Positions 1-64,000 of a stretch of DNA of 64,000 bases are shown piece after piece. Positions within the stretch are counted from its first letter, which is position 1. Each line of letters opens with the position of its first letter. The notes below the pieces were generated by a model, which made no database searches, was not told where the DNA came from, and saw only the letters and a list, made by a program, of their open reading frames with translations. Source of the stretch: Morchella semilibera (Eukaryota; Ascomycota; Pezizomycetes; Pezizales; Morchellaceae); assembly GCA_009192285.1 (NCBI GenBank), contig CM018605.1:1264530-1328529 (forward strand). Direction: 5' to 3'. Made by a program: the position numbers and the translations under genes.

Positions 1-2248
1 TGTTGTTGGTTGCAGATGTGGGGGGGCGATGGTGGCTTACATGTGGTGGGAGATGGGACGAGTGATACCCCATGATTATGCGTAACTGGTGACCGGGGGG
101 GGGGGGGTCCAAATACGAGGCCCTAGACAGAGTCCCAGCGGCCCCAAGTGTTTCACCCCACTAGATATATTGTAACCACTGCCCTTATAGCATGGGCTCC
201 CGGGAAACGATGCTAAGGTGCCCAGATGGCAGCCTCGTTCCCAGACCTAACTGGTTTATGGTTGATTGAATGATACAGGGGTACAAACAAACCAGGGGTT
301 ACCACCTCGCCTCAAGCAGGCACATACATGTATACATGTGCTCTAGTCTCCTCTCCCCCTCCGCTCCCCCAATCCCATTCCTGCCAGTTAGACAATTCAT
401 TGCCCTGAAATTAATGATGTAAACAAACAAAAAAACCTTTCATTGCCCTGTGATGCAATTCAGTTCACTGGTTTTGATGCGTTGCCAAGGGGATTGATCT
501 TTCCACAATGGGGGGCTCATAAACTACAATGACACAAATGAAAGCATCGTGGCGTGGCCTAGTGGTAATACACTGGGCTTCGTCATATGACCACGACAGG
601 TTCAAATCCTGGTGGGAGCAGTGATGAGAAAGCCCAACATGGTAGCGACGCTCTTGAGGGATGAGTACTTCTTCACGTAAGTCTTTTGTTGCCGGCTTTT
701 TTTATCATTTGACTGCGAGTTGTGTAAATTTTAGGGAACGGTGGTAGACAAATCCTCTCTCCACGGTACGTACATGTTGTCATGCTTAGTCAATACCCCG
801 TCACCCTCAACCAATAGGTTGCGGGGCGCAAAAGGATGTAATCTAGTACATAGTAGATAAACGGCCAGTAACGGCGGTCGACCGGTGGGCTTGCTCTAAA
901 AGTTTTTACCGGTCCTTTTTTTTTTCTTTTTTTTGCCGCTGCTCTCCCAAAGCCCCGGTTGCTACTGAATTTCTACGGGTATGTTACATGTAGTTGATGT
1001 TTAACGCATAATCCCACGCCAAAGTCTATCTACCATCACCACCACCATCACCAACACCGTATGGGTTAAGAACGAGACTACCCGGACGGTTCAAACACAT
1101 ACACATATACACATGGAGAAGTACACTTTAACGATGCTCACATGTACCCGCAACACACCAGGAATATCCAGCAAGCACCGGGTGAGAATGGTCCGTTGCA
1201 CCGCGCAGATCTTGATTGAGCTCGATGCCGTGTGGGACCTCGAGAGTATACACAATCGAGACTTCATATTGCGTCCATCCCCACACTCTCCAAAGACCCG
1301 AAAGGGGGGGAGGGTGTAAAGTACATACGCTGTGTCTTCAACAGCCTCGATTATAGCACCCCCGGGCAGAGGCTAGTTAAGCCCTCTCTTCTCAGAATAA
1401 CACATCTCAAACCGAGTGGCATAGAGAAATCTGGGGTTTGGGGGGGGGGGGGGTATGTAGTATGTAGACGTAGGTGCATTTATTCCAGGACGACTCTCTC
1501 CGAGGAAACAGACCTGTGTTCACCGACGGGACGTCCATGCGTGAGTAAGAGGCACCCCCGACCGTGCCAGATAGAGCAGGGCCCTACCCCCGTACAGGCG
1601 TTGCGGGAAGCCCTATATACTAGTAGCCAGAGTGTTTCTGTGGCCCGATACACCAACGCTCCTCGCGTTCACGAGCCGCCACCCCATCTAGACATCGCGC
1701 ACACCCACAACAAGACTATATCCACCTCCGGTCCTAAATTCCACACAAGTAGAGCCCGGCTTAGCATTCGTATTGCCCGGTGGCTGGTAAGCTGCACCAA
1801 GATACCCGTTGGGTGGGTACATATATAGGTAATATTCAGGAGTAGAGCTAAATCAAGGTCACCAAATATCACTCGATCCACTCTTGCCCCCCTGCCGAAA
1901 CAGGGATGTAGGAACCTCGGGGGCAGCGAGAATTGTGGTTTACGGGTCAGTTCTCTTTATAAATATATATATATATGGGGGTTTCTAGGTCCAGACCGCC
2001 GATATATAACCTATTGGCCCTTTCCCGGCCGGCCCTTGTGCGGTCTGGTGTATTGAGTTGACCGCGAGCGAGACGTAGCAATCGAATGACGCATATATTC
2101 TATTATTAATATCATGATAGACTATCTAATAACTGTTACAACTCGCTCTTAACTTCACCAAGCTCGTGATCCTTCATGAACTGACGTTTCCCAGGGAAAG
2201 AAGACAAAAAAGAAAACCAGATCTATTCTAGGCATCTACTCCCAGCCA
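1..2248. other. Intergenic region with SINE copy and poly-G tracts
   Basis: No coding region is supported. The stretch holds a tRNA-derived SINE (476-705, listed separately), G runs of 13 (95-107) and 14 (1440-1453), a CCACCATCA-type short repeat near 1031-1056, and TACATGTA palindromes at 325-332 and 985-992. The overlapping open frames at 1113-1828 have no recognisable domain and run through the G14 tract, so I treat them as chance. Confidence 0.6.
476..705 (+). repeat. tRNA-derived SINE, copy 1
   Basis: An RNA polymerase III internal promoter is visible: box A TGGCCTAGTGG at 555-565 and box B GGTTCAAATCC at 599-609, at tRNA-like spacing. The tRNA-like head is followed by an unrelated body and a T-rich end near 697-703. 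A copy of about 90 percent identity by eye lies at 35564-35776 in the same orientation. Because similarity extends well outside the tRNA-like part, this is a dispersed SINE and not a tRNA gene. Confidence 0.75.
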
Positions 2249-4185
2249 TTACTTTAAATTCCTCTTCCCCAGCCCACCCGCAACACCCATCCCCACCACC
2301 CCCACTACAATCGGCGGCGAACTCCCCACCTTCCCAACATTATAAGTACTCGATCTTCCCAACCCCACACCGCTTGGCCCCAGCGCGACATCCACCGGCC
2401 CACCGGTACCCACAGCCAGCGGCGTTGTCGGCGCCCCAAACTTCCCAATCCTCCCGAGCCCCAGCACGCTCCAATATGTGTGCTCCCTGCGCTCCTTGAC
2501 TTCCTTCCCAAGACCGTCCTCGCGCTCAACATCAGTCTCATACTCGACCCTGACTGACACAGGCACCTGCACAAGGTAGTCGTCCTCAGTCGGCGAGTCC
2601 TTGCTTCCAGCTTCATCGGTCGTGTAGTCGCTCGGCAGCAGCGGGGGCACAATCTCAATCACGACGGTAGTCCAATTCCGCCCCGCATCCCAGACAGTCC
2701 CGGTATTGCCCGTTTTCTTGCCCTTTCGAGTGTTCTTGCCACCCGTGGCGGTGTCACCAGTCCCGAGAGCCTCCTCCCAGATGTCACTGTTGGCGCCGAC
2801 CTCAAAGTCCGGGCACAGGATCGTCACGGTGGTGCCGAAACGCCCCGGCGTCCGTTGCGGCGTCGCAAGTGTCACGTTGATCACGTCAAACAGCGGGTTT
2901 GTCACTGTGAGCAGGAACTGATGCGTCGTGAGCGGAGTTAGAGAGTTGTAGTTCACGCTCGCAGGGTCAAGCCGCGAGATGGACAGTGACGGGATGTAGT
3001 TCATCGCCACGAGCTTTATGCGGAACCGTGTGGTGGTGACTTTGCTCTCAGGCTTCACGAGGATGTGGCGGCAGGCCCTGCAACGCTTTGAGCGCTTTGT
3101 CCGTAAGAGTACCGCGAGCGGGCGGACATCCTGTATGAATAGCGGGGCGGGGGTGCTTTGGTTGAGTCGTTGCGCGGTGCTGGTGGTGCCGGCGAAGCCC
3201 TGTTTGCGCAGTTGCGCAATTGTGGACTCCTCGCTCTGGATCTCGAGTATGTGGTCCATCTCGCTCCACTCAGACTTGCGATCCCGTCCAAGGAGTGGCT
3301 TTGAGACTCCAGAGCCACCACTGAACGAGCGGGGTTTGGGGCCCCCGACGGTGAGAGAGGTGGCGGAGTAGAGCCCTATTAGTCGTGACAGAGCATTTGA
3401 GGAGCCGAACTCGTCGGCGCCAGTGGAGGCGCGCTGAGCGGCGTAGTGGAGCTTGAGACGCTGGTACATCTCTGCTGTCGTCGGGGGTGCGCGCGGTGCA
3501 TCGTTGGGCGGGAGAGATATCGTGGGTGTAATGCTGATGGTGGGGAAGTAGGAGTCTGATGGTGCCGATGGCGGGGGGGCTACCGATGGTGTAGAGACGG
3601 TCTTGAGCTTCTGTGCAAGCTGCGTGGTGATCGATGTGGGTTTTTCAAACTCGATGCCAATCTCGGAGGAGCTCCAGTGGCAATGGGGGCAGAGGAGGAC
3701 ATATGGGCCGCTTTGGTCGTCGCGGGTGGAGGCGACGACGAGAGAAGCGAAGCAGATTGGACACGAGAAGCAGTTACGGGTACAGCTGTTGATTCGAGTG
3801 AGCTTGACTTAGCTAGGTCAATAAGAGAGGGACAGACGGAAGCTATTGGGGGAGGTTTGTGGGGGGGGGTAAATATATACCGGTTCCCATCAGACTTGAT
3901 GGCAGAGCTGGGGACCTCGAAGAGACAGCTTGGGCAGAAATAGCAAACAATCTCATCGTGCACACATCTGGGACATCGTATCTGGTTACAGTCCTCGCAA
4001 TAGAGCAAGCTCTCAAGTGGGAATAGACTGAAGTTGCTCCTGGCTGATCTGGGGTCAAACATTTCCTCCTCCTCTGATTCTTCCTGCTCCGCTTTGCGGG
4101 ATCGAGATTTCTTGTTGGTAGGTTTTGGAGTGATGGAGATTGAATCTTCGCAGGGACATGAGATGTGAATTGTAGGGAAAACCAT
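2249..4185 (-). CDS. DCTN4: Dynactin subunit 4 (p62 family)
   Basis: Predicted 613 aa pointed-end subunit of dynactin, the cofactor that links dynein to cargo and the nuclear/cortical microtubule machinery. Two exons: 4185-3881 and 3785-2249. The 95-nt intron begins GTATAT, ends AACAG and splits an Arg codon. The start lies just before the conserved ISCPC segment. The N-terminal third is Cys-rich (CEDCNQIRCPRC, CYFCPSC, then CTRNCFSCPIC across the splice junction, then CPHCHW), the zinc-binding pattern of p62. A further CRAC motif lies in the middle. The C-terminal half has the family beta-rich segment (FLLTVTNPLFDVINVTL, then CPDFEVGANSDIWEEAL). The frame is intact across the splice. The low-complexity Gly-rich tail is the least certain part. 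Filamentous fungal mutants of this family (ropy type) show dynein-pathway defects, which is family knowledge. Confidence 0.9.
3786..3880 (-). other. Intron of dynactin p62 gene
   Basis: GTATAT donor and AACAG acceptor. It holds a run of nine G on the plus strand. Splicing rejoins the Cys-rich block in phase. Confidence 0.85.
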
Positions 4186-5381
4186 TGTGGTTGTGGTGAT
4201 GGTTGTGGGGTGTTCTAGAGTAAGTATTTACTTCCTAGCACTTTGAGGACTTTCTTGAGGTTGACGTGGGGTGTGAGGCTCCGGGGCCCGTGCCCTTGGG
4301 TGCAGATATGAGAGGGCTTGGCGGTGAGCTTATTCCCTGTGGGTGCAGAAATGTACAATTAAGTAAAATGTATATATACATGTAGCTATATGCGAATTAA
4401 AAACGGTTTGTGTGATCCTGTGAGTAATCACTTGATACATTTGGTGTATACAGCTCAATAAAGAATTAATTGTGATGCGGTATTATGCACTTACGCTATA
4501 GTAGAAAGAAAGACCAGACAGTACTGTGGTGGGTGATATATAATCATATATTGTAGCAGCGCAGCGCTATAATACACGTACATTATAATTGGAATTTGCC
4601 TTGAGCATGGAGGAATAACCTGAGATATATACATGTATACATGTATTCCATCTCTACAGCCAAGTTATGCATGCCGTTGACTCCAGGGACTCTAAAGTAC
4701 ACTTATCACCCGCCATTAATTACTTCTGCGTGTATATATATGTACCTCGAGAGCCTATACAAAATTAAGGTGTTGACCTTCTCGCTGTGCACACACACAA
4801 ATGCTACCGGTGTGTAACTTTATAACAAAACCCCTAGATTAAAGTTCAGATAGGTTGCCGGTTCTCGTAGAGTCTCCTAGTATCACCTGCATGTGCACAT
4901 ACCAACCATCACGACAATACCAAAATTACAAATTGCTGTTCCGCATGCCCCCCAACTCTCGGGAAAATTTTTCCTAATACATTCGACTGCCCGGGTTTTT
5001 TTTTTTTTTTTTGGCCAGGGGGAATTCCGAAATTTGCAATGTCTCTGTGCGACGTCCGGGACGAGTGATGGGGTGTGACGTTACAGGTCATGGGATCCGG
5101 CGGAGTGTGGTTGAAAAAAAAAAAAAAAAAAAAATGAAAGCTGGTCAAAGATGGGGTATGTATGTGCCCAAATAAGGGACTATTCGCGTTATTAGAATGT
5201 TTGTATTTAATTTAATTTTAGGGGTGGACGATTAACAGGAGTTGTGGAGGGTTGTACTCTACCTTCTAGCATGAGATATCACTCGAGAGAGTTATGTATG
5301 TGGGAGTGGTCATGCCACTAACAGTTTACGGCTAGTGTAAGTTTTAGTCTATCAATAAAACAACATATCGTTAAAAAGAAG
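4186..5381. other. Intergenic region upstream of the dynactin gene
   Basis: No gene is seen. It holds TACATGTA at 4377-4384 and an adjacent pair at 4630-4637 and 4638-4645, plus T- and A-homopolymers near 4996 and 5115 and several TA-rich stretches. The first few hundred bases should include the promoter of the minus-strand dynactin gene, but I cannot point to a specific site. Confidence 0.5.
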
Positions 5382-5481
5382 TTCTCCGTGGCGCAATTGG
5401 CTAGCGCGTTCGACTGTTATATCTCCCCTTGTGGGATTTGTTGCAATCGAGAGGTTGACAGTTCAAGCCTGTCCGGGGAAG
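5382..5481 (+). tRNA. tRNA-Asn (GTT) with a 26-nt intron
   Basis: A complete cloverleaf can be drawn. The acceptor stem TTCTCCG (5382-5388) pairs with CGGGGAA (5474-5480) with one G-T wobble, and the discriminator is G5481. D stem is GCGC/GCGC, and anticodon stem TTCGA/TCGAG. The loop CTGTTAA carries anticodon GTT at 5416-5418. T stem is GACAG/CTGTC with loop TTCAAGC. The intron 5420-5445 lies between positions 37 and 38, the canonical eukaryotic nuclear site. This is an ordinary functional-looking gene transcribed from its internal promoter. Confidence 0.93.
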
Positions 5482-8400
5482 TTGGCTAGAAACATCTTGA
5501 CCCTCAATTAAGATGTCATTCGTTATTTTTTTCTATTTAGCTTTCTTCTAGGTTAGGTATTAGGTATCTCAGACTTGACTTTAATTTTAATTGGATCCCA
5601 GGCGGTGGGACTTGATGAATCCGCTATCCACATTCGTGAAATGGTAAAAAATAGTTGATAGTTTTGTTTGTGATGTGTAGTTGGGCCCACGAACTAGGGG
5701 ACGGCAACGATTTATCCTCTCATCATCACCTTAACGCTTCGCCAAGCTTATGATGCAACTGCATCATGTAGACCTTCACCTAGGTACATGTAATCTACTA
5801 ATTTTCCATTCATCAATGTACTACTATATTAGGGGTCCGTCGGCTGAGCGGAGATGAACACTGGTCGATCATCGTGATCCCTCGTCCAACAGAATCACCG
5901 AGCTTAGGCGCCGTGTGTTATAGCCCCCATCCAGTCCCACGGGCGAGACCGAAAGGGAAAAAAATTTGATAAAGAGCGGTTTGATCCGAGTTTTCGAGTA
6001 TAGACTGCGGGGGTGGGGGGGTGCCTGACCTTTTTTTTTTTTTTTTTCAAGACATCATGACGGTAGAGTATTGTCGTTCGTCTGTCTCCTTCAAACCTTT
6101 TCTCTGATTGCAACGAAACAGGTGCTCATGCACTTTTTTTTGTGTAGCAGGACATCTGGCTGTTTTGATTGGCGGTTAGGGACCCCCCCCCCCCACTTTC
6201 CGCTAGTTGGGTAGCCTTACTTCATGAGATATCACCCGGGTGCAACTTTTGCCGCTAGTCATAGCTACATCTTAGCCAACGACTAATCTTGGCTGTTTTA
6301 AACATCTAGTAGAGGTTTTTTGTGTGGGCACGCACTTTACTTCAGTATGCGTTTCTGCGCTGAAACTGTGGGGGGATTGAGGTAAGTGGCTTGACGGGAC
6401 TGTAAGTCTTGGATTGGCGGGGGTGTTCGCCTAAAGATCGGAATGGTGGAGTGGAGAAGGTAGACGCCATTGATACTAGATTTGCGTATATACTCTTACG
6501 CCCATGATGGTTCCGAAAGAGAGAGACTTAAGCATACAATTCACTGAATACGTTAAATGTTCCTCTGGGCTCGTTGATAGCATCAATGATCCATGTGGGA
6601 TCAAGATTGGCCCCCTATCACGGAATTACGTGTCGGCCTATATTGAACAGGCTGTCACGCTACAATACTATTTGAAATTAGGTGTTTTTTCTTCTAGGAT
6701 TATATATTGCAGCCAAAATTATAGTGCGCTGGTACCGTGACAGTTGATGAATTTGCAGGTAGGCTCCTTGTCTACCGCGCGCTTTGTTATTTCGGTTAGT
6801 TATATGGCACTCTCCATATATGCCTATATGCAGCAATAGATAACTAACAAAAGCTTCTCTATCTGAGTAATTTGTAGCACTATCAGGGCACCGTACAGAT
6901 CCCCGAAGCGCCTGGGCCTGGACATTGGGAATTGCGCAATGGATGACAGCAATATTGTCAGCTAGGTTAGTAAGGAAGGTGCAGGTTAGAAACCAGCTGT
7001 ATATGAAATACGCACACCCCGGATCAGTGGCGTTTTTTTTGTTTTTGTTTTTGTTTCCCTCTCTGCAGTGATATGTATAAAACTCGTAGGGTGTTTCCAA
7101 CCCTTGATACCTGTCGCTAGAGGTTGCCTTTCCACGTACCTCGATGTATCCCGTCTCGACATGCAACTCTTATTTCATAACCGAAGAGGGTCGGATACCC
7201 GGCACGATGGTTGGTGATTGATGCGCCTGACAGGGACTCTTGACAGCCGCGCGGTCCAGGGGGAAGGAGGAGGGGAAAAGATAGCTGACGAGGAAAAGCA
7301 GGAGGATTAGGAGTAAGACATTGGCAGATCCATCTGATCGTGCTTCGGGACGGTGTCCACCAGGTAGACTGCTTTATCACTGCCAAAAGAAAGATAGGAA
7401 ATTTATGTCCTTTCCGGTAAGTTTAAGAGCGGCCTTGGTGATCTGCGACGCTCGGTATGTGCCGAACGAAACACTGTAGGTCGGTCTTGTACCACCATCT
7501 ATCCATCCATCCTTTGCACTGCTCTTGTCGTTGATCTGTTCTCCCTACTCATACTTAATGATGCGGTGGGAAGAAGACCTTCTTTTTTTTTCCCCTGGAG
7601 AGAAGATCTTCAGTTTTCCTTGTAGTAAAGGCATAGCTTTTGTAGATGCTATTTTAGTAGTGCGGGAAGATCGTGCACAGGCACAAACCGGTCAGCAATA
7701 CTTCCACCGGTACCACGATGGAAGGATGGAAGGTCTTTGACCGAACAGAGCAGCAGCGCAAGAGATAAATTCGCTTAGTGCCATATATCCGTTCAGCTTG
7801 TAGGGTGTTTCGGAAAATAATTACAAGGCTCCCAATAAGGTGGCGGCTCTGACGCTGACGACATGGAAATGCGCAAAGTCCACATTCTTAAGAGTGCTGT
7901 GTCCGTCTAGAGTTCCAAAACTATGGGCGCCAAGTAGCTTGACTGGTTCGGTTCGGTTATCTCGGTACCTTACATGGGGAAGTTGTGTGGTGTCTGGTTT
8001 TTCCGCTTGGTTTCGAATTAATTGGGGTGAGGGGAGGGGTGGGGGAGAGAAAGTGGTGGTGAGTGCTCAGATCTTTAACAATACTCTATGTAGAGTACAG
8101 GCTGCAGTAGCCAAGTTTCATACAAAAGGACTGACAATGAGAGCCCATCCAATTAATCAGATTGATTGTCTACTGCCTGTCCGAGATGGCTAATAGCAAG
8201 CAGGCAAGCCACACACCACTGAACAGGACAAAAGCAGGGTTTTAGGCAGGCAGTCGTCTCGCTAGTGTTTGGAAATTCTGGGAACCGACGGTCATTCGCA
8301 GGGTGTTCTTCTTCGATTCCTTTTGCAGAAGATTGCGTACGTACCTACATGTATGTATGTACCCATCCCAGCTCAAAGGTTTGATGATTTTGCTGTTGTT

Positions 8401-9253
8401 GTTGTTGTCTCTGAGTGCAAAAAAGGAATTCTGCTTTACCTCACCTCACGTTGTCAAAGAGATACATGTAAGTAGATTTGTAGCGAGAGAGAGTACTTGG
8501 TTGCTGCACACCAACTACTATCCTGCCCAATGGGGAGGAGGTATGGCTGCTGTCTAACCTCTACGTAGGCACATGGTTATACACCTGTAACTCCCCCCCC
8601 AAAGGTGCAGATTCAGAATATCAGAGTGAATGTGAGAAGCTTGAAGTCTCTCTCGCGAATGAAAACATATTTTTTTCCCCTGGTATGTTTATTTATGGCC
8701 AAGCCAGTAAAATCGGGATGATATGAGCCAGTAAAGTAATACCCACGCCTTTTTTTGTCAGGGCTGCGCCTAATAGCTGCAGTTTCCTACTGACCGGTTG
8801 GCTTGCTTCACCGCACCCCGGGACGGTAGTAAACCCCTGCAAACCAAAAGTTATCCACATCCCCCGGTCCCAATTATGTTTGTCTAGCAAGCTTCTTGAC
8901 GTTCAATATGCACATGTAGTACTATTGGCCGCCCAATTAATCTACATCTTACTACACTCACTCACTCACTCACTCACGGCCTTGGTCCCCCCCCCCACCC
9001 CCCCTCAAGAATCTGGCTTATTACCGTGTCTCTCCCTCCATCGTCCCTTCTTTTCTTCTTTCTCTCACCACTTGCTCTCGCTCACCTTCACTTGTGAAGA
9101 TAAACATTTACGGCTTACTAGACCAGCGGTTCAAGTCGGCGCGGGGCGCATTCACATTCACTTTCTTTTTTATATATACATTTTTTTTACCCTATTGTTG
9201 CAGCTGGTCCGCCAATTTAAACTGATCGATTCATTACTACTTTGCTGGCAAAC
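5482..9253. other. Intergenic region between tRNA-Asn and ferric reductase
   Basis: About 3.8 kb with no supported gene. It contains C12 at 6182-6193, T tracts near 6031-6047, a (TCAC)n microsatellite at 8949-8976, and TACATGTA at 5785, 8346 and 8463. The longest open frame (6678-7166, minus) has no domain I recognise and a repetitive Lys/Asn stretch. The pyrimidine-rich sequence from 8976 to 9070 lies in the expected promoter/5' leader of the ferric reductase gene. Confidence 0.5.
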
Positions 9254-11336
9254 ATGATTAACAATTTTGTTCTTCGATCTTTTGGAATTGTTGCAACTTC
9301 AGGGCTCCTGTTTGCATCTATGGTATCGGCTTCAGGCGGAGGTGCTAAAAGCACTGGCCCAGATCCCGGGGAGCTTGTGTACGTCTCTATCCCCAACTCC
9401 GCCCCTCCCCCACACATATAGAGACCTTCTAACCATCCAAAAACAGAAATATCGAATTCGGAAAATGGATGCTCGTAGCCCTCGGTACTTTCGCCGGAAT
9501 TCCATTAATCTACCGTCTCGTATCCGTTGTCTACGCCCAGATCCGTCTCATGGCCTGCCTGGGCCTCGAAAACCAGACCTATTTCTCGAGCCACAAACAT
9601 GAATGGGTCTCCTGGCTCAAGATCAACGTCATCTATTCCCCCTTCTGGAAGAACAGACACAACAGGGAACTCCAGATCTCACGGGCCCTCGACATTGGCA
9701 CCCTTCCAACTAGGTTCGAATCGTTCTTTTTGATTGGATATGTGGTTGGAAACATCGTCTTCTCGCTGCACAGGATTGAATGGAACGACCAGACCTCTGC
9801 TATCCTTGGGGAGATCAGGAACAGGACAGGTGTGCTAGCAACCGTCAACTTGGTGCCGCTGTTTTTGCTTGCTGGGAGGAACAACCCGTTGATCCAGTTG
9901 ATGGGCATCTCCTTCGATACATACAACTTGGTGCACAGATGGCTGGGAAGGATCGTGGTGACGGAGGCGTTTGCACACTCGGCATGCTGGGCAGCTGCGA
10001 AGGTTATGGCCGGTGGTTGGAAGCCAGTTGGTGCGGCAATTCAGGGAAGTCCATTCATCCAGATGGGATTCGTGGGAACTTGTGCGTTCGTTTTTTTGAT
10101 GTGCCACTCGCCCTCGTCACTTCGCCATGCGTTTTATGAGACGTTCTTATTCTTGCATATCGTTGCGGCTGCAGTGGCCTTGGGCGGGTTGTGGATTCAT
10201 CTCGACTACAAGAAGTACATGTGGCTCATTTACGTCAAAATTGCCATCGCCCTCTGGGTCTTTGATCGCAGTATCCGCCTCTTCAGGATCATCTACCGTA
10301 ATATCGGAAAGCGTATGACTACTGCTACCGTTGAGATTCTTCCTGGCGAGGCCATTCGTGTCACACTCGTAAGCTCCCTCTCTACAAAGAAAAAATCTGT
10401 CAAAATTATCACTTCTACATTCACTAAACATAAAGCTATATACAGAAACTTGCCCGTCCGTGGAAATTCCGTGCCGGTCAACACGTGTACTTGTATGTTC
10501 CCTCGGTCGGTTTATGGACCTCGCACCCCTTCACAATTGCGTGGGAGAGGAAATCAAGCACCACAAGATGGACGATGAGCGTCTCTCGTTCCATAGACAG
10601 GATCTGATGTATATTGGCGAGAAGACCATGTCACTCGTCATTCGCAGGAGAACTGGATTCACAAATGCACTGTTCAGGAAGGCAGATGCGGCGCCAAACA
10701 AGGTCATCACGCTGAAGGCCTTGGCAGAGGGGCCGTATGGGAAGGTGGATAGTCTGGCAAGCTACGGAACAGTGGTGTTGGTCGCTGGAGGAGTCGGAAT
10801 TACACACCCGGTGCCACACATCAGGGATCTTGTGGAGGGCTATGCGAAGGGTACTGTAGCGACGAAGAGGATTGTGTTGGTGTGGGTGGTTCAGAGTCCT
10901 GGTGAGTCTCTTTTCTTAGTGGTGGAACATGTGTTATCACTCGTACTGACTTGGCGTTGCAGAGCACTTGGAGTGGATCCGTCCCTGGATGACTGATATC
11001 CTCGCGATGGAGAGACGCCGCGAGGTCCTTGAGATCCAGCTTTTCGTCACTAGGCCAAGCTCAACTAAGGCTATTCACAGCCCTTCGGCAACTGTACAGA
11101 TGTTTCCAGGTAGACGTAAGTTTTGTTCACTGATGCGCCCCCCCTCATCGGATGCTAACCTGTTCCCTTTAGCCAACATCGACACAATCCTTGATCGTGA
11201 GATCGACCGCCGCATGGGCACAATGGGTGTAACAGTCTGCGGAAGTGGCTCGCTGAGCGACGACGTCCGCAGGGCTGTGCGTGCAAAGATGGATATCGCA
11301 AACATCGACTTTATCGAAGAGGCTTTCTCTTGGTAG
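9254..11336 (+). CDS. Ferric/cupric-chelate reductase (FRE/NOX superfamily), one apparent frameshift
   Basis: Plasma-membrane flavocytochrome that moves electrons from NADPH through FAD and two hemes to extracellular Fe(III) or Cu(II) before uptake. Five exons: 9254-9378, 9447-10368, 10446-10901, 10963-11115, 11173-11336, about 606 aa. The start gives a signal peptide (hydrophobic core near residues 10-25). Heme ligands show as two His pairs with 13 residues between: H205/H219 (HRWLGR... HS) and H279/H293. The FAD motif HPFT is at residues 376-379. The NADPH part has RRRTGFTNALF, ALAEGPYG, AGGVGITH and a C-terminal VCGSGSLSDDVRR ending IDFIEEAFSW. All four introns are GT-AG, 57-77 nt. The frame is lost near 10543-10545: the FAD part and the rest join only if one base is added to the GGG, and intron phases downstream agree with that. 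Either a base is missing from the sequence or the gene is recently broken. Confidence 0.9.
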
Positions 11337-13834
11337 AGAGGGGGATATCTATTCTACAGAGGAGAGGGGGAGGTTTCTCGGTTCTTTCCGCTGGTGCGGA
11401 TCTAACTTTTTTTCTTTCTTTCTTTCTTTTCGCTTCTTGCCGTTTTTTCGGTCTCTTGTATTTTTTTCTTTTCAAAACCTTCACACTCTTTCCGGGCGTA
11501 ATGATTTGGGTGGGTTGGGTGTTTGTGTACATTTGTTGACGTGTTTGTACCCATATATATCCACCACATATTCCTGTATAAATTTTTTCTTCTCTCTACC
11601 TTTCCGCTTTTCTACTACAAAATCATAACGCTAGTGCAGCATCTTCGTTACATCTCTAAGGGAAAGTTCCTTTTTTTCTTTCAATCTAACTGTCATTTTC
11701 TCTCTGGGTTTACTGTTACTACTACTACTACTATAGGGTGGGCTGGTGGACTGTTTTTTGGTTTTGTTTTTGTTTTTACGATATGAAGAGGAGGAGAGGG
11801 GGACCTTGAGTACTGGAACTTTTCGCCAACTACATGTATGAAAGAAGAAAAAGGAGAATTAGACTGCTGCCCCCCCCCCTCCCTTTTTTTTTCATACTAT
11901 ACAGTACTATATGTATATATAAAGATATATGAGCAACGGAGTTTTTTTTAAAAAAGGCAATGATCAGATCGGAGCACCCTGCTGCGTGCATAACTCGGGA
12001 CCCACTGGCCAGGCCAGCTGAGAGCATGCGCTGCCCAATACCCATGTAATAGTTAACATAACTCTACCCCCCTTTCAGGCACAGAAAAGCCTAGAAAGAA
12101 AAAGAAGGGGGGGAAAGAAAAAATTATAATTACTCTACTCTACACTTGTCAGGACCACCCTGAACCACCCCACGTACCTTCCCCCCCCCCCCCAGCACCT
12201 TCCTGAACTGATAATGGACCAAGCTTTTCTCCTCCCCCCGTAATATAAAGTTATAGTACCGTACCCCAGAGCCCCGAGGGAAGTGGGGGGGGGGGGGAAT
12301 GGTTAATAGCGGCCAGGACGGTGCCAGCGTTTCGGATCAATAGCTAGGTATTTTTTTTCTTTCTCTTTCTCTTCGGCTCGGCCGCGAGGATGCAGGGATG
12401 ATATAGGATCACCGAGATTAGATGCTATGGGGGGGGGGGGGGAGAGTACTCGCTCGGCTCGGGTCGAGTCGGTCGAGCGGTTGTTTTGTCGTGTCGTGGG
12501 AGTGGGCGCATATTGTAGATTAAGGGTGTAGGTACATGGTCTTTACTATATCTCTCTACATGTAGCTAGGAGGTCGTGGATGTGATAAGTTTGTTAGCTA
12601 CTGCTACAGTTAACTACATGTATGTAGCCTAATAGGGGTCTTTCTTTGAAAGCTACATGCATCCACTACGCATAATAATAATAATAACAATAATAAGTCC
12701 CTAGTAACCGACCATTAACAGAGTACATACGTATCTATAGCGTATAGTATATATAAACACACGCATTTGTTTTGTTTCAACGGTGTACATATCTAGCTAG
12801 GCACATCCCCCATAAGTCATGACATCGGTGGCTTACCGGCCGGGCTGGTCTGGACGGATGCAGTAGTAATCATGGAATATCACTCTTTCGGTATACACTC
12901 TTGTTACAATGTACATACATGTAAGTACCTGTTTACTCATCAGGACCTGCATGGAAACGATGCACGGCCCGTGTGGTGGTGGTGGTTTGTTTGCAATCAT
13001 TATCAAAGTTTAGAAATGCTGACAGAAGGGAAGGGGGGAATAAGCCACAGTCGGGCGGGCATCATCCTGTACCTACTAAAGTGCCTACATATATCGACGT
13101 AGGGCAACAACCCATGGGGGGTGATTTGATAGTTGAATGGGAGGGATGCCGTGGGATGTCGTGAGGTGGCCAAGCTGGCCGGGGAGGGTGGAAGGGGGGG
13201 GAAGGGGGGGGGGTCTCTGGCCGGGATCCGCCTGCTAGTGCGGGAAATGATTGGCATGTTGGAATTTGGTGCTATGATGCTTGGGCCCTGTTGGCTGCTG
13301 ACTCGACTCCAGGTTGGAGCTTTCTGGCTACACAGTAGTAATAAGTGCACGAGATGAACCACGACTACACAACGTCCCCTTCCGGGGCCCAGCAGAGTCT
13401 AGTGGTGGATACCTGGAAACTACCATCCAGTCATCGCCACAACTACTGGAAACATGGGGGGATCCGAGCAAGAGCGAAAAGGGGAAAAAAAAAAAAAAAG
13501 AATACGTATATATACATTCCAACCCGGAGTACGCTACAGCCAAAGAGAGAAGAGAAGAGAGAAAAATTTTCGTGATTTAGGTAGGTAAACCAGAGGGCGG
13601 GGGAAAAAACACCAGAAACCAGATCAAGTCTGAGAAATGTAGATATTTCCTTGAAACACCCTTTCCTTTAGGAATAGCGATTACTATCGAGCGGGAGCCA
13701 GTAGCCGGCTGGCCCTACATCTATGCGGGAAGCGCAACCTTCGAGCTGTCTGATGGCAACTACACCACACAAGTACAATAGTCAGCACGCATTCCCCCCG
13801 AAACCAGACTCAGTCCAACAGGCGGAGGGGGGGG
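11337..13834. other. Intergenic region, homopolymer rich
   Basis: No gene is seen. It begins with a T/C-rich 3' flank of the ferric reductase (11405-11500). It holds C14 (12181-12194), G13 (12285-12297) and G14 (12429-12442), an (AAT)n stretch at 12672-12697, and TACATGTA at 11831, 12557, 12615 and 12916. Short open frames on both strands show no family signature. The last 500 bases are the probable 3' untranslated region of TIM17. Confidence 0.5.
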
Positions 13835-14586
13835 TCAACAAACCGGAGGATTCTGCGGCTGGTTATTCCCAGCCATGACTCTGTTGAGTCCAATACCGAC
13901 ACCCTCTATAATCGCCAACAAGCAGGCACACCCAATCGCCGAGTTCCTAGCCGCCTTGACACCGCCTCTCACGGACAGGGCACCTCCCGTGAAGAATCCG
14001 GCAATGACTATCACAACCAATGTCAACAACTAACTCGAGGTTCTAGAGCGGAACAGAGTCTACAGGGAAGACATACTGGCATTGTACGGGTCCTCCTTCT
14101 GTCGGACGCCCTTGACGGCACAGTCGAAGGTCGAGAACAGCCCTCCCCAGACACCAAAGTTACCACCGAGTACCGGGGCCCGGGCCTTGATCGCGGTTAG
14201 GGCACCAATGCGACGTTCGCCCTGCAGTGGTTGGTGTGTTAGTATAGGAGAAATTGCCACTAAAGCCCTATCCGTCCTCCTCTGGGGCCGGAGAATGGCG
14301 GGAAAAGAGAAGAGAGAAAAGGCAGGACATACAGTTGGCGAATTCCGGAAGCCCTTCACACCGTGCCAGATAGCACCACCAACAGCCTATGTCACCCCAC
14401 AAACGTCGTTAGCAACGCAAGGTCCCCCAGCAAAGTAAAGAGTCCTCCACCAGCAACAGTGGTAGAGACGGGGGAGGTGATGGTGGTGGTGGTGGTGGTG
14501 GTGGTGGTGGCACATACACCCATAGAGAAAGCGCCTCCAAAGTCATTGAGAATAACCCACGGGCACGGGTCGCGAGTGTGATCCAT
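13835..14586 (-). CDS. TIM17: Mitochondrial import inner membrane translocase subunit Tim17
   Basis: Channel-forming subunit of the TIM23 presequence translocase in the inner mitochondrial membrane. Four exons: 14586-14518, 14386-14333, 14221-14077, 14007-13835. They give 146 aa, about the usual fungal length. The start gives the conserved [20 protein letters not shown]. Exon 2 gives [15 protein letters not shown]. Exon 3 carries [20 protein letters not shown], then [13 protein letters not shown] and [10 protein letters not shown]. Exon 4 carries [31 protein letters not shown] and the polar tail. Donors are GTATGT in all three introns, with acceptors ATAG, GCAG and ATAG. Conserved Gly-rich TM helices and the loop Arg/Lys residues are present, and nothing is broken. 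Intron 1 contains a (CCA)n microsatellite. Confidence 0.95.
14476..14511 (+). repeat. (GGT)n microsatellite in TIM17 intron 1
   Basis: An uninterrupted run of GGT on the plus strand (CCA on the coding strand), immediately inside the GTATGT donor. It makes the intron 131 nt, the longest in this gene. Confidence 0.9.
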
Positions 14587-17500
14587 TTGGTGCTCTGGTA
14601 TTTATTATGTAGCAAAAAAAATAAAAAAAATTTGCTAGCTGTTGGGGGTGTCGACCGCAGAAGAAAAAAAAGAGTTTATCGATTATCGGCCGGAGGTGTC
14701 GTTGAACTGTGAGAGAGTGTGCTGGGCTGCGTAATAAAGCTTTTCCTGAAAAAAAATGGCGGTTGCGGCCTTGGGCGGCGATCGTTAGCGGTGCTGGGTG
14801 ATAACCGAGGGGAATGGCCCGGTTTGGTGGGCGGACTGTAGAATACGCGTCTGTGATGAGGGGTACGCCATGTTGGATGAATATTAATCCGATCCAGTCA
14901 ATTTGCTTGATTTTACAAGCTTGTTCGATTCTACAAACAAAAGCCTAGATACCAGATAAGTAGACCCACCCCCCTGCCCCCATCATGGAAGGTCATGTCG
15001 CCTGGAATCCTTTAATCACAGGATATCACTCGATGTAAATCTTCTCCAATAAGTGGCGGTCCACCCAAGACTCCCGCCTAGAGCTACCGCGCAGATGTAT
15101 CCGGTAGACAGAATTGCAGGCATTTGGAGAAGTAACGGCTATGGAACTGCCATGGTAACCTGGGGCTCCCTGGGCTGCTAAAGGTAGGATGCGAGAGGGG
15201 GACTGGGAAGAGAACTAAACGGAGACGCGTGCCTAAATACACATAAGCAGGATCAGACCATGACCACCGGGGGGAAAGACAAAATCATGTCCTTCCCGCC
15301 CCCTCCCACATACACCGACTACAAACAATTACCCACAAACGTACACCCCGTATATCGGCGTCAGAATACCAACTCAACGGGGATATATTCGACTCCTCAC
15401 TTTACCTTTCATACTGGAGACGCGCTATATTATTGGAAGCCCCCGAGAAGCCCCCGCCTAGCCATGGTTGGCACCTCAACCAGTTTTCTCTTCTTTTCTT
15501 GGCGACCAGTCCAAAAAATTTCATACCTAGGTTTATAACATTGCTCCCTTCCCCCCTCGAGCTCGGTATGTAGGTGGACCGATGAAGAACCCGCACGAGC
15601 GAACTTCCCACCTCCCCACTAGCACCTTGACCTAGGTGCCCCAATAACCCTTCACTAGGACTGGTCTTCTTCTTAAACTCCGAGTGTTTATATAGAGGGC
15701 CAGAAGCCCCCCCCCCCCCTCCACACACGCACACATATACACACTATCAAGGACCCCCTCTTTAGGGCTTGTGCCCCAGTCCTTTGTGTCTTGGCTGGAG
15801 GCTGGTGGGAGAATTATGTAAGTCCTATGAGTCCTCCACATCCCCTAGTTTCTAACCTTATTACGCAAACTTACCTGCATATATATTTCATATTTAGAAC
15901 CCTCTGGTCCCACTATCATGCAACGGCTCCTACGAGGCCCTTCTATGAGTCTTGTTTGAACTTGCACGGATGATGGCCCCGCCATAGATTTAGCACACCT
16001 AGGTGCGCGCACGTGATAGTACAGCTTCAATGGCTGAAAAATCTACTTTGATCCAAGCTCCTAGATTGTGTCACCCCGGCACATGGGACGGTACCACTCA
16101 AAAAATCAGGGGTTCTAATCGCACGACACCACGTTTCGAGTGATAACCCGTGAACCTTGTGGAAGGCACAAATCTATCCCAGAAAAAAGGTCAATCGACA
16201 TTGCTCCCAGCTCAACTACTACTTGTAGTCAAATCTCCTAGTGTAACGGACACTCTAGTGGCTATAGCACCAACCATAGACGACCACTTGCCGTTATGGA
16301 GACGAGACCTCATATGGGGGGGCATCATTCTCTGACAAGAGCCTGTGGTTTGGCTAGTTGGAGACAGCAGGTCACAAGAGCAATAAAGCACGCTCTTTAA
16401 AATGATGTGTACCACCAATTATTCAGCTGCAGAGACAGGCACTAGTTTACCCCACACTGGGGACGTTGTCGAGTGATAGTTTATGAATGAAAAGGAAGGA
16501 AATCTCAACCTTAGTATAATAAGCCGCTCCTCTTATTACCCTATCTGGCGGACCTCACCTACGCCGGTAGAACCCTCCGGTGATATATTCACACCTTACC
16601 CGTTGATTCCTAGGAATTGAGGGCACTTGATAGGTCGGATCGAGGCTTCTGATAGGTCGGATCGAGGCTTCTGATACCCAAAACAAACACGGTACCAAGG
16701 GAGAAACCAGAAATGGACGCCCACATCTGAGTATAGTGCCCGTTATTATAAGTATACTTAAATACCCAGGGTTTGGGGAAAGCTATTTGAAGGAGCGCTA
16801 CTCAAAGCTTGATATTCCAGCTGGGAAAACACTTTCCCCTGCACATTTATAAGGATGGAATGACTTACCTCAAGGATTATAGATAGGCATATGGTCGATC
16901 TAGCCCATCTAGGAGATCCATCGATTATACTGACTATTGAAGGAACCTAGTGTATAAACTACTAGACAATCAATAGGTTAAAGCCTGTCTGCAAAGTCGG
17001 CCCCCGCAAACACCCTAGGCTAGCGCTATAGTCACGAACACCCTCGCATATTAGGATGTCTGTGAGACGGCTGTATGTCCCCAAAAGAGCACCCGGATCA
17101 CCTCATGAGCATCTAGACCCCTCAGGTAGAGCTCGGTGATAAATACCCATTCATTCATAAAAACACTTAGCTCGCCCAAGAGACTAGTGAAATCCCCAGG
17201 TAGCCAGACTCCCAGGCTAGACTAACTCATCGATGACTGTACTTTGAGTTCTCCAACTTGTACTAGTAAGATAGCGGCCAGCTAAGGGAGTCGTTCGGTG
17301 TAGTCCGATGAAACAATACCATCCCTCGATCACATACGGATAATGCTGATCAGATGCTGCTTTTCCCTTGAGAGAGATCCTCCAGTCTGAGTTTTGATCT
17401 TTGATCCCGCTGTAGGCTCGGTATGTAGGAGAACCCGGGTTTAAATTGGGGTTTATATAACCGGAAATGAGACAATCAGTAGTGGTTCTGAGCAGAATTG

Positions 17501-20500
17501 GGTATAGCGGGATGGCCGTAAGGCGAGTGATAGGTGGTGATTGTGTCTGTAGGTACATACATGTACCTACTATTAAAGGTTTGCCTCGTCCTACGCGCGG
17601 TTCGGTATTTTCGGTTAAAACCGCCAGTTGTACCTCCTCACCATCGATCAGATGCAGCGAGGAGATGTGATCATGAGTAGTAGATCGATAGAACTTGTGG
17701 CTCCAGGCCATTATCACAAGGAAAAATGCCAATTTCATGACATTCGATCGCAGCAGTAGAGTACAGGGCTCTGAAACGCAAAAACCACCTGTGGGAACCA
17801 AGCTTCCACGGGACTGCGATTATGAGCGCGGGCTTGGCATTATTAGCCCACCGAATCCGTAGATCTTGGCAATATCTTTCGATCTTTGGCAAATTCAAAT
17901 TCAAGCAGCACGGACCACCTATATCCATTCTTGCTTATTCTCATTAAGCTCGCGAACTGGGCTCTCCGTTTATATTTCACCGATGGGTTGGTCTGCCTAG
18001 GAAATATATACGAACGGGCGGTCCAGCCTACTCACCTGTTTTTGAGGAGGAGGTTGTATGAACACATGTACCCTAGTGGCTACTAAGTCGAACGCCCGCT
18101 ATATTAGGGAATACCCATTCTTTCATCAACGACGAAGCCCAGAAAATTTATCATATCCACGAGCCAGTCAACACAGTGAGTGAACACCTAGTCCGTGGAC
18201 TGGAAGATTTTGCCAGCGGCGTAGAACACGCATACGTTTATGGGACACACCCGCCCTCCAGAGCCAGCCCATGCAAGTGCGATCAAAGGGCCAAGAGTCA
18301 AAGCTATCATGACTATCGGTGGTACCATGGTAGGTGGTGTGTGTGAGTCAGTAGACAGCCCAGCCGCGGAGAGAGGGGAAAAAAAAGAATAAAACCTCTG
18401 ACGCAAATGATACTCAACTCACTTTATGACCCGTTATATGTGTGTTACGGACCGGCAAACGGTGCGGTGTCTCAAAGGCGCCCATCACAACCCCATCCTG
18501 AAACTGGATTCAAACACTTGATACTGCTGCTTGTCATGCTCGGGTCTATATCCGTCGATTGTTATCAAAATATACCCTTACCTGCTGCGCAACAGCCCTC
18601 TCTGAAAGCACCCGGCCAGGGAGTAATTCAGTGATAAGTGCTCGTGTTTTCGGGCCTCAATCCCCACTAACCTATATAGGTAGACAATTATAAAAAGAAA
18701 GAGAATCCGATCTGCTTCTACTCTGCATCAAAGTTTATTTCATGACTGTGCCCGAAGTGCAGAAGTGAGAGGCGCGCAGAAAGTGCACTCACCGGGAGAG
18801 CAGATCCTCCTCCTCCTGCCTAAACATTAAGAAAACCCGAGTGAGAGATTATGAACATATGCCAACACAAGGGCTCCCGGGGGGGGGGGGCGTAGCATGT
18901 TAGGCATAGATTTTCTCCCACTGGGGTCTTCTGACCTTGAAACGTACGTACTCGACAGGAACCCACCAACAAGATCGACTCTAGATATATTGACCGTGAA
19001 CGACTAATCCGGCGATGCGTTCGCCTCCAAGATCTCCTACATTCATGTATGTCCATGTCCACAATACATGTAGCATGACTCCAATCCGGCGCGCCATCAA
19101 CTAAGTACATGTAAGTATGTACTTCACTCAATTACACTTTCTCTAGGGTTAGGGCTAGCCCGGCAAACAATCAAACAATCACCTCCAGTCACTCGCCTCA
19201 AGTAATTATTTATTTAGCCGGCTCAATCCAATTCTCTATGCGTCTAACCACAATCAATCTTGAATATTAAAGCCCATTTATGCACAGTTGTGCAAGGATC
19301 CTTCTCCCACTCAAACCTGGCTAACCCCCCTCAGGCAAAAAGTCTACTTTAGAGGATGGGATTCTGGAAGTAGATGCACGCCGGCCCCACGTCATCCATT
19401 CGCATCTAATGAGTTACTGGTTCTGGAACCGAGGTGTCTTGTCTCTCCGCCCATCCATCATCGCATCACTCGCTCACTGGCTTGCGCCGATGGGCACGCC
19501 CTGACAGCGAGCAAAAAAAAAAAAAAAAAAAAAAAGAAGGCGAGGAAAAAAAGAAAGGAAGGGGGAAAAAAAAGGAAAAAAGAAAAAAGGGCGATACCTC
19601 CCGGCGTTACTCATTCCCCATCGGGAAAAGAGCATTGACCGCCCAAAGAAAAAAAAAAAACATCAGTATCGCGACATCGTGTGTTTTCCCTCTAGATCTC
19701 GGAGGATGTTGGCGAAAGAAAATGTTTTTTTCTTTCTCTATCTACATATCTATCCTTTCTCCAGCCCCCCCCCTACCCCCCTTTATTGTGCAGCAGACAG
19801 GACAGCGAGCGAGCGATAATAAACAGCAACAACCACACTCGCCTCTACTACCTACATACATGCATTCTGGTAAAAGGCGCGGCTCGGAAAGGGCAGAAAA
19901 CGAAAGAGAGGTGTGCGTTCTATGCTGTTTATGCAACTGCGGGCATGTGATTATTGCGGCCGCGGACAGAAGATCCCCGACCCTCTAGCTAGGTATTACC
20001 AAGAGAGGGCTGGGGGAAACTACTGCTGCTGCAAGGGTGTTCTGGAACAAAAACTTGATGCCGGATAATCAAGTCAAGTAGCCTCAGCCGCCAGCGCAGG
20101 ACAAAAAAAAACGGTGAACCCTCTTGGAAGTATGCAAGTCAACGCGTCTGCGCGCTCTAATATTCGAATCACGTGAAAATAGTGAAAAAATATTTACAGT
20201 GGAATGGACCATGTACTCTACCTACTCAGGGTAAAATACACTTTTAAAGGTTTGGCCATATGGACAACGAACTGTTTTTTTTTTTTTTTTTAGATATCGT
20301 AACATAGGATATGGGACTAATGCTCTTCTACGAATCAATAGCTACCCCAAGTGTCTGTGTATACTATTTTTACCCCCTCCACCTTGGCCTTCGCTCCGCC
20401 CTGTCGTCAATCTTCTACCCCTCTCAAAAAGTACCAAGTATTCTTCCTCGGGTTAAGGAAAGACACTAAGAAAACGACACTCTCGTACAAAAAATACAGA

Positions 20501-21172
20501 AAAAGCAAAAGATATATGAAACCCAGTACATATCATAAAAAAAAAAAACCAATCGTACTGGGTTGAAATAAAGGCAGCTGCCAAACAGAAACCGGCCATG
20601 AAGAAACAGAATGCAGGAAAGGTCAACGCTGATGAAAAAAGAACTGGGAAAGAAAAAAAGGATACAACAAACCAGCAGCAGCAGCTAAGATTTTTTTTTT
20701 AAAAAAAGAAAAACACAACCATCAAGATCAAAGTAGGTTGAACAAAACCAGCTCGAAAAAAAATCGCCATTATGCCCCATCTCGCTTGAAATTCGCCGCT
20801 ATCAGGTAGAGAAAAGTAATGACAACAAATGAGATATAAAAGAGACTGAGAGGGTGGACGGGAGAGGGAGATAGACATACTCATTAGACTATAATGAGTA
20901 TTTGTGGAAAAAAAAATAAAAAGTCCCTCGCCCTCATGATGTGAACAAATAGCTCGACGTGTAAAAAAGAAATTGCTCCTTCAACCCTTAAAAGATAAAA
21001 CAAAACCCCTAGCCGGTGCCCCAAAAATGAAAGAACGGAAATAGGAAAAAAAAAAAATTGTAATCGAATGGAAAAGCACCCGTGAACCCAAGTCTATCAA
21101 CAAATACGCTATCCCAACGTATGCAAGGTCCTCGAGCACTTTCACACAGTTATGCAACCAGGGATTGCTTAA
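14587..21172. other. 6.6 kb gene desert
   Basis: No gene is supported. Present are a 22-bp tandem duplication (16628-16671), poly-A/poly-T tracts (around 19513, 20275, 20540, 21045), a G run near 18880, and TACATGTA at 17558, 19065 and 19106. The largest open frame (17217-17801, minus, 194 codons) has no domain I know. It could be a decayed element or chance. The A-rich 20570-21172 segment is the probable 3' region of the TeaR-like gene. Confidence 0.5.
16628..16676 (+). repeat. 22-bp tandem duplication
   Basis: The unit TGATAGGTCGGATCGAGGCTTC occurs exactly twice (16628-16649, 16650-16671), with TGATA starting a third copy. The perfect identity indicates a recent duplication. Confidence 0.9.
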
Positions 21173-23417
21173 TTAGCAGATGACACAGCACAGTGGACTC
21201 TTCTCCTTCTTTCTCTTTCTCTTCTCTTCCTTCTTTTCTCGCTCCAAATCGTTGGTTGTCGTCGTCGACGATTGTTCTGGTACCTGGGGCGATGACAGGG
21301 CAGTGGAAAATCCGGTTGATTGTTCTTCATTACCGTTGACCTAAATTTTGTCAGTACCTCAACTCTAGGTCCAAGGAGTAATTCTATCCAGGAAGCACTC
21401 ACACTAGGCATTGCTTTGTAGCCGGCATCCTGCCTGTTATTCTTAGGCTCATCCACCGGAGGGGTAGGAGCCTTTAATGGCCACTCTTCCTTCTTCGGCT
21501 CTAGAGAGTCTGCCTGCGAGAGCGTGCGCCTGTGCCGAGCTCTCTCAACCTCCTCATTCCCATGGACCCTCAATGGTCTCAGATCTCTATCATAAACATC
21601 TGCAGGCGCACCGTCTCTTTCCCATTGTTCCTGCTGCATCCGCTTTGCAACAGTTGGAATGATCTGTTGATCTGGGGGTAGACTTGGATCAGGTTTGTAC
21701 GACTGTAACGTCCAAGGTGGCGGTCCTTCGGGACGATGTTTCCTAGCCGGCTCTCCCGTACCGCCATTACCGAGGTGTGCAGAATACGACGCTGCTGTAC
21801 CAGGACGATTGAATAGCTGTGGGTTAGAGCGAGTTCGCTGCTTAAGCGAAGAGGTATTGCGAGCTTTGCGGGGCGAGCCTCCGGGCGATGTGGGGTTACG
21901 GGAAGAGTTCTTGGGGTTCGAAACCGCCCCGGGCTGGGGCAATGCTGCCATCGGGTCATCGAGCAAGAAAGCAGATCCTGCAGAGTGAGAGCGTTTTCGA
22001 GAACGGATGAAGGTGTTTGTGAGACTAGCTCTTTCATCATCGGATCCGTTAGGTGTCGAGTTTCGCAATAGAGGAGCACTACGCTCCAAAAACTGTTGCG
22101 GTATAGGGAAGGGAGAAGAAGTCGGTACTGGTATTCGGGAGTGAGAGGCGCCTCGACAGAACTGGCGATGAGGTGACATTTCTTGTTGGAAAGCGCGGTC
22201 GGCAGCTTGTTCTTCAGGTGTTCTTAGATCGTTGTTGACTTCGTTGGGGTTGTTGTAGATGTGTTCATCCTCGCCCTCGATGGGTGGGGGCGATGAGATT
22301 CGTTGCTTCTTTTGGTCCCTAGAGCTTTCGTTCTCGTTGCCTCGATGAGCTGTGCTGCTTGATGCCCGAGAACGTGAAACGGTTATGGCGGCTCGTTGCA
22401 GTTCCTGGTTTTCTATCTCCTCAAGCTTGTCCTTGTTGATCCACCGCGAATTCCCAGAATCTATCTTTGAGTTGTAGGCAGTTCGTCCTCCTGCGTCATT
22501 CGCCTCGATCTTCGCAAGTTTATCTCTATCGATCCACTTGGAATCAGAATCAGGGTCGTCTTTGTCCAACGTATCACTGTTAATCCACTTCGAAGATTCT
22601 GGGTCGTCCTTTTCCAACTTGTCTCTGTGAATCCACTTTGAATCCCGTTCCTTCTTTTCCTTCTTTTCCTTCTTCTCCCTCTTCTCTTTCTTCTCCCTCT
22701 TCTCTTTCTTTTCCCTCTTTTCCAACTTATCCTTATGGATCCACTTGGAAGAATCAGGCTCATCAAACCCTCCCCCACTGACAAACCTTGGAAACAGCTC
22801 AGCCCCTCTGTGCGGTTCAAACGAGTCAGGGTTTACTGCGCCGGGTGTCGTCATCCTCCCGCCTCCGCCATAGAGATCATACACCGAATCACCATCATGA
22901 TTCGACGAAATGGTTGAACCCTGGCGTTTCAACATTGGCCCATTTGTGGCTGATAATAAATCGGGAGTTCCGGATCTGCTATAGCCATCGCCTCGTGATG
23001 GGGGCTGCTTCTGCATATACCGGTAATCATTGACGTGATTCTGCGCAGAGGATGAATGTACATCAACAGGCAAGAAAGACTTAGCCTGATGCACGTGATC
23101 GTAGTCACCTATTGGCCGACCATTCATAAAGTGATCATCGGGACCGGTTCGATGAGGCATTGAAGAGCTTGCTGAACTTCCTCGGAGCGTAAGATCCGGA
23201 GTATCGGCCTGTAGAAAAATTATATCAGTGGGCTGGGTTGGGGAGAAAAAAACACGAAAACCAACGCGTGTTTCGTTTCGGTCGTCCTCAGGGAGGAGGG
23301 AAGCGGCAGGAGACGTACCCCATCTATAGGAACACTAAAGTCCCAGTCACCCCCTAGAGCTGACCTGCCATGGGATGACGAGGGGGGAGTCAGGGTGGCG
23401 GTAGACACAGCAGCCAT
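21173..23417 (-). CDS. teaR: TeaR-like prenylated cell-end polarity receptor
   Basis: Likely cortical anchor for the kelch cell-end marker TeaA (Tea1), fixing the growth site at hyphal tips. In the family this protein (Mod5/TeaR) is held in the membrane by prenylation. Three exons: 23417-23319, 23208-21403, 21340-21173, 690 aa. Introns have GTACGT and GTGAGT donors. The N-terminus (MAAVSTATLTPP... DWDFSVPIDG, then ADTPDLTLRG) matches what I recall of the family. Five repeats of type S[KR]WI-x-x-D-x-L lie at about residues 186-299 (SKWIHKDKL, SKWIHRDKL, SKWINSDTL, SKWIDRDKL, SRWINKDKL). A Lys/Glu block of about 25 residues separates repeats 1 and 2. The rest is Ser/Pro-rich and probably disordered. 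The last exon ends in a basic stretch and CVIC, a CaaX-type prenylation site preceded by another Cys. That C-terminus appears only after splicing the last 62-nt intron, which supports the model. The gene symbol rests on motif memory. Confidence 0.8.
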
Positions 23418-24563
23418 TATGAGAACAAACTATTCTCTGCAGACCCAGCACAGGGGCTGCAGAAGGAGATGGGGGAAATCCCAGAGAAATCAAGACTGGG
23501 GGCGAAGTAGAAGGCGTATGCGGGGAGCGGGAAAGCGAGAGATGTCGGAGGGGAAGATGGGGGGGGGGGGGGTATGAGAAATGAGGCGGACGAGAGAATG
23601 GTAGGAGGAACGGGGGGAATTTGGCTATGGCATTAGCTGGGGGGGTGGAGGACTCCGGTACACTGACTGGCTGGACGACGACGACTGACTGGCTACAGTT
23701 ACGTGGAACGGAAATACGAGCGATAAAAGGAAATGAACACAGAGAGAGTGTGAGAGAGAGAGGAAGTTAAGAAGTTGTCGTGAACAAGCAGTAGCAAGCA
23801 GTAGTAGCCTGAATATGAATCCAACTACAACTGGAACTGGAACCTCCAAAACTCCAAAAATCCGAGCACCGCAGGAACAATAAACGTGCAATAACAGAAC
23901 AACCAACGGTAGCCAGTGGCTTTTACTACTGCCCCACGCAATCACCCGGAAAATAGATATCAGGAAAAAATAAAATAAAAAAATAAAATACGCAGAGTAA
24001 TGTACTGTATGTGATGATCAGAGAATTTTAAAATAGGAATCGAATGAAAGGAAACGTACGGGTAAGAGCCACAGAACAAAAAGCCGAGAAGGCAGAGCAG
24101 CGGAAGGCAAATGCTGTAAGTGGAACGGCGTTCAAAACCACAGGGGGAAGAAAGGGAGTTCACAAACGAATAGAAAGAAAGAACAGAAACGAAGAGGTAG
24201 GTACTACCGTAACCTAGATCTTGTCCGAGTCCTGAGGAGTGTGTGGTCGCGAGGTTACAAGGCTCCTGGGGGGGGGGGGGGGCTTGCACGATGCGAGGTG
24301 CCCAATAACGAATGGGGATAGAAGTTCAAGGAAGGCTCAGCTGCAGGGTTTCCCTCCTCCTCCTCCCACTTGGATGGGAGTTGAGTGTTCTCTCTGCTCA
24401 AGTGCCAGTGCCCGCCGGCTGTTGGTGCCAATCACCGTGACCTTTCTTAACCCTGTTTCAGCCAATCAGATTTTCACATCAGCGCTTACTAACCCGGTTT
24501 TGCCATGGTGTGGGGTTATGGATGAATATTTTGTGGGGTCTGTGCGTTTTGTTGTCAGGCACT

Positions 24564-24595
24564 CATCAGGGCATCAGGGCATCAGGGCATCAGGG
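24564..24595 (+). repeat. 8-bp tandem repeat, four copies
   Basis: CATCAGGG repeated four times without interruption. A related GGCATCAGG follows about 15 bases later. Confidence 0.9.
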
Positions 24596-25147
24596 ATAGC
24601 AGCCAATGTCAAGGGCATCAGGATAATAGTGTCAAAGTGAGAAGTGGCTGGTAAACAGTAATGGGTAAGTAGTTAACGGCGTCCCGTACCCCCGGGTTTG
24701 CCGGCGATTGTTCAACAAAACTCAACATCCTACTTGTTGAACTGCACCGTTCGGACGTGCGTATCATGCACGTACTAAAAGAAAAGACAAGTGTCTTTGG
24801 CCAGCCTCTGGTTTTTTCAACGCATGTTTTTTTTTTGGTTGTCCTGAAACATCAGCCCCACTACCAAGCATACCACTTATCGAGCATTGGTGTGCAGAAT
24901 CCCAAATTTCAAACTTCTCTTACTCTTATCCAGCGAGCTGATCCAGATAAATGAGTCAACTTCATCCGTCATCCAATCCTTTGTCCTCCACCACCCATCA
25001 CCAAACCGAGTATAGATCCGTCCCATCTACTACAATTCCCAATAAACAGGAGATTTTGAGCCACAACATCAGTTACACTTAAGATTGATGTGGAACGAGT
25101 GATCCCTGATGACTATTGGCATCTTTTTCCAGTGGCTTAGGAACAAG

Positions 25148-25186
25148 CATAATACATGTATGTACCTACATGTATGTATTATGCAC
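25148..25186. repeat. Near-perfect palindrome containing two TACATGTA sites
   Basis: The left arm GCATAATACATGTATGTA and the inverted right arm (TACATGTATGTATTATGC) match at most positions around a CC centre. Each arm contains one TACATGTA (25153-25160 and 25167-25174). It could form a hairpin or cruciform. Confidence 0.8.
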
Positions 25187-27251
25187 TGTCTAATTTCCGT
25201 TACATTATATAAATACATGCCTCTTCCCTTGAAGAAAACCACTTTCAAACTCTTTACAGTGCTTACAATCCCCCCCCCCCCCCAATATACACACAGCTCT
25301 CTTTAGACACATATTTAAGCATCTGGTACCGTTTCTCGGGGGAGGGATCTCCGGGATGTTCTCGCTAGATAGTTGCATGGCACGAGGACATTTTTTGGTT
25401 AATTACACCCGGAGTTGCAAGGATATTAATGGAAGCGCTCCCATGAAACAGATCCCCAGGAGCGCTAAGAAATTTCGATAAAACATTTACCTACAACGAC
25501 GACGACACAAATATCCGAATCAAATTTATGTAAGATGGAGAACATAAATCACGGGTAGTCCGAACAAAAATCCTGTCGAAGATCTTTAAGAGCTGTGAGG
25601 AGACAAAAATAAGCGTTCAAGACACGAGGATCGACACACCAACATCGTCACTAACTGCTGTATTAGTATGGCGATTGAGGTCTAATCTTATTGCGCTGGA
25701 AGGGGTGTCGGGTACTGGAATGGTGTTTGATTTTGATGTCGCAGAAACAAGTACGACCCATATGCCGAAGGTGATAAGACTCCTATCGTTGCCACACATA
25801 TTGGTACGGTGAAAACTACCATCCTTTCCCTGTTTCATTTACACCTTTGGACTGACATGATTACAGGTGAGAATACTTGATACAGCCACAGTAACATGTG
25901 GTATGGTGGCTGCTTACACCTAGTGCATTTCAGCAACCCCTCATCACCTGTCTACCGCTAGGTCCAGTTTCTGTGCATTGAATTATTATGCGTACTCATT
26001 TATTGTCTCACTCCTACTGAGGGAACCGTACCTATATTGGGTGAGGGAAAAAATAGGATCGTCTAGAAGAGCATGTTATCCACCGAATAACTAGAGGAGG
26101 ACAAAGACGACACAAAATCAATACTATTAGCTCTAGAACCCTCAGAACAGACCATAGTAATCGGGTCGGGACAAAGCCTGATCGCACTACATAGCCTCCC
26201 CAAGGCGACTTCGACAAAACAAATATATTTCGGACCACAGCGCCTTAAGCAGCTGGTGTCAGCTAAGGCCTTTCGATTTATGGTTCTATCCTAATATATG
26301 TCATAAGGGCTGATCCTACAAGTTTATTGAATGTCTATTAGTCCCTTTGGAGTCACTCGGTATCACTCGGTCCTGCCGCTTCAGGAGCATAAATGTTTGA
26401 TACTCGCTAGGACTTGCCTCGACACGGAAACAGACAAACTTTATACATGTGTAAATGATTGAGGGTTATCTCTACTACCGGGTATCAGAGAAATCATGCA
26501 TCCGAACAGACAGTGGGGGACAGCGGGTAATGGTGGAAATCCGAGTAATAGCGAAGACTGCTTCAACGTTATTAACGGATCTAGTGTTATGAGAAAACAG
26601 AGTTTTCATCAGGGCTAAGGGTTAATGCTATGGTTAATTCATGTGAGAAGCACTTGGTGCAAATCTTTAACACAGTTCCCTACTGTCTCTAGATATACCT
26701 GATCACTTTGATCTCCACATGATAAATCTATGAGGCGTACAACCGCCAATCAATGGATTAACGACACAAATAACCGTGGTTTATTGATTGAGGGATAAAG
26801 AGGTGCCCCTCTTCGTACCCGGTCCGCTTTTTGCCACCAGGAGGCTCAAACAATTAGTGCCTAAGCTGGTGCTAAGCTAAGGTGTCAGATATTGGAGAAA
26901 GCCTAATACACGCCAACGGGTAACCCGGCGTGCTGCGGCAAAACTTCCCCTCCCATCAGCATAGAGGGAGATCTACAAAGGAGAGGTAAGTTTCCATCCA
27001 GCACCCCGCCCCGCCATGGTTTACCCCGTCAGAGAAATATGGCGAGGGATACAGTGGCCGAGTGATCGTGCATGATAGAGCAATTCCGAAGAAAATTCAT
27101 TTCCTAATAAATCCTAATCTATAACCTTTGCTACTATCACTTATCATTACCGATAAGGTATCTGTATATGCGAACTACCTACAAATAACTGAGTGGCTTC
27201 CTGATCTGATTCCGAGTCCGGAAGCTAGAATGGCCCACTCCAATGTCTAGA

Positions 27252-27384
27252 GTACCGCAAAGGTCCGTTGGGTAAGACCAGTCTCTTTTTGCAGGTTCGC
27301 AGTGTAAGCCACACCATTTTCCTGTGGCTTATGCCATGAACCCGTAAGAACAGACCGGTCTTATTGAACGGACTTTTGCGGTAC
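27252..27384. mobile_element. MITE-like inverted-repeat element
   Basis: Two arms of about 62 bp, inverted, starting GTACCGCAAA and ending TTTGCGGTAC, around a short loop. They match at roughly three quarters of positions, and most mismatches are C/T or G/A. There is no coding capacity. The termini resemble those of the 34831-35001 element (GTACCGT...), so both may belong to one DNA-transposon-derived family, possibly Tc1/pogo type. The family assignment is inference. Confidence 0.7.
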
Positions 27385-27535
27385 GGCCCCGCACGGAGCC
27401 TGTGCTAACTAACCAAGGCAGCCCGCGGGAACACAAGCTTTCCCTTGAATAATTTTCTTGCAGGACATAAGGGACCACTCCTGGCAAAGGACCTCCCAGT
27501 TTTTAATCGACAAGTTGTGCATGTATTTCAATCAT

Positions 27536-27711
27536 GGAAGCCTTCCCGTGGATACTCTGAAGGTGCTCAAACTTGAAGCCTTGAAGATAAATTACAGATC
27601 TTGCATAGAAAGAGCTCTCAACAACTCTGTAGACACCCCCTGGGGGGGATCTACAGACCACATTTGAACCTACAAGCCTTCAAAAATACATGTATCCACG
27701 GGAAGGCTTCC
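27536..27711. mobile_element. Inverted-repeat element with a perfect 20-bp terminal repeat
   Basis: GGAAGCCTTCCCGTGGATAC at 27536-27555 is repeated as its exact reverse complement at 27692-27711. The spacing is about 136 bp, with further weak inverted similarity inside around the GAAGCCTTGAAG segment. A TACATGTA overlaps the inner edge of the right repeat (27687-27694). No coding capacity is seen. It is a MITE or a foldback remnant. Confidence 0.65.
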
Positions 27712-28482
27712 AATATCCACGTTGAAACTACCGAAACCGTGTAAAGTTAATTGAAGGATATCAAACTTGGGGGTTTTCCCCACATGTCTACCTGAAATTC
27801 TCCTACAATATCTAATACTGCGTCCAACCCGACTACCCGGGGGCGTATATTCGGCTGCTACTGTCTCCCTAAGAAGTACTGTCCGGTCCGCCTAGTGGGG
27901 CTCGTCCGAGATATTTCGAGGGGGCCGATCATCACCCCGCTATGCACCAGCTCCTTTCTAGAGCCTCATAAAAATCTACAATCGGCCCGCATCCCGCTGC
28001 AGGGTCCAACCCAATCCTGATAGACATGGAATATACCCCCCCCCCCTTTCGAAGCTTCCCTCTGCGTCTTCTTCTGAAAAGAACACGTCGTAAAACGGAA
28101 AATTCTTTTCTGACACCCCCTCATCCCATCCCCCGTCCCCGCTCCCGCTTTTCGGTAATTTATCTTTTGGAGTTACATACCAAGTAGGTACTCCATCACC
28201 TTCCCTCCCCCGTGCGTGACCCGTTTTAATAAGATGGTGTGGTCCCCCCATCGTTCTGTGCGTGCCCTGCTGCTGCTGCCGCCCGTTTGTGTAACTGCTA
28301 TTGGTCCACACACGAATATGTATGCGGTGGGAAACAAAAGGTGGGGCAACGATCGTGGGTGCCCGTGGCGATGGTTACTTTCCAACAAACCCCCCCCCTC
28401 TTTCGGAAGCTGTATTGAAATCGGAAAAGACAAATGCCTACAAGCTAGAGTAAAATATGTAAGCTGAACTCAAGAGGAGGGT

Positions 28483-28518
28483 CATTTTATTTTTATTTTT
28501 ATTTTTATTTATTTATTC
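28483..28518 (+). repeat. (TTTTTA)n simple repeat
   Basis: An AT-only array of TTTTTA/TTTA units, intergenic. Confidence 0.85.
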
Positions 28519-29422
28519 TTCACTCGGTAGACAGGAGGGGAGGGAGGGGGGGTGGGTTAACACAGATACGTAGAGAGATACGTATAGATATTTCCCACAT
28601 GTGCTAACTGCACAGCTGCACGGGGCAGGTGATTGTTCAGTTATACTTTGCCTAATAAACGGACCCCACCTACCTCTACCAGAGTCGACCTCCGCCGCTA
28701 GGTTGAAAAAAAAAAGGTTTTATAGGACCTAAGACAAAAAAGAGAGAATCACATGCCTCCCTAATCGATAAAAGAGAGGAAGGAGACAAAGGGAGAGGAG
28801 GAAGTGGGGGGATGATTAGATAGTTAATACTTAAAGAATAAAAACCTGTAAGTCACATATTTTCCCATAGCCGTAAATAAAAAATTGCATCATAAGAACA
28901 AGAAACCCCCCCCCCTGCCTATCATTTCCACTTACTCCCTCTCGCCATTTTTTTTACACAAACCCTACAGAATATAGCCTAGCTCTTTAAGCAATATAAA
29001 AGAAAGCCAAGCAACTTTTCATTTAATGAGAGAAGAGAGTAAAACACTACACGGAAAACATGTAGCTTAACCTGAGAAGAGAATAAGGGCTTTAAAAGTG
29101 ATAATTTTTGGTTCCATAACTGTCCGTAGACACTTTCGCCTGAAAATTTCCCAGTAAAAAAAAAAGAATAAAAAAAAACTAAAAAAAAACTAAAAAAAAA
29201 GCCCGAAACCCCGAATCGCAAAGAGAAAAAGAATATCGTTTCCAACCATCGGTACACACTGACACATTAATACCTAGGTATACAGGTTCTTAAAACCGGA
29301 TAGAGGCATTACTGCGGTTCTTGAAACCCATATTGTCAATAATAATGGCAATGGACTTTATTGCCCAGAAAATAGTTAGAAAGATACCATGAACAAGGTT
29401 AATTCAATCCCCTAACAAACGC

Positions 29423-30682
29423 CTAATCTTGACCAGGGCTGCCCTGGGTAGCTCTCCTAAGTTTTTCGGCCTCCAAGTTCTCGTAAAGCAAGTAGAGAGC
29501 TTTCTCGTTGGCGGCAGGGGTTCCGATAAGAGTGAACATCCTCTCGCCAGACTCGTCGTGGGCGTCTTTGGCGATGCTGATTTTTGCTCCGGAGCTCCTA
29601 CGGATCTCCTGGATCCTGGTTCCACCACGACCAATGATACAACCAACCATATCGGCAGGGATGGAGATGTTCTGCGTTTGGTACTCCTCTCCATTTTCAG
29701 ATACCATGGGTTGGCCAGGCGCAGAGGGAGAACGGTCCGAGGTGCGCATAGATGTGGGAGCTCCGCTGCGGCGGTACGAGTTTGAATCGGAGAAGTCGGC
29801 GCCGTTTCCAGTGCGAGTGTAGGAACCTCTACTTCCGCGCTCTGAATACCTATCCCCACCCATCCCGCCGTTGCTAGATCTCATCCGCCCCCCTGTAATA
29901 GTGCTTCCTTCGAGATCGGTGCCTTGAAAACGGACCAACGGGTCGTATAGGATAGGGATGATTTCGGTGCCTCTTTGCCGGTCGCGGTCGCGGTCGTCGA
30001 CGAGGCATTTGCCGATTTCCCAAACAGCGAGACGGATAGCGTTGGCGTCACCCTGAACTTCGACGACACGCTCTGTTGACCGTGGGAGCATCTCCTTTGA
30101 TGCAACCATACGCGCACCGGAGACATCCTGGATGTGCTTAATCTTGAAGCCCCCTGTGCCGATGATTGAGCCCATGTGGCTGTTAGCAACGAGGAGGCGG
30201 ATGGCTAAATAAGTTCCTTGTCAGTAGTTTCCTGGAGTAAAACATATGTTCCTAATGTAAGGAATGCTGGTAGGAAGGGGTCAAAACATACGATGCTGAC
30301 CAGTAGGGATAGAGGTACTGCCCATGGTATTGTTCATAGGGCTCTCTAGTAAGGTGGTAGCGACCATGGCATAAGCCCTAGCAACCCCCTCAAGCGCTCC
30401 AGTGACGGTAAGGACTCTATCATTGACACCAGGAACAACCTTGCTGACACCAGCTTTCACGCCAGTCTCATCTCTAAGATCAGCAACGTGCTTTCCAGCT
30501 TTGCCGATGATCACACCAGCTTCCTTAGAGGAAACGATGGCGCGGAGTGTCAATGTTTCCTGGGCGTAATCGTCCTCGCCGCGAACCCTCCCCTCATCAT
30601 CATCGTTCACGTTGAGGTCGCGGAAAGAGTTGTCAAAAAGAGATTCGTCGACATTAGTGGCTTCTCTATCCTCATTAGACAT
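29423..30682 (-). CDS. Three-KH-domain RNA-binding protein (PBP2/Rnc1 type)
   Basis: Predicted 390 aa poly(C)-binding-type protein that would bind single-stranded mRNA to control stability or localisation. Two exons: 30682-30292 and 30204-29423. The 87-nt intron (GTATGT...TTTAG) splits a Pro codon. KH1 (about residues 44-112) has GVIIGKAGKHV. KH2 (about 131-198) has GSIIGTGGFKI. KH3 (about 308-380) has GCIIGRGGTRI. All three keep a GxxG loop, so all should bind RNA. Between KH2 and KH3 lies a Gly/Arg/Ser-rich linker with RGS-type motifs. Length and domain order match Schizosaccharomyces Rnc1 and yeast Pbp2/Hek2, and I cannot choose among these names. An acidic N-terminal 40 residues precede KH1. 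Upstream (30740-31080) is a purine-rich minisatellite promoter region. Confidence 0.92.
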
Positions 30683-30790
30683 GGTTGTTTTTGCTTGCTA
30701 GTCAATGCGGGGTTACTGCTTGTTGAGAGGTAATGTGGGGCAAGAAGGTATTGGAGGTGGATGACGGTGGTGGATGATGGTATTGGAGGT

Positions 30791-30845
30791 GGGGGGGTAG
30801 ATGGGGGGGTAGATGGGGGGGTAGATGGGGGGGTAGATGGGGGGT
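30791..30845 (+). repeat. 12-bp minisatellite (GGGGGGGTAGAT)n
   Basis: About four and a half copies, followed by degenerate copies and then GGAGAGGGGA and GA repeats to about 31076. It sits 100-400 bp upstream of the minus-strand KH gene start, in its promoter. Confidence 0.9.
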
Positions 30846-31258
30846 AGAGGGGGGTAGATGGGGGGTTGAGGAAACGGGGAGGAGGAGAGGGGGAGAGGGG
30901 AGGAGAGGGGAGGAGAGGGGAGGAGGAGAGAGGAGGAGAGGGAGGAGAGACGGGAGAGATGGGAGAGAGATGGATGGTGGGGTTGTTTTGGTGGAGATCG
31001 AGATGGTGATGAAAGTGGGTGAAGAGAGGAGGGGGAGAGAAAGAAAGAGAGAGAGGGAGAGAGAGAGAGAGAAGAGGAAGAAAAACTAAAGTGGGAGGAT
31101 GGTCTAGTTAGCTAGCGGATGTGTAGGTGAAAGGAAAAAAAAAATAACTGTTGCCAACCCATAAATTCACCCTACGAGTACAAGGGTGTTTCGCTTGGGG
31201 AAGCACTTGAAACGACTAAATTGGCCAATCATACATCGAATTAGGCTTAGTAAATCGA

Positions 31259-32195
31259 CATCCGCTGCCAAGCGGTAGTAGGGATGGCCTGGATAGGTGC
31301 CACAGGACGGCCCAGACAGCTCATGAACCCAACATCATCATAGGTCGGTCGATTTCCCATACACATCACGAATTCCTGAGCCCATGGTTTACAATGGTTG
31401 TTGGGATGCCCACTGCACTGTCTGTTGCATTCCGCATTTGTCAGAGCTTTGGTGTCTTTTGGGTCACCTGATGTTCGAAATTTCGAATGCCCACCCTCAC
31501 ATCCTCTCTCTCTCATACCCACTCCACACACACACACACACTTAAATATATTCGGCCCTTTGTTGAATGACGAAGCCCTAGGACTGTTGCAGATCAGATC
31601 GTCGGCTTATTCTTCTAGAAGGAAGGATCTCAAAGCCCTGAGATCCGGGGGGATCAGGTTTCATGTATGGGTAAATAAAAAAAAGAAAAGGAAGGGAGGT
31701 CCTAAACAAGTTATCCCTTAAGGATCACAAAACTAAGTTCCTACCAAGAACCATGATTCCGGAATTCAAAAGAGACTAAAAATCCCAAATGAAGCACCTA
31801 ATTTCACCTCCTTGAGACAGGAATGACTTACACAAAACGTCGTCTCATACCATTAATCTCAATGAGCTCAATGAAAGAGGCCACATTGGAAAGCACAACT
31901 CCAGTGCGCCATTGATTACTTTGGACGGAATTTGCAGTTGAACTTGTGGAGATGAACCTGGCTGCAGAATCTACTCTTTGATTGGCCCAACTACTATTTC
32001 ATGGCGTGCTCTATGAGTACGTACCGGGGTCTTAATCCTCCAATTAGAAACCTTGTCATATGTGGTGGTTCTCTGGACGTTGTTAAAGGTGCATGCACAC
32101 GTTCCCGTGGAAACTACATGATGTAGCAACCTTTTATGACGTTGAAGGGGACCCTGTAGAGTAGGGAAATTCCGAGGCACGTCATCATCATCCAT
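31259..32195 (-). pseudogene. Possible gene remnant or unmodelled small gene, WSC-like motif at its end
   Basis: Three minus-strand open segments look partly coding. 32195-32025 (starting MDDDDVPRNFP) is followed by a good GTACGT donor. A 63-nt intron-sized gap ends in TGCAG at 31962. The segment 31961-31829 reads well in one frame (QWRTGVVLSNVASFIELIEI) and ends at a GTAAGT donor. 31477-31259 reads AECNRQCSGHPNNHC and ends WQRMSIY-stop, both typical of WSC carbohydrate-binding domains. The phases do not join into one protein by any splice choice I tried, and the two WSC-like pieces are separated by about 38 residues that do not fit the domain. It could be a decayed gene, or a real gene I failed to model. 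Confidence 0.25.
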
Positions 32196-33984
32196 TTCAG
32201 CAAAGCGTTTCACAAAACACGTTCATCACAGCTGAGGAAACATAATACCGCCCACGCTTGAAGACACGTCCCTATGTTGGCTGGCACCCCCATATATGGC
32301 CCCCACGTTCCTCAGTGTAAGGTCTATTTAAGCTTTCCTTTTGTTTCACCCAGAATGCCGGTCGCGGTACACCCCGTGGTTTAACCCCCCGGGATCGAGG
32401 CCTCTCTCTTGTTGCTGTTACAGCGACCTGCATAATGCCCTAAGAGTTCTAGACTCTGTTTATCCGGGGCAGAATTCTTTTTCTGCTGAACTCACCGAGC
32501 TGGTTGGGGCGGATTCATGAATGTATGTGTAAGGAGTGTGCGAATGTAGACCCGTTGATCGAGGCTTGGCGGGTTAGCACTGCTGGGTTGGCTGCAGCTG
32601 TTGTTATGCTTAGAGCACGAGGATGAAACTTCGTCCGGTCTATCTGGAGCACAGAAAGAGTACTAAGATGTTCTACACACGTGTGCGGGCATTCCGCCGG
32701 AACCTAAGGTTTGCGAGGTTTCGAAACACCAAGCCCCGCGACAGGCGGCCTCCCCATAAAGTTTTCAAGGCGAGTCTCTCACTTTCGGATGTTTTTCCCT
32801 TTCTTTTTGAAACGGCTTTCTTTTTGGAACAATATCGTGCTATCTTGGCAACGCAGCTCCAGTCATGTGGTATCACTCGGTTCTGTTATTCATGTGCGGC
32901 TGTTTCGGACGTCCTTTAACCACTCGGCTATCCGCAATTCTTGGGCTTCAGGTCTCACTAATCAGAGAAATACCTAGTCTAATATTATAGTATATAGGTA
33001 AGGCATCTGCGATCGGAATCCAGCAAAGATCGTTGTTCCGCCTTGTGCTCCGTGGAGGGTGTTGCTCCGCAATATAAACCAATCAACCTGGGGTGCGCCT
33101 TGAAGATTTACGGTAACTGGTGGTAGTTGCTGTAGACCGGCGTCTGGAAGTGTGTTGTAGCAGAAGTTCCATCCACTCGTCGCTACTTAATTGTGCTCCC
33201 TTATATATGCTTCTGTTTTTCTAGAATGCTCCTAGCTAGTTCGCTGGTGGGTCAGCTGGGACATATTTTTGACAGGCACTGTATTTGAAATGCAGGTCTA
33301 TTAGAAATAATCTACGTCACCTTATGGGTGCATAAACTGATTATCAACGGTTTTGTGATTTTGTGAGGAAACGAGCTAGAAATGCCAAATAGCACCTCTA
33401 CTGGGCTAGTCGGACCATTACAGGGTTCACACCCTGCATGGGCCAACCAACAATGCACCACCCGTAGCCGTACCACAAACCACGCATCTCTGCGCAAGAC
33501 CCAGAACCACGGACAATTTGGCCTAGGCTACCCTACAACCAACGCGGAAGGTCGGCGATAGTTTAAGTAAGAGGGCCTAGGCCGTCCTAACCATCGCCGA
33601 TAAACGCACCCCAGAGGCGCCCCCCTCGACACCAAGGCGCCGAACTGTCTGACATAACCAGCGAGCGCGCGGCAAAGTGAAAACCCCACCCACCACCACC
33701 ACCAAAACGTCATCCATCACCATCTCGTTGTCATCATAAAACCGGCTGCACAAACAACTATCGTCATCTATTACCTTCTATTAAATAATTAATCATCCCT
33801 CTCTCTCCCACCCCACCCGCCTTAACCTTACAAATAAACAAATAAACCAATCACATATATATACCCAGAACCCCACCCTCAAGAGTTAGAGAGTTCGACC
33901 AGTCCGTTCGAACCCTCGCGAATAAAACAGATTTTCAAAATAACTTCAATATTCAGACGTCTCTTCGGAAGCTCGCAGCCCACT

Positions 33985-34434
33985 ATGGTTTCCGCCGCCG
34001 CCAAGCAGAAGGTGCAGGGCATCATCGAAAACAACTCCGTTGGTACGTTTATTATCTTCTATTCTAATCTTTCGTCGTCACCGTTGCTAACACCCAACTG
34101 CCAAACAGCTGTGTTCAGTAAATCATACTGCCCCTACTGCCGTGCCTCAAAGGAAACTCTCTCCAAACTAGGCGCAAAATTCTTCGTTCTCGAGCTCGAC
34201 CAGATTGGTACTTCCATCCGTCTCCACTTTTCATGGCCTAGCTGGGACAACCGTTGCTAACTGCTAGGAAAATTAGATGATGGTGCCGAGCTCCAGGATG
34301 CTCTCGAGGAGATGTACGGGCAGCGCACTGTTCCGCAGAACTTTATTGGGCAGAAGTTCATTGGAGGCAACTCTGACCTCCAGGCCCGCAAGGCCGAGCT
34401 GGTACAGCTGTTGAGGGATGCTGGTGCTTTGTAG
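33985..34434 (+). CDS. GRX1: Glutaredoxin, dithiol CPYC type
   Basis: A small glutathione-dependent disulfide reductase of 104 aa, the usual length for cytosolic dithiol glutaredoxins. Three exons: 33985-34042, 34109-34207, 34277-34434, with introns of 66 and 69 nt (both GTAC donors) splitting an Ala and an Asp codon. The active site is KSYCPYCRASK at the start of exon 2. The cis-Pro glutathione-binding motif is QRTVPQNFIG and the GGNSDL motif follows. The short N-terminus (MVSAAAKQKV) shows no clear targeting signal, so cytosol is likely. Everything needed for activity is present. A (GAG)n microsatellite starts at the stop codon. Confidence 0.95.
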
Positions 34435-34465
34435 GAGGAGGAGGAGGAGGAGGAGGAGGAGGAGG
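34432..34465 (+). repeat. (GAG)n microsatellite in glutaredoxin 3' flank
   Basis: A run of GAG units starts within bases of the TAG stop codon, so it is transcribed in the 3' untranslated region. Confidence 0.85.
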
Positions 34466-34830
34466 TTTACCTAGGCTAGATAATGGAGCGCCCCCCCTTA
34501 GGTAGTTTTGTGGTTTCGAATTGAGGAAAGTTTCATACAAGATGAATGCTCCAAGAAGTGATTGTAGACCGTGCTAGCAGTAGGTAGAGGTTGGATTTGT
34601 AAAAGTATGGTAAGGTTATAGATTGGAGGTATCTCGTCGTGTTAAATCGCAGATAGGCTCGATACCGTAGCGTAACCTACTACTAGGAAAGATAAGTCGT
34701 ACGGGCTAGCTGAGAGGTCCACACAATCACCAAAGGATAAAATCACACAAGGATTATTCGCATACATTTGATGAATCGTCCTTAAAAATTGTGACACGCG
34801 TTGTTCAACCCATCAGTGGGCCAGCCTACA

Positions 34831-35001
34831 GTACCGTAAATTCTCGAGAAATCCACTATCCCCGCTTCGCTAAGTCTTAATTCCGGTTGAGAAAAAGTAT
34901 GTATCTGCATGAACTCCTGGAGTTTGATCCGCCAATCCGCCTTGGTTCGGACTTACCACATACAAATACGGGATAGTGGATTATTCGAGAATTAACGGTA
35001 C
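34831..35001. mobile_element. MITE with about 33-bp terminal inverted repeats
   Basis: Left end GTACCGTAAATTCTCGAG and onward to CCACTATCCC. The right end is its near reverse complement, from CGGGATAGTGG to AACGGTAC. The interior of about 100 bp has no coding capacity. TA dinucleotides stand just outside on both sides (CCTACA..., ...CCAGTA), as expected for Tc1/mariner/pogo target duplications. That superfamily is inference from the TA and the CAGTACCGT-like terminus. Confidence 0.75.
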
Positions 35002-35563
35002 CCCAGTAATGTGATGTCAATGATCAAGTCAACCACTTACACCTATCCCGAGAAGCCCCGCTCCCCATTCCGGTTATGGACATTTTTTTTTCTTTTTGGC
35101 AAATTAAGGGCCAGGCTCAGTGGGTGACAATCCGCGCAGGTTCTACCATGCAATTTCTTATATAAAGTTGATCTAATAAATTTTTTTTTTAAAAAAAAAA
35201 ACTCTAGTAAGTGATAATGGATCTGGGTATGTGTGGCTATTTCATCTGATAATAGATCTAGTATTAACGTGAGTGGGTGGTATACAACAATACATGGGCG
35301 GGTATTGAGTCATGAGATGGGTATTTGTCACTGAATATTAATGTTTATTGTGTGTTGAGGAATATTGTATATATTGGTAATATAATGCGCATATTTGATT
35401 CGAATAAATCAGGAGATGCCTTTTTAGTCCAACACAGGGTGTGGGGGCGTAATATGGTTGCTGATGTATTACCTCCCGTAATATATGGATCTAGAGAAAC
35501 AGGCCTGATATCTCATACGGACTTCGTTTGGGGGGATATCTATCCCCCTCCTTGGGCTAGTGA

Positions 35564-35776
35564 GATGCGTTGCCAAGAAATGGAGGGCTCATAAACTATA
35601 ACGGCACAAATAAAAACATCGTGGCGTGGCCTAGTGGTAATACACTGGGTTTCGTCATATGACCACGACAGGTTCAAACCCTGGTGGGAGCAGTGATTGA
35701 GAATGCCCAACATGGTAGCGACGCTCTTGAGGGATGACACTCATTCACGTAAGTCTTTTGTTGCCGGCCTTTTTTA
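35564..35776 (+). repeat. tRNA-derived SINE, copy 2
   Basis: Box A TGGCCTAGTGG (35627-35637) and box B GGTTCAAACCC (35671-35681), with the same body and the same T-rich end as copy 1. By eye the pair differ at about one base in ten. Flanking segments shared with copy 1 occur in a different order here, so the two loci were rearranged or nested. Confidence 0.75.
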
Positions 35777-36502
35777 TTTTTTAATTATTTTTTTAGCTCC
35801 GGAGCGGTCCTTGGGTGCTCTGCATGGTTCGGCGGATGTGCCAGAGACTAGGGGTTACCACCGTGACCTCTAGCTCTCTCTATGGTAAGTGCATGTGCTC
35901 TAGTTATGGGTGCCTTCGACCCCCCCAATTCCCATTCCTGCCAGTTAGACATTTCATATGGCGGCCTTCGGCCCCCCTCCCCCCCTCCCCCCCCCAATTC
36001 CCGCCAGTTTGACCTTTCATTGAGGTTTTGATGTATCGTACTTAGCCAATCCCCCGCCACTCTCAACCAATACGGTTGCGGTTTTATGCCGAGAGTCCAC
36101 ACAAATCGATGTAATCTAGTATGGCTCTGGAGGGTAGGTGTGTAAGTAAACTTCAGCGTTTGCAGAGGCAAGAGAGACTACATAACGGGCCCAGTGTAAG
36201 CCGCCAGACCTCTATAAAGGGACCCCCCTCGTCTGTGGGGTTGATGTATCCAGGGCAACTAAACACTAAACATCAATGATCGGGTAGACAACAATTCTAT
36301 GGGAGGCATTGGGCAGGCCTTGGCATAACATGTAATGGGCGGCGTGGCTGCACTGGAAATGATTTTTTTTACAACTATATCACCGCAACCTAGAATCACC
36401 AACAAATAGTGCTAGAATTCTTTTTATTTCCTCGACCCCTCTACAGTAAGCAAGCCAGAGAGAGAGAGAAAGAGAGAGAGAGGAAAGAGGAAACCACACC
36501 AC

Positions 36503-37541
36503 CTACGCCATCGTCCTCCCCACCGTCCCAATCGGCCTCTCCGCCAGCGCCATCAACCCCTCCACAATACTCCTCCTGGCAGGCTCACTCGCCACCTTCT
36601 TCCCCGCGAGGTAGCAGAGCCATAGCGCCGTCGATAGTCTCCTGTCGCCGACGCTCCCGAGGACGACGACGCGGTCCTTGTCGGCCTCGCCGCCAACGGC
36701 GCCGTCGTTCCTGCCCGTGGGGTCAAACAGGCACTGCAGCGCGCCGGCGCCGTCGCGCACAAGCAGCAGCGTCTTCTGCTTGGGGACGGCCTTCTTCTGG
36801 CCAAACGCCTGCTTGAACGCCGTGAGTGCGTGCGTGAAGGCTTCGTCGTCGTAGTAGGCGTTGTTGGAGGAGCGCGCTCGAATGCCGCGGACCCAGCCGT
36901 CGCGGAGGTGCTGGTAGTCTGGTCACATAGTGGTTAGCAAGCCACTCATATACATCCATCCATCCATCCACCCGGACTAGGGCTATATATATACCTGTAT
37001 TCCTGGTCGGCACAATCCTCAGCACGGACCGCACCCCCGAGTCGCCCAACAGCCCCTCCCAGAATTCCTCCCCCTCCACCAGCAGCTCCGCCGCCAGCGC
37101 CTCCCTCTCCGCCGCCGTCGCCGCCGTCACCCCCTCGCCCACGCGCCGCGCAAGCCCCGCCTGCACCGTCGCGAGGTCGTCGGCCGCCACATACATCCCG
37201 ACGACGTAGACCTCGATCCCCAGGAAGCTGACGGTGCGGATTCCGAGGCCCACCAGCGCATACTCGGTCCCGAGCAGGCGCAGCGTCTTTGGGAACGCGG
37301 GGACGCTGGTGGTGCCGCTGGGCACCAGCTCCACGCCCGCGGCCCTCTCGGCCGCGCTGTGCAGGACCGCGGGGGTGCCGGGGCGGATGGTGGGCGTGGG
37401 CGCCTCGGCCTTGATGTCCACGGAGGTGGCGAGGAACCACAGCGCGGCCATGGAGAGCGTTGCGCAGACGATGAGGGTGGTTTGGCGGCGCTTTTGGGCG
37501 GCGAGGGTGGCGCGGTGGGCGGAGGGGGGGATGTGGGTCAT
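36503..37541 (-). CDS. AIM18: AIM18/AIM46-like mitochondrial protein, chalcone-isomerase fold
   Basis: Mitochondrial protein of unknown reaction. The family has the chalcone-isomerase fold and yeast mutants affect mitochondrial inheritance. Two exons: 37541-36995 and 36918-36503, 320 aa, with a 76-nt intron (GTATAT...CCAG). A membrane segment is at about residues 21-42 (TTLIVCATLSMAALWFLAT). The family core is clear: GTEYALVGLGIRTVSFLGIEVYVVGMYVA, then RNT-DYQHLRDGWVRGI across the splice and FKQAFGQKK. The annotated ATG lacks a presequence. Directly upstream, in the neighbouring frame, an ATG at 37650 opens an Arg-rich, acid-free segment (MFTPRPLLRALPRTPLRSIP) that looks like a mitochondrial presequence. 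The two frames would join by a one-base change in the C6 run at 37543-37548. So the true start may be 37650. The gene is very GC-rich with long antisense open frames, which are shadows. Confidence 0.85.
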
Positions 37542-37650
37542 CGGGGGGCGGCGGTGGTGCGGGGGGCGCGGTGGTCAGTGGGCGTCGGAGGGGGATGCTG
37601 CGGAGGGGGGTGCGGGGAAGGGCGCGGAGAAGAGGACGTGGTGTGAACAT

Positions 37651-38674
37651 TTTAGGTGAGTGGGTATCGTGATGGGGGGGACAATGTTGAGGAGGAGGAG
37701 GAGGAGGAGGAGGAGGTTGAGATGAAGATCGAGGCAAGTGGTGGGTGGGGCCTTGGCACACGCATCATACGATGATGGGCTGACTGATTGCAGGTGAGTT
37801 TTATCCCTCGATATTCAGTTCTCAGAGCGACGTTCCGGGTGTTTCATTGGAACCCGTGTGCAATCATTGACACAGGAAGACGCAATATTACACCCAACTC
37901 AAAGATTCCAATCAACAGGGACAATTGGATTAATCCACCCGGGGGGGGGGGGTATAATCATGTTTTGATATCAGGGAAAGAATTGTCTGTAGTCGCGTCT
38001 GTGATAACAGAAAGTGGTGGCAGGAATCATTGACCGACGTGTAAAGGTGAGAATTCGTATTTGATGTAGCTTTAGTTTCTCCTGCCTGGTCTGCCGGCCC
38101 CTTCCATACATTCCGAGTGTATGGGATACACTCGGAAGATCTAGATAGATATGTAGATATATATATAAAAGGATGTTATAACGATATCAATAGGTACGAC
38201 CGTCATCTCAACTTCATTCTATATAGGGGGCCAATGATTAGAAACATATTATATCTGATAAGACCGCAAATACATGCCGCCACCAGATTACAACACTTTT
38301 AATTTCATTCTCATTACTTCAGATCTCGTTTGCATTCCCCTTTTTAGTTGGACATTTTCCCCGCTCCCGCAGGCCAGAAAGAATTCTATCATCCCTAATA
38401 AGTAATCCCTAGAGTGAAGATGAAGAAAAAAGCCGAAAGGAATCCCCGGAAGCCAAAAAGAAGAAAAGAAAAAAAAGAGAGAAAAGATCAATATCGAGAA
38501 AGACTGGAAAAAAAAATCCCAATTAATAGAGATACTCGACTAGATAGCTAGCATAAACAGCATTGTCCGAAAAGGAAAGGAGGAAAGAAAGGGGAGAGAA
38601 GAAAAAAAGCATATCTACTCTAGGCTCAACTCACGCCGAGGAGCCCTCACCACACCGCAGCCCAAGGATAGGCC
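37651..38674. other. Intergenic region between the BAG and AIM18-like genes
   Basis: A (GAG)n microsatellite (37688-37716) and a G run near 37940-37952. A purine-rich A/G stretch (38400-38610) lies in the 3' region of the minus-strand BAG gene. No gene is seen. Confidence 0.55.
37688..37716 (+). repeat. (GGA)n microsatellite upstream of AIM18-like gene
   Basis: Uninterrupted GGA units in the presumed 5' leader or promoter of the minus-strand AIM18-like gene. Confidence 0.9.
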
Positions 38675-39433
38675 CTAATCAAGGTCAAAATCTTTGACCC
38701 CTCCCTCTCCTCCCTGCTGGCCCTTCACTACTCTATCCAGTCCATCAAGGATCTTCTGGATATCCTTGACCACGCCCTTCCTGCGCGCCCTCACCTCGGG
38801 CTCGCTGCTCTCCACCGAGTCGAGCTTCAGCAGCTCGCCCATCATCGTCTCCGACAGCCGCCTGTGCATGTCCGCCCGCTTTGCCTCGTCCGCCGGCGGG
38901 TTGTTCGTAAACTCCTCCATGAGTGGCAGCAAGTTCGCCACGATGCCGTCCCACACCGCATCGATCTTCATCATGGGCGTCAGCACGGGCTTCTGGACCT
39001 CTGGGGTCACTGCCCCTGACCCGCGCGCCTTGGCGCCTGACTTCTTCTTCTTCTTCTTTGCCTTTTCCGCATTGCTGGCCGAGTCTGCTGGGCCGCTGGG
39101 AATGGGCGCGGAGGAGCCAATGCAGAGGATCTTTGCATTTGTGGAGATGCCAAGGGACGCGAGGGTTGCGGCGTCGTCCTTGAGGTTCTTTCCAGCGCAA
39201 ACTAGGGAGATTCTGTCTAGGGGCGCGCCAATGTGGGCGCTGCAGTCCTTGCGGAGCTGTCCAACGGTGGTGATACCACCGGTGATGGCGTCACGGTCGT
39301 AGCTGAGCGTGAACTCATCCTTGGCGTGCTTGACAGTGAGAATATCAGTGGCGCGGGACGGGTCCGGGGAGGCGTCGCCGGAGATGATGGAGGGAGTTGC
39401 GCCGGAGGTGACGCGGGAAAAGAAACGGCGCAT
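38675..39433 (-). CDS. Ubiquitin-like/BAG-domain Hsp70 co-chaperone, N-terminus incomplete
   Basis: Nucleotide-exchange type co-chaperone of Hsp70 (BAG1/Snl1 family). At least 252 aa from the first in-frame ATG. Domains: an Arg-rich start (MRRFFSR), a ubiquitin-like domain at about 32-107 (ILTVKHAKDEFTLSYD... LVCAGKNLKDDAATLASLGI), a Lys-rich linker (KKKKKKSGAK), and a BAG domain at about 150-240 (IDAVWDGIVANLLPLMEEF to VVKDIQKILDGLDRVV). The frame stays open upstream of this ATG and encodes a convincing membrane helix (HLLVGLGFTSTLLVLIM) plus about 40 more residues, but no ATG occurs there. The real start is therefore probably in an unrecognised upstream exon, perhaps spliced at TTTTCAG near 39605. 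A membrane-anchored Ubl-BAG protein of the ER or nuclear envelope is the likely product. Confidence 0.85.
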   Translation of the reverse strand: MRRFFSRVTSGATPSIISGDASPDPSRATDILTVKHAKDEFTLSYDRDAITGGITTVGQLRKDCSAHIGAPLDRISLVCAGKNLKDDAATLASLGISTNAKILCIGSSAPIPSGPADSASNAEKAKKKKKKSGAKARGSGAVTPEVQKPVLTPMMKIDAVWDGIVANLLPLMEEFTNNPPADEAKRADMHRRLSETMMGELLKLDSVESSEPEVRARRKGVVKDIQKILDGLDRVVKGQQGGEGGVKDFDLD

Positions 39434-42404
39434 GATGAGGACTAGGAGGGTTGATGTGAACCCGAGGCCAACGAGGAGATGCGGGAGGAGTTCTGTGAGG
39501 GGTTTTGGAGGACTGTTGGGCTGGAGGGTGAGCTGGAGTGAGGTGAGGAGGTTGTCGAGGGGGTCTAGATGGTCAAGGTGACCAAGGTAGGGGGAGAGGA
39601 GAGACTGAAAAGAGTTTGAGGACGCCAGCTTGGTGAGAATGATGGGAGAGGGGGGTGGGGGGGGGGGTTGAAGAGGGGTTTTTGGTGGGAGGTGTGGGTG
39701 AGTAAGTAAACGAGTCTTTTTTTGATGGTTGTATTGTAGTTGGTAGTTGTGGTTGAGGAGTTGAGAGAAAGTTTTTCTTCTGCCAGCTGTGATCGAGCAA
39801 GTACAGGAGAGGTGTTTTCTTTTCTCAGGGAGTGCGCACTAGAGGGAGGGAGGGGTTAGGGGTGTGGACATCCGTATGTAAGATCAGGTAAGTTAGCAGG
39901 TGTGAGACAAATGCATGCAGGGAGGAGAGACATGCTTTGCATAGAGAAGAGAAGAAGAAGAGTACCTGCTCTACAGTAGGTACAAGAGCGGACAGGCAAC
40001 AAGTACCATCTCATTGGTGTATATTCCCCTTCTTGACCCAATGGTAATTGCATGCGTCTTCGGGTAGAGCAGAAAGAGCAGAAAGGCACACTAACATGAA
40101 ACAGCATCGAACCCCAAACATGTAGCTGCTGCTTACATGTAGATAGATCGAACCTCAACCTTACCTTGGGTCTCCAGAGATAGAGGGACCTCTCGTACCT
40201 ACATTTATGTAAGGTAAAGTACGAAAGAAGCCAGTAGATATGGGTACCGCCTCCAGATGAAGTAAATGATTGATTGCCTGATATTGCTGGTGATATATGA
40301 TGATGATGGCCGAGAGAGATCTAGGAGTAGGTACACGTTAGCGGTCTGCCGTTTCTCACTTGGTCAAGTCCTCCTACACGGGGCCAGGAGCTATATGTCC
40401 CGAATAACCTAAGAAATTTTCACCACTCCTGAAGTTTGCTTGTCCTACCACCAGACACGGTTTTCAGTCCCTGCCTATTCTAAACGAACTCTACAACTCA
40501 CCACTGTTACCAGATAGAGAGTTATCGTATTACCAAAAGCCATGCGGCACTGCCACAAGAAGATTTATGTCCCTAAATCCTAGCTTATAAAAAGGGACAA
40601 ACACCTTCTGATCTCCAATTATTGGGCAGGTCACTAGGTACTAGTAGTACATACACATTTGGGATTGCCATGCCTCTATCTTCCTCTTTATTTTTTATTT
40701 ATCAAACATTAAAGTAAAACAGGGAAGACGTAGTCTCGTACCCATTCACTACGAGCAGCTGGAGGGCTTGATACAGCGGTACGAGCCTAGGATAAACCGA
40801 CAAACCAAGAAACTACCCGTCTCTTGCAGTACCTCCGCGGCGGGGCGGGCTGTTCCTCCACAGGGCATCCCGTCAAGAAGAAAAAAGCTGATGGTTGAGT
40901 TTTGACATAGGGAGCGGTACTTAAAATGAACCGCATTAATTAGCACCAGCGTTTTGTAACCACCTCGAACGAGGAGGGATAATAAACTCACCAGCCAATC
41001 AACACATCGAATAGTCTAGTCTAAGCCCTCACAAAACCATAGACAGTTATGATTCATACCCTAGGGGATTTCTATGAGCAAATTAATGCCAAGTTTATGC
41101 TATATGGAAGCTACTTACGCTTAACCCTTAAGTGCCTCCCTTCCAGCGAGCAGGAAGGTCAAGACAACTCATGTCTCTCTTACTAATATAATATCCTCGG
41201 GCCCAGTGTTGAGGCTCTGGAACTCGCACCCTACACAGATATTAGCAAAGTCCCTTCGGCAATGCCGAGATCAGGATTAATTACCCACCAGCAGGTCGGG
41301 TCTGCAGTCTTGTTCTATGTGTCTATTAGTAACAAGCTGTTCCCGGTTTTTACAACTTGTCGGTAGGTGGTAATAGAACCTTTAACGAAAATTGGTCAAG
41401 TTGACAACCCCTTTAGGCGGTTTTACACCACTAGTTGGCACTTTCTGTTAATCCCACAATTTTATGTGGTGAGCCACCTATAGCCACAAGTCCTGAGTGA
41501 AGTGGTGTAATATCGGCGCCCCCAAAAATTTCGGGAAGCACTCATAAGCAACGACCAAAACAACCATTAAGCATAATAGTCAACTACTAACCTTAGAGGA
41601 GAGATAAAAGCTCAACATTACTTCCGCCTATGCTTTAGTAGCAGGCAACAGGCAGCAAGTTCCATCTTTAGTGCCCAGCGGCGTGGTACCTTGCTCTATA
41701 AAAAAAGTAAGGGAGTAAAAAAGATAGGACGAAGGGAGTTTTGTCTCCCCGGTTTAGCACTTAAGGAGAGAGCCAGAGGAAGGGTAGGTGGAGTCGATGA
41801 TACAACTCCGAGATAACTGAGTGTATCCGTAGAAGTAGAAATCTTGCGATTGATAGCTTTGTTGGGTAGAACGCATTTCCAATGTCCTCAGATACGTCGT
41901 CCCCAGAGATTAAAGCATCATCCAGATTAAATATATCAAACAGAATATTAACGCTTGGGATTTCTGGTTTTTCGAGAGTACTGAAGCGTGTAAACTAACA
42001 CCATAATTTTTTAGGTAGCAAGTAGGTAGAAATGGCGATTAAGAGGGGAGAAGAAGGAGAAGAAGGGAAGGTTCACGAAATCTAATACTACTTCAGGTAT
42101 CAAGTAATCACGTGTTGTAACAGAACCCGAGTGAGACCCCATGATGTTTAAATGCTCAATTTTGTCCTAACCGGCCTGATCTACAGTTCCTGTTCTCTAG
42201 CCCATATACTTCTCTCTGCGCAAAAACAACACGCGAGTAAAACACTGGTATTTTGTCTTGAAAAAATAAGGGGAAAAACATAAAACATAGGAAAGAAAAC
42301 GCCAATTGCCGATAAACTACCTGAGAAACCCAATGCTAACCCTTGCTAACCATACGATACATTTCAAATGTCCGACCTGAACTTCCAAACACTACATCTT
42401 TAGA
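39434..42404. other. Intergenic region; BAG 5' part then about 2.5 kb without a gene
   Basis: 39434-39620 probably still belongs to the BAG gene (open frame with membrane helix). A G11 run lies at 39657-39667. A TACATGTA is at 40134-40141. The AT-rich 40600-42300 interval shows only short open frames, and 42300-42404 is the 3' region of ATG27. No other element was recognised. Confidence 0.5.
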
Positions 42405-43729
42405 CTAAGGCTCATCGCCCCAATCTTCATCCAGCTCATCGATAAGCTGGTTTTCATCTTCTAGCGAGCTCCGGCCGGCGCCAATCCGATCACCTGCGAC
42501 TGTCCGTGCGCCAAAGCCAGTGCTGCCAACGCGACCATATCCGGAGTTTGAACGAGAGCGCCGGAATGATGATGGGAGGGGGAGGCATTCGATAAATTTG
42601 GTCCAGGCTGTGTTGGTTGTGTTCTATAGAAAATAAATTAGCAAGTGTACATTGCTAGCTATCAATGTAGGAAAGTGTAGTATGCAGTTATGGAAACAGA
42701 TGCAAAAGAAGAAGAAAAAACATTGAAAGTCTATATGGAAAGTATAGATATATCTAGGTAAAAGGGAAGAGTAAAGCTGTTCCAGCAGCTCTACTTGGGA
42801 AGAGCCCCACTAAGCGGTGGCGACGCAGAAAACAAATGTAACACATTCAACGGTAGCAAGAAACGCACCCATATGAACCCGATTGCACCTGCCCACGCAT
42901 GATAATGCGGGATTTGTCTCCATCCTCGAGCATGCATCACACTTCTCTGATACATACAACCACCCGCGCAATAGACAATTGCCGCGACCAGTCCACTACC
43001 GGGATCTATTAGCTATCGAATCCCCTTTTCGGTGTGTATGCACAAACTTACATGATACCAAAGACACTAACTGGTCCCAACGCCTGGATCTTCACCGTCG
43101 GGCACGCGCTCGCCGTCCTGACCTCGAAGAAATATGCACAGTCGTTCGCTTGACCCACGAACGAGACTGCCGCCTTCTGGAACATATCCCGATCGCACAT
43201 CAAGCTCATCAGCGTGGACTTCCGTAGCTTCGGGGCGTTGGGGCAAGGCGAGCCATTGGTGTATTCAATAACTAGCTTCCTCCCTCTGAAATGAAGGTCT
43301 GTGGATACACTCCTAGTGACGTCAGCCGAGACATGCCTTCAGATAAGTGAGATCATGCAGAACGAACCCGATGGAATACATCTCCCCGTCTTTCTCGTAG
43401 AACGCACTAACGTTCTTCTTTTCATCTCCTTTGATACCTTCTACCTGCGTCACATCCGCCAGCACCGGTGCACAGATGTTGATTGTGAAATTGGCGTTAT
43501 AATCAAGACCTTTTGCCACCCAATCCACGTCCGGAGTCCTCTTTTCCGTAGAGCTCCGGATAAGTGGACGGAGGTCGAAGAAGTTCCCGGACGTGGGCGA
43601 TGTTGCGGTGCATGGGGGGTCACTGTTTCCGGGTGTCTCGGGGGCTGTTGGGGTATCTGCAGCTGTCGAAACCTGTAGGAGTGTTGAAAATAGCGCAAAC
43701 AGCGCAGAAGAGGCTGGCCAGAACCTCAT
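42405..43729 (-). CDS. ATG27: Autophagy-related protein 27
   Basis: Type I membrane protein that travels between Golgi, endosome, vacuole and the phagophore assembly site and supports Atg9 trafficking. Four exons: 43729-43368, 43312-43052, 42995-42869, 42623-42405, 322 aa. The introns are 55, 56, 126-or-more and up to 245 nt. The third (42624-42868) is the longest, and its acceptor CTATAG was chosen by phase. Signal peptide is about residues 1-23 (LFALFSTLLQVSTA). The lumenal mannose-6-phosphate-receptor-like domain shows C-containing motifs, FRGRKLVIEYTNGSPCP, KSTLMSLMCDRD and DDCAYFFEVRTA-type sequence (here NDCAYFFEVRTASACP). The membrane helix is near residues 202-224, spread over two exons (SVFGI/IGLVAAIVYCAGGC). 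Then comes MHARGWRQIPHYHAWAG and an acidic tail (LIDELDEDWGDEP). A tail YGRV fits a YxxPhi sorting signal. All parts are intact. Confidence 0.9.
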
Positions 43730-45060
43730 GATTGGTGATATGGATCTAAGAAACGAAACTGAGGTGCTTGGTGGGGGGGGGGGGGGTTGTGACGTCCGCT
43801 ACTGCGAGGTAAGCTGCGACGAGGTGGCCTTTATGTTACCCGGCTGGGTGGAGAAAGAGCTTACGCCACGGGGGGGGTTAGGGTTCATGCAGGCACAAGG
43901 CGTTGCGTGCATGAAACTGGGGGGGGGGGGGGTTGCACACGATCCCTTTGCGGGTACGTCTGCATGTCTGAGAGCAGAAGAAAATGAGTGAGACCGCCTC
44001 AAAGGGTGATCAAGGATCGGCCAAAATAGATAACGACCACTACAAGAACGCGAATTGTACTGACCACTGACTGACAGGAGGTTCTAGCTCGAGCAATCCC
44101 ATAGATGGGATGTTCTTCTTCTAAGGCGTGGCTATCTAGCATATATGAATCTATATCTTACAAGTACACGTATGAAGTATGAATTGTACCCCCGCTACCT
44201 CGACATTAGGCCACTCTATGTGAAGCTTTGTTGCAGATAAAGTGTAGAGGAGAAGGGAGAGTCTATCACCCCCGATCAACGTGTCTTGTTACTACCTCGT
44301 CACACCTTATAGTAGCATTGGTACAACTCTAATTGACGACGGATAAATTTGCAATAATTGCATCAGAATGCTTCGGAATATAAAATGGCAAGCAAGAGAA
44401 ATTGGGCTACATGTAAGTTACATAGATCAAAGAAGGCACAACATACATGTAGTTTTGTGATTCGGTATGACAGCCCCAACTCTAATTGTTTCTCTGTATA
44501 TGACCCATCTGTATTGTACAATTTCAGTTTTCTTTCACCAAGATACCCACCCCTATCACTCCTCCTGCTTTCACCGCACACAACTACTACTACACTGCCA
44601 GGTCCATTGGTTGTTACCCCCGAGTGACAAGTCGTGTTGCAGTCCAGTACTGTCTATATAACCCTAACCCGATAAGCGCCCCCACACACTAAGACCAGTT
44701 CGGGTTAGGCAATTCCCGCCTGACATCGTTCTCACATCAACAACCGCAGCAGTCATCACGTCTCTCCCGAAGGAAGGACTCGGCCCTCATCTCGAGCTTC
44801 TACCCCGCGCTGCAGGAAGAGGAAGAAGAAAAAAAAAAGAAAAGAATACAACCTCATTAACTGCCACTTGTCGCGAGGTTTATACTTATAAATCCATCTC
44901 TCTCAGCTTCAACTCCTTCTCAACACCCCCCCCCCCCCACACACACACACGCCACACAACACACACACACACACACACACACAGACAGTACACACACAAA
45001 TACTAACACCCCCCCCCCCCTCCCCCACATTCTTACTCTCTCTCTCTCTCTCATTATCAA
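43730..45060. other. Divergent promoter region between ATG27 and the ING gene
   Basis: About 1.3 kb between divergent genes. It holds G14 (43773-43786), a second G run near 43919-43932, TACATGTA at 44408 and 44444, and just before the ING start a stack of simple repeats: C runs, (CA)n at 44938-44983, C10 near 45008 and (TC)n at 45034-45053. These pyrimidine/CA tracts make up the ING 5' leader. Confidence 0.6.
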
Positions 45061-47441
45061 ATGTCAGAAGTTGGTTCTTTAGCAGCATTGCTCCCTCACG
45101 AATCAGAAGACACGGAAGAAGATCCAGAGACCCATGCAACTACCCGAGAATTTGTCGACTGTAAATCTCACGTCTCGTTAATCCACCTATTCTTTTAGAT
45201 CTTCGCTGACAGTGGATTATTATAATTAGACACAGAATATCTCCCCAGCGACCTTCGCCGTTCCCTCGAACTGATAAAGTCACTCCACGAACAATATGAC
45301 TACTACACCGCCCAAATTCTAAAATTCACAAAGGAGTTTAGGACTCTTCAAGCGGAGCTTCCTGCATCTAATGGCTTTGCTCGTACCGTAACGGACAAAG
45401 AGATGGAACTACGAATGAACATCGCCCGCGCCATGAAAGCCGCCCTCCGAGCGCGTCACGAGAGCGCAGCCGAAGCTGCAAAAATGCGTAAAAATGTCCC
45501 ATATCCCCCACTCTTATCCTGCTTGTAATAAGTACTGACGTCGTTTAGGTCGACTGTCATCACTCCCGAGCCCTTGCGATACGGTCTAAATTAGATGAGG
45601 TCACAATCCCCTCTCGCGATCCCACCCCCGTGTCTCCACGGAAGCCCCGAGTCAAGGAAAGATCCGATGATCAGCACTGTAAGATCACACTCCGCCTCAA
45701 CAACGAACGTACACCAGCTGCTCCGAGCGCCCGCGGAGTGGGGCGCCGCCGTAACTACAATCCTACCCCGCGCGCGCGACAACCCCCTCAGACCACAGCT
45801 AGTAATGAAGAGGACTGGGAGGATTGTCCAGAGCCTATTGTCAAACCAAAGAAGAAGAAGCCCCCAACCGGCGCACCCAAACGTGGTCCCAAGCCTCCTA
45901 CAGAACCACCATTTTCCGGTGGCGCACAGGCACGGAACGAAGATGGCACTGCGATCCCAGGTCATCTCCTCCCATGGAATAGACTGACCAATGAGGAATT
46001 GGCGCGCCTGCGGAAACGCATGAAGAAGAACGCCGGCTGGACTCCAAGTGTTACCATGATTATCCGCGAGCTCGAGACGCTAGGCAGAGGGCCAAAGCAC
46101 AAGGATTTGTTCACAGACCAGACGGAGGGACGCCTCGGTGAGGATTTCTTAAAAATATATGGCCCTGAAGATGGCGGGATTGGGGACCCCGAAAAGATCG
46201 CTCCAGATGACGGCGAAGGCGTCCGCGAGAATAAGGGCATGCGTCTTAACCGCGCAAAAAAGCGAAAGAGAGAAGAGGAACGAAAAGAAAAGGAGCGCGA
46301 AGAACGAGAGCGAGAGCGTCTAGTAGCCGAAGAGGCAGAAAATGCCAGAAAAGCCGAAGAGGAGCGCAAAGAGAAAGAACGCCTAGCCAAAGAAGCTCGT
46401 GAACGTGAGCGTGTCATCCGCGAAGCCGCAGAACGGGAGGCCGCCGCCGCTGCGGCTGCTGAAAAAGAGCGTCTTGCCCGTGAAGCCCGAGAAGAAAAGC
46501 TTCGCGAGGAAAAGGCCCAGGAAAAGGCCCGCGAGAAGGCAGCGGTTAAGGAAAAGGAACGTGTCGCTGCCATCATGGCGGCTAGGAGCCGCATTATGCG
46601 TAGCACATCCATCAGCACCGGGGCCACAGATTCCACGACCACCACCACTGCCTCCGTAGAGGCCTCATCCATCGAAGATGTAGACGAAGATATGCCCGAT
46701 GTCGACGCCGACGCACCCCCACCTCGGCGGCTTGGCCGTCCCCCGAAGAACACCCTCCCTACGTTCAAACCTGGCCACAAGCGTGCTGCATCGACTACTA
46801 CCCCCGCCGGGGTGGACCCTAAGCGATCAAAACGCGACCTGGCCGTGCCTGCACCAGCAGCCGCTCCCACAGCGGCGAGAAAAAGGGGCCTTGTGGGGAG
46901 GGGAACAAGGAAGAAGCCTACTACCCCTGGAGACGGGGAAGGGGCCGAGGAAGACTGGGTGGATGAGGAAGAAGAAGAAGATCTTAATAAGTATTGTCTC
47001 TGCGATGATGTTTCGAGAGGGACTATGGTCGCTTGCGAGAACTCTCAGGTTAGTTTTGTGGTGCTGATTTATCTCTTGATTTGCTATCACATTCTCGTTG
47101 CCCAACCAACTATATTACTACTGCCACTACTACTACTACTACCAAGAATACCCACCCCTCTCCCTTTAGCCCCTAGCCCAAGCATCTATCAGCCCTGAGC
47201 ATGATACCACATTGCGCCACATATTACGTGCATGCTTGCTTAACACCACAACTCACCTGAGAGCCGTCAAAAGAAGGAAACTAACAGCTGGGGCTCGCAC
47301 CCGTAGTGTTCGAAAGTCTGGTTCCATCTCGAGTGCGTCGGCCTGAAAGAGGAAGAACTGACCCCAAGATTGAAGTGGTTCTGTCCCCTCTGCCTTGAGA
47401 AGCGGGGCGCTGGGAAGAGGAGAACGGGGAAGAAGGTTTGA
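45061..47441 (+). CDS. ING-family PHD-finger chromatin protein
   Basis: Predicted 666 aa subunit of a histone acetyltransferase or deacetylase complex (ING/Yng2/Pho23 group), with the PHD finger reading H3K4 methylation. Four exons: 45061-45160, 45230-45495, 45549-47048, 47307-47441. The N-terminal ING domain starts REFVDYTEYLPSDLRRSLELIKSL. A central part has an AT-hook-like RPKKNT context (GRPPKN) and a very long Arg/Glu/Lys coiled coil (about residues 357-467). The PHD finger is C4HC3: CLC, ACENSQC, FHLEC, FCPLC, from residue 605, split by the last intron right before its fourth Cys. The second intron uses a weak GTCCCA donor, chosen because only it keeps phase. It is longer than yeast ING proteins through the coiled coil. 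I cannot decide between Yng2-like and Pho23-like. The 302-codon antisense open frame at 45962-46870 is a shadow. Confidence 0.88.
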
Positions 47442-48527
47442 TCGCTTAGGCTGTTGGACGGGTCTAATTATGCCATCATTCCATCTCTATCCCTCCACCC
47501 TTCTATCCCTTCCACCCCCACTACCCCATTACTCTAGTTGCGGTTCCTACTACTACTTCAGTTACGGTTGTCCAACCCCGAAGCTTTGATTCAGACCTCT
47601 ACACTGTGATCAGGCTACTAATCGCCCCCACCCATCGGAAATCCTTTATACCATCCACATCCCGGCATTTTCACGCTACTTGGTGTGTAACACTGGCCGC
47701 CATTTCTCACTTCACTCTATTAGGACTTCACATTGGTGTGTTATTTTAGGCTTCTTTATATTTTTATCCTTAAGGTCTCGGTTTCTTGTCTTTCTTCCTC
47801 TTCTGCTTTCCCCTTGAGTACTTTTACGGGAATGGATAATGTGTTAGTTCTTTGTCGTTCTTGTTTCCGAGGTAATGGGTTAGGTTAGGCTTTGGTATCT
47901 ACTTTTCTGATCTGTGTATTATTTACTTCTTTTTTTTTCCTTTTTTTTTTCCTTAATGAATGGGATGGGCGGATAGATGACTTGACGCTGTTGCTTTTTC
48001 GGCTTTTCCCTGATTTCACTACCCTCTTTGGCAGGTTTGGGCTTTTTCGGTGCGGGTAATTTGGTGAACGAGTGAGAATGTATGATCGGCTACTTAGGTG
48101 GGGTGCAAATAAGGTTGGTGTTAGTAATTAATCCAGAAAAACGATGTTTTATCTGGCCACAGGCTTTTTCTAATTGTTTTTTTTTTGCAGACACTGGTGG
48201 GAAGTCTATATGCAAAGCGGGGGAGAAACAATAGAGACTGTAAGGCGCAGCCTACGTCAGGTCCAATCAAGGTTTATGTGGAGCTTTATACAATGCCACT
48301 AAGCTACAGGAACTGTTGAAAGTTAAGTCTTTTCAACTACATTACATGTAGTCATTGGTATCTGGATATCCACGGTCCAAGTATAATACGACCGTCATAA
48401 AGCGGCTTCCGACTACTAAACCTACAGCGTCTAAAAGTTTACAGAACAGTTATACAGTTACACAGTTACACAGAACCAGTACCACCTCCCTCTCGGGCAA
48501 CCTCAGCAGATCTTACAGTGATCTCTC
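47442..48527. other. Convergent 3' region between ING and ankyrin genes
   Basis: T-rich 3' flank of the ING gene (47700-47960), one TACATGTA at 48343-48350, and a short ACAGTTA direct repeat near 48450-48472. No gene is seen. Confidence 0.55.
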
Positions 48528-49826
48528 TCACCTGGCGGCACCGTTCATAAATAGTGTTATAAACGCACCCCAATTCAACATATCTATCGCGTAGCTGATA
48601 GCCGACTTCTCATGAATGTCCAGAGCATTGGCGTCGATGCCATTTTCCAATAGCTTCTTGATACTTGGCTGAGCGTTAGGGCCTGCAAGTACGGCCCAGT
48701 GGAGTGCTGTTCGGTTGTTTATCCTGCAGCGTGCGTTTATGTTTGCACCTCCATCTAACAGAGCCTGTATCGTCAAACAGCAGCCTGACGCGGAGGCCTG
48801 CATAAGTGCAGTGTAGCCCCGACCTCCCATGTAGTCTACAGAAGCACCCATCCCTAATAGAAACTTGACAACAATTGGGTCATGGTCAGAGGCTGCATGT
48901 TGGAGTGAAGTCGCCCCAATAGCATCCAAACTATCGACTTTACCATACAAAATCATTCCCAGTACTTCAAGTTCATGTTCCATTATAGCATATCTGAGAG
49001 GACTGGGCATGTAAACTCTCAGCCCTGAATGCATATACGCACCCGTACCGCACTGGTATAGTAGGTCCATAGCGGCCGGGTCGGCGGTGAAGCTGTGAGG
49101 GTCAGCACCGCCTCCTAGGAGGACCTTCGCGGTTTTCCTCTTGTTATGCAATAAAGCCAATATGAGCGGTGTAAATTCTCCTGCGCCTCGCTCGTTCACC
49201 ATGTCAGGACCAAACTCGAGGAGCAATTCGACCAGCTTTGGCTGTCGACGCATCGCGGCGGCATGAAGCGGTAATAATCTGGTTCTAAAATTTCTCTCAT
49301 ACACAGTCGCTCCAGCGCGTAGAAGTAGTCGACATGTGTCTAGCGTTCCATTCATTACCGCCCAGTAGAGCGGCGTATACCATTCACGATCAACGAGATC
49401 TACCCCTGCCCCAATCTTTAGAAATTTAGCCAATAGATTAGCACGGTTCTCAACCATTGCCCAGAATAATGGCGAGCGCTCGTAAACCCTGTCAATAAGA
49501 ACATAACGACTGAGATCTTTTGCGAAGATGTTAATAATATCGTCTGCCTGTGCGTTGTTATTAATAAGGGATGTACTGGTGTCTATGACCTTGGGGTGCT
49601 GGTTTTCGAGTAATAAACGAAGGTTTTCCTCATTCCCACTTTCGGCTGATAAGTAGAGCGCTATGGTGAAGTTCCCTTTCCCCTTGGCGAATCTCTTGAG
49701 AAGAATTGGCTTTAGTAATGTGAATAGGTAGCGGTCAGTGAGAGCAAACCGCTTAAAATCTCCCGCACTGGGGAGAAGGAAACTGATCTCAAGAATGAGC
49801 TCATTTGGGAGGTGATTGAGCGACAT
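48528..49826 (-). CDS. F-box/ankyrin-repeat protein
   Basis: A single-exon protein of 432 aa. The start at 49826 is the first ATG and opens the F-box-like motif directly: MSLNHLPNELILEISFLLPSAGDFKRFALTDRYL, with the LPNELILEI and ALTDRY hallmarks of fungal F-box-like domains. The remainder is about eight ankyrin repeats (SPLFWAMVENRANLL, TPLYWAVMNGTLDTCRLLLRAGA, LPLHAAAMRRQPKLVELLL, TPLILALLHNKRKTAKVLLGGGADP, TSLQHAAS, TALMQASASG, TALHWAVLAGPNAQPSIKKLLENG). It is probably a substrate receptor for an SCF ubiquitin ligase. Such genes are often expanded and fast-evolving in fungi, so the substrate cannot be guessed. There is no intron and no break. A TACATGTA lies 21 bases upstream of the ATG. 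Confidence 0.88.
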   Translation of the reverse strand: MSLNHLPNELILEISFLLPSAGDFKRFALTDRYLFTLLKPILLKRFAKGKGNFTIALYLSAESGNEENLRLLLENQHPKVIDTSTSLINNNAQADDIINIFAKDLSRYVLIDRVYERSPLFWAMVENRANLLAKFLKIGAGVDLVDREWYTPLYWAVMNGTLDTCRLLLRAGATVYERNFRTRLLPLHAAAMRRQPKLVELLLEFGPDMVNERGAGEFTPLILALLHNKRKTAKVLLGGGADPHSFTADPAAMDLLYQCGTGAYMHSGLRVYMPSPLRYAIMEHELEVLGMILYGKVDSLDAIGATSLQHAASDHDPIVVKFLLGMGASVDYMGGRGYTALMQASASGCCLTIQALLDGGANINARCRINNRTALHWAVLAGPNAQPSIKKLLENGIDANALDIHEKSAISYAIDMLNWGAFITLFMNGAAR

Positions 49827-52800
49827 GTTGTGTAGAATAATGGGGCTACATGTATGAAGCCTAAGAAAGAAATACAACAAGTATCCACACGGGCAATATT
49901 TCTTGATAATATGCCACTTGTCATGTTACTTTCACAGAAAACCGTCAGGCAAAATTGTGGCCTTAAACTCATGCATGACCTCGAATCTTCTGGCCTATCT
50001 AATATCATCCTTTAGATAAATTGTCGTCTTTAAAACTCTTTATGTTCCATTGAAATTAAGGCCCTAGCTACACAGAGTGGGGAAATTATGATGGAAACTC
50101 CTCCCCTACGCCGCTACGTATATGCACTGATAAATATCTTCAGCCGCGGTCAAAACCACCTCCCCCATATTAACTTCTCCGGGTGATTCTGCCGACTTTC
50201 TTTTTGGCCTATCATCAACGGAGCTGCACGTTGGGAACTTAAGCGATGTCTAATGTTGACCCCGTTTTGATATGAGTTGCATTTGCATCATATCGGAGAA
50301 CGGCCGTAATCTCTTCATATCGTGAAGTAATGGTTTGAGATAGTGGGGCGGGGGGCGGCGGCTCTTTTTTAAATGAAATACTCTCGAGTGAGATCTCATA
50401 CTCCAGCTGTTAATATGTACGAGCAATATAAAAATTAACTGGGTACTGTAGTTACATGTACATACATGTATGTAGTTGTACCCACAGAGACCCTGTCACT
50501 TTAGTAGGGACCCGGGTATACCTATCTCGCAAGATGCTGCTTTGTCATCATTTCACCATCTATCACCCGCAGCCCTCTAGAAAACACCCCGAGCTCAGTA
50601 AATCTCGATTTACTTAAACCTGGCAAAGATTTTCTGCATTTAATATATATCCCGACTCTTTTCTATAATTGGAATCCGGATGTGTGTGGGAGGCATAAAA
50701 AACGATGGGTTGGTTTGTGGTGGTGTCGAGTGACAACTGGTGAATATGCAAAGTACCTCCCACCAATTTGATTACCAGACCAGATCATACTTCCGATAGG
50801 CTATACAAAGTACAAAATTGCTCAAATATGACAACCAATATCCGATCACCTCTGACGCAATATGCACACATATATTATCAAGGGTTATAGTCATTATGTG
50901 CACAGCAATATGCTGCAAGGGCGGCATCACAACATGCGGTTCATGGCACTACATCTTCAAATGAGATTAAATGATGTTCTTGGCTTTCTCCGCCCTTTAT
51001 ATGTGGACGAAGCCTGTGTTTCCTTGTGGTGATATCGAGCCACTCAGGTAAGTATCCGTTCCCTCAAACCTCGTCTCCATCTTTGGGTCCGTGGTCTCAT
51101 TGATGGGAGGCGTATAAGACATTCTTTGAGGTGTCTATTATGTCGGCGGAATGTCACACCTTTTACAATGACATCGGCCGAGAGTATTGTTATTCTTGAC
51201 CACTAAACGTTTGGCTAAACAGATCTAGGTATAACGGACACACAACAACTAAACATTATCAGTACTTAGGAAATACATCTTCAATAAGCACTATGCAGTA
51301 CTTTAAGCCACTGGATATACTTCAACCAACCAACATCTCACAACCCCGCTAAACGCACGCATCCTAGGGTAAAGAAATTGCAACATGATCCCACACGTCA
51401 TTCCCCACCATCCAGCACCAGTCAAAGCCTGTTTCTCGCCCGGGAAAAGGAGCCAAAGAAAAAAAAAAAGAAAAAAAAAAGGAAGGATGCAGTGTAAACG
51501 GGCATCGATCTCTCCATCACTTCCGGCCAGTATCGCGATCAAAGCAAAAGGCACAATGGTTCTTCCCTCTTCCTCATGATAATCCTCCGCTCCCCAACGG
51601 CCCAACAAAAAGTTCTGAAAATAGCTGTGCCAGTAAATTCATATTAATCATTATTTACAACTCCCGTAGCATGACATTCCTCAACTAGAATTAATGTGTT
51701 GGCTCGCCAACGTCCCCGACGGTTGCAGTTGACATGTATGTATGTACACTCACGTGCTGAACAAGGCGCACCACCACCACCACCACCACCACCATCACCA
51801 TCACCATCCGGGCAATATGCACTACCACTTACCTTTGGGCCACTCAGAGTGGCCCAGGAAACGGCACACGATCGGTTACATTATATATCCTTGCCCTCTA
51901 TATCCAAGCGGGCCTCTAACTTTTCCCGGGCACCAAACTAAACGCACATAAATCGCTAGCCCGTCCAACTGAGTTCTCATAGTTTGGGATGGCCTTGCAA
52001 TTATGTGGATCATGGAAGATGGATGGATGGGCCCCCATGCCAGTGCTTCAGCTTCGATTTACCAAATGCTGCATTTGGACCAATTGGAAATAACGGGCAC
52101 GAATCTTAACGAGAAGAAGCCATAGTGATCTCTGAACGACATATGTACGTCCGGCAGGCCTACAGCTGTAACTCCTCCGGCGAAATAACCAGTTGGGGGG
52201 TTTCCCATCGGTATTCTCTATGACATTGCCAAAATCTCAGTCACCTGGCCTGACCCATCGCAACGGACTTCACAGCATATCCACCTTCCCTCTCTGGAAG
52301 GACCAAATTTAAGGTGAGTTAGCTAGCGGCCAATAAACACTTTCCCTTCCCCGCGAAATTCAAAAGATGCATGATGATATTCTATCCAGCCCAATCATGC
52401 CTTAAGATGAGCCTATCCTAATGTCCTTAAATCCTAATATCCTGATATCCCGCCCCGGTCCTGTATTTCCTTAGTATGTATATATGCATCAATCCAGCCA
52501 GCCAGCACCATAATTTAAAAAACCGAAACAAAACCGAAAACAAATTTGTGTAAATACAATATGTCCCCCGAATCTCCTTTATCACAGGTGTACAATTCCA
52601 CTTCTTTTACTGCTTCTCGAAAATCAATAAAGTACAACCCGGAAGAGAGGGAGAAAAAAAAAACGTACCCTACTGGTATAAGCAAAAAGGCGCTATAGTA
52701 ACACCCCGCAGCAAAAGAATAAAAGGGAAGGAAAGGGGGGGGGGGGGGAAGAGAGAAAAAGAAACCGGTGTACTATGTAGTTAATGCAACAAAATACCAT

Positions 52801-53675
52801 AATTATACTTGTAGTTTTTTTTTTTTTTTTTTTTTTTTTGAAATAAAAAAAGAGCGTCGTGCCTGGTGGGGGACCTAAGCTAACTAGCTGCATACATACA
52901 TGTAGCTAGCTCTCGATATATATATATATATTTTTAGTAAGAACCCTCACACAATGACATTAGAAGGAAAGAAACTCTACAAGGAATCCAAAACCCTACT
53001 GTATAAGAAGTGATTGGGGGGGTGAAGCACAAAGTAACGCAGAATGGTATGTAGCTGATGAAAGAAAGAAAAAAAAAATGCTGGCGGCCTTAGATAGGGT
53101 TACCAGGCACAGAAGCTAGGTGGCGGTGGTGGATATATAGTAGGAGTATAAGATAACGAAACTCCAGAAAAGAGGGATGAGATGGGGGATAGAAGAAAAA
53201 AATGACTGACCTGACCAAGAAGCCAGAGGAGGAAGGGAAAGGGGACCTATAACACGGAAGATGCAATAATAATAAAAAGTAACATACAGGCCCAGGGCGA
53301 ACTTGCTCTCTGTAGGCGTAAGCTAGCAAGCAAATAGAGACCTCAAAAATGTACAACGAAGTATGGATGGGGTAGAACAAAAAAAAAACGTGGCGCCGAA
53401 TTTCTGAAGACATTAAAGGTTACATAACTATAGCAAAAAAAAAAAAAAAAAGAAGAGAGAAAAAAAAAAGATGGTAGTAGTACTGGCCTATCCAAGAAGG
53501 TTGGACTCTACAGGCGAATCGAAAAAGGTATCATAAAAGAAAGGTAAAGAGAAAGAAAGGAAAGAAAAATAACACTCAGAAGGACATTGCAATTGGGGCA
53601 TAAATTCTTCCGTGCATTCTCCCCAACTTGCCAGCTAACTTTTCAACATTAGACGATACAAAGAAATGTACCTTA
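49827..53675. other. 3.8 kb intergenic region
   Basis: No gene is seen. It holds an imperfect palindrome with two TACATGTA sites (50441-50483), a (CAC)n array at 51768-51807, a G run at about 52736-52748, a T run of 24 around 52816-52839, an AT microsatellite (52914-52931), and A-rich 3' flank of the membrane-protein gene from about 53380. A TACATGTA is also at 52897-52904. The His-rich and other short open frames here come from the simple repeats. Confidence 0.5.
50441..50483. repeat. Imperfect palindrome with two TACATGTA sites
   Basis: Ends GGGTAC and GTACCC pair around TACATGTA at 50453-50460 and 50463-50470. The inner arms (TAGTTACATGTA and its inverted partner) match with one or two offsets. 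It resembles the palindrome at 25148-25186. Confidence 0.7.
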
Positions 53676-55547
53676 TTAAACTATATCCTCAGTAAAGCGC
53701 GACGCTCGTGAACCATCATGTGAAGGTAGTGATCTACCCACTCCATCCTTGCCAGCGCTCCCGACACTTAACTCTCTATTAAAGGGTAGTGGTCTAGGAA
53801 GCTTTTCTGATGATTCATTATCACTCTCTACAGCCTCTTCCTGTATCCGGGGTGGCGGAGGTGCCATTGAGCTACCTATATGTGGTGGCATATGACTTGA
53901 CGCAGGCGGTGCTGCTGAAGAAAAATTCATGGGAGCCGTTGAGCCAGTTGGTGACGTTGAGCTAGTCATTGATGAATATCTCGAAGGTCCTACTACACTG
54001 GGCGTCGAGGCTACGGTTATTCCATCATCATCGGGATAATACGAGGATCCCCTGCAGACCGCGTAGATCCATATCCAGGGCGCGGACCGCCGAGGACCGG
54101 TGCTAACTTTCTACCAGAAACCTTGTAAAACCCCACTTCTGATGTTGACGGTACAGTTGGAGCATCGGAAGATTGGCTGGCACGAGGCGTTCGAGGATTC
54201 CTAAAAAATGCTCCGGCAAGAGCAAAAGGAGAACCACCCGATCTCTGCATCATTTGATCTCCCCCAGACCTTTCTAGCGGGCCGCCATATCCTGCGTCAT
54301 CCCTTTGCTGTGCAGCAAGATTCCTTTTGTGTCGTCGTAGCAAATATAGTATAGCCACTAGTAAAAATGCAACCCCCGCTACCCCTCCCAGAACGCCCCC
54401 GAGAAGACTTGGGCTTACAGGAGGGCTATTATCAGAATGTGCAGTTGTTGTTGAACTCGGGACTGCAGATGCAGAACTACTGCCTGTCGGTGCTACATAT
54501 CCACCCCCGCCGCCACCTCCACCTCCAGCTATGTTAGTCCCGGATCCCAATAAAGACGTCGCGAGCGACTCGGAAGAAGTGGTGGAAGTGGCTGTGCTGT
54601 TCAAGCTACTTGATGAGACGGAGGATGTGGATGTTCGGGTGGAGTTGTTACCAGTGCTTAAGGAGGAGCTTAAATCTTGTGTGCTAGCCGCGTATGTGTA
54701 AACAATCACAGTGTCATCACGAGTAATTGTTGTAGCACTACTTGGCTGTAATGATATTGATGTAAGCGTGCTAGAGCCTGTGGATCTAGTATCACCTATA
54801 AGACAAAATTAGATTTCCTCACATTTCTGGGACCCACGTAATATCCCGATGAGGCGACTCACTTGTTGTAGTCCCATTATTTCTTGATGTTTGCGATGTC
54901 AAGTAGGAAGTGATCGTCGTGCGAGGGCGGGCAGTTGTAGAGCCTGAGCTTTGAGGTCGAGGCGTAATTGATGATGATGACGATGACGACGTTGACGTTG
55001 AACCCGTAGATGAGAGAGACATCACAGCGGATGTTTCCGCCGGTGATGGGGGAGGAGTCGAGCTCAAGAATGTCTGCAGAGTAGTCGAAAGTGTCACATC
55101 TGTAAGAATACTTGTTAACGGAGCCGAAGCCAGGGAAGTATCCAATAAACTGTTTGTCGCCGTTCTTGTTGACGCAGTCGAATCCAGGGCCGTTGAAACA
55201 ATTGCTGAAGTACCGGGGACCCCTTCCAGAATGTTAGAAAATTTCGAAACCACGGAATCCAGAAGTCCTACAGCCCCCGCACCTATTGATGATGATGATG
55301 ATGAACCACTATCCACCTGCCGGGGTTGCAGTCGTGAATGTCGTGTGTAGGCCAAGTTTTCCCGAACCTGCTCAATAATCCGGATTTTCTCAATTGCTTG
55401 GTGATATCCTCCTTCTTCTCCTCCGCCGTGATCTCCATAATCCCGTAACAGATCCTCATCGTCATCCGAAGTTTTCCCAGCTCTTATGCCTATCCCGCCC
55501 ATCCCCTCTCCGTCATCCACCGCAACCCTCCCTGCTGAAACCCCCAT
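53676..55547 (-). CDS. Ser/Thr-rich single-pass membrane protein, one apparent frameshift
   Basis: Unnamed fungal protein with the layout of a cell-wall stress sensor (Mid2/Wsc-like topology). Two exons with a 67-nt intron (54796-54862, GTGAGT donor): 55547-54863 and 54795 onward. The long extracellular part is Ser/Thr-rich and probably O-mannosylated. A Gly run precedes a membrane helix (LLGGVLGGVAGVAFLLVAILYLL) and a basic stop-transfer RRHKR. The cytoplasmic part contains GFYKVSGRKLAPVLGGPRPGYGSTR, which I associate with this family. The frame as given stops at 54017 (487 aa), but the neighbouring frame continues with sensible tail sequence (SSYYPDDDGITVAS and on to 53676) and would join if the G4 run at 54049-54052 had one more base. 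No clear signal peptide follows the chosen ATG, so the first exon may also be incomplete. The ligand or pathway is unknown. Confidence 0.75.
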
Positions 55548-56833
55548 TTTCTTTCCCCCAGCCCTGGAAAAATGTAACCTCGTACGAGAACTGGAACACA
55601 GATAGCCGACCGACGGGAAATGATTTTTTTTTTTTTGAATCTAAAAAAAGTCGTTTGTATTCGTGACTCCCGTCAAATCGATTATTGATCCCCAGTAGTT
55701 CCCCAACCAGATTCTATTATTAAAGGCTAAATTAAGAAGAAGCGTTGTTCCAGTTGCGCCTCCCCCCTAAGAAAGTTGTCGTAGGTAGTAGTAGTAGCAG
55801 TAGTAGTAGAGCCTTTGCCGAATAAGATACAATACACACAGAATAATTGAGTTGTCAATCAGCAATAAAGAACAGAAAGAGAGAGAGAGAAGAAAACTGA
55901 AAGTTGAATAGTTGAATAGTTGATTTTTCTTTCTTTCTTGTTGAGTAGTAGTAGTAGTAGTAGTAGTAGATAAGACAGAAATAGTTGTTATCAAAAAAAT
56001 AAATAAATTATTCTTTAGTTAAATTTTGTCGTCTTATTTTTTTTTTCCTTCCCCGAGTGATAAGGAGTAGTAGTTTATTTGCAAGTGCCTAGGAGCGGGC
56101 GCGAGGTCGCTGTGATATCCGAGTTGGTACACCAGTACAATGTCGAATGGTTATGTTTTGAGTTGCAGTAGTTGGAATTCGAAAAGAGTGAACGGGTTGT
56201 TTCCTTTTGTCTGCCGGGAACTAGCTGTTGGATGGTAGAAAAAGCGAACGTGAACCTTGTCAGTGGGCTCTGACCTGGAAGGCAAATAATAGTATGTAGG
56301 TAGTAGGTAGGTAGAGACAATAGGTACAAGAGAGAGAGAAGAGAGGATGAATAGGTAATGATGCAGAGCGGGATGCATTAGCAGCAAGCGGGGTGGTTAT
56401 GGCAACGAACCGTGAATTGGCGATGCATGTACGTACAATGCAATCCAGTGAAAGCGTATTGGTATTGGTATGGTATGGGGGGGGGGGGCGGTTGGCGGGA
56501 AGGGGCCCTAAGTTGAGTTGAGTTAAAAGAGAGGCTGAGAGGCTTATCCGACAGCGTGGCTGGCAGCGAGTCCTTCTCTAAGGTCTATCACAAACACCCG
56601 ATCTCCTTGTACCGGACAGAAGCCCCCGTGATGGACGGTAACCTAGGGATATTGAAGCGAGCGAAGAAGAGGAGGGAGAGGAGGGAGAGGAGGGAGAAAA
56701 AAAAGAAGAGAGGAGAGGAGGGGGGGGGGAGGGGGGAGGTGGGGAGGTGGGGAGTAAGTCAACAAGCAAATGTTAGAAGGGGTGGTGAGAGAGAGATAGT
56801 AGGTTGTAACGAGTGAGCAGACGAGATGAGTTT

Positions 56834-56859
56834 GAACGAACGAACGAACGAACGAACGG
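56834..56859 (+). repeat. (GAAC)n microsatellite
   Basis: About six uninterrupted GAAC units, followed eight bases later by a run of 16 G. Confidence 0.9.
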
Positions 56860-59800
56860 ACTTACTGGGGGGGGGGGGGGGGTGGAGTGTGAACAAGCAG
56901 CTGCAGTAGCGGTAGCGTGACGGCGACAGGGACAGGCAGGAGATGGGACGAAAAAAAGATAGTCGAGGGGGGGTCCTCTAGACAGGGGGGAAATCGGTGC
57001 TGCTGTTAAAACTGCTGCCGTGCACTTTATGCCTGTGCTTGCTTGCTTACTTGCTTATGCTGCTAAGTCGGGGAGGAGAGACTGTGACCGTGGTGTTTGT
57101 TGTTCTTGAACGACGCAAGCAGCAGTGACCCGTCCCCAAAAATGTATTTAGAGAGAGAGAGAGAGTCAATCTACGTAAGTATACACTGCTTCCAGAATCA
57201 AAGAAGGGAGGAGGAATTATAATTAAACCAGAACCAGAAGAATATTCCCCAACCAACTACATGTATCTCTGAGAGAAGACAGAAGCAAGATCTTAAGACC
57301 TGTGTTAAACTGGAATAGAATATATATACATGTACTCACGCCCTTCGTTAAATGGCCGGATGCCATATCTTCAACCCAAATACATGTACGATGTATGTAC
57401 CTACAAAAAAAGATTCCGGCATTTCAATGGACGCGTGGGTACTGGGTCTCAACATTTAACGTGTCCGTACCTGCTGCAAGTGTGGGGAAGATCTGTTCCT
57501 CCTGCTGGGCCATGGGCTGGAGAGCCAGTCGGTCTCATCAATAAATTTATAATAATTAATTGGACTGGAGATTTAGCGTTCCCCCCCCCCCTCCTCTTTT
57601 ACAGCCGCGATCATCCGTTATCACTCTTTAATAAATAAAATACATGTAGATATGTAATCCTCTCAACTGCCTAAGCTATGATCGATGGGTGACGGCTGAG
57701 TGCCTGGGAATTGGGTAGGAACGCATGATATGAGGCACGAAATAGGAGTTAGTACATAAAAGTAGTAAGTAGCTGGCTTGTGAGCAGCTCAGCAGCATTC
57801 AAGATTAAGACGAACCGACCAACGTACGTTCCCCATGTCAAATAATATTGTTCCTTAGATTGCAGCGCCCCAGGTACTTACGGTACAGAGAATGTAAGTG
57901 GTACTTGTACATGTACTCTACATGTACCCTCGTAGATTTGTACATTACATGTAGTTCTCTATGTAGGTATACATGTGGGTACGCAGACATTTTGAAAATA
58001 GCAGGTGCATGTACCTCCAAAGTATCTACATCTCTATGGGCCATACATACCACTTCTGATATCGTGCCTACAAAATCTATCCTGGTCCCCAAGTCTGTCC
58101 TGTCCGGCCAGTCCAATATGCTGCACCTACCATCCACCATCTGCAAGCCACCTCCGCACCGCACCCGGGATAGCGCTCGCCCAACCGCAATTTCCTCTGC
58201 GCGCGGCGACGTGTGTGTGTGTATGTGTGTGTGTGCGTGTGTAGGATACAGGAACCCCTGCCCTGGCTGGTGTGTGTGTTCGAAAATAGATTTTTTTTTT
58301 CTCTCGCTCTCTCTCTCTTTCATTAAACTTTTGGCGCTAACGACACCTCTCCCACCCCCTGGCCGCCCGGGTCTGCATTCATCGAGTGTGCGGTTGCGTA
58401 TCGCGAGGAAATCAGCCAGCCATGGCCCAATGGCCCCTCCCCATGAACATTGGCTGAAATTCAATTATCAGTCCAGCTACAAAAAAATTTAACAAACTTT
58501 GTGAACATGTTGAAATTTCGTCGTTTTCATTAATGAATTGGCCCCCCCCCCCCTCTCCCCCTCCCCTGAGTGGCAAGTAATTAATTATGTAGGAGTAGGT
58601 ACTTTCTACGACTTTTACAATCCTCACCTCCTCACTCGCCCGCTTACTCCCTCCCAATTCCGCTCGCGCCAGCCAATTGAACTCGATATCCGAGCCTCAA
58701 ACCCCAAAGGTTGCCCCAACCCAACCCTCACGCAAGGTCCCGTCCCTTCCCCCCTCCCAACCCCAAAGGAAAACCAAAACCAAAACCAAACCAAACCAAA
58801 CCCGCTTTTGTCTGCGTTGAAACCTCCGTCCGTTGCCGGCCGCAATGCAAGGAACCCCCCGTCCCCTGTAGCGCAGAAACAGGAAGGTAGGAAGACCTGC
58901 CTTCCTTTCTACTCCTACATACCTGTAGATACCACTCTCAACGGTAGGAAACGGTTCTCTGCCTTGCTCGCATGGAGGTTTCGAGAAAAGAAATAGGGAA
59001 ACAGATTGCTTTTCCGTGTTTCAATTAATTGTTGTCAGCCCTCGCTTCGTTCCGGTCCATTTTGGGCGCCCCTCGGCCTAATGCGGGTGCGCGAGACATT
59101 CCGAAACAGGGGGTTGGTGGATGGGTGTTCGCTTTCAGTAATTCAGCGTGGCGAGTGACGATGTGTGAACTGAAGTACCTGCTCAGGGAGCGAGTGTCGG
59201 GTAGGAGATCGAAAGGTAATGATTATTATTGCAGCAACTTGTCAAAGTGCACTTTTTTCCCTTGGGATGCAGATTGTGAAGCTGGTAGATTAGTAGTTAC
59301 CTGGGAGTGAGGGCTGAGATCTAGTGACGTGACAAGACAAGACAGCTGGATGTATGTACCTAGCGAGAATCACTCACTGTCTCTACTCTGGTTTAGAGAT
59401 TTTTTTTTATCGCCTCACTGCTGCAGAGGAGTGCCCAGAGTTGATAGAGTACGGTCCAGAGTACTCTCCGCTCTACCTAAGCGGGCATAAACCCCTCCAG
59501 AAGCCACTCGCTGGCCATTGCATGGCCAGCCTTATCTCTTGGTCCCTCTACTCCGCGTCCCCTATCGGTTGAATCTGCAACAAAAGGTACATGCTGTCGT
59601 GGGAAGAAAGTCCTCAAGGAGTACTGGAGCTCCGTCTTCTCAATGTAGATATATGGAATACTCTAACTAGTGTTAACTTATCGCAGTGCTTTAAGCTCGT
59701 CATCAATATCAACGGATATCTCCGCTCCTGCATGCGAAGTACCACCACAAGTGTGTGACCATGTATGTATGTGCCAGTTAATACGTCGATCTCGAGACAG

Positions 59801-61819
59801 CTATAAATACAACAATACACCTCACCTTTTCACTTCATTGAGAAAAAAAGAAGAAAAAAAAAATAATAAGATCGAATCCAGGCTCTTCCTCCGAACGGGA
59901 GCGAGGGGAGGCCAAGGGAAGGAGACATTGCTCGGAATAACTACGGTTTCGGGAGGTAGGGTTGGTGATCATATGTACTTCGGGGATGTAGGGTAGAGGT
60001 AGGCACATGGACGCAAAAGACAAAACCCCTTTCCCACATCGGCGTGGGTGAAGAAATAAGCTTAGACACTCCCCCACACGGCCCTTAGATGCGAGTGACT
60101 ACTCGTGAATTGATCACGGGCGATCACTCGCGGCAATATTAATGGATAATAGCCGCGAATCAATCATTAACGTCCCTCACTCACAAGAGTCGCTTTATCA
60201 TATAGGACCTATAGGAATAAGCCTTCCATGCCTCTCCATGAATTCACGATTGAATATCTCTCTCTCTACACCTATTGGTGAAGATAGCTCCGTGTCGTCA
60301 TCGTACGCGCGTCAGCTCGCAGTGCAGACGTGATCGGTTTTCCATGCGAAGCGTAAGTGTTATCTAAGCCTCGTTGTTATGTAGGTCTTTGCATTCGATA
60401 TTCATGTTTGTGCAGTTTTGAAAAAAAAAAAACCGTTTCCTCCCACCCCACTTGACTGCCCTCTGGTCATATACTGCTTGCTATCTTTGGTTACCAATTC
60501 CCAGCAGCGGCCTCGATCGTCATCGTATATTGATCGACCCCCCAGGCTCTAGTGGGGTTCTAGAAAGAAAGAACAGCCAGAGGTGGGCAGATCATGCAGT
60601 GACATGCGAGGTTACGGTCAGTGTGTAAAAAAAAACCAAAAACTCAAAAGATAAAACAAAAAAAATAAGACAAAAATGGGATCGAAAAGCCACCATACGA
60701 GTCTAGTCTATTAGAGACTAGTGGCGCCACCTAACATCATGATCGAGGTTTCTTGTTAATTCTTGTCTTAACGGAATCCGGAATTAAGAGATTATATTAT
60801 CAAAGGCGCGGGATGTAGAGTCTCGTGGCATCGCATCGTGTCATCGTAGGGCGGTGCGCCATGTTCTCTGGTTCTTCCTCTCACTGGCCGGGCTGTATTG
60901 CCTGTGCATGAGCATACATGTACATGAAGTATGTAGAGTACATACTGCCTAAGTAGATGCCCAGATGCATACATGTGGATATGTACATGTACCCTTTCGG
61001 CCTATGCTGTTGTATTGACTGAACTCCAAAGCAAGAACCCGAGAGGGTATACCTGGGATTCATAGGCTCGGTGCGAGCGACGATATGGGCTCTAAAAATA
61101 GGGCCCTGACACTGGAGCGGGATATTTGTGACTCGGGAGAGTTCGGGCTTCTAGAACGTGACGCCGCTATTACGAACATTCAGTGGCGCTTTTAGTTATC
61201 CTTGGACCACCATAGGCAAAGTGGCGTCGGCTCAAGTTTTGAGGGTGGGGAGTTGTTGGAGCTATTGGAAGTTGACGTTGAAGTTCTTAAACATTAAAGT
61301 CACACGTACGTTATCAAAGGTTGAGATCAGCTGCTGGCAGCTCACAAAGGGTTTTGTCGTTGAAATCAAAGCTATGATTAAGAGATCGGTCCACAGAGTT
61401 GGCCCAGCCCAGTACATCTATCTACCATTTCTCTAGACCGGTTCGATCTACCAAGTCAAGTAAGTATTTCTAGAACTATATTCCGCATACTCTTTAAATA
61501 TATCTAGGATATGAGATATGTTCACTATGTGTAGAGTTGATTGATTGATACTTCATACATGTATGCACTATGTGTAGAGTGACCAAATGAATTGATTTCA
61601 CAAGGTAAGGATAATGTGAAAACTCTGTTTGAATGTCTACATGTAATTATATTGCCATCGGATCAGACCAGGACCACACAGCATATTACAGGCTTGGGGA
61701 GATCTGGGCCGGCTCTAGCTACATACATACTAGTCTCTCTTTCTTTCCCCCTTTTTAAAAAAAGGTTTAAACCTCAAAACCAATACATAGAATAGGTAGA
61801 GAGCTACTTAGTCAATATG

Positions 61820-61890
61820 TCCACTTGGTGTAGAGCAACAGACCGGTACCTCATATAATCGATAGACCCGTGGCTTCAACTCCAAGTGGA
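61820..61890 (+). other. tRNA-like sequence, mitochondrial style (possible NUMT)
   Basis: The ends TCCACTTGG and CCAAGTGGA form a perfect 9-bp stem enclosing 53 nt. Inside are TAGAGCAACAGACC (D-arm-like), CTCATAT (an anticodon loop with CAT) and GGCTTCAACTCC (T-loop-like, close to GGTTCAANTCC). The T stem is too short and the anticodon stem does not pair, so it is not a working tRNA as read. It may be a decayed nuclear copy of a mitochondrial tRNA-Met. Confidence 0.3.
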
Positions 61891-63419
61891 GGCTTGACTG
61901 CCCATCTGATTGATGTGCTTATGCAGCGGGGCATTAAGTCATTTGACAAGTTCGGCCCGATAGGCAACAAACACTCTGACAGCGTATCTTAATTCTGGTG
62001 GGTATTATCTATGGGCCGAGTAACTCTCGGGGCTTGTCTATAGCCATGTCTTCTGGGGTGGGGCTGGACGGTTTATCGGGACTGGAGCGAGGGAGGAAGA
62101 TAACTACAGGTCTGAGTTATCAGTAATGGTCTACGAGGCCGCGTGGCTTTTACGTCTCAGTACACGACTACTCTAGGGGCAAGTCTGTTTCTAGGCTGGG
62201 GGAAGAAGTGGTTGCTGGAAGAAGCTGTCGTAGGCCTTGGATTGATCATAGAATGTGCAAACCTCTACTTACGGTATGATATTATCAAATTTACGAATCA
62301 AACCACATTCCTTCAACATTACGCGCTCGCACACCTCCAGCAAAATCACCCAAGCGAGACAAAAACTAGGCATTCCATGAGTCTTCTGATCGACATGATC
62401 TGTTGTATTAAGATGTCAATTATATAGTTATATATTGAGTCGTGCTCGAGACGTATAAATCAAATCCTGGGACTAATTAAAGGCATTGGTTACCCAAAAC
62501 ACGGATTGTATCTAGGCGCTTTGCTCGTGTATCACATGGTGTTAAATGTGCAGCTTTGATACCGTATAGGTGCGGTTTCTGGGTCTCCGCAACTATAGAT
62601 AGTTTATTATAACTACCTTCTCTATAATATAATAAGAGCAAGGAAGTCCCTTGAAGTAGGGAGGCACTGCAAGACAATTATTCATCCCATTGGGCTGCCC
62701 TGGCATAAATACCACAGGTCATGAGCTCTCAGTCTTTACTGGTTATCGTAGATATATATTTTGAGTGTATCAGTTGATACTTGATGCTATTTTCAAGACA
62801 GGATACCGAACGTTTATATATAATTACCCATGACCACACCCTCACCCCCCCCCCAAATTACGCCAAAGTGTATAATATCGTTATCGTTATCGTACGAGTG
62901 CAGCGGCTAGCTAAGCCCCCCATAAACAGCTGCTGCCTGCCCTAGTTTATGCTTACGCACTACGACAAATATCTAGCATATTGATCATTGACATATGCAC
63001 CATCTGACAATCCGACAGATCGAGCCTCTGTACTACCATTAATCTCCACTTGTGGTGAATGTTGGTAACATCGCGGGATGCTACAGTGATTGTAATTTTC
63101 TTTGATGAATACGAGACAGGCATGGGTCACGACATTATTTAGGCCCACATGCGGACGTAATATTTGACTAATAATAGATATTACTCAGTGGAGAAGGGTT
63201 CGTGCCAAGACCTTTGAGGGTTAGTAATACGGGTATTTCCAATGTTCTCATGTTCATACTTACACCACTAGAATTTAAAAATGTCGCTTATTTAAATCTT
63301 TTATTAATAATTTCACTCAGTTTTAATTTAGGGGCCATTCTCACTAAGTCTTTCTTGATTGGAGTTGATTGGCGGCAATTTAATTCTGGCACCCCGAGTA
63401 CAGAAGGCTGTGAGGAGCC

Positions 63420-63554
63420 TCCGTTAGGGGGATCTTGTCCTGAGGTGTCTGCTAAAAAAAGTTTAATTGGTAGACCTCCCAATAGGGCATGGTTTATGAT
63501 ATAATTTCTCTTAAGTATAGAGGCGGTGCGAGGTTCGATTCCCCGTGCCTCCAT
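63420..63554 (+). other. tRNA-like 3' half with AT-rich flank (possible mitochondrial-derived insert)
   Basis: GAGGTTCGATTCCCCGTGCCTCCA is an almost perfect tRNA T arm plus acceptor 3' strand (one A-C mismatch in the T stem). Upstream, GTTTAATTGGTAGACC resembles an organellar D arm, and the AT-rich leader 63250-63350 differs in composition from its surroundings. A complete cloverleaf could not be drawn with confidence. Either a degenerate tRNA gene or a nuclear mitochondrial insert. Confidence 0.35.
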
Positions 63555-64000
63555 AAAGATTTCAGCAGGGGGATGGGAGAGTTGGTGATATTCCTTTGTC
63601 GGGCATCAAGATGGTTGGTGGTTGAGATGTTGCGAAGCGCCTTTTTTTTTTAGATAAAACTTTCGGGAGAAAGAGAGCTATCCTTGTAACAGAGGAATAG
63701 TCTCTGTTATATATCGCCCCGGCGGTTCTCGTAACTATGCTGTTCTGACTCACATCATGAGCTGAAACATCGTCGAGTGATCACTCGTGATCTAGACCAA
63801 CCCGCGAATGCCAAGGTTTCACATGTACCTCCATGTAACTGTACTTACTCTGTCCTCAGTCAGCTCTAAAACGCAACCCTTCTAACTCCCGATAACTTCG
63901 TGCGGGATCGGAGTATTCATGTGGGTACCCCCACCCCCTACCGAGGCCCGAGGAGTTGGGGGGGGGGGTGATGTGACGCGGTGTTGAAAATAACAAAGTA

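What the first reader, a model, noticed from the sequence alone, without database searches (positions are those of the whole stretch)
325..61645. The palindrome TACATGTA is about 30-fold over-represented and excluded from exons
Reading every line, I found 37 exact copies, at 325, 985, 4377, 4630, 4638, 5785, 8346, 8463, 11831, 12557, 12615, 12916, 17558, 19065, 19106, 25153, 25167, 27687, 40134, 44408, 44444, 48343, 49847, 50453, 50463, 52897, 57258, 57327, 57381, 57641, 57908, 57919, 57946, 60915, 60984, 61556 and 61638. About 1.2 are expected at this base composition. None falls in a coding exon I annotated. Many more differ by one base (CACATGTA, TACATGTG). The sites cluster, with none between 27695 and 40133 and twelve between 57258 and 61645. 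This could be a regulatory site, a self-propagating short palindrome, or the end of an unrecognised repeat family.
Basis: seen in the sequence. Interest (0 to 1): 0.75.

Follow-up and report, generated by a model that had tools for sequence, protein, structure and literature searches.

The report
Abundant noncoding palindrome in a morel
A morel-like fungus carries about 22,000 copies of one exact eight-letter palindrome, mostly outside genes and often one helix turn apart, which is best explained as the docking site of a very widely used but unidentified DNA-binding protein.

Summary
All 37 TACATGTA copies are at the stated positions, about 33-fold over base composition and 49-fold over a dinucleotide model. 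The whole assembly, whose dynactin gene is 94% identical to one of Morchella sextelata, holds 22,206 copies; the same letters read backwards occur 3,723 times. In 264 kb it is the most enriched 8-mer apart from homopolymers; the median palindrome is at expectation.

It is not the end of a repeat (1 of 155 copies lies in a repeat alignment). The unit looks like a 16-bp dyad, TANN-TACATGTA-NNTA: in isolated copies TA holds that place in 38% of flanks (5-15% at other offsets). Copies cluster, favouring centre distances of 10 and 6 bp. They are rare in exons (5 of 136) and lean moderately to the 5' side of genes.

Best reading: sites for a homodimeric, perhaps general-regulatory, DNA-binding protein. 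The identical octamer is a published promoter motif of Phytophthora. No protein was identified. Tc1-type excision scars remain a live rival. A second signal, CGAGTGAT-N6-TGA (6,099 copies), is reported in passing.

The parts
325..332 (.). TACATGTA
985..992 (.). TACATGTA
4373..4388 (.). TACATGTA (4377-4384) with both TA flanks, full 16-bp dyad
4626..4637 (.). TACATGTA (4630-4637) with left TA flank; abuts the next copy
4638..4645 (.). TACATGTA, head to tail with the previous copy (8 bp centre distance)
5781..5792 (.). TACATGTA (5785-5792) with left TA flank
8342..8357 (.). TACATGTA (8346-8353) full 16-bp dyad
8463..8474 (.). TACATGTA (8463-8470) with right TA flank
11831..11838 (.). TACATGTA
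12557..12568 (.). TACATGTA (12557-12564) with right TA flank
12611..12626 (.). TACATGTA (12615-12622) full 16-bp dyad
12912..12927 (.). TACATGTA (12916-12923) full 16-bp dyad
17554..17569 (.). TACATGTA (17558-17565) full 16-bp dyad; inside a predicted CDS without Pfam support
19065..19072 (.). TACATGTA
19102..19117 (.). TACATGTA (19106-19113) full 16-bp dyad
25153..25164 (.). TACATGTA (25153-25160) with right TA flank
25163..25178 (.). TACATGTA (25167-25174) full 16-bp dyad, 14 bp from the previous copy
27687..27694 (.). TACATGTA
40134..40145 (.). TACATGTA (40134-40141) with right TA flank; about 30 bp upstream of the predicted start of the BAG-domain gene
44408..44415 (.). TACATGTA
44444..44451 (.). 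TACATGTA
48343..48350 (.). TACATGTA, about 180 bp downstream of the ankyrin gene
49847..49854 (.). TACATGTA, about 24 bp upstream of the predicted start of the ankyrin gene
50449..50464 (.). TACATGTA (50453-50460) full 16-bp dyad; pair with next at 10 bp
50459..50474 (.). TACATGTA (50463-50470) full 16-bp dyad, 10 bp from the previous copy
52893..52908 (.). TACATGTA (52897-52904) full 16-bp dyad
57258..57265 (.). TACATGTA
57323..57334 (.). TACATGTA (57327-57334) with left TA flank
57381..57388 (.). TACATGTA
57641..57652 (.). TACATGTA (57641-57648) with right TA flank
57908..57915 (.). TACATGTA; inside a predicted CDS without Pfam support
57919..57926 (.). TACATGTA; as above
57946..57953 (.). 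TACATGTA; as above
60915..60922 (.). TACATGTA
60980..60991 (.). TACATGTA (60984-60991) with left TA flank
61556..61563 (.). TACATGTA
61638..61649 (.). TACATGTA (61638-61645) with right TA flank

Best explanation
TACATGTA is the core of a DNA-binding site used genome-wide in this Morchella-like ascomycete. The fuller site is a 16-bp dyad, TANN-TACATGTA-NNTA: two half-sites (TANNTACA) in inverted orientation, as expected for a homodimer whose monomers each contact TGTA and, more weakly, a TA step four bases further out. Neighbouring dimers sit preferentially one helical turn (10 bp) apart, or share a TA at 6 bp, which suggests cooperative binding on one face of the DNA. The number of copies (22,206 in the assembly; 136 beside 87 predicted genes in 264 kb), the noncoding location and the moderate 5' bias suggest a broadly acting promoter or chromatin factor, in the manner of a general regulatory factor, rather than a pathway-specific regulator. 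Shown here: sequence architecture, counts, spacing, location. Inferred: binding, dimerisation, cooperativity, function and the protein.
For: Most enriched 8-mer apart from homopolymers in 264 kb, O/E 25 under order 2, median palindrome 1.0-1.1. A tetramer-dyad scan of noncoding DNA finds it first (TACA-N0-TGTA, z 71, a palindrome being counted on both strands); after masking it and the second motif mainly low-complexity A/G and C/T words remain, with weaker GTAC/TACA and short palindromic words. In 99 isolated copies TA stands at the third flank position in 38% of flanks, 5-15% at the other offsets 1-13, left and right independently (17 with both, 14.6 expected); genome-wide 2,692 of 22,206 copies match TANV-TACATGTA-BNTA, about 55 expected from base composition. 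Pairs with a 0-20 bp gap: 2,075 against about 182 by random placement; of the first 97 unique pairs listed 23 have 10 bp centre distance, no other distance more than 7, and those 23 carry 10 different spacer dinucleotides. Spacing 6: 501 places against about 9 at random. Within 400 bp of 79 predicted genes: 23 upstream, 5 downstream, p=0.0005; collapsed to clusters 17 and 5, p=0.0098; one-mismatch neighbours 20 and 19. Intergenic gaps under 1 kb: divergent 8 sites in 2.9 kb (6 gaps), tandem 0 in 6.9 kb (15 gaps), convergent 0 in 3.1 kb (6 gaps). The same octamer is an upstream motif of Phytophthora correlated with expression and M93 of P. infestans promoters.
Against: The 5' bias fades with distance (39 and 20 within 800 bp, p=0.013; 42 and 24 within 1 kb, p=0.027) and is weak on the 28 genes with Pfam support: 8 up and 4 down within 500 bp (p=0.25), 18 and 8 within 1 kb (p=0.03); 18 of those 28 genes have no site within 1 kb upstream. 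The backward word leans the same way on few copies (4 up, 0 down within 500 bp). In gaps over 4 kb the density is about 0.9-1.0 per kb whatever the gene orientation. The backward controls of the architecture tests are also raised: flanked form 229 of 3,723 (about 9 expected), pairs 108 (about 5), 6-bp overlaps 90 (below 1); the backward 14-mer contains the octamer itself, so these controls are not independent, but part of the flank and cluster signal may be local TACA/TGTA richness. Two of three 10-kb samples from other contigs have no copy. No candidate protein was found: the single TALE homeodomain matches PKNOX/TGIF/MEIS. The one-mismatch excess is rich in transitions, as decay would give. 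No relative's DNA and no expression or chromatin data were available. Spacings of 6 and 10 bp are also what repeated insertion and excision at adjacent TA targets would leave.
Confidence: 0.6

Rival explanations
1. Excision scars of a Tc1/mariner-type transposon: an element inserted at TA leaves TA-CA-TG-TA when it leaves. Preferred targets of the form TANNTANNTA would give the TA flanks, re-use of the flanking TA would give 10-bp pairs, and insertion into a scar's own TA would give 6-bp pairs.
For: PMC3520976 states that TACATGTA is a rare Tc1 excision footprint in C. elegans (passage). 69 DDE_3 matches in this genome, some on duplicated contigs. Spacings 6 and 10 and the TA flanks fit. One-mismatch excess is transition-rich. 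TACATA (156 vs 77.4) and TATGTA (164 vs 81.7) are enriched, though counted without masking the octamer.
Against: About 22,000 scars would be needed. Three-base scars of related elements are at expectation (TACAGTA 14 vs 15.1, TACTGTA 17 vs 15.1). The neighbour excess (72) is about half of what steady neutral decay of 124 exact copies would give (about 140, my own estimate), so the burst would have to be recent, yet 1 of 155 copies lies in a repeat alignment of the 338 kb. The one informative pair of repeat copies, in L040, is not a clean TA to TACATGTA insertion. A 5' bias of the exact word that its neighbours lack is not an obvious prediction.
Confidence: 0.15
2. A by-product of microsatellite slippage: inverted junctions of (TACA)n and (TGTA)n arrays.
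For: TACATACA (82 vs 12.1) and ACATACAT (78 vs 12.1) are enriched, TACATACA also away from TACATGTA (43 vs 8.2 after masking). TACATACATGTATGTA recurs among the listed 16-mers. The backward controls are raised too.
Against: The NN of the flanks is nearly free and in 23 pairs at 10 bp takes 10 of 16 dinucleotides. Tandem Repeats Finder reports no TACA-type array in the window, and none of its rows that I compared overlaps any of the 37 sites. The backward word ATGTACAT, the other junction of the same arrays, is about 6 times rarer.
Confidence: 0.1
3. An RNA-level signal, for example UGUA or UAYRUA elements of 3'-end processing, readable on both strands because of the palindrome.
For: UGUA and UACAUA-like words act in RNA 3' ends of other eukaryotes (recalled, no call).
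Against: Within 400 bp downstream of predicted stop codons the exact word is scarce, 5 against 23 upstream, while one-mismatch neighbours are even at 19 and 20; the 6 convergent gaps under 1 kb hold none.
Confidence: 0.05

Closest known systems
Phytophthora motif-1 (PMC3520976) and M93 (PMC3597505); passages read in both
   Same: Identical palindromic octamer; very abundant (upstream of 12,070 genes over three species; 4,150 times in P. infestans promoters); located upstream of genes; protein unknown; homodimer proposed for motif-1.
   Different: Oomycete, not a fungus. The 16-bp TA-flanked dyad and the 10-bp pairing are not in the passages I read. Here no expression correlation could be tested, and many copies lie in long intergenic stretches.
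Iroquois (Irx) TALE homeodomain sites, ACATGT / TACATGTA (PMC3520976, PMC4726432, passages)
   Same: Core octamer; inverted arrangement.
   Different: The only Homeobox_KN match found here has the helix QVSNWFINARRRR and aligns best to PKNOX1/TGIF1/MEIS in the PDB. MEIS2 is listed with TGACAG in PMC9081933 (passage). No direct comparison with an Irx protein was made.
NACC1 BEN-domain CATG sites (PMC11472053, passages)
   Same: Crystallised on a TACATGTA-containing duplex.
   Different: NACC1 bound its DNA about 1:1 in that paper. No BEN match in this genome, though the control genomes did not ring either, so this is weak.
Tc1 excision footprint
   Same: Same eight letters.
   Different: Described as rare in C. 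elegans (passage); here 22,206 copies, with a one-mismatch excess below neutral steady state (my estimate).
Yeast general regulatory factor sites (Reb1, Abf1, Rap1, Cbf1; recalled, no call)
   Same: Abundance, noncoding location, strict consensus.
   Different: None of these consensus sequences, as recalled, equals TACATGTA; nucleosome effect untested here.

Membership tests
Phytophthora motif-1 / M93 | Exact TACATGTA core | tested here: met
Phytophthora motif-1 / M93 | Location upstream of genes | tested here: inconclusive
   Met on 79 predicted genes (23 vs 5 within 400 bp; clusters 17 vs 5); weak on 28 Pfam-supported genes (8 vs 4 within 500 bp, 18 vs 8 within 1 kb)
Phytophthora motif-1 / M93 | Correlation with expression | not testable with these tools
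   no expression data
Phytophthora motif-1 / M93 | Conservation between related species | not testable with these tools
   no relative genome held (stated); duplicated contigs are identical where sampled
Irx-type TALE homeodomain site | Genome encodes an Irx-like TALE homeodomain | tested here: inconclusive
   1 Homeobox_KN match, PKNOX/TGIF-like; six-frame search, so homeodomains split by introns could be missed; no Irx sequence compared
BEN-domain (NACC) site | Genome encodes a BEN domain | tested here: inconclusive
   0 matches, but the control rang nowhere
Tc1/mariner excision scar | Tc1/mariner-type transposase in the genome | tested here: met
   69 DDE_3 matches, many partial or with stops inside
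Tc1/mariner excision scar | Sibling footprints also enriched | tested here: inconclusive
   TACAGTA and TACTGTA at expectation; TACATA 156 vs 77.4 and TATGTA 164 vs 81.7, but unmasked, so they include copies overlapping the octamer's flanks
Tc1/mariner excision scar | Clean empty sites (TA versus TACATGTA) | tested here: inconclusive
   one informative repeat pair only, not a clean insertion
Repeat family end | Similar sequence beyond the word in different copies | tested here: not met
   1 of 155 copies inside a self-alignment of 338 kb at E up to 1e-6, low-complexity filter on
General regulatory factor site | Nucleosome-depleted, protein-occupied in vivo | not testable with these tools
   needs chromatin data
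General regulatory factor site | Thousands of copies, mostly noncoding, strict consensus | tested here: met

The most novel reading that the evidence does not exclude
TACATGTA and CGAGTGAT-N6-TGA are the recognition sites of two unrecognised genome-organising proteins of the Pezizomycetes, the first binding as cooperative dimers one helical turn apart at some 20,000 places in the genome, the second at some 6,000 solitary places without gene polarity, as an insulator or origin factor might; the first has a convergent counterpart in oomycetes.
Probability: 0.25. Interest if true: 0.85.

Novelty: new member of a known kind. Interest (0 to 1): 0.56.

Why it matters
General regulatory factors are, to my knowledge, well described in yeasts but hardly in filamentous ascomycetes. 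An exact palindrome present some 22,000 times in the assembly, with a readable dimer architecture and preferred phasing, gives a ready-made bait for finding such a protein in morels. That the same octamer is a leading promoter motif of Phytophthora, a very distant lineage, poses a concrete question: shared DNA-binding domain, convergence, or a transposon footprint in both. One orthologous alignment between Morchella species would decide much of it.

Tried and rejected
Repeat-family end: rejected. RNA 3'-end element: disfavoured by 3' scarcity. Irx-like homeodomain as the binder: candidate sought, none seen, search not conclusive. BEN domain: no match, but uninformative control. Haplotype comparison for selection: C9/C10 and C21/C22 looked like two alleles, but the sampled 5-kb stretches are letter-for-letter identical, so they are assembly duplicates there and give no polymorphism. 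One-mismatch penumbra as a test between selection and decay: inconclusive. The genome-wide total (38,153 one-mismatch copies against 41,979 for the backward control) shows no excess, whereas the 264-kb noncoding count against an order-2 model shows 72 extra; I rely on the latter, and my notebook phrase 'NO penumbra' was too strong. Gene model: self-trained HMM of my own, no RNA evidence; several short predicted genes look spurious, which is why the Pfam-supported subset stands beside it. One search listed exon pieces of 70 gene models with at least 450 coding bases, out of 87 models. Of these 70, 60 went to Pfam (all 55 outside the window and 5 of 15 in it); 7 further window genes had been scanned, partly with other ends; 3 were not scanned. 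30 of the scanned models had a match; the transposase-like one at L026:7695-8441 was left out of the polarity count and the two pieces of the myotubularin gene were treated as one gene, which leaves 28. First pattern for the second motif had the wrong gap (N5); it then served as an off-by-one control for N6; the location figures rest on the same slip and are replaced. Literature: ten searches; those for the octamer or its inner 7-mer are, the others are 32 (Irx), 60 (second motif), 66 (general factors) and 81 (Morchella motifs). Among the listings shown I saw no report of TACATGTA as a motif in fungi; 7 papers were opened for passages, none read whole, most of the 290 papers holding the string were not opened, and the library lacks most subscription journals.
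Full report
What was checked. All 37 reported positions hold TACATGTA. Chance gives 0.8 to 1.3. The window is G000:C3:1264530-1328529 of a 56.76-Mb assembly in 23 contigs. One search placed it: the piece 2252-3805 of the dynactin p62 gene is 94% identical over 99% of the query to a Morchella sextelata protein, then 61% over 88% to one of Tuber melanosporum. The source is therefore a morel or a very close relative (Pezizomycetes); the exact species was not established.

Genome-wide count. The assembly holds 22,206 exact copies against 3,723 of ATGTACAT, the same letters read backwards. Parts of the assembly are exact duplicates: 5-kb samples of C9/C10 and C21/C22 are identical, and C12/C13 show paired hits at nearly the same coordinates. 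So independent sites are somewhat fewer. In the 264 kb around and including the window there are 136 copies, 25 times the order-2 expectation. Of all 256 palindromic 8-mers the median is at expectation and the next highest is about 7-fold. Only A8 and C8 have higher z among all 8-mers. Three other 10-kb samples held 0, 3 and 0 copies.

Not part of a longer repeat. A self-BLAST of 338 kb put 1 of 155 copies within a repeat alignment. The window does contain repeat copies (among them about 473-857 and 35574-35777), but no TACATGTA lies in those two.

The real unit. Taking 99 copies with no neighbour within 30 bp, and both flanks, TA occupies the third and fourth flank positions in 38% of cases, against 5-15% at the other offsets 1-13; the two bases in between are nearly free, except that A is scarcer next to the octamer (15%). 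Left and right behave independently (37 left, 39 right, 17 both, 14.6 expected). Genome-wide 2,692 of 22,206 copies have both flanks in the form TANV-TACATGTA-BNTA, about 55 expected from base composition. The backward control is raised as well, 229 of 3,723 against about 9, so part of this reflects TACA/TGTA-rich surroundings. One-mismatch neighbours also carry the TA at that place more often (19% against 7-11% at offsets 1, 2, 4 and 5), which suggests that a part of them are weak or decayed sites.

Spacing. In 264 kb, 20 successive centre distances are 20 bp or less, 1.4 expected. Clustering remains within noncoding DNA. Genome-wide 2,075 pairs have a gap of 0-20 bp, about 182 by random placement; of the first 97 unique pairs listed, 23 are at 10 bp and no other distance exceeds 7; the spacers of those 23 comprise 10 dinucleotides. 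Overlap at 6 bp occurs 501 times, about 9 expected at random. The backward controls are 108 pairs (about 5 at random) and 90 overlaps (below 1); the backward 14-mer contains TACATGTA itself, so they are not independent. A run of 10 copies in 360 bp lies at L016:8139-8498. A preference for one helical turn with a free spacer points to proteins side by side on one DNA face; the rival reading by repeated insertion at TA targets is given among the rivals.

Location. My self-trained gene model, its scores masked over the octamer, predicts 87 genes, 31% coding. Copies: 128 intergenic, 5 CDS, 2 intron, 1 edge, of 136; other AT-rich palindromes are also scarce in CDS (2 of 30, 4 of 41, 5 of 53). Within 400 bp of 79 genes of at least 100 aa: 23 upstream, 5 downstream (p=0.0005; clusters 17 and 5, p=0.0098), neighbours 20 and 19. 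Within 1 kb it is 42 and 24 (p=0.027). On 28 Pfam-supported genes the bias keeps its sign but is weak (8 and 4 within 500 bp; 18 and 8 within 1 kb, p=0.03). Divergent gaps under 1 kb carry 8 sites, tandem and convergent gaps under 1 kb none; gaps over 4 kb carry about 1 per kb whatever their orientation. So the sites are not a core promoter element: 18 of the 28 supported genes lack one within 1 kb upstream.

Decay. Twenty-four one-mismatch neighbours together show 72 copies above an order-2 background in noncoding DNA, against 124 exact copies (counted without overlaps); transitions at the outer three positions dominate and the central A>G change shows almost none, but that change makes a CpG. 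This does not separate selection from a recent origin. Genome-wide the neighbour total is not above that of the backward control.

Who binds. Six-frame searches found one Homeobox_KN match and five Homeodomain matches, two of them the same gene on the duplicated contigs C9 and C10. The Homeobox_KN protein, spliced over one intron, aligns best to PKNOX1, TGIF1 and MEIS in the PDB with helix WFINARRR. From recalled knowledge Irx proteins have alanine instead of isoleucine at position 50; that comes from no call. So the proposal made for Phytophthora (passage), an Irx-like KN homeodomain, finds no candidate here, with the caveat that intron-split domains can be missed. BEN domain: no match, uninformative control. 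DDE_3 transposases: 69 matches, which keeps the scar hypothesis alive.

Known counterparts. PMC3520976 (passages read) describes TACATGTA as motif-1, upstream of 12,070 Phytophthora genes, correlated with up-regulation in infection. PMC3597505 (passages read) lists it as M93, 4,150 copies in P. [quoted passage not shown] In the Plasmopara paper PMC10031896 a text search for ACATGT found nothing. No Rfam family and no tRNA was found in the window.

A second signal. The same scan shows one other strong non-simple word, CGAGTGAT-N6-TGA (consensus CGAGTGATAnnnYRTGAY). It occurs 6,099 times genome-wide against 17 for the backward control and 89 when the gap is one base shorter. In 264 kb, GAGTGAT-N6-TGA occurs 42 times and gaps of 0-5 and 7-13 occur 0-3 times each; 39 of 42 are intergenic, there is no clear 5'/3' polarity (7 and 4 within 500 bp, 9 and 10 within 1 kb) and no clustering. 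It repeats RTGAY at exactly 10 bp. It was outside my finding and is left as a lead.

Verdict. A genome-wide binding site for a homodimeric, unidentified protein is the best explanation (0.60), with excision scars next (0.15).

Noticed in passing
window 59-75 (+), 1859-1875 (-), 5062-5078 (+), 15016-15032 (-), 16137-16153 (+), 16470-16486 (+), 17524-17540 (+), 25096-25112 (+), 26353-26369 (-), 27059-27075 (+), 32863-32879 (-), 60114-60130 (-), 63774-63790 (+): Second genome-wide signal CGAGTGAT-N6-TGA, consensus CGAGTGATAnnnYRTGAY: 6,099 copies against 17 (backward control) and 89 (gap N5); mostly intergenic, solitary, no clear gene polarity; a direct repeat of RTGAY one helical turn apart. Three further window sites, at 4128, 12870 and 57611, differ at the first base.
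   Followed up: partly
G000 contigs C9/C10, C21/C22, probably C12/C13: Contigs that duplicate each other: 5-kb samples of C9/C10 and C21/C22 identical, and hits at near-equal coordinates on C12/C13. Genome-wide counts are inflated accordingly.
   Followed up: partly
264-kb stretch around the window: Words GTACCTAC (57 vs 6.9), TACATACA (82 vs 12.1) and GTACATAC are enriched, in part also away from TACATGTA; they look like single arms (TANNTAC) of the 16-bp dyad.
   Followed up: partly
L016:8139-8498: Ten TACATGTA copies within 360 bp, no coding gene predicted across them.
   Followed up: no
window about 473-857 and 35574-35777: Interspersed repeat copies, 90-94% alike over 200-250 bp in the best alignments, also elsewhere in the 264 kb; they hold no TACATGTA.
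   Followed up: no
L026:7695-8441: Exon with DDE_1 and weak HTH_Tnp_Tc5 matches: a pogo/Fot1-type transposase remnant or domesticated gene.
   Followed up: no
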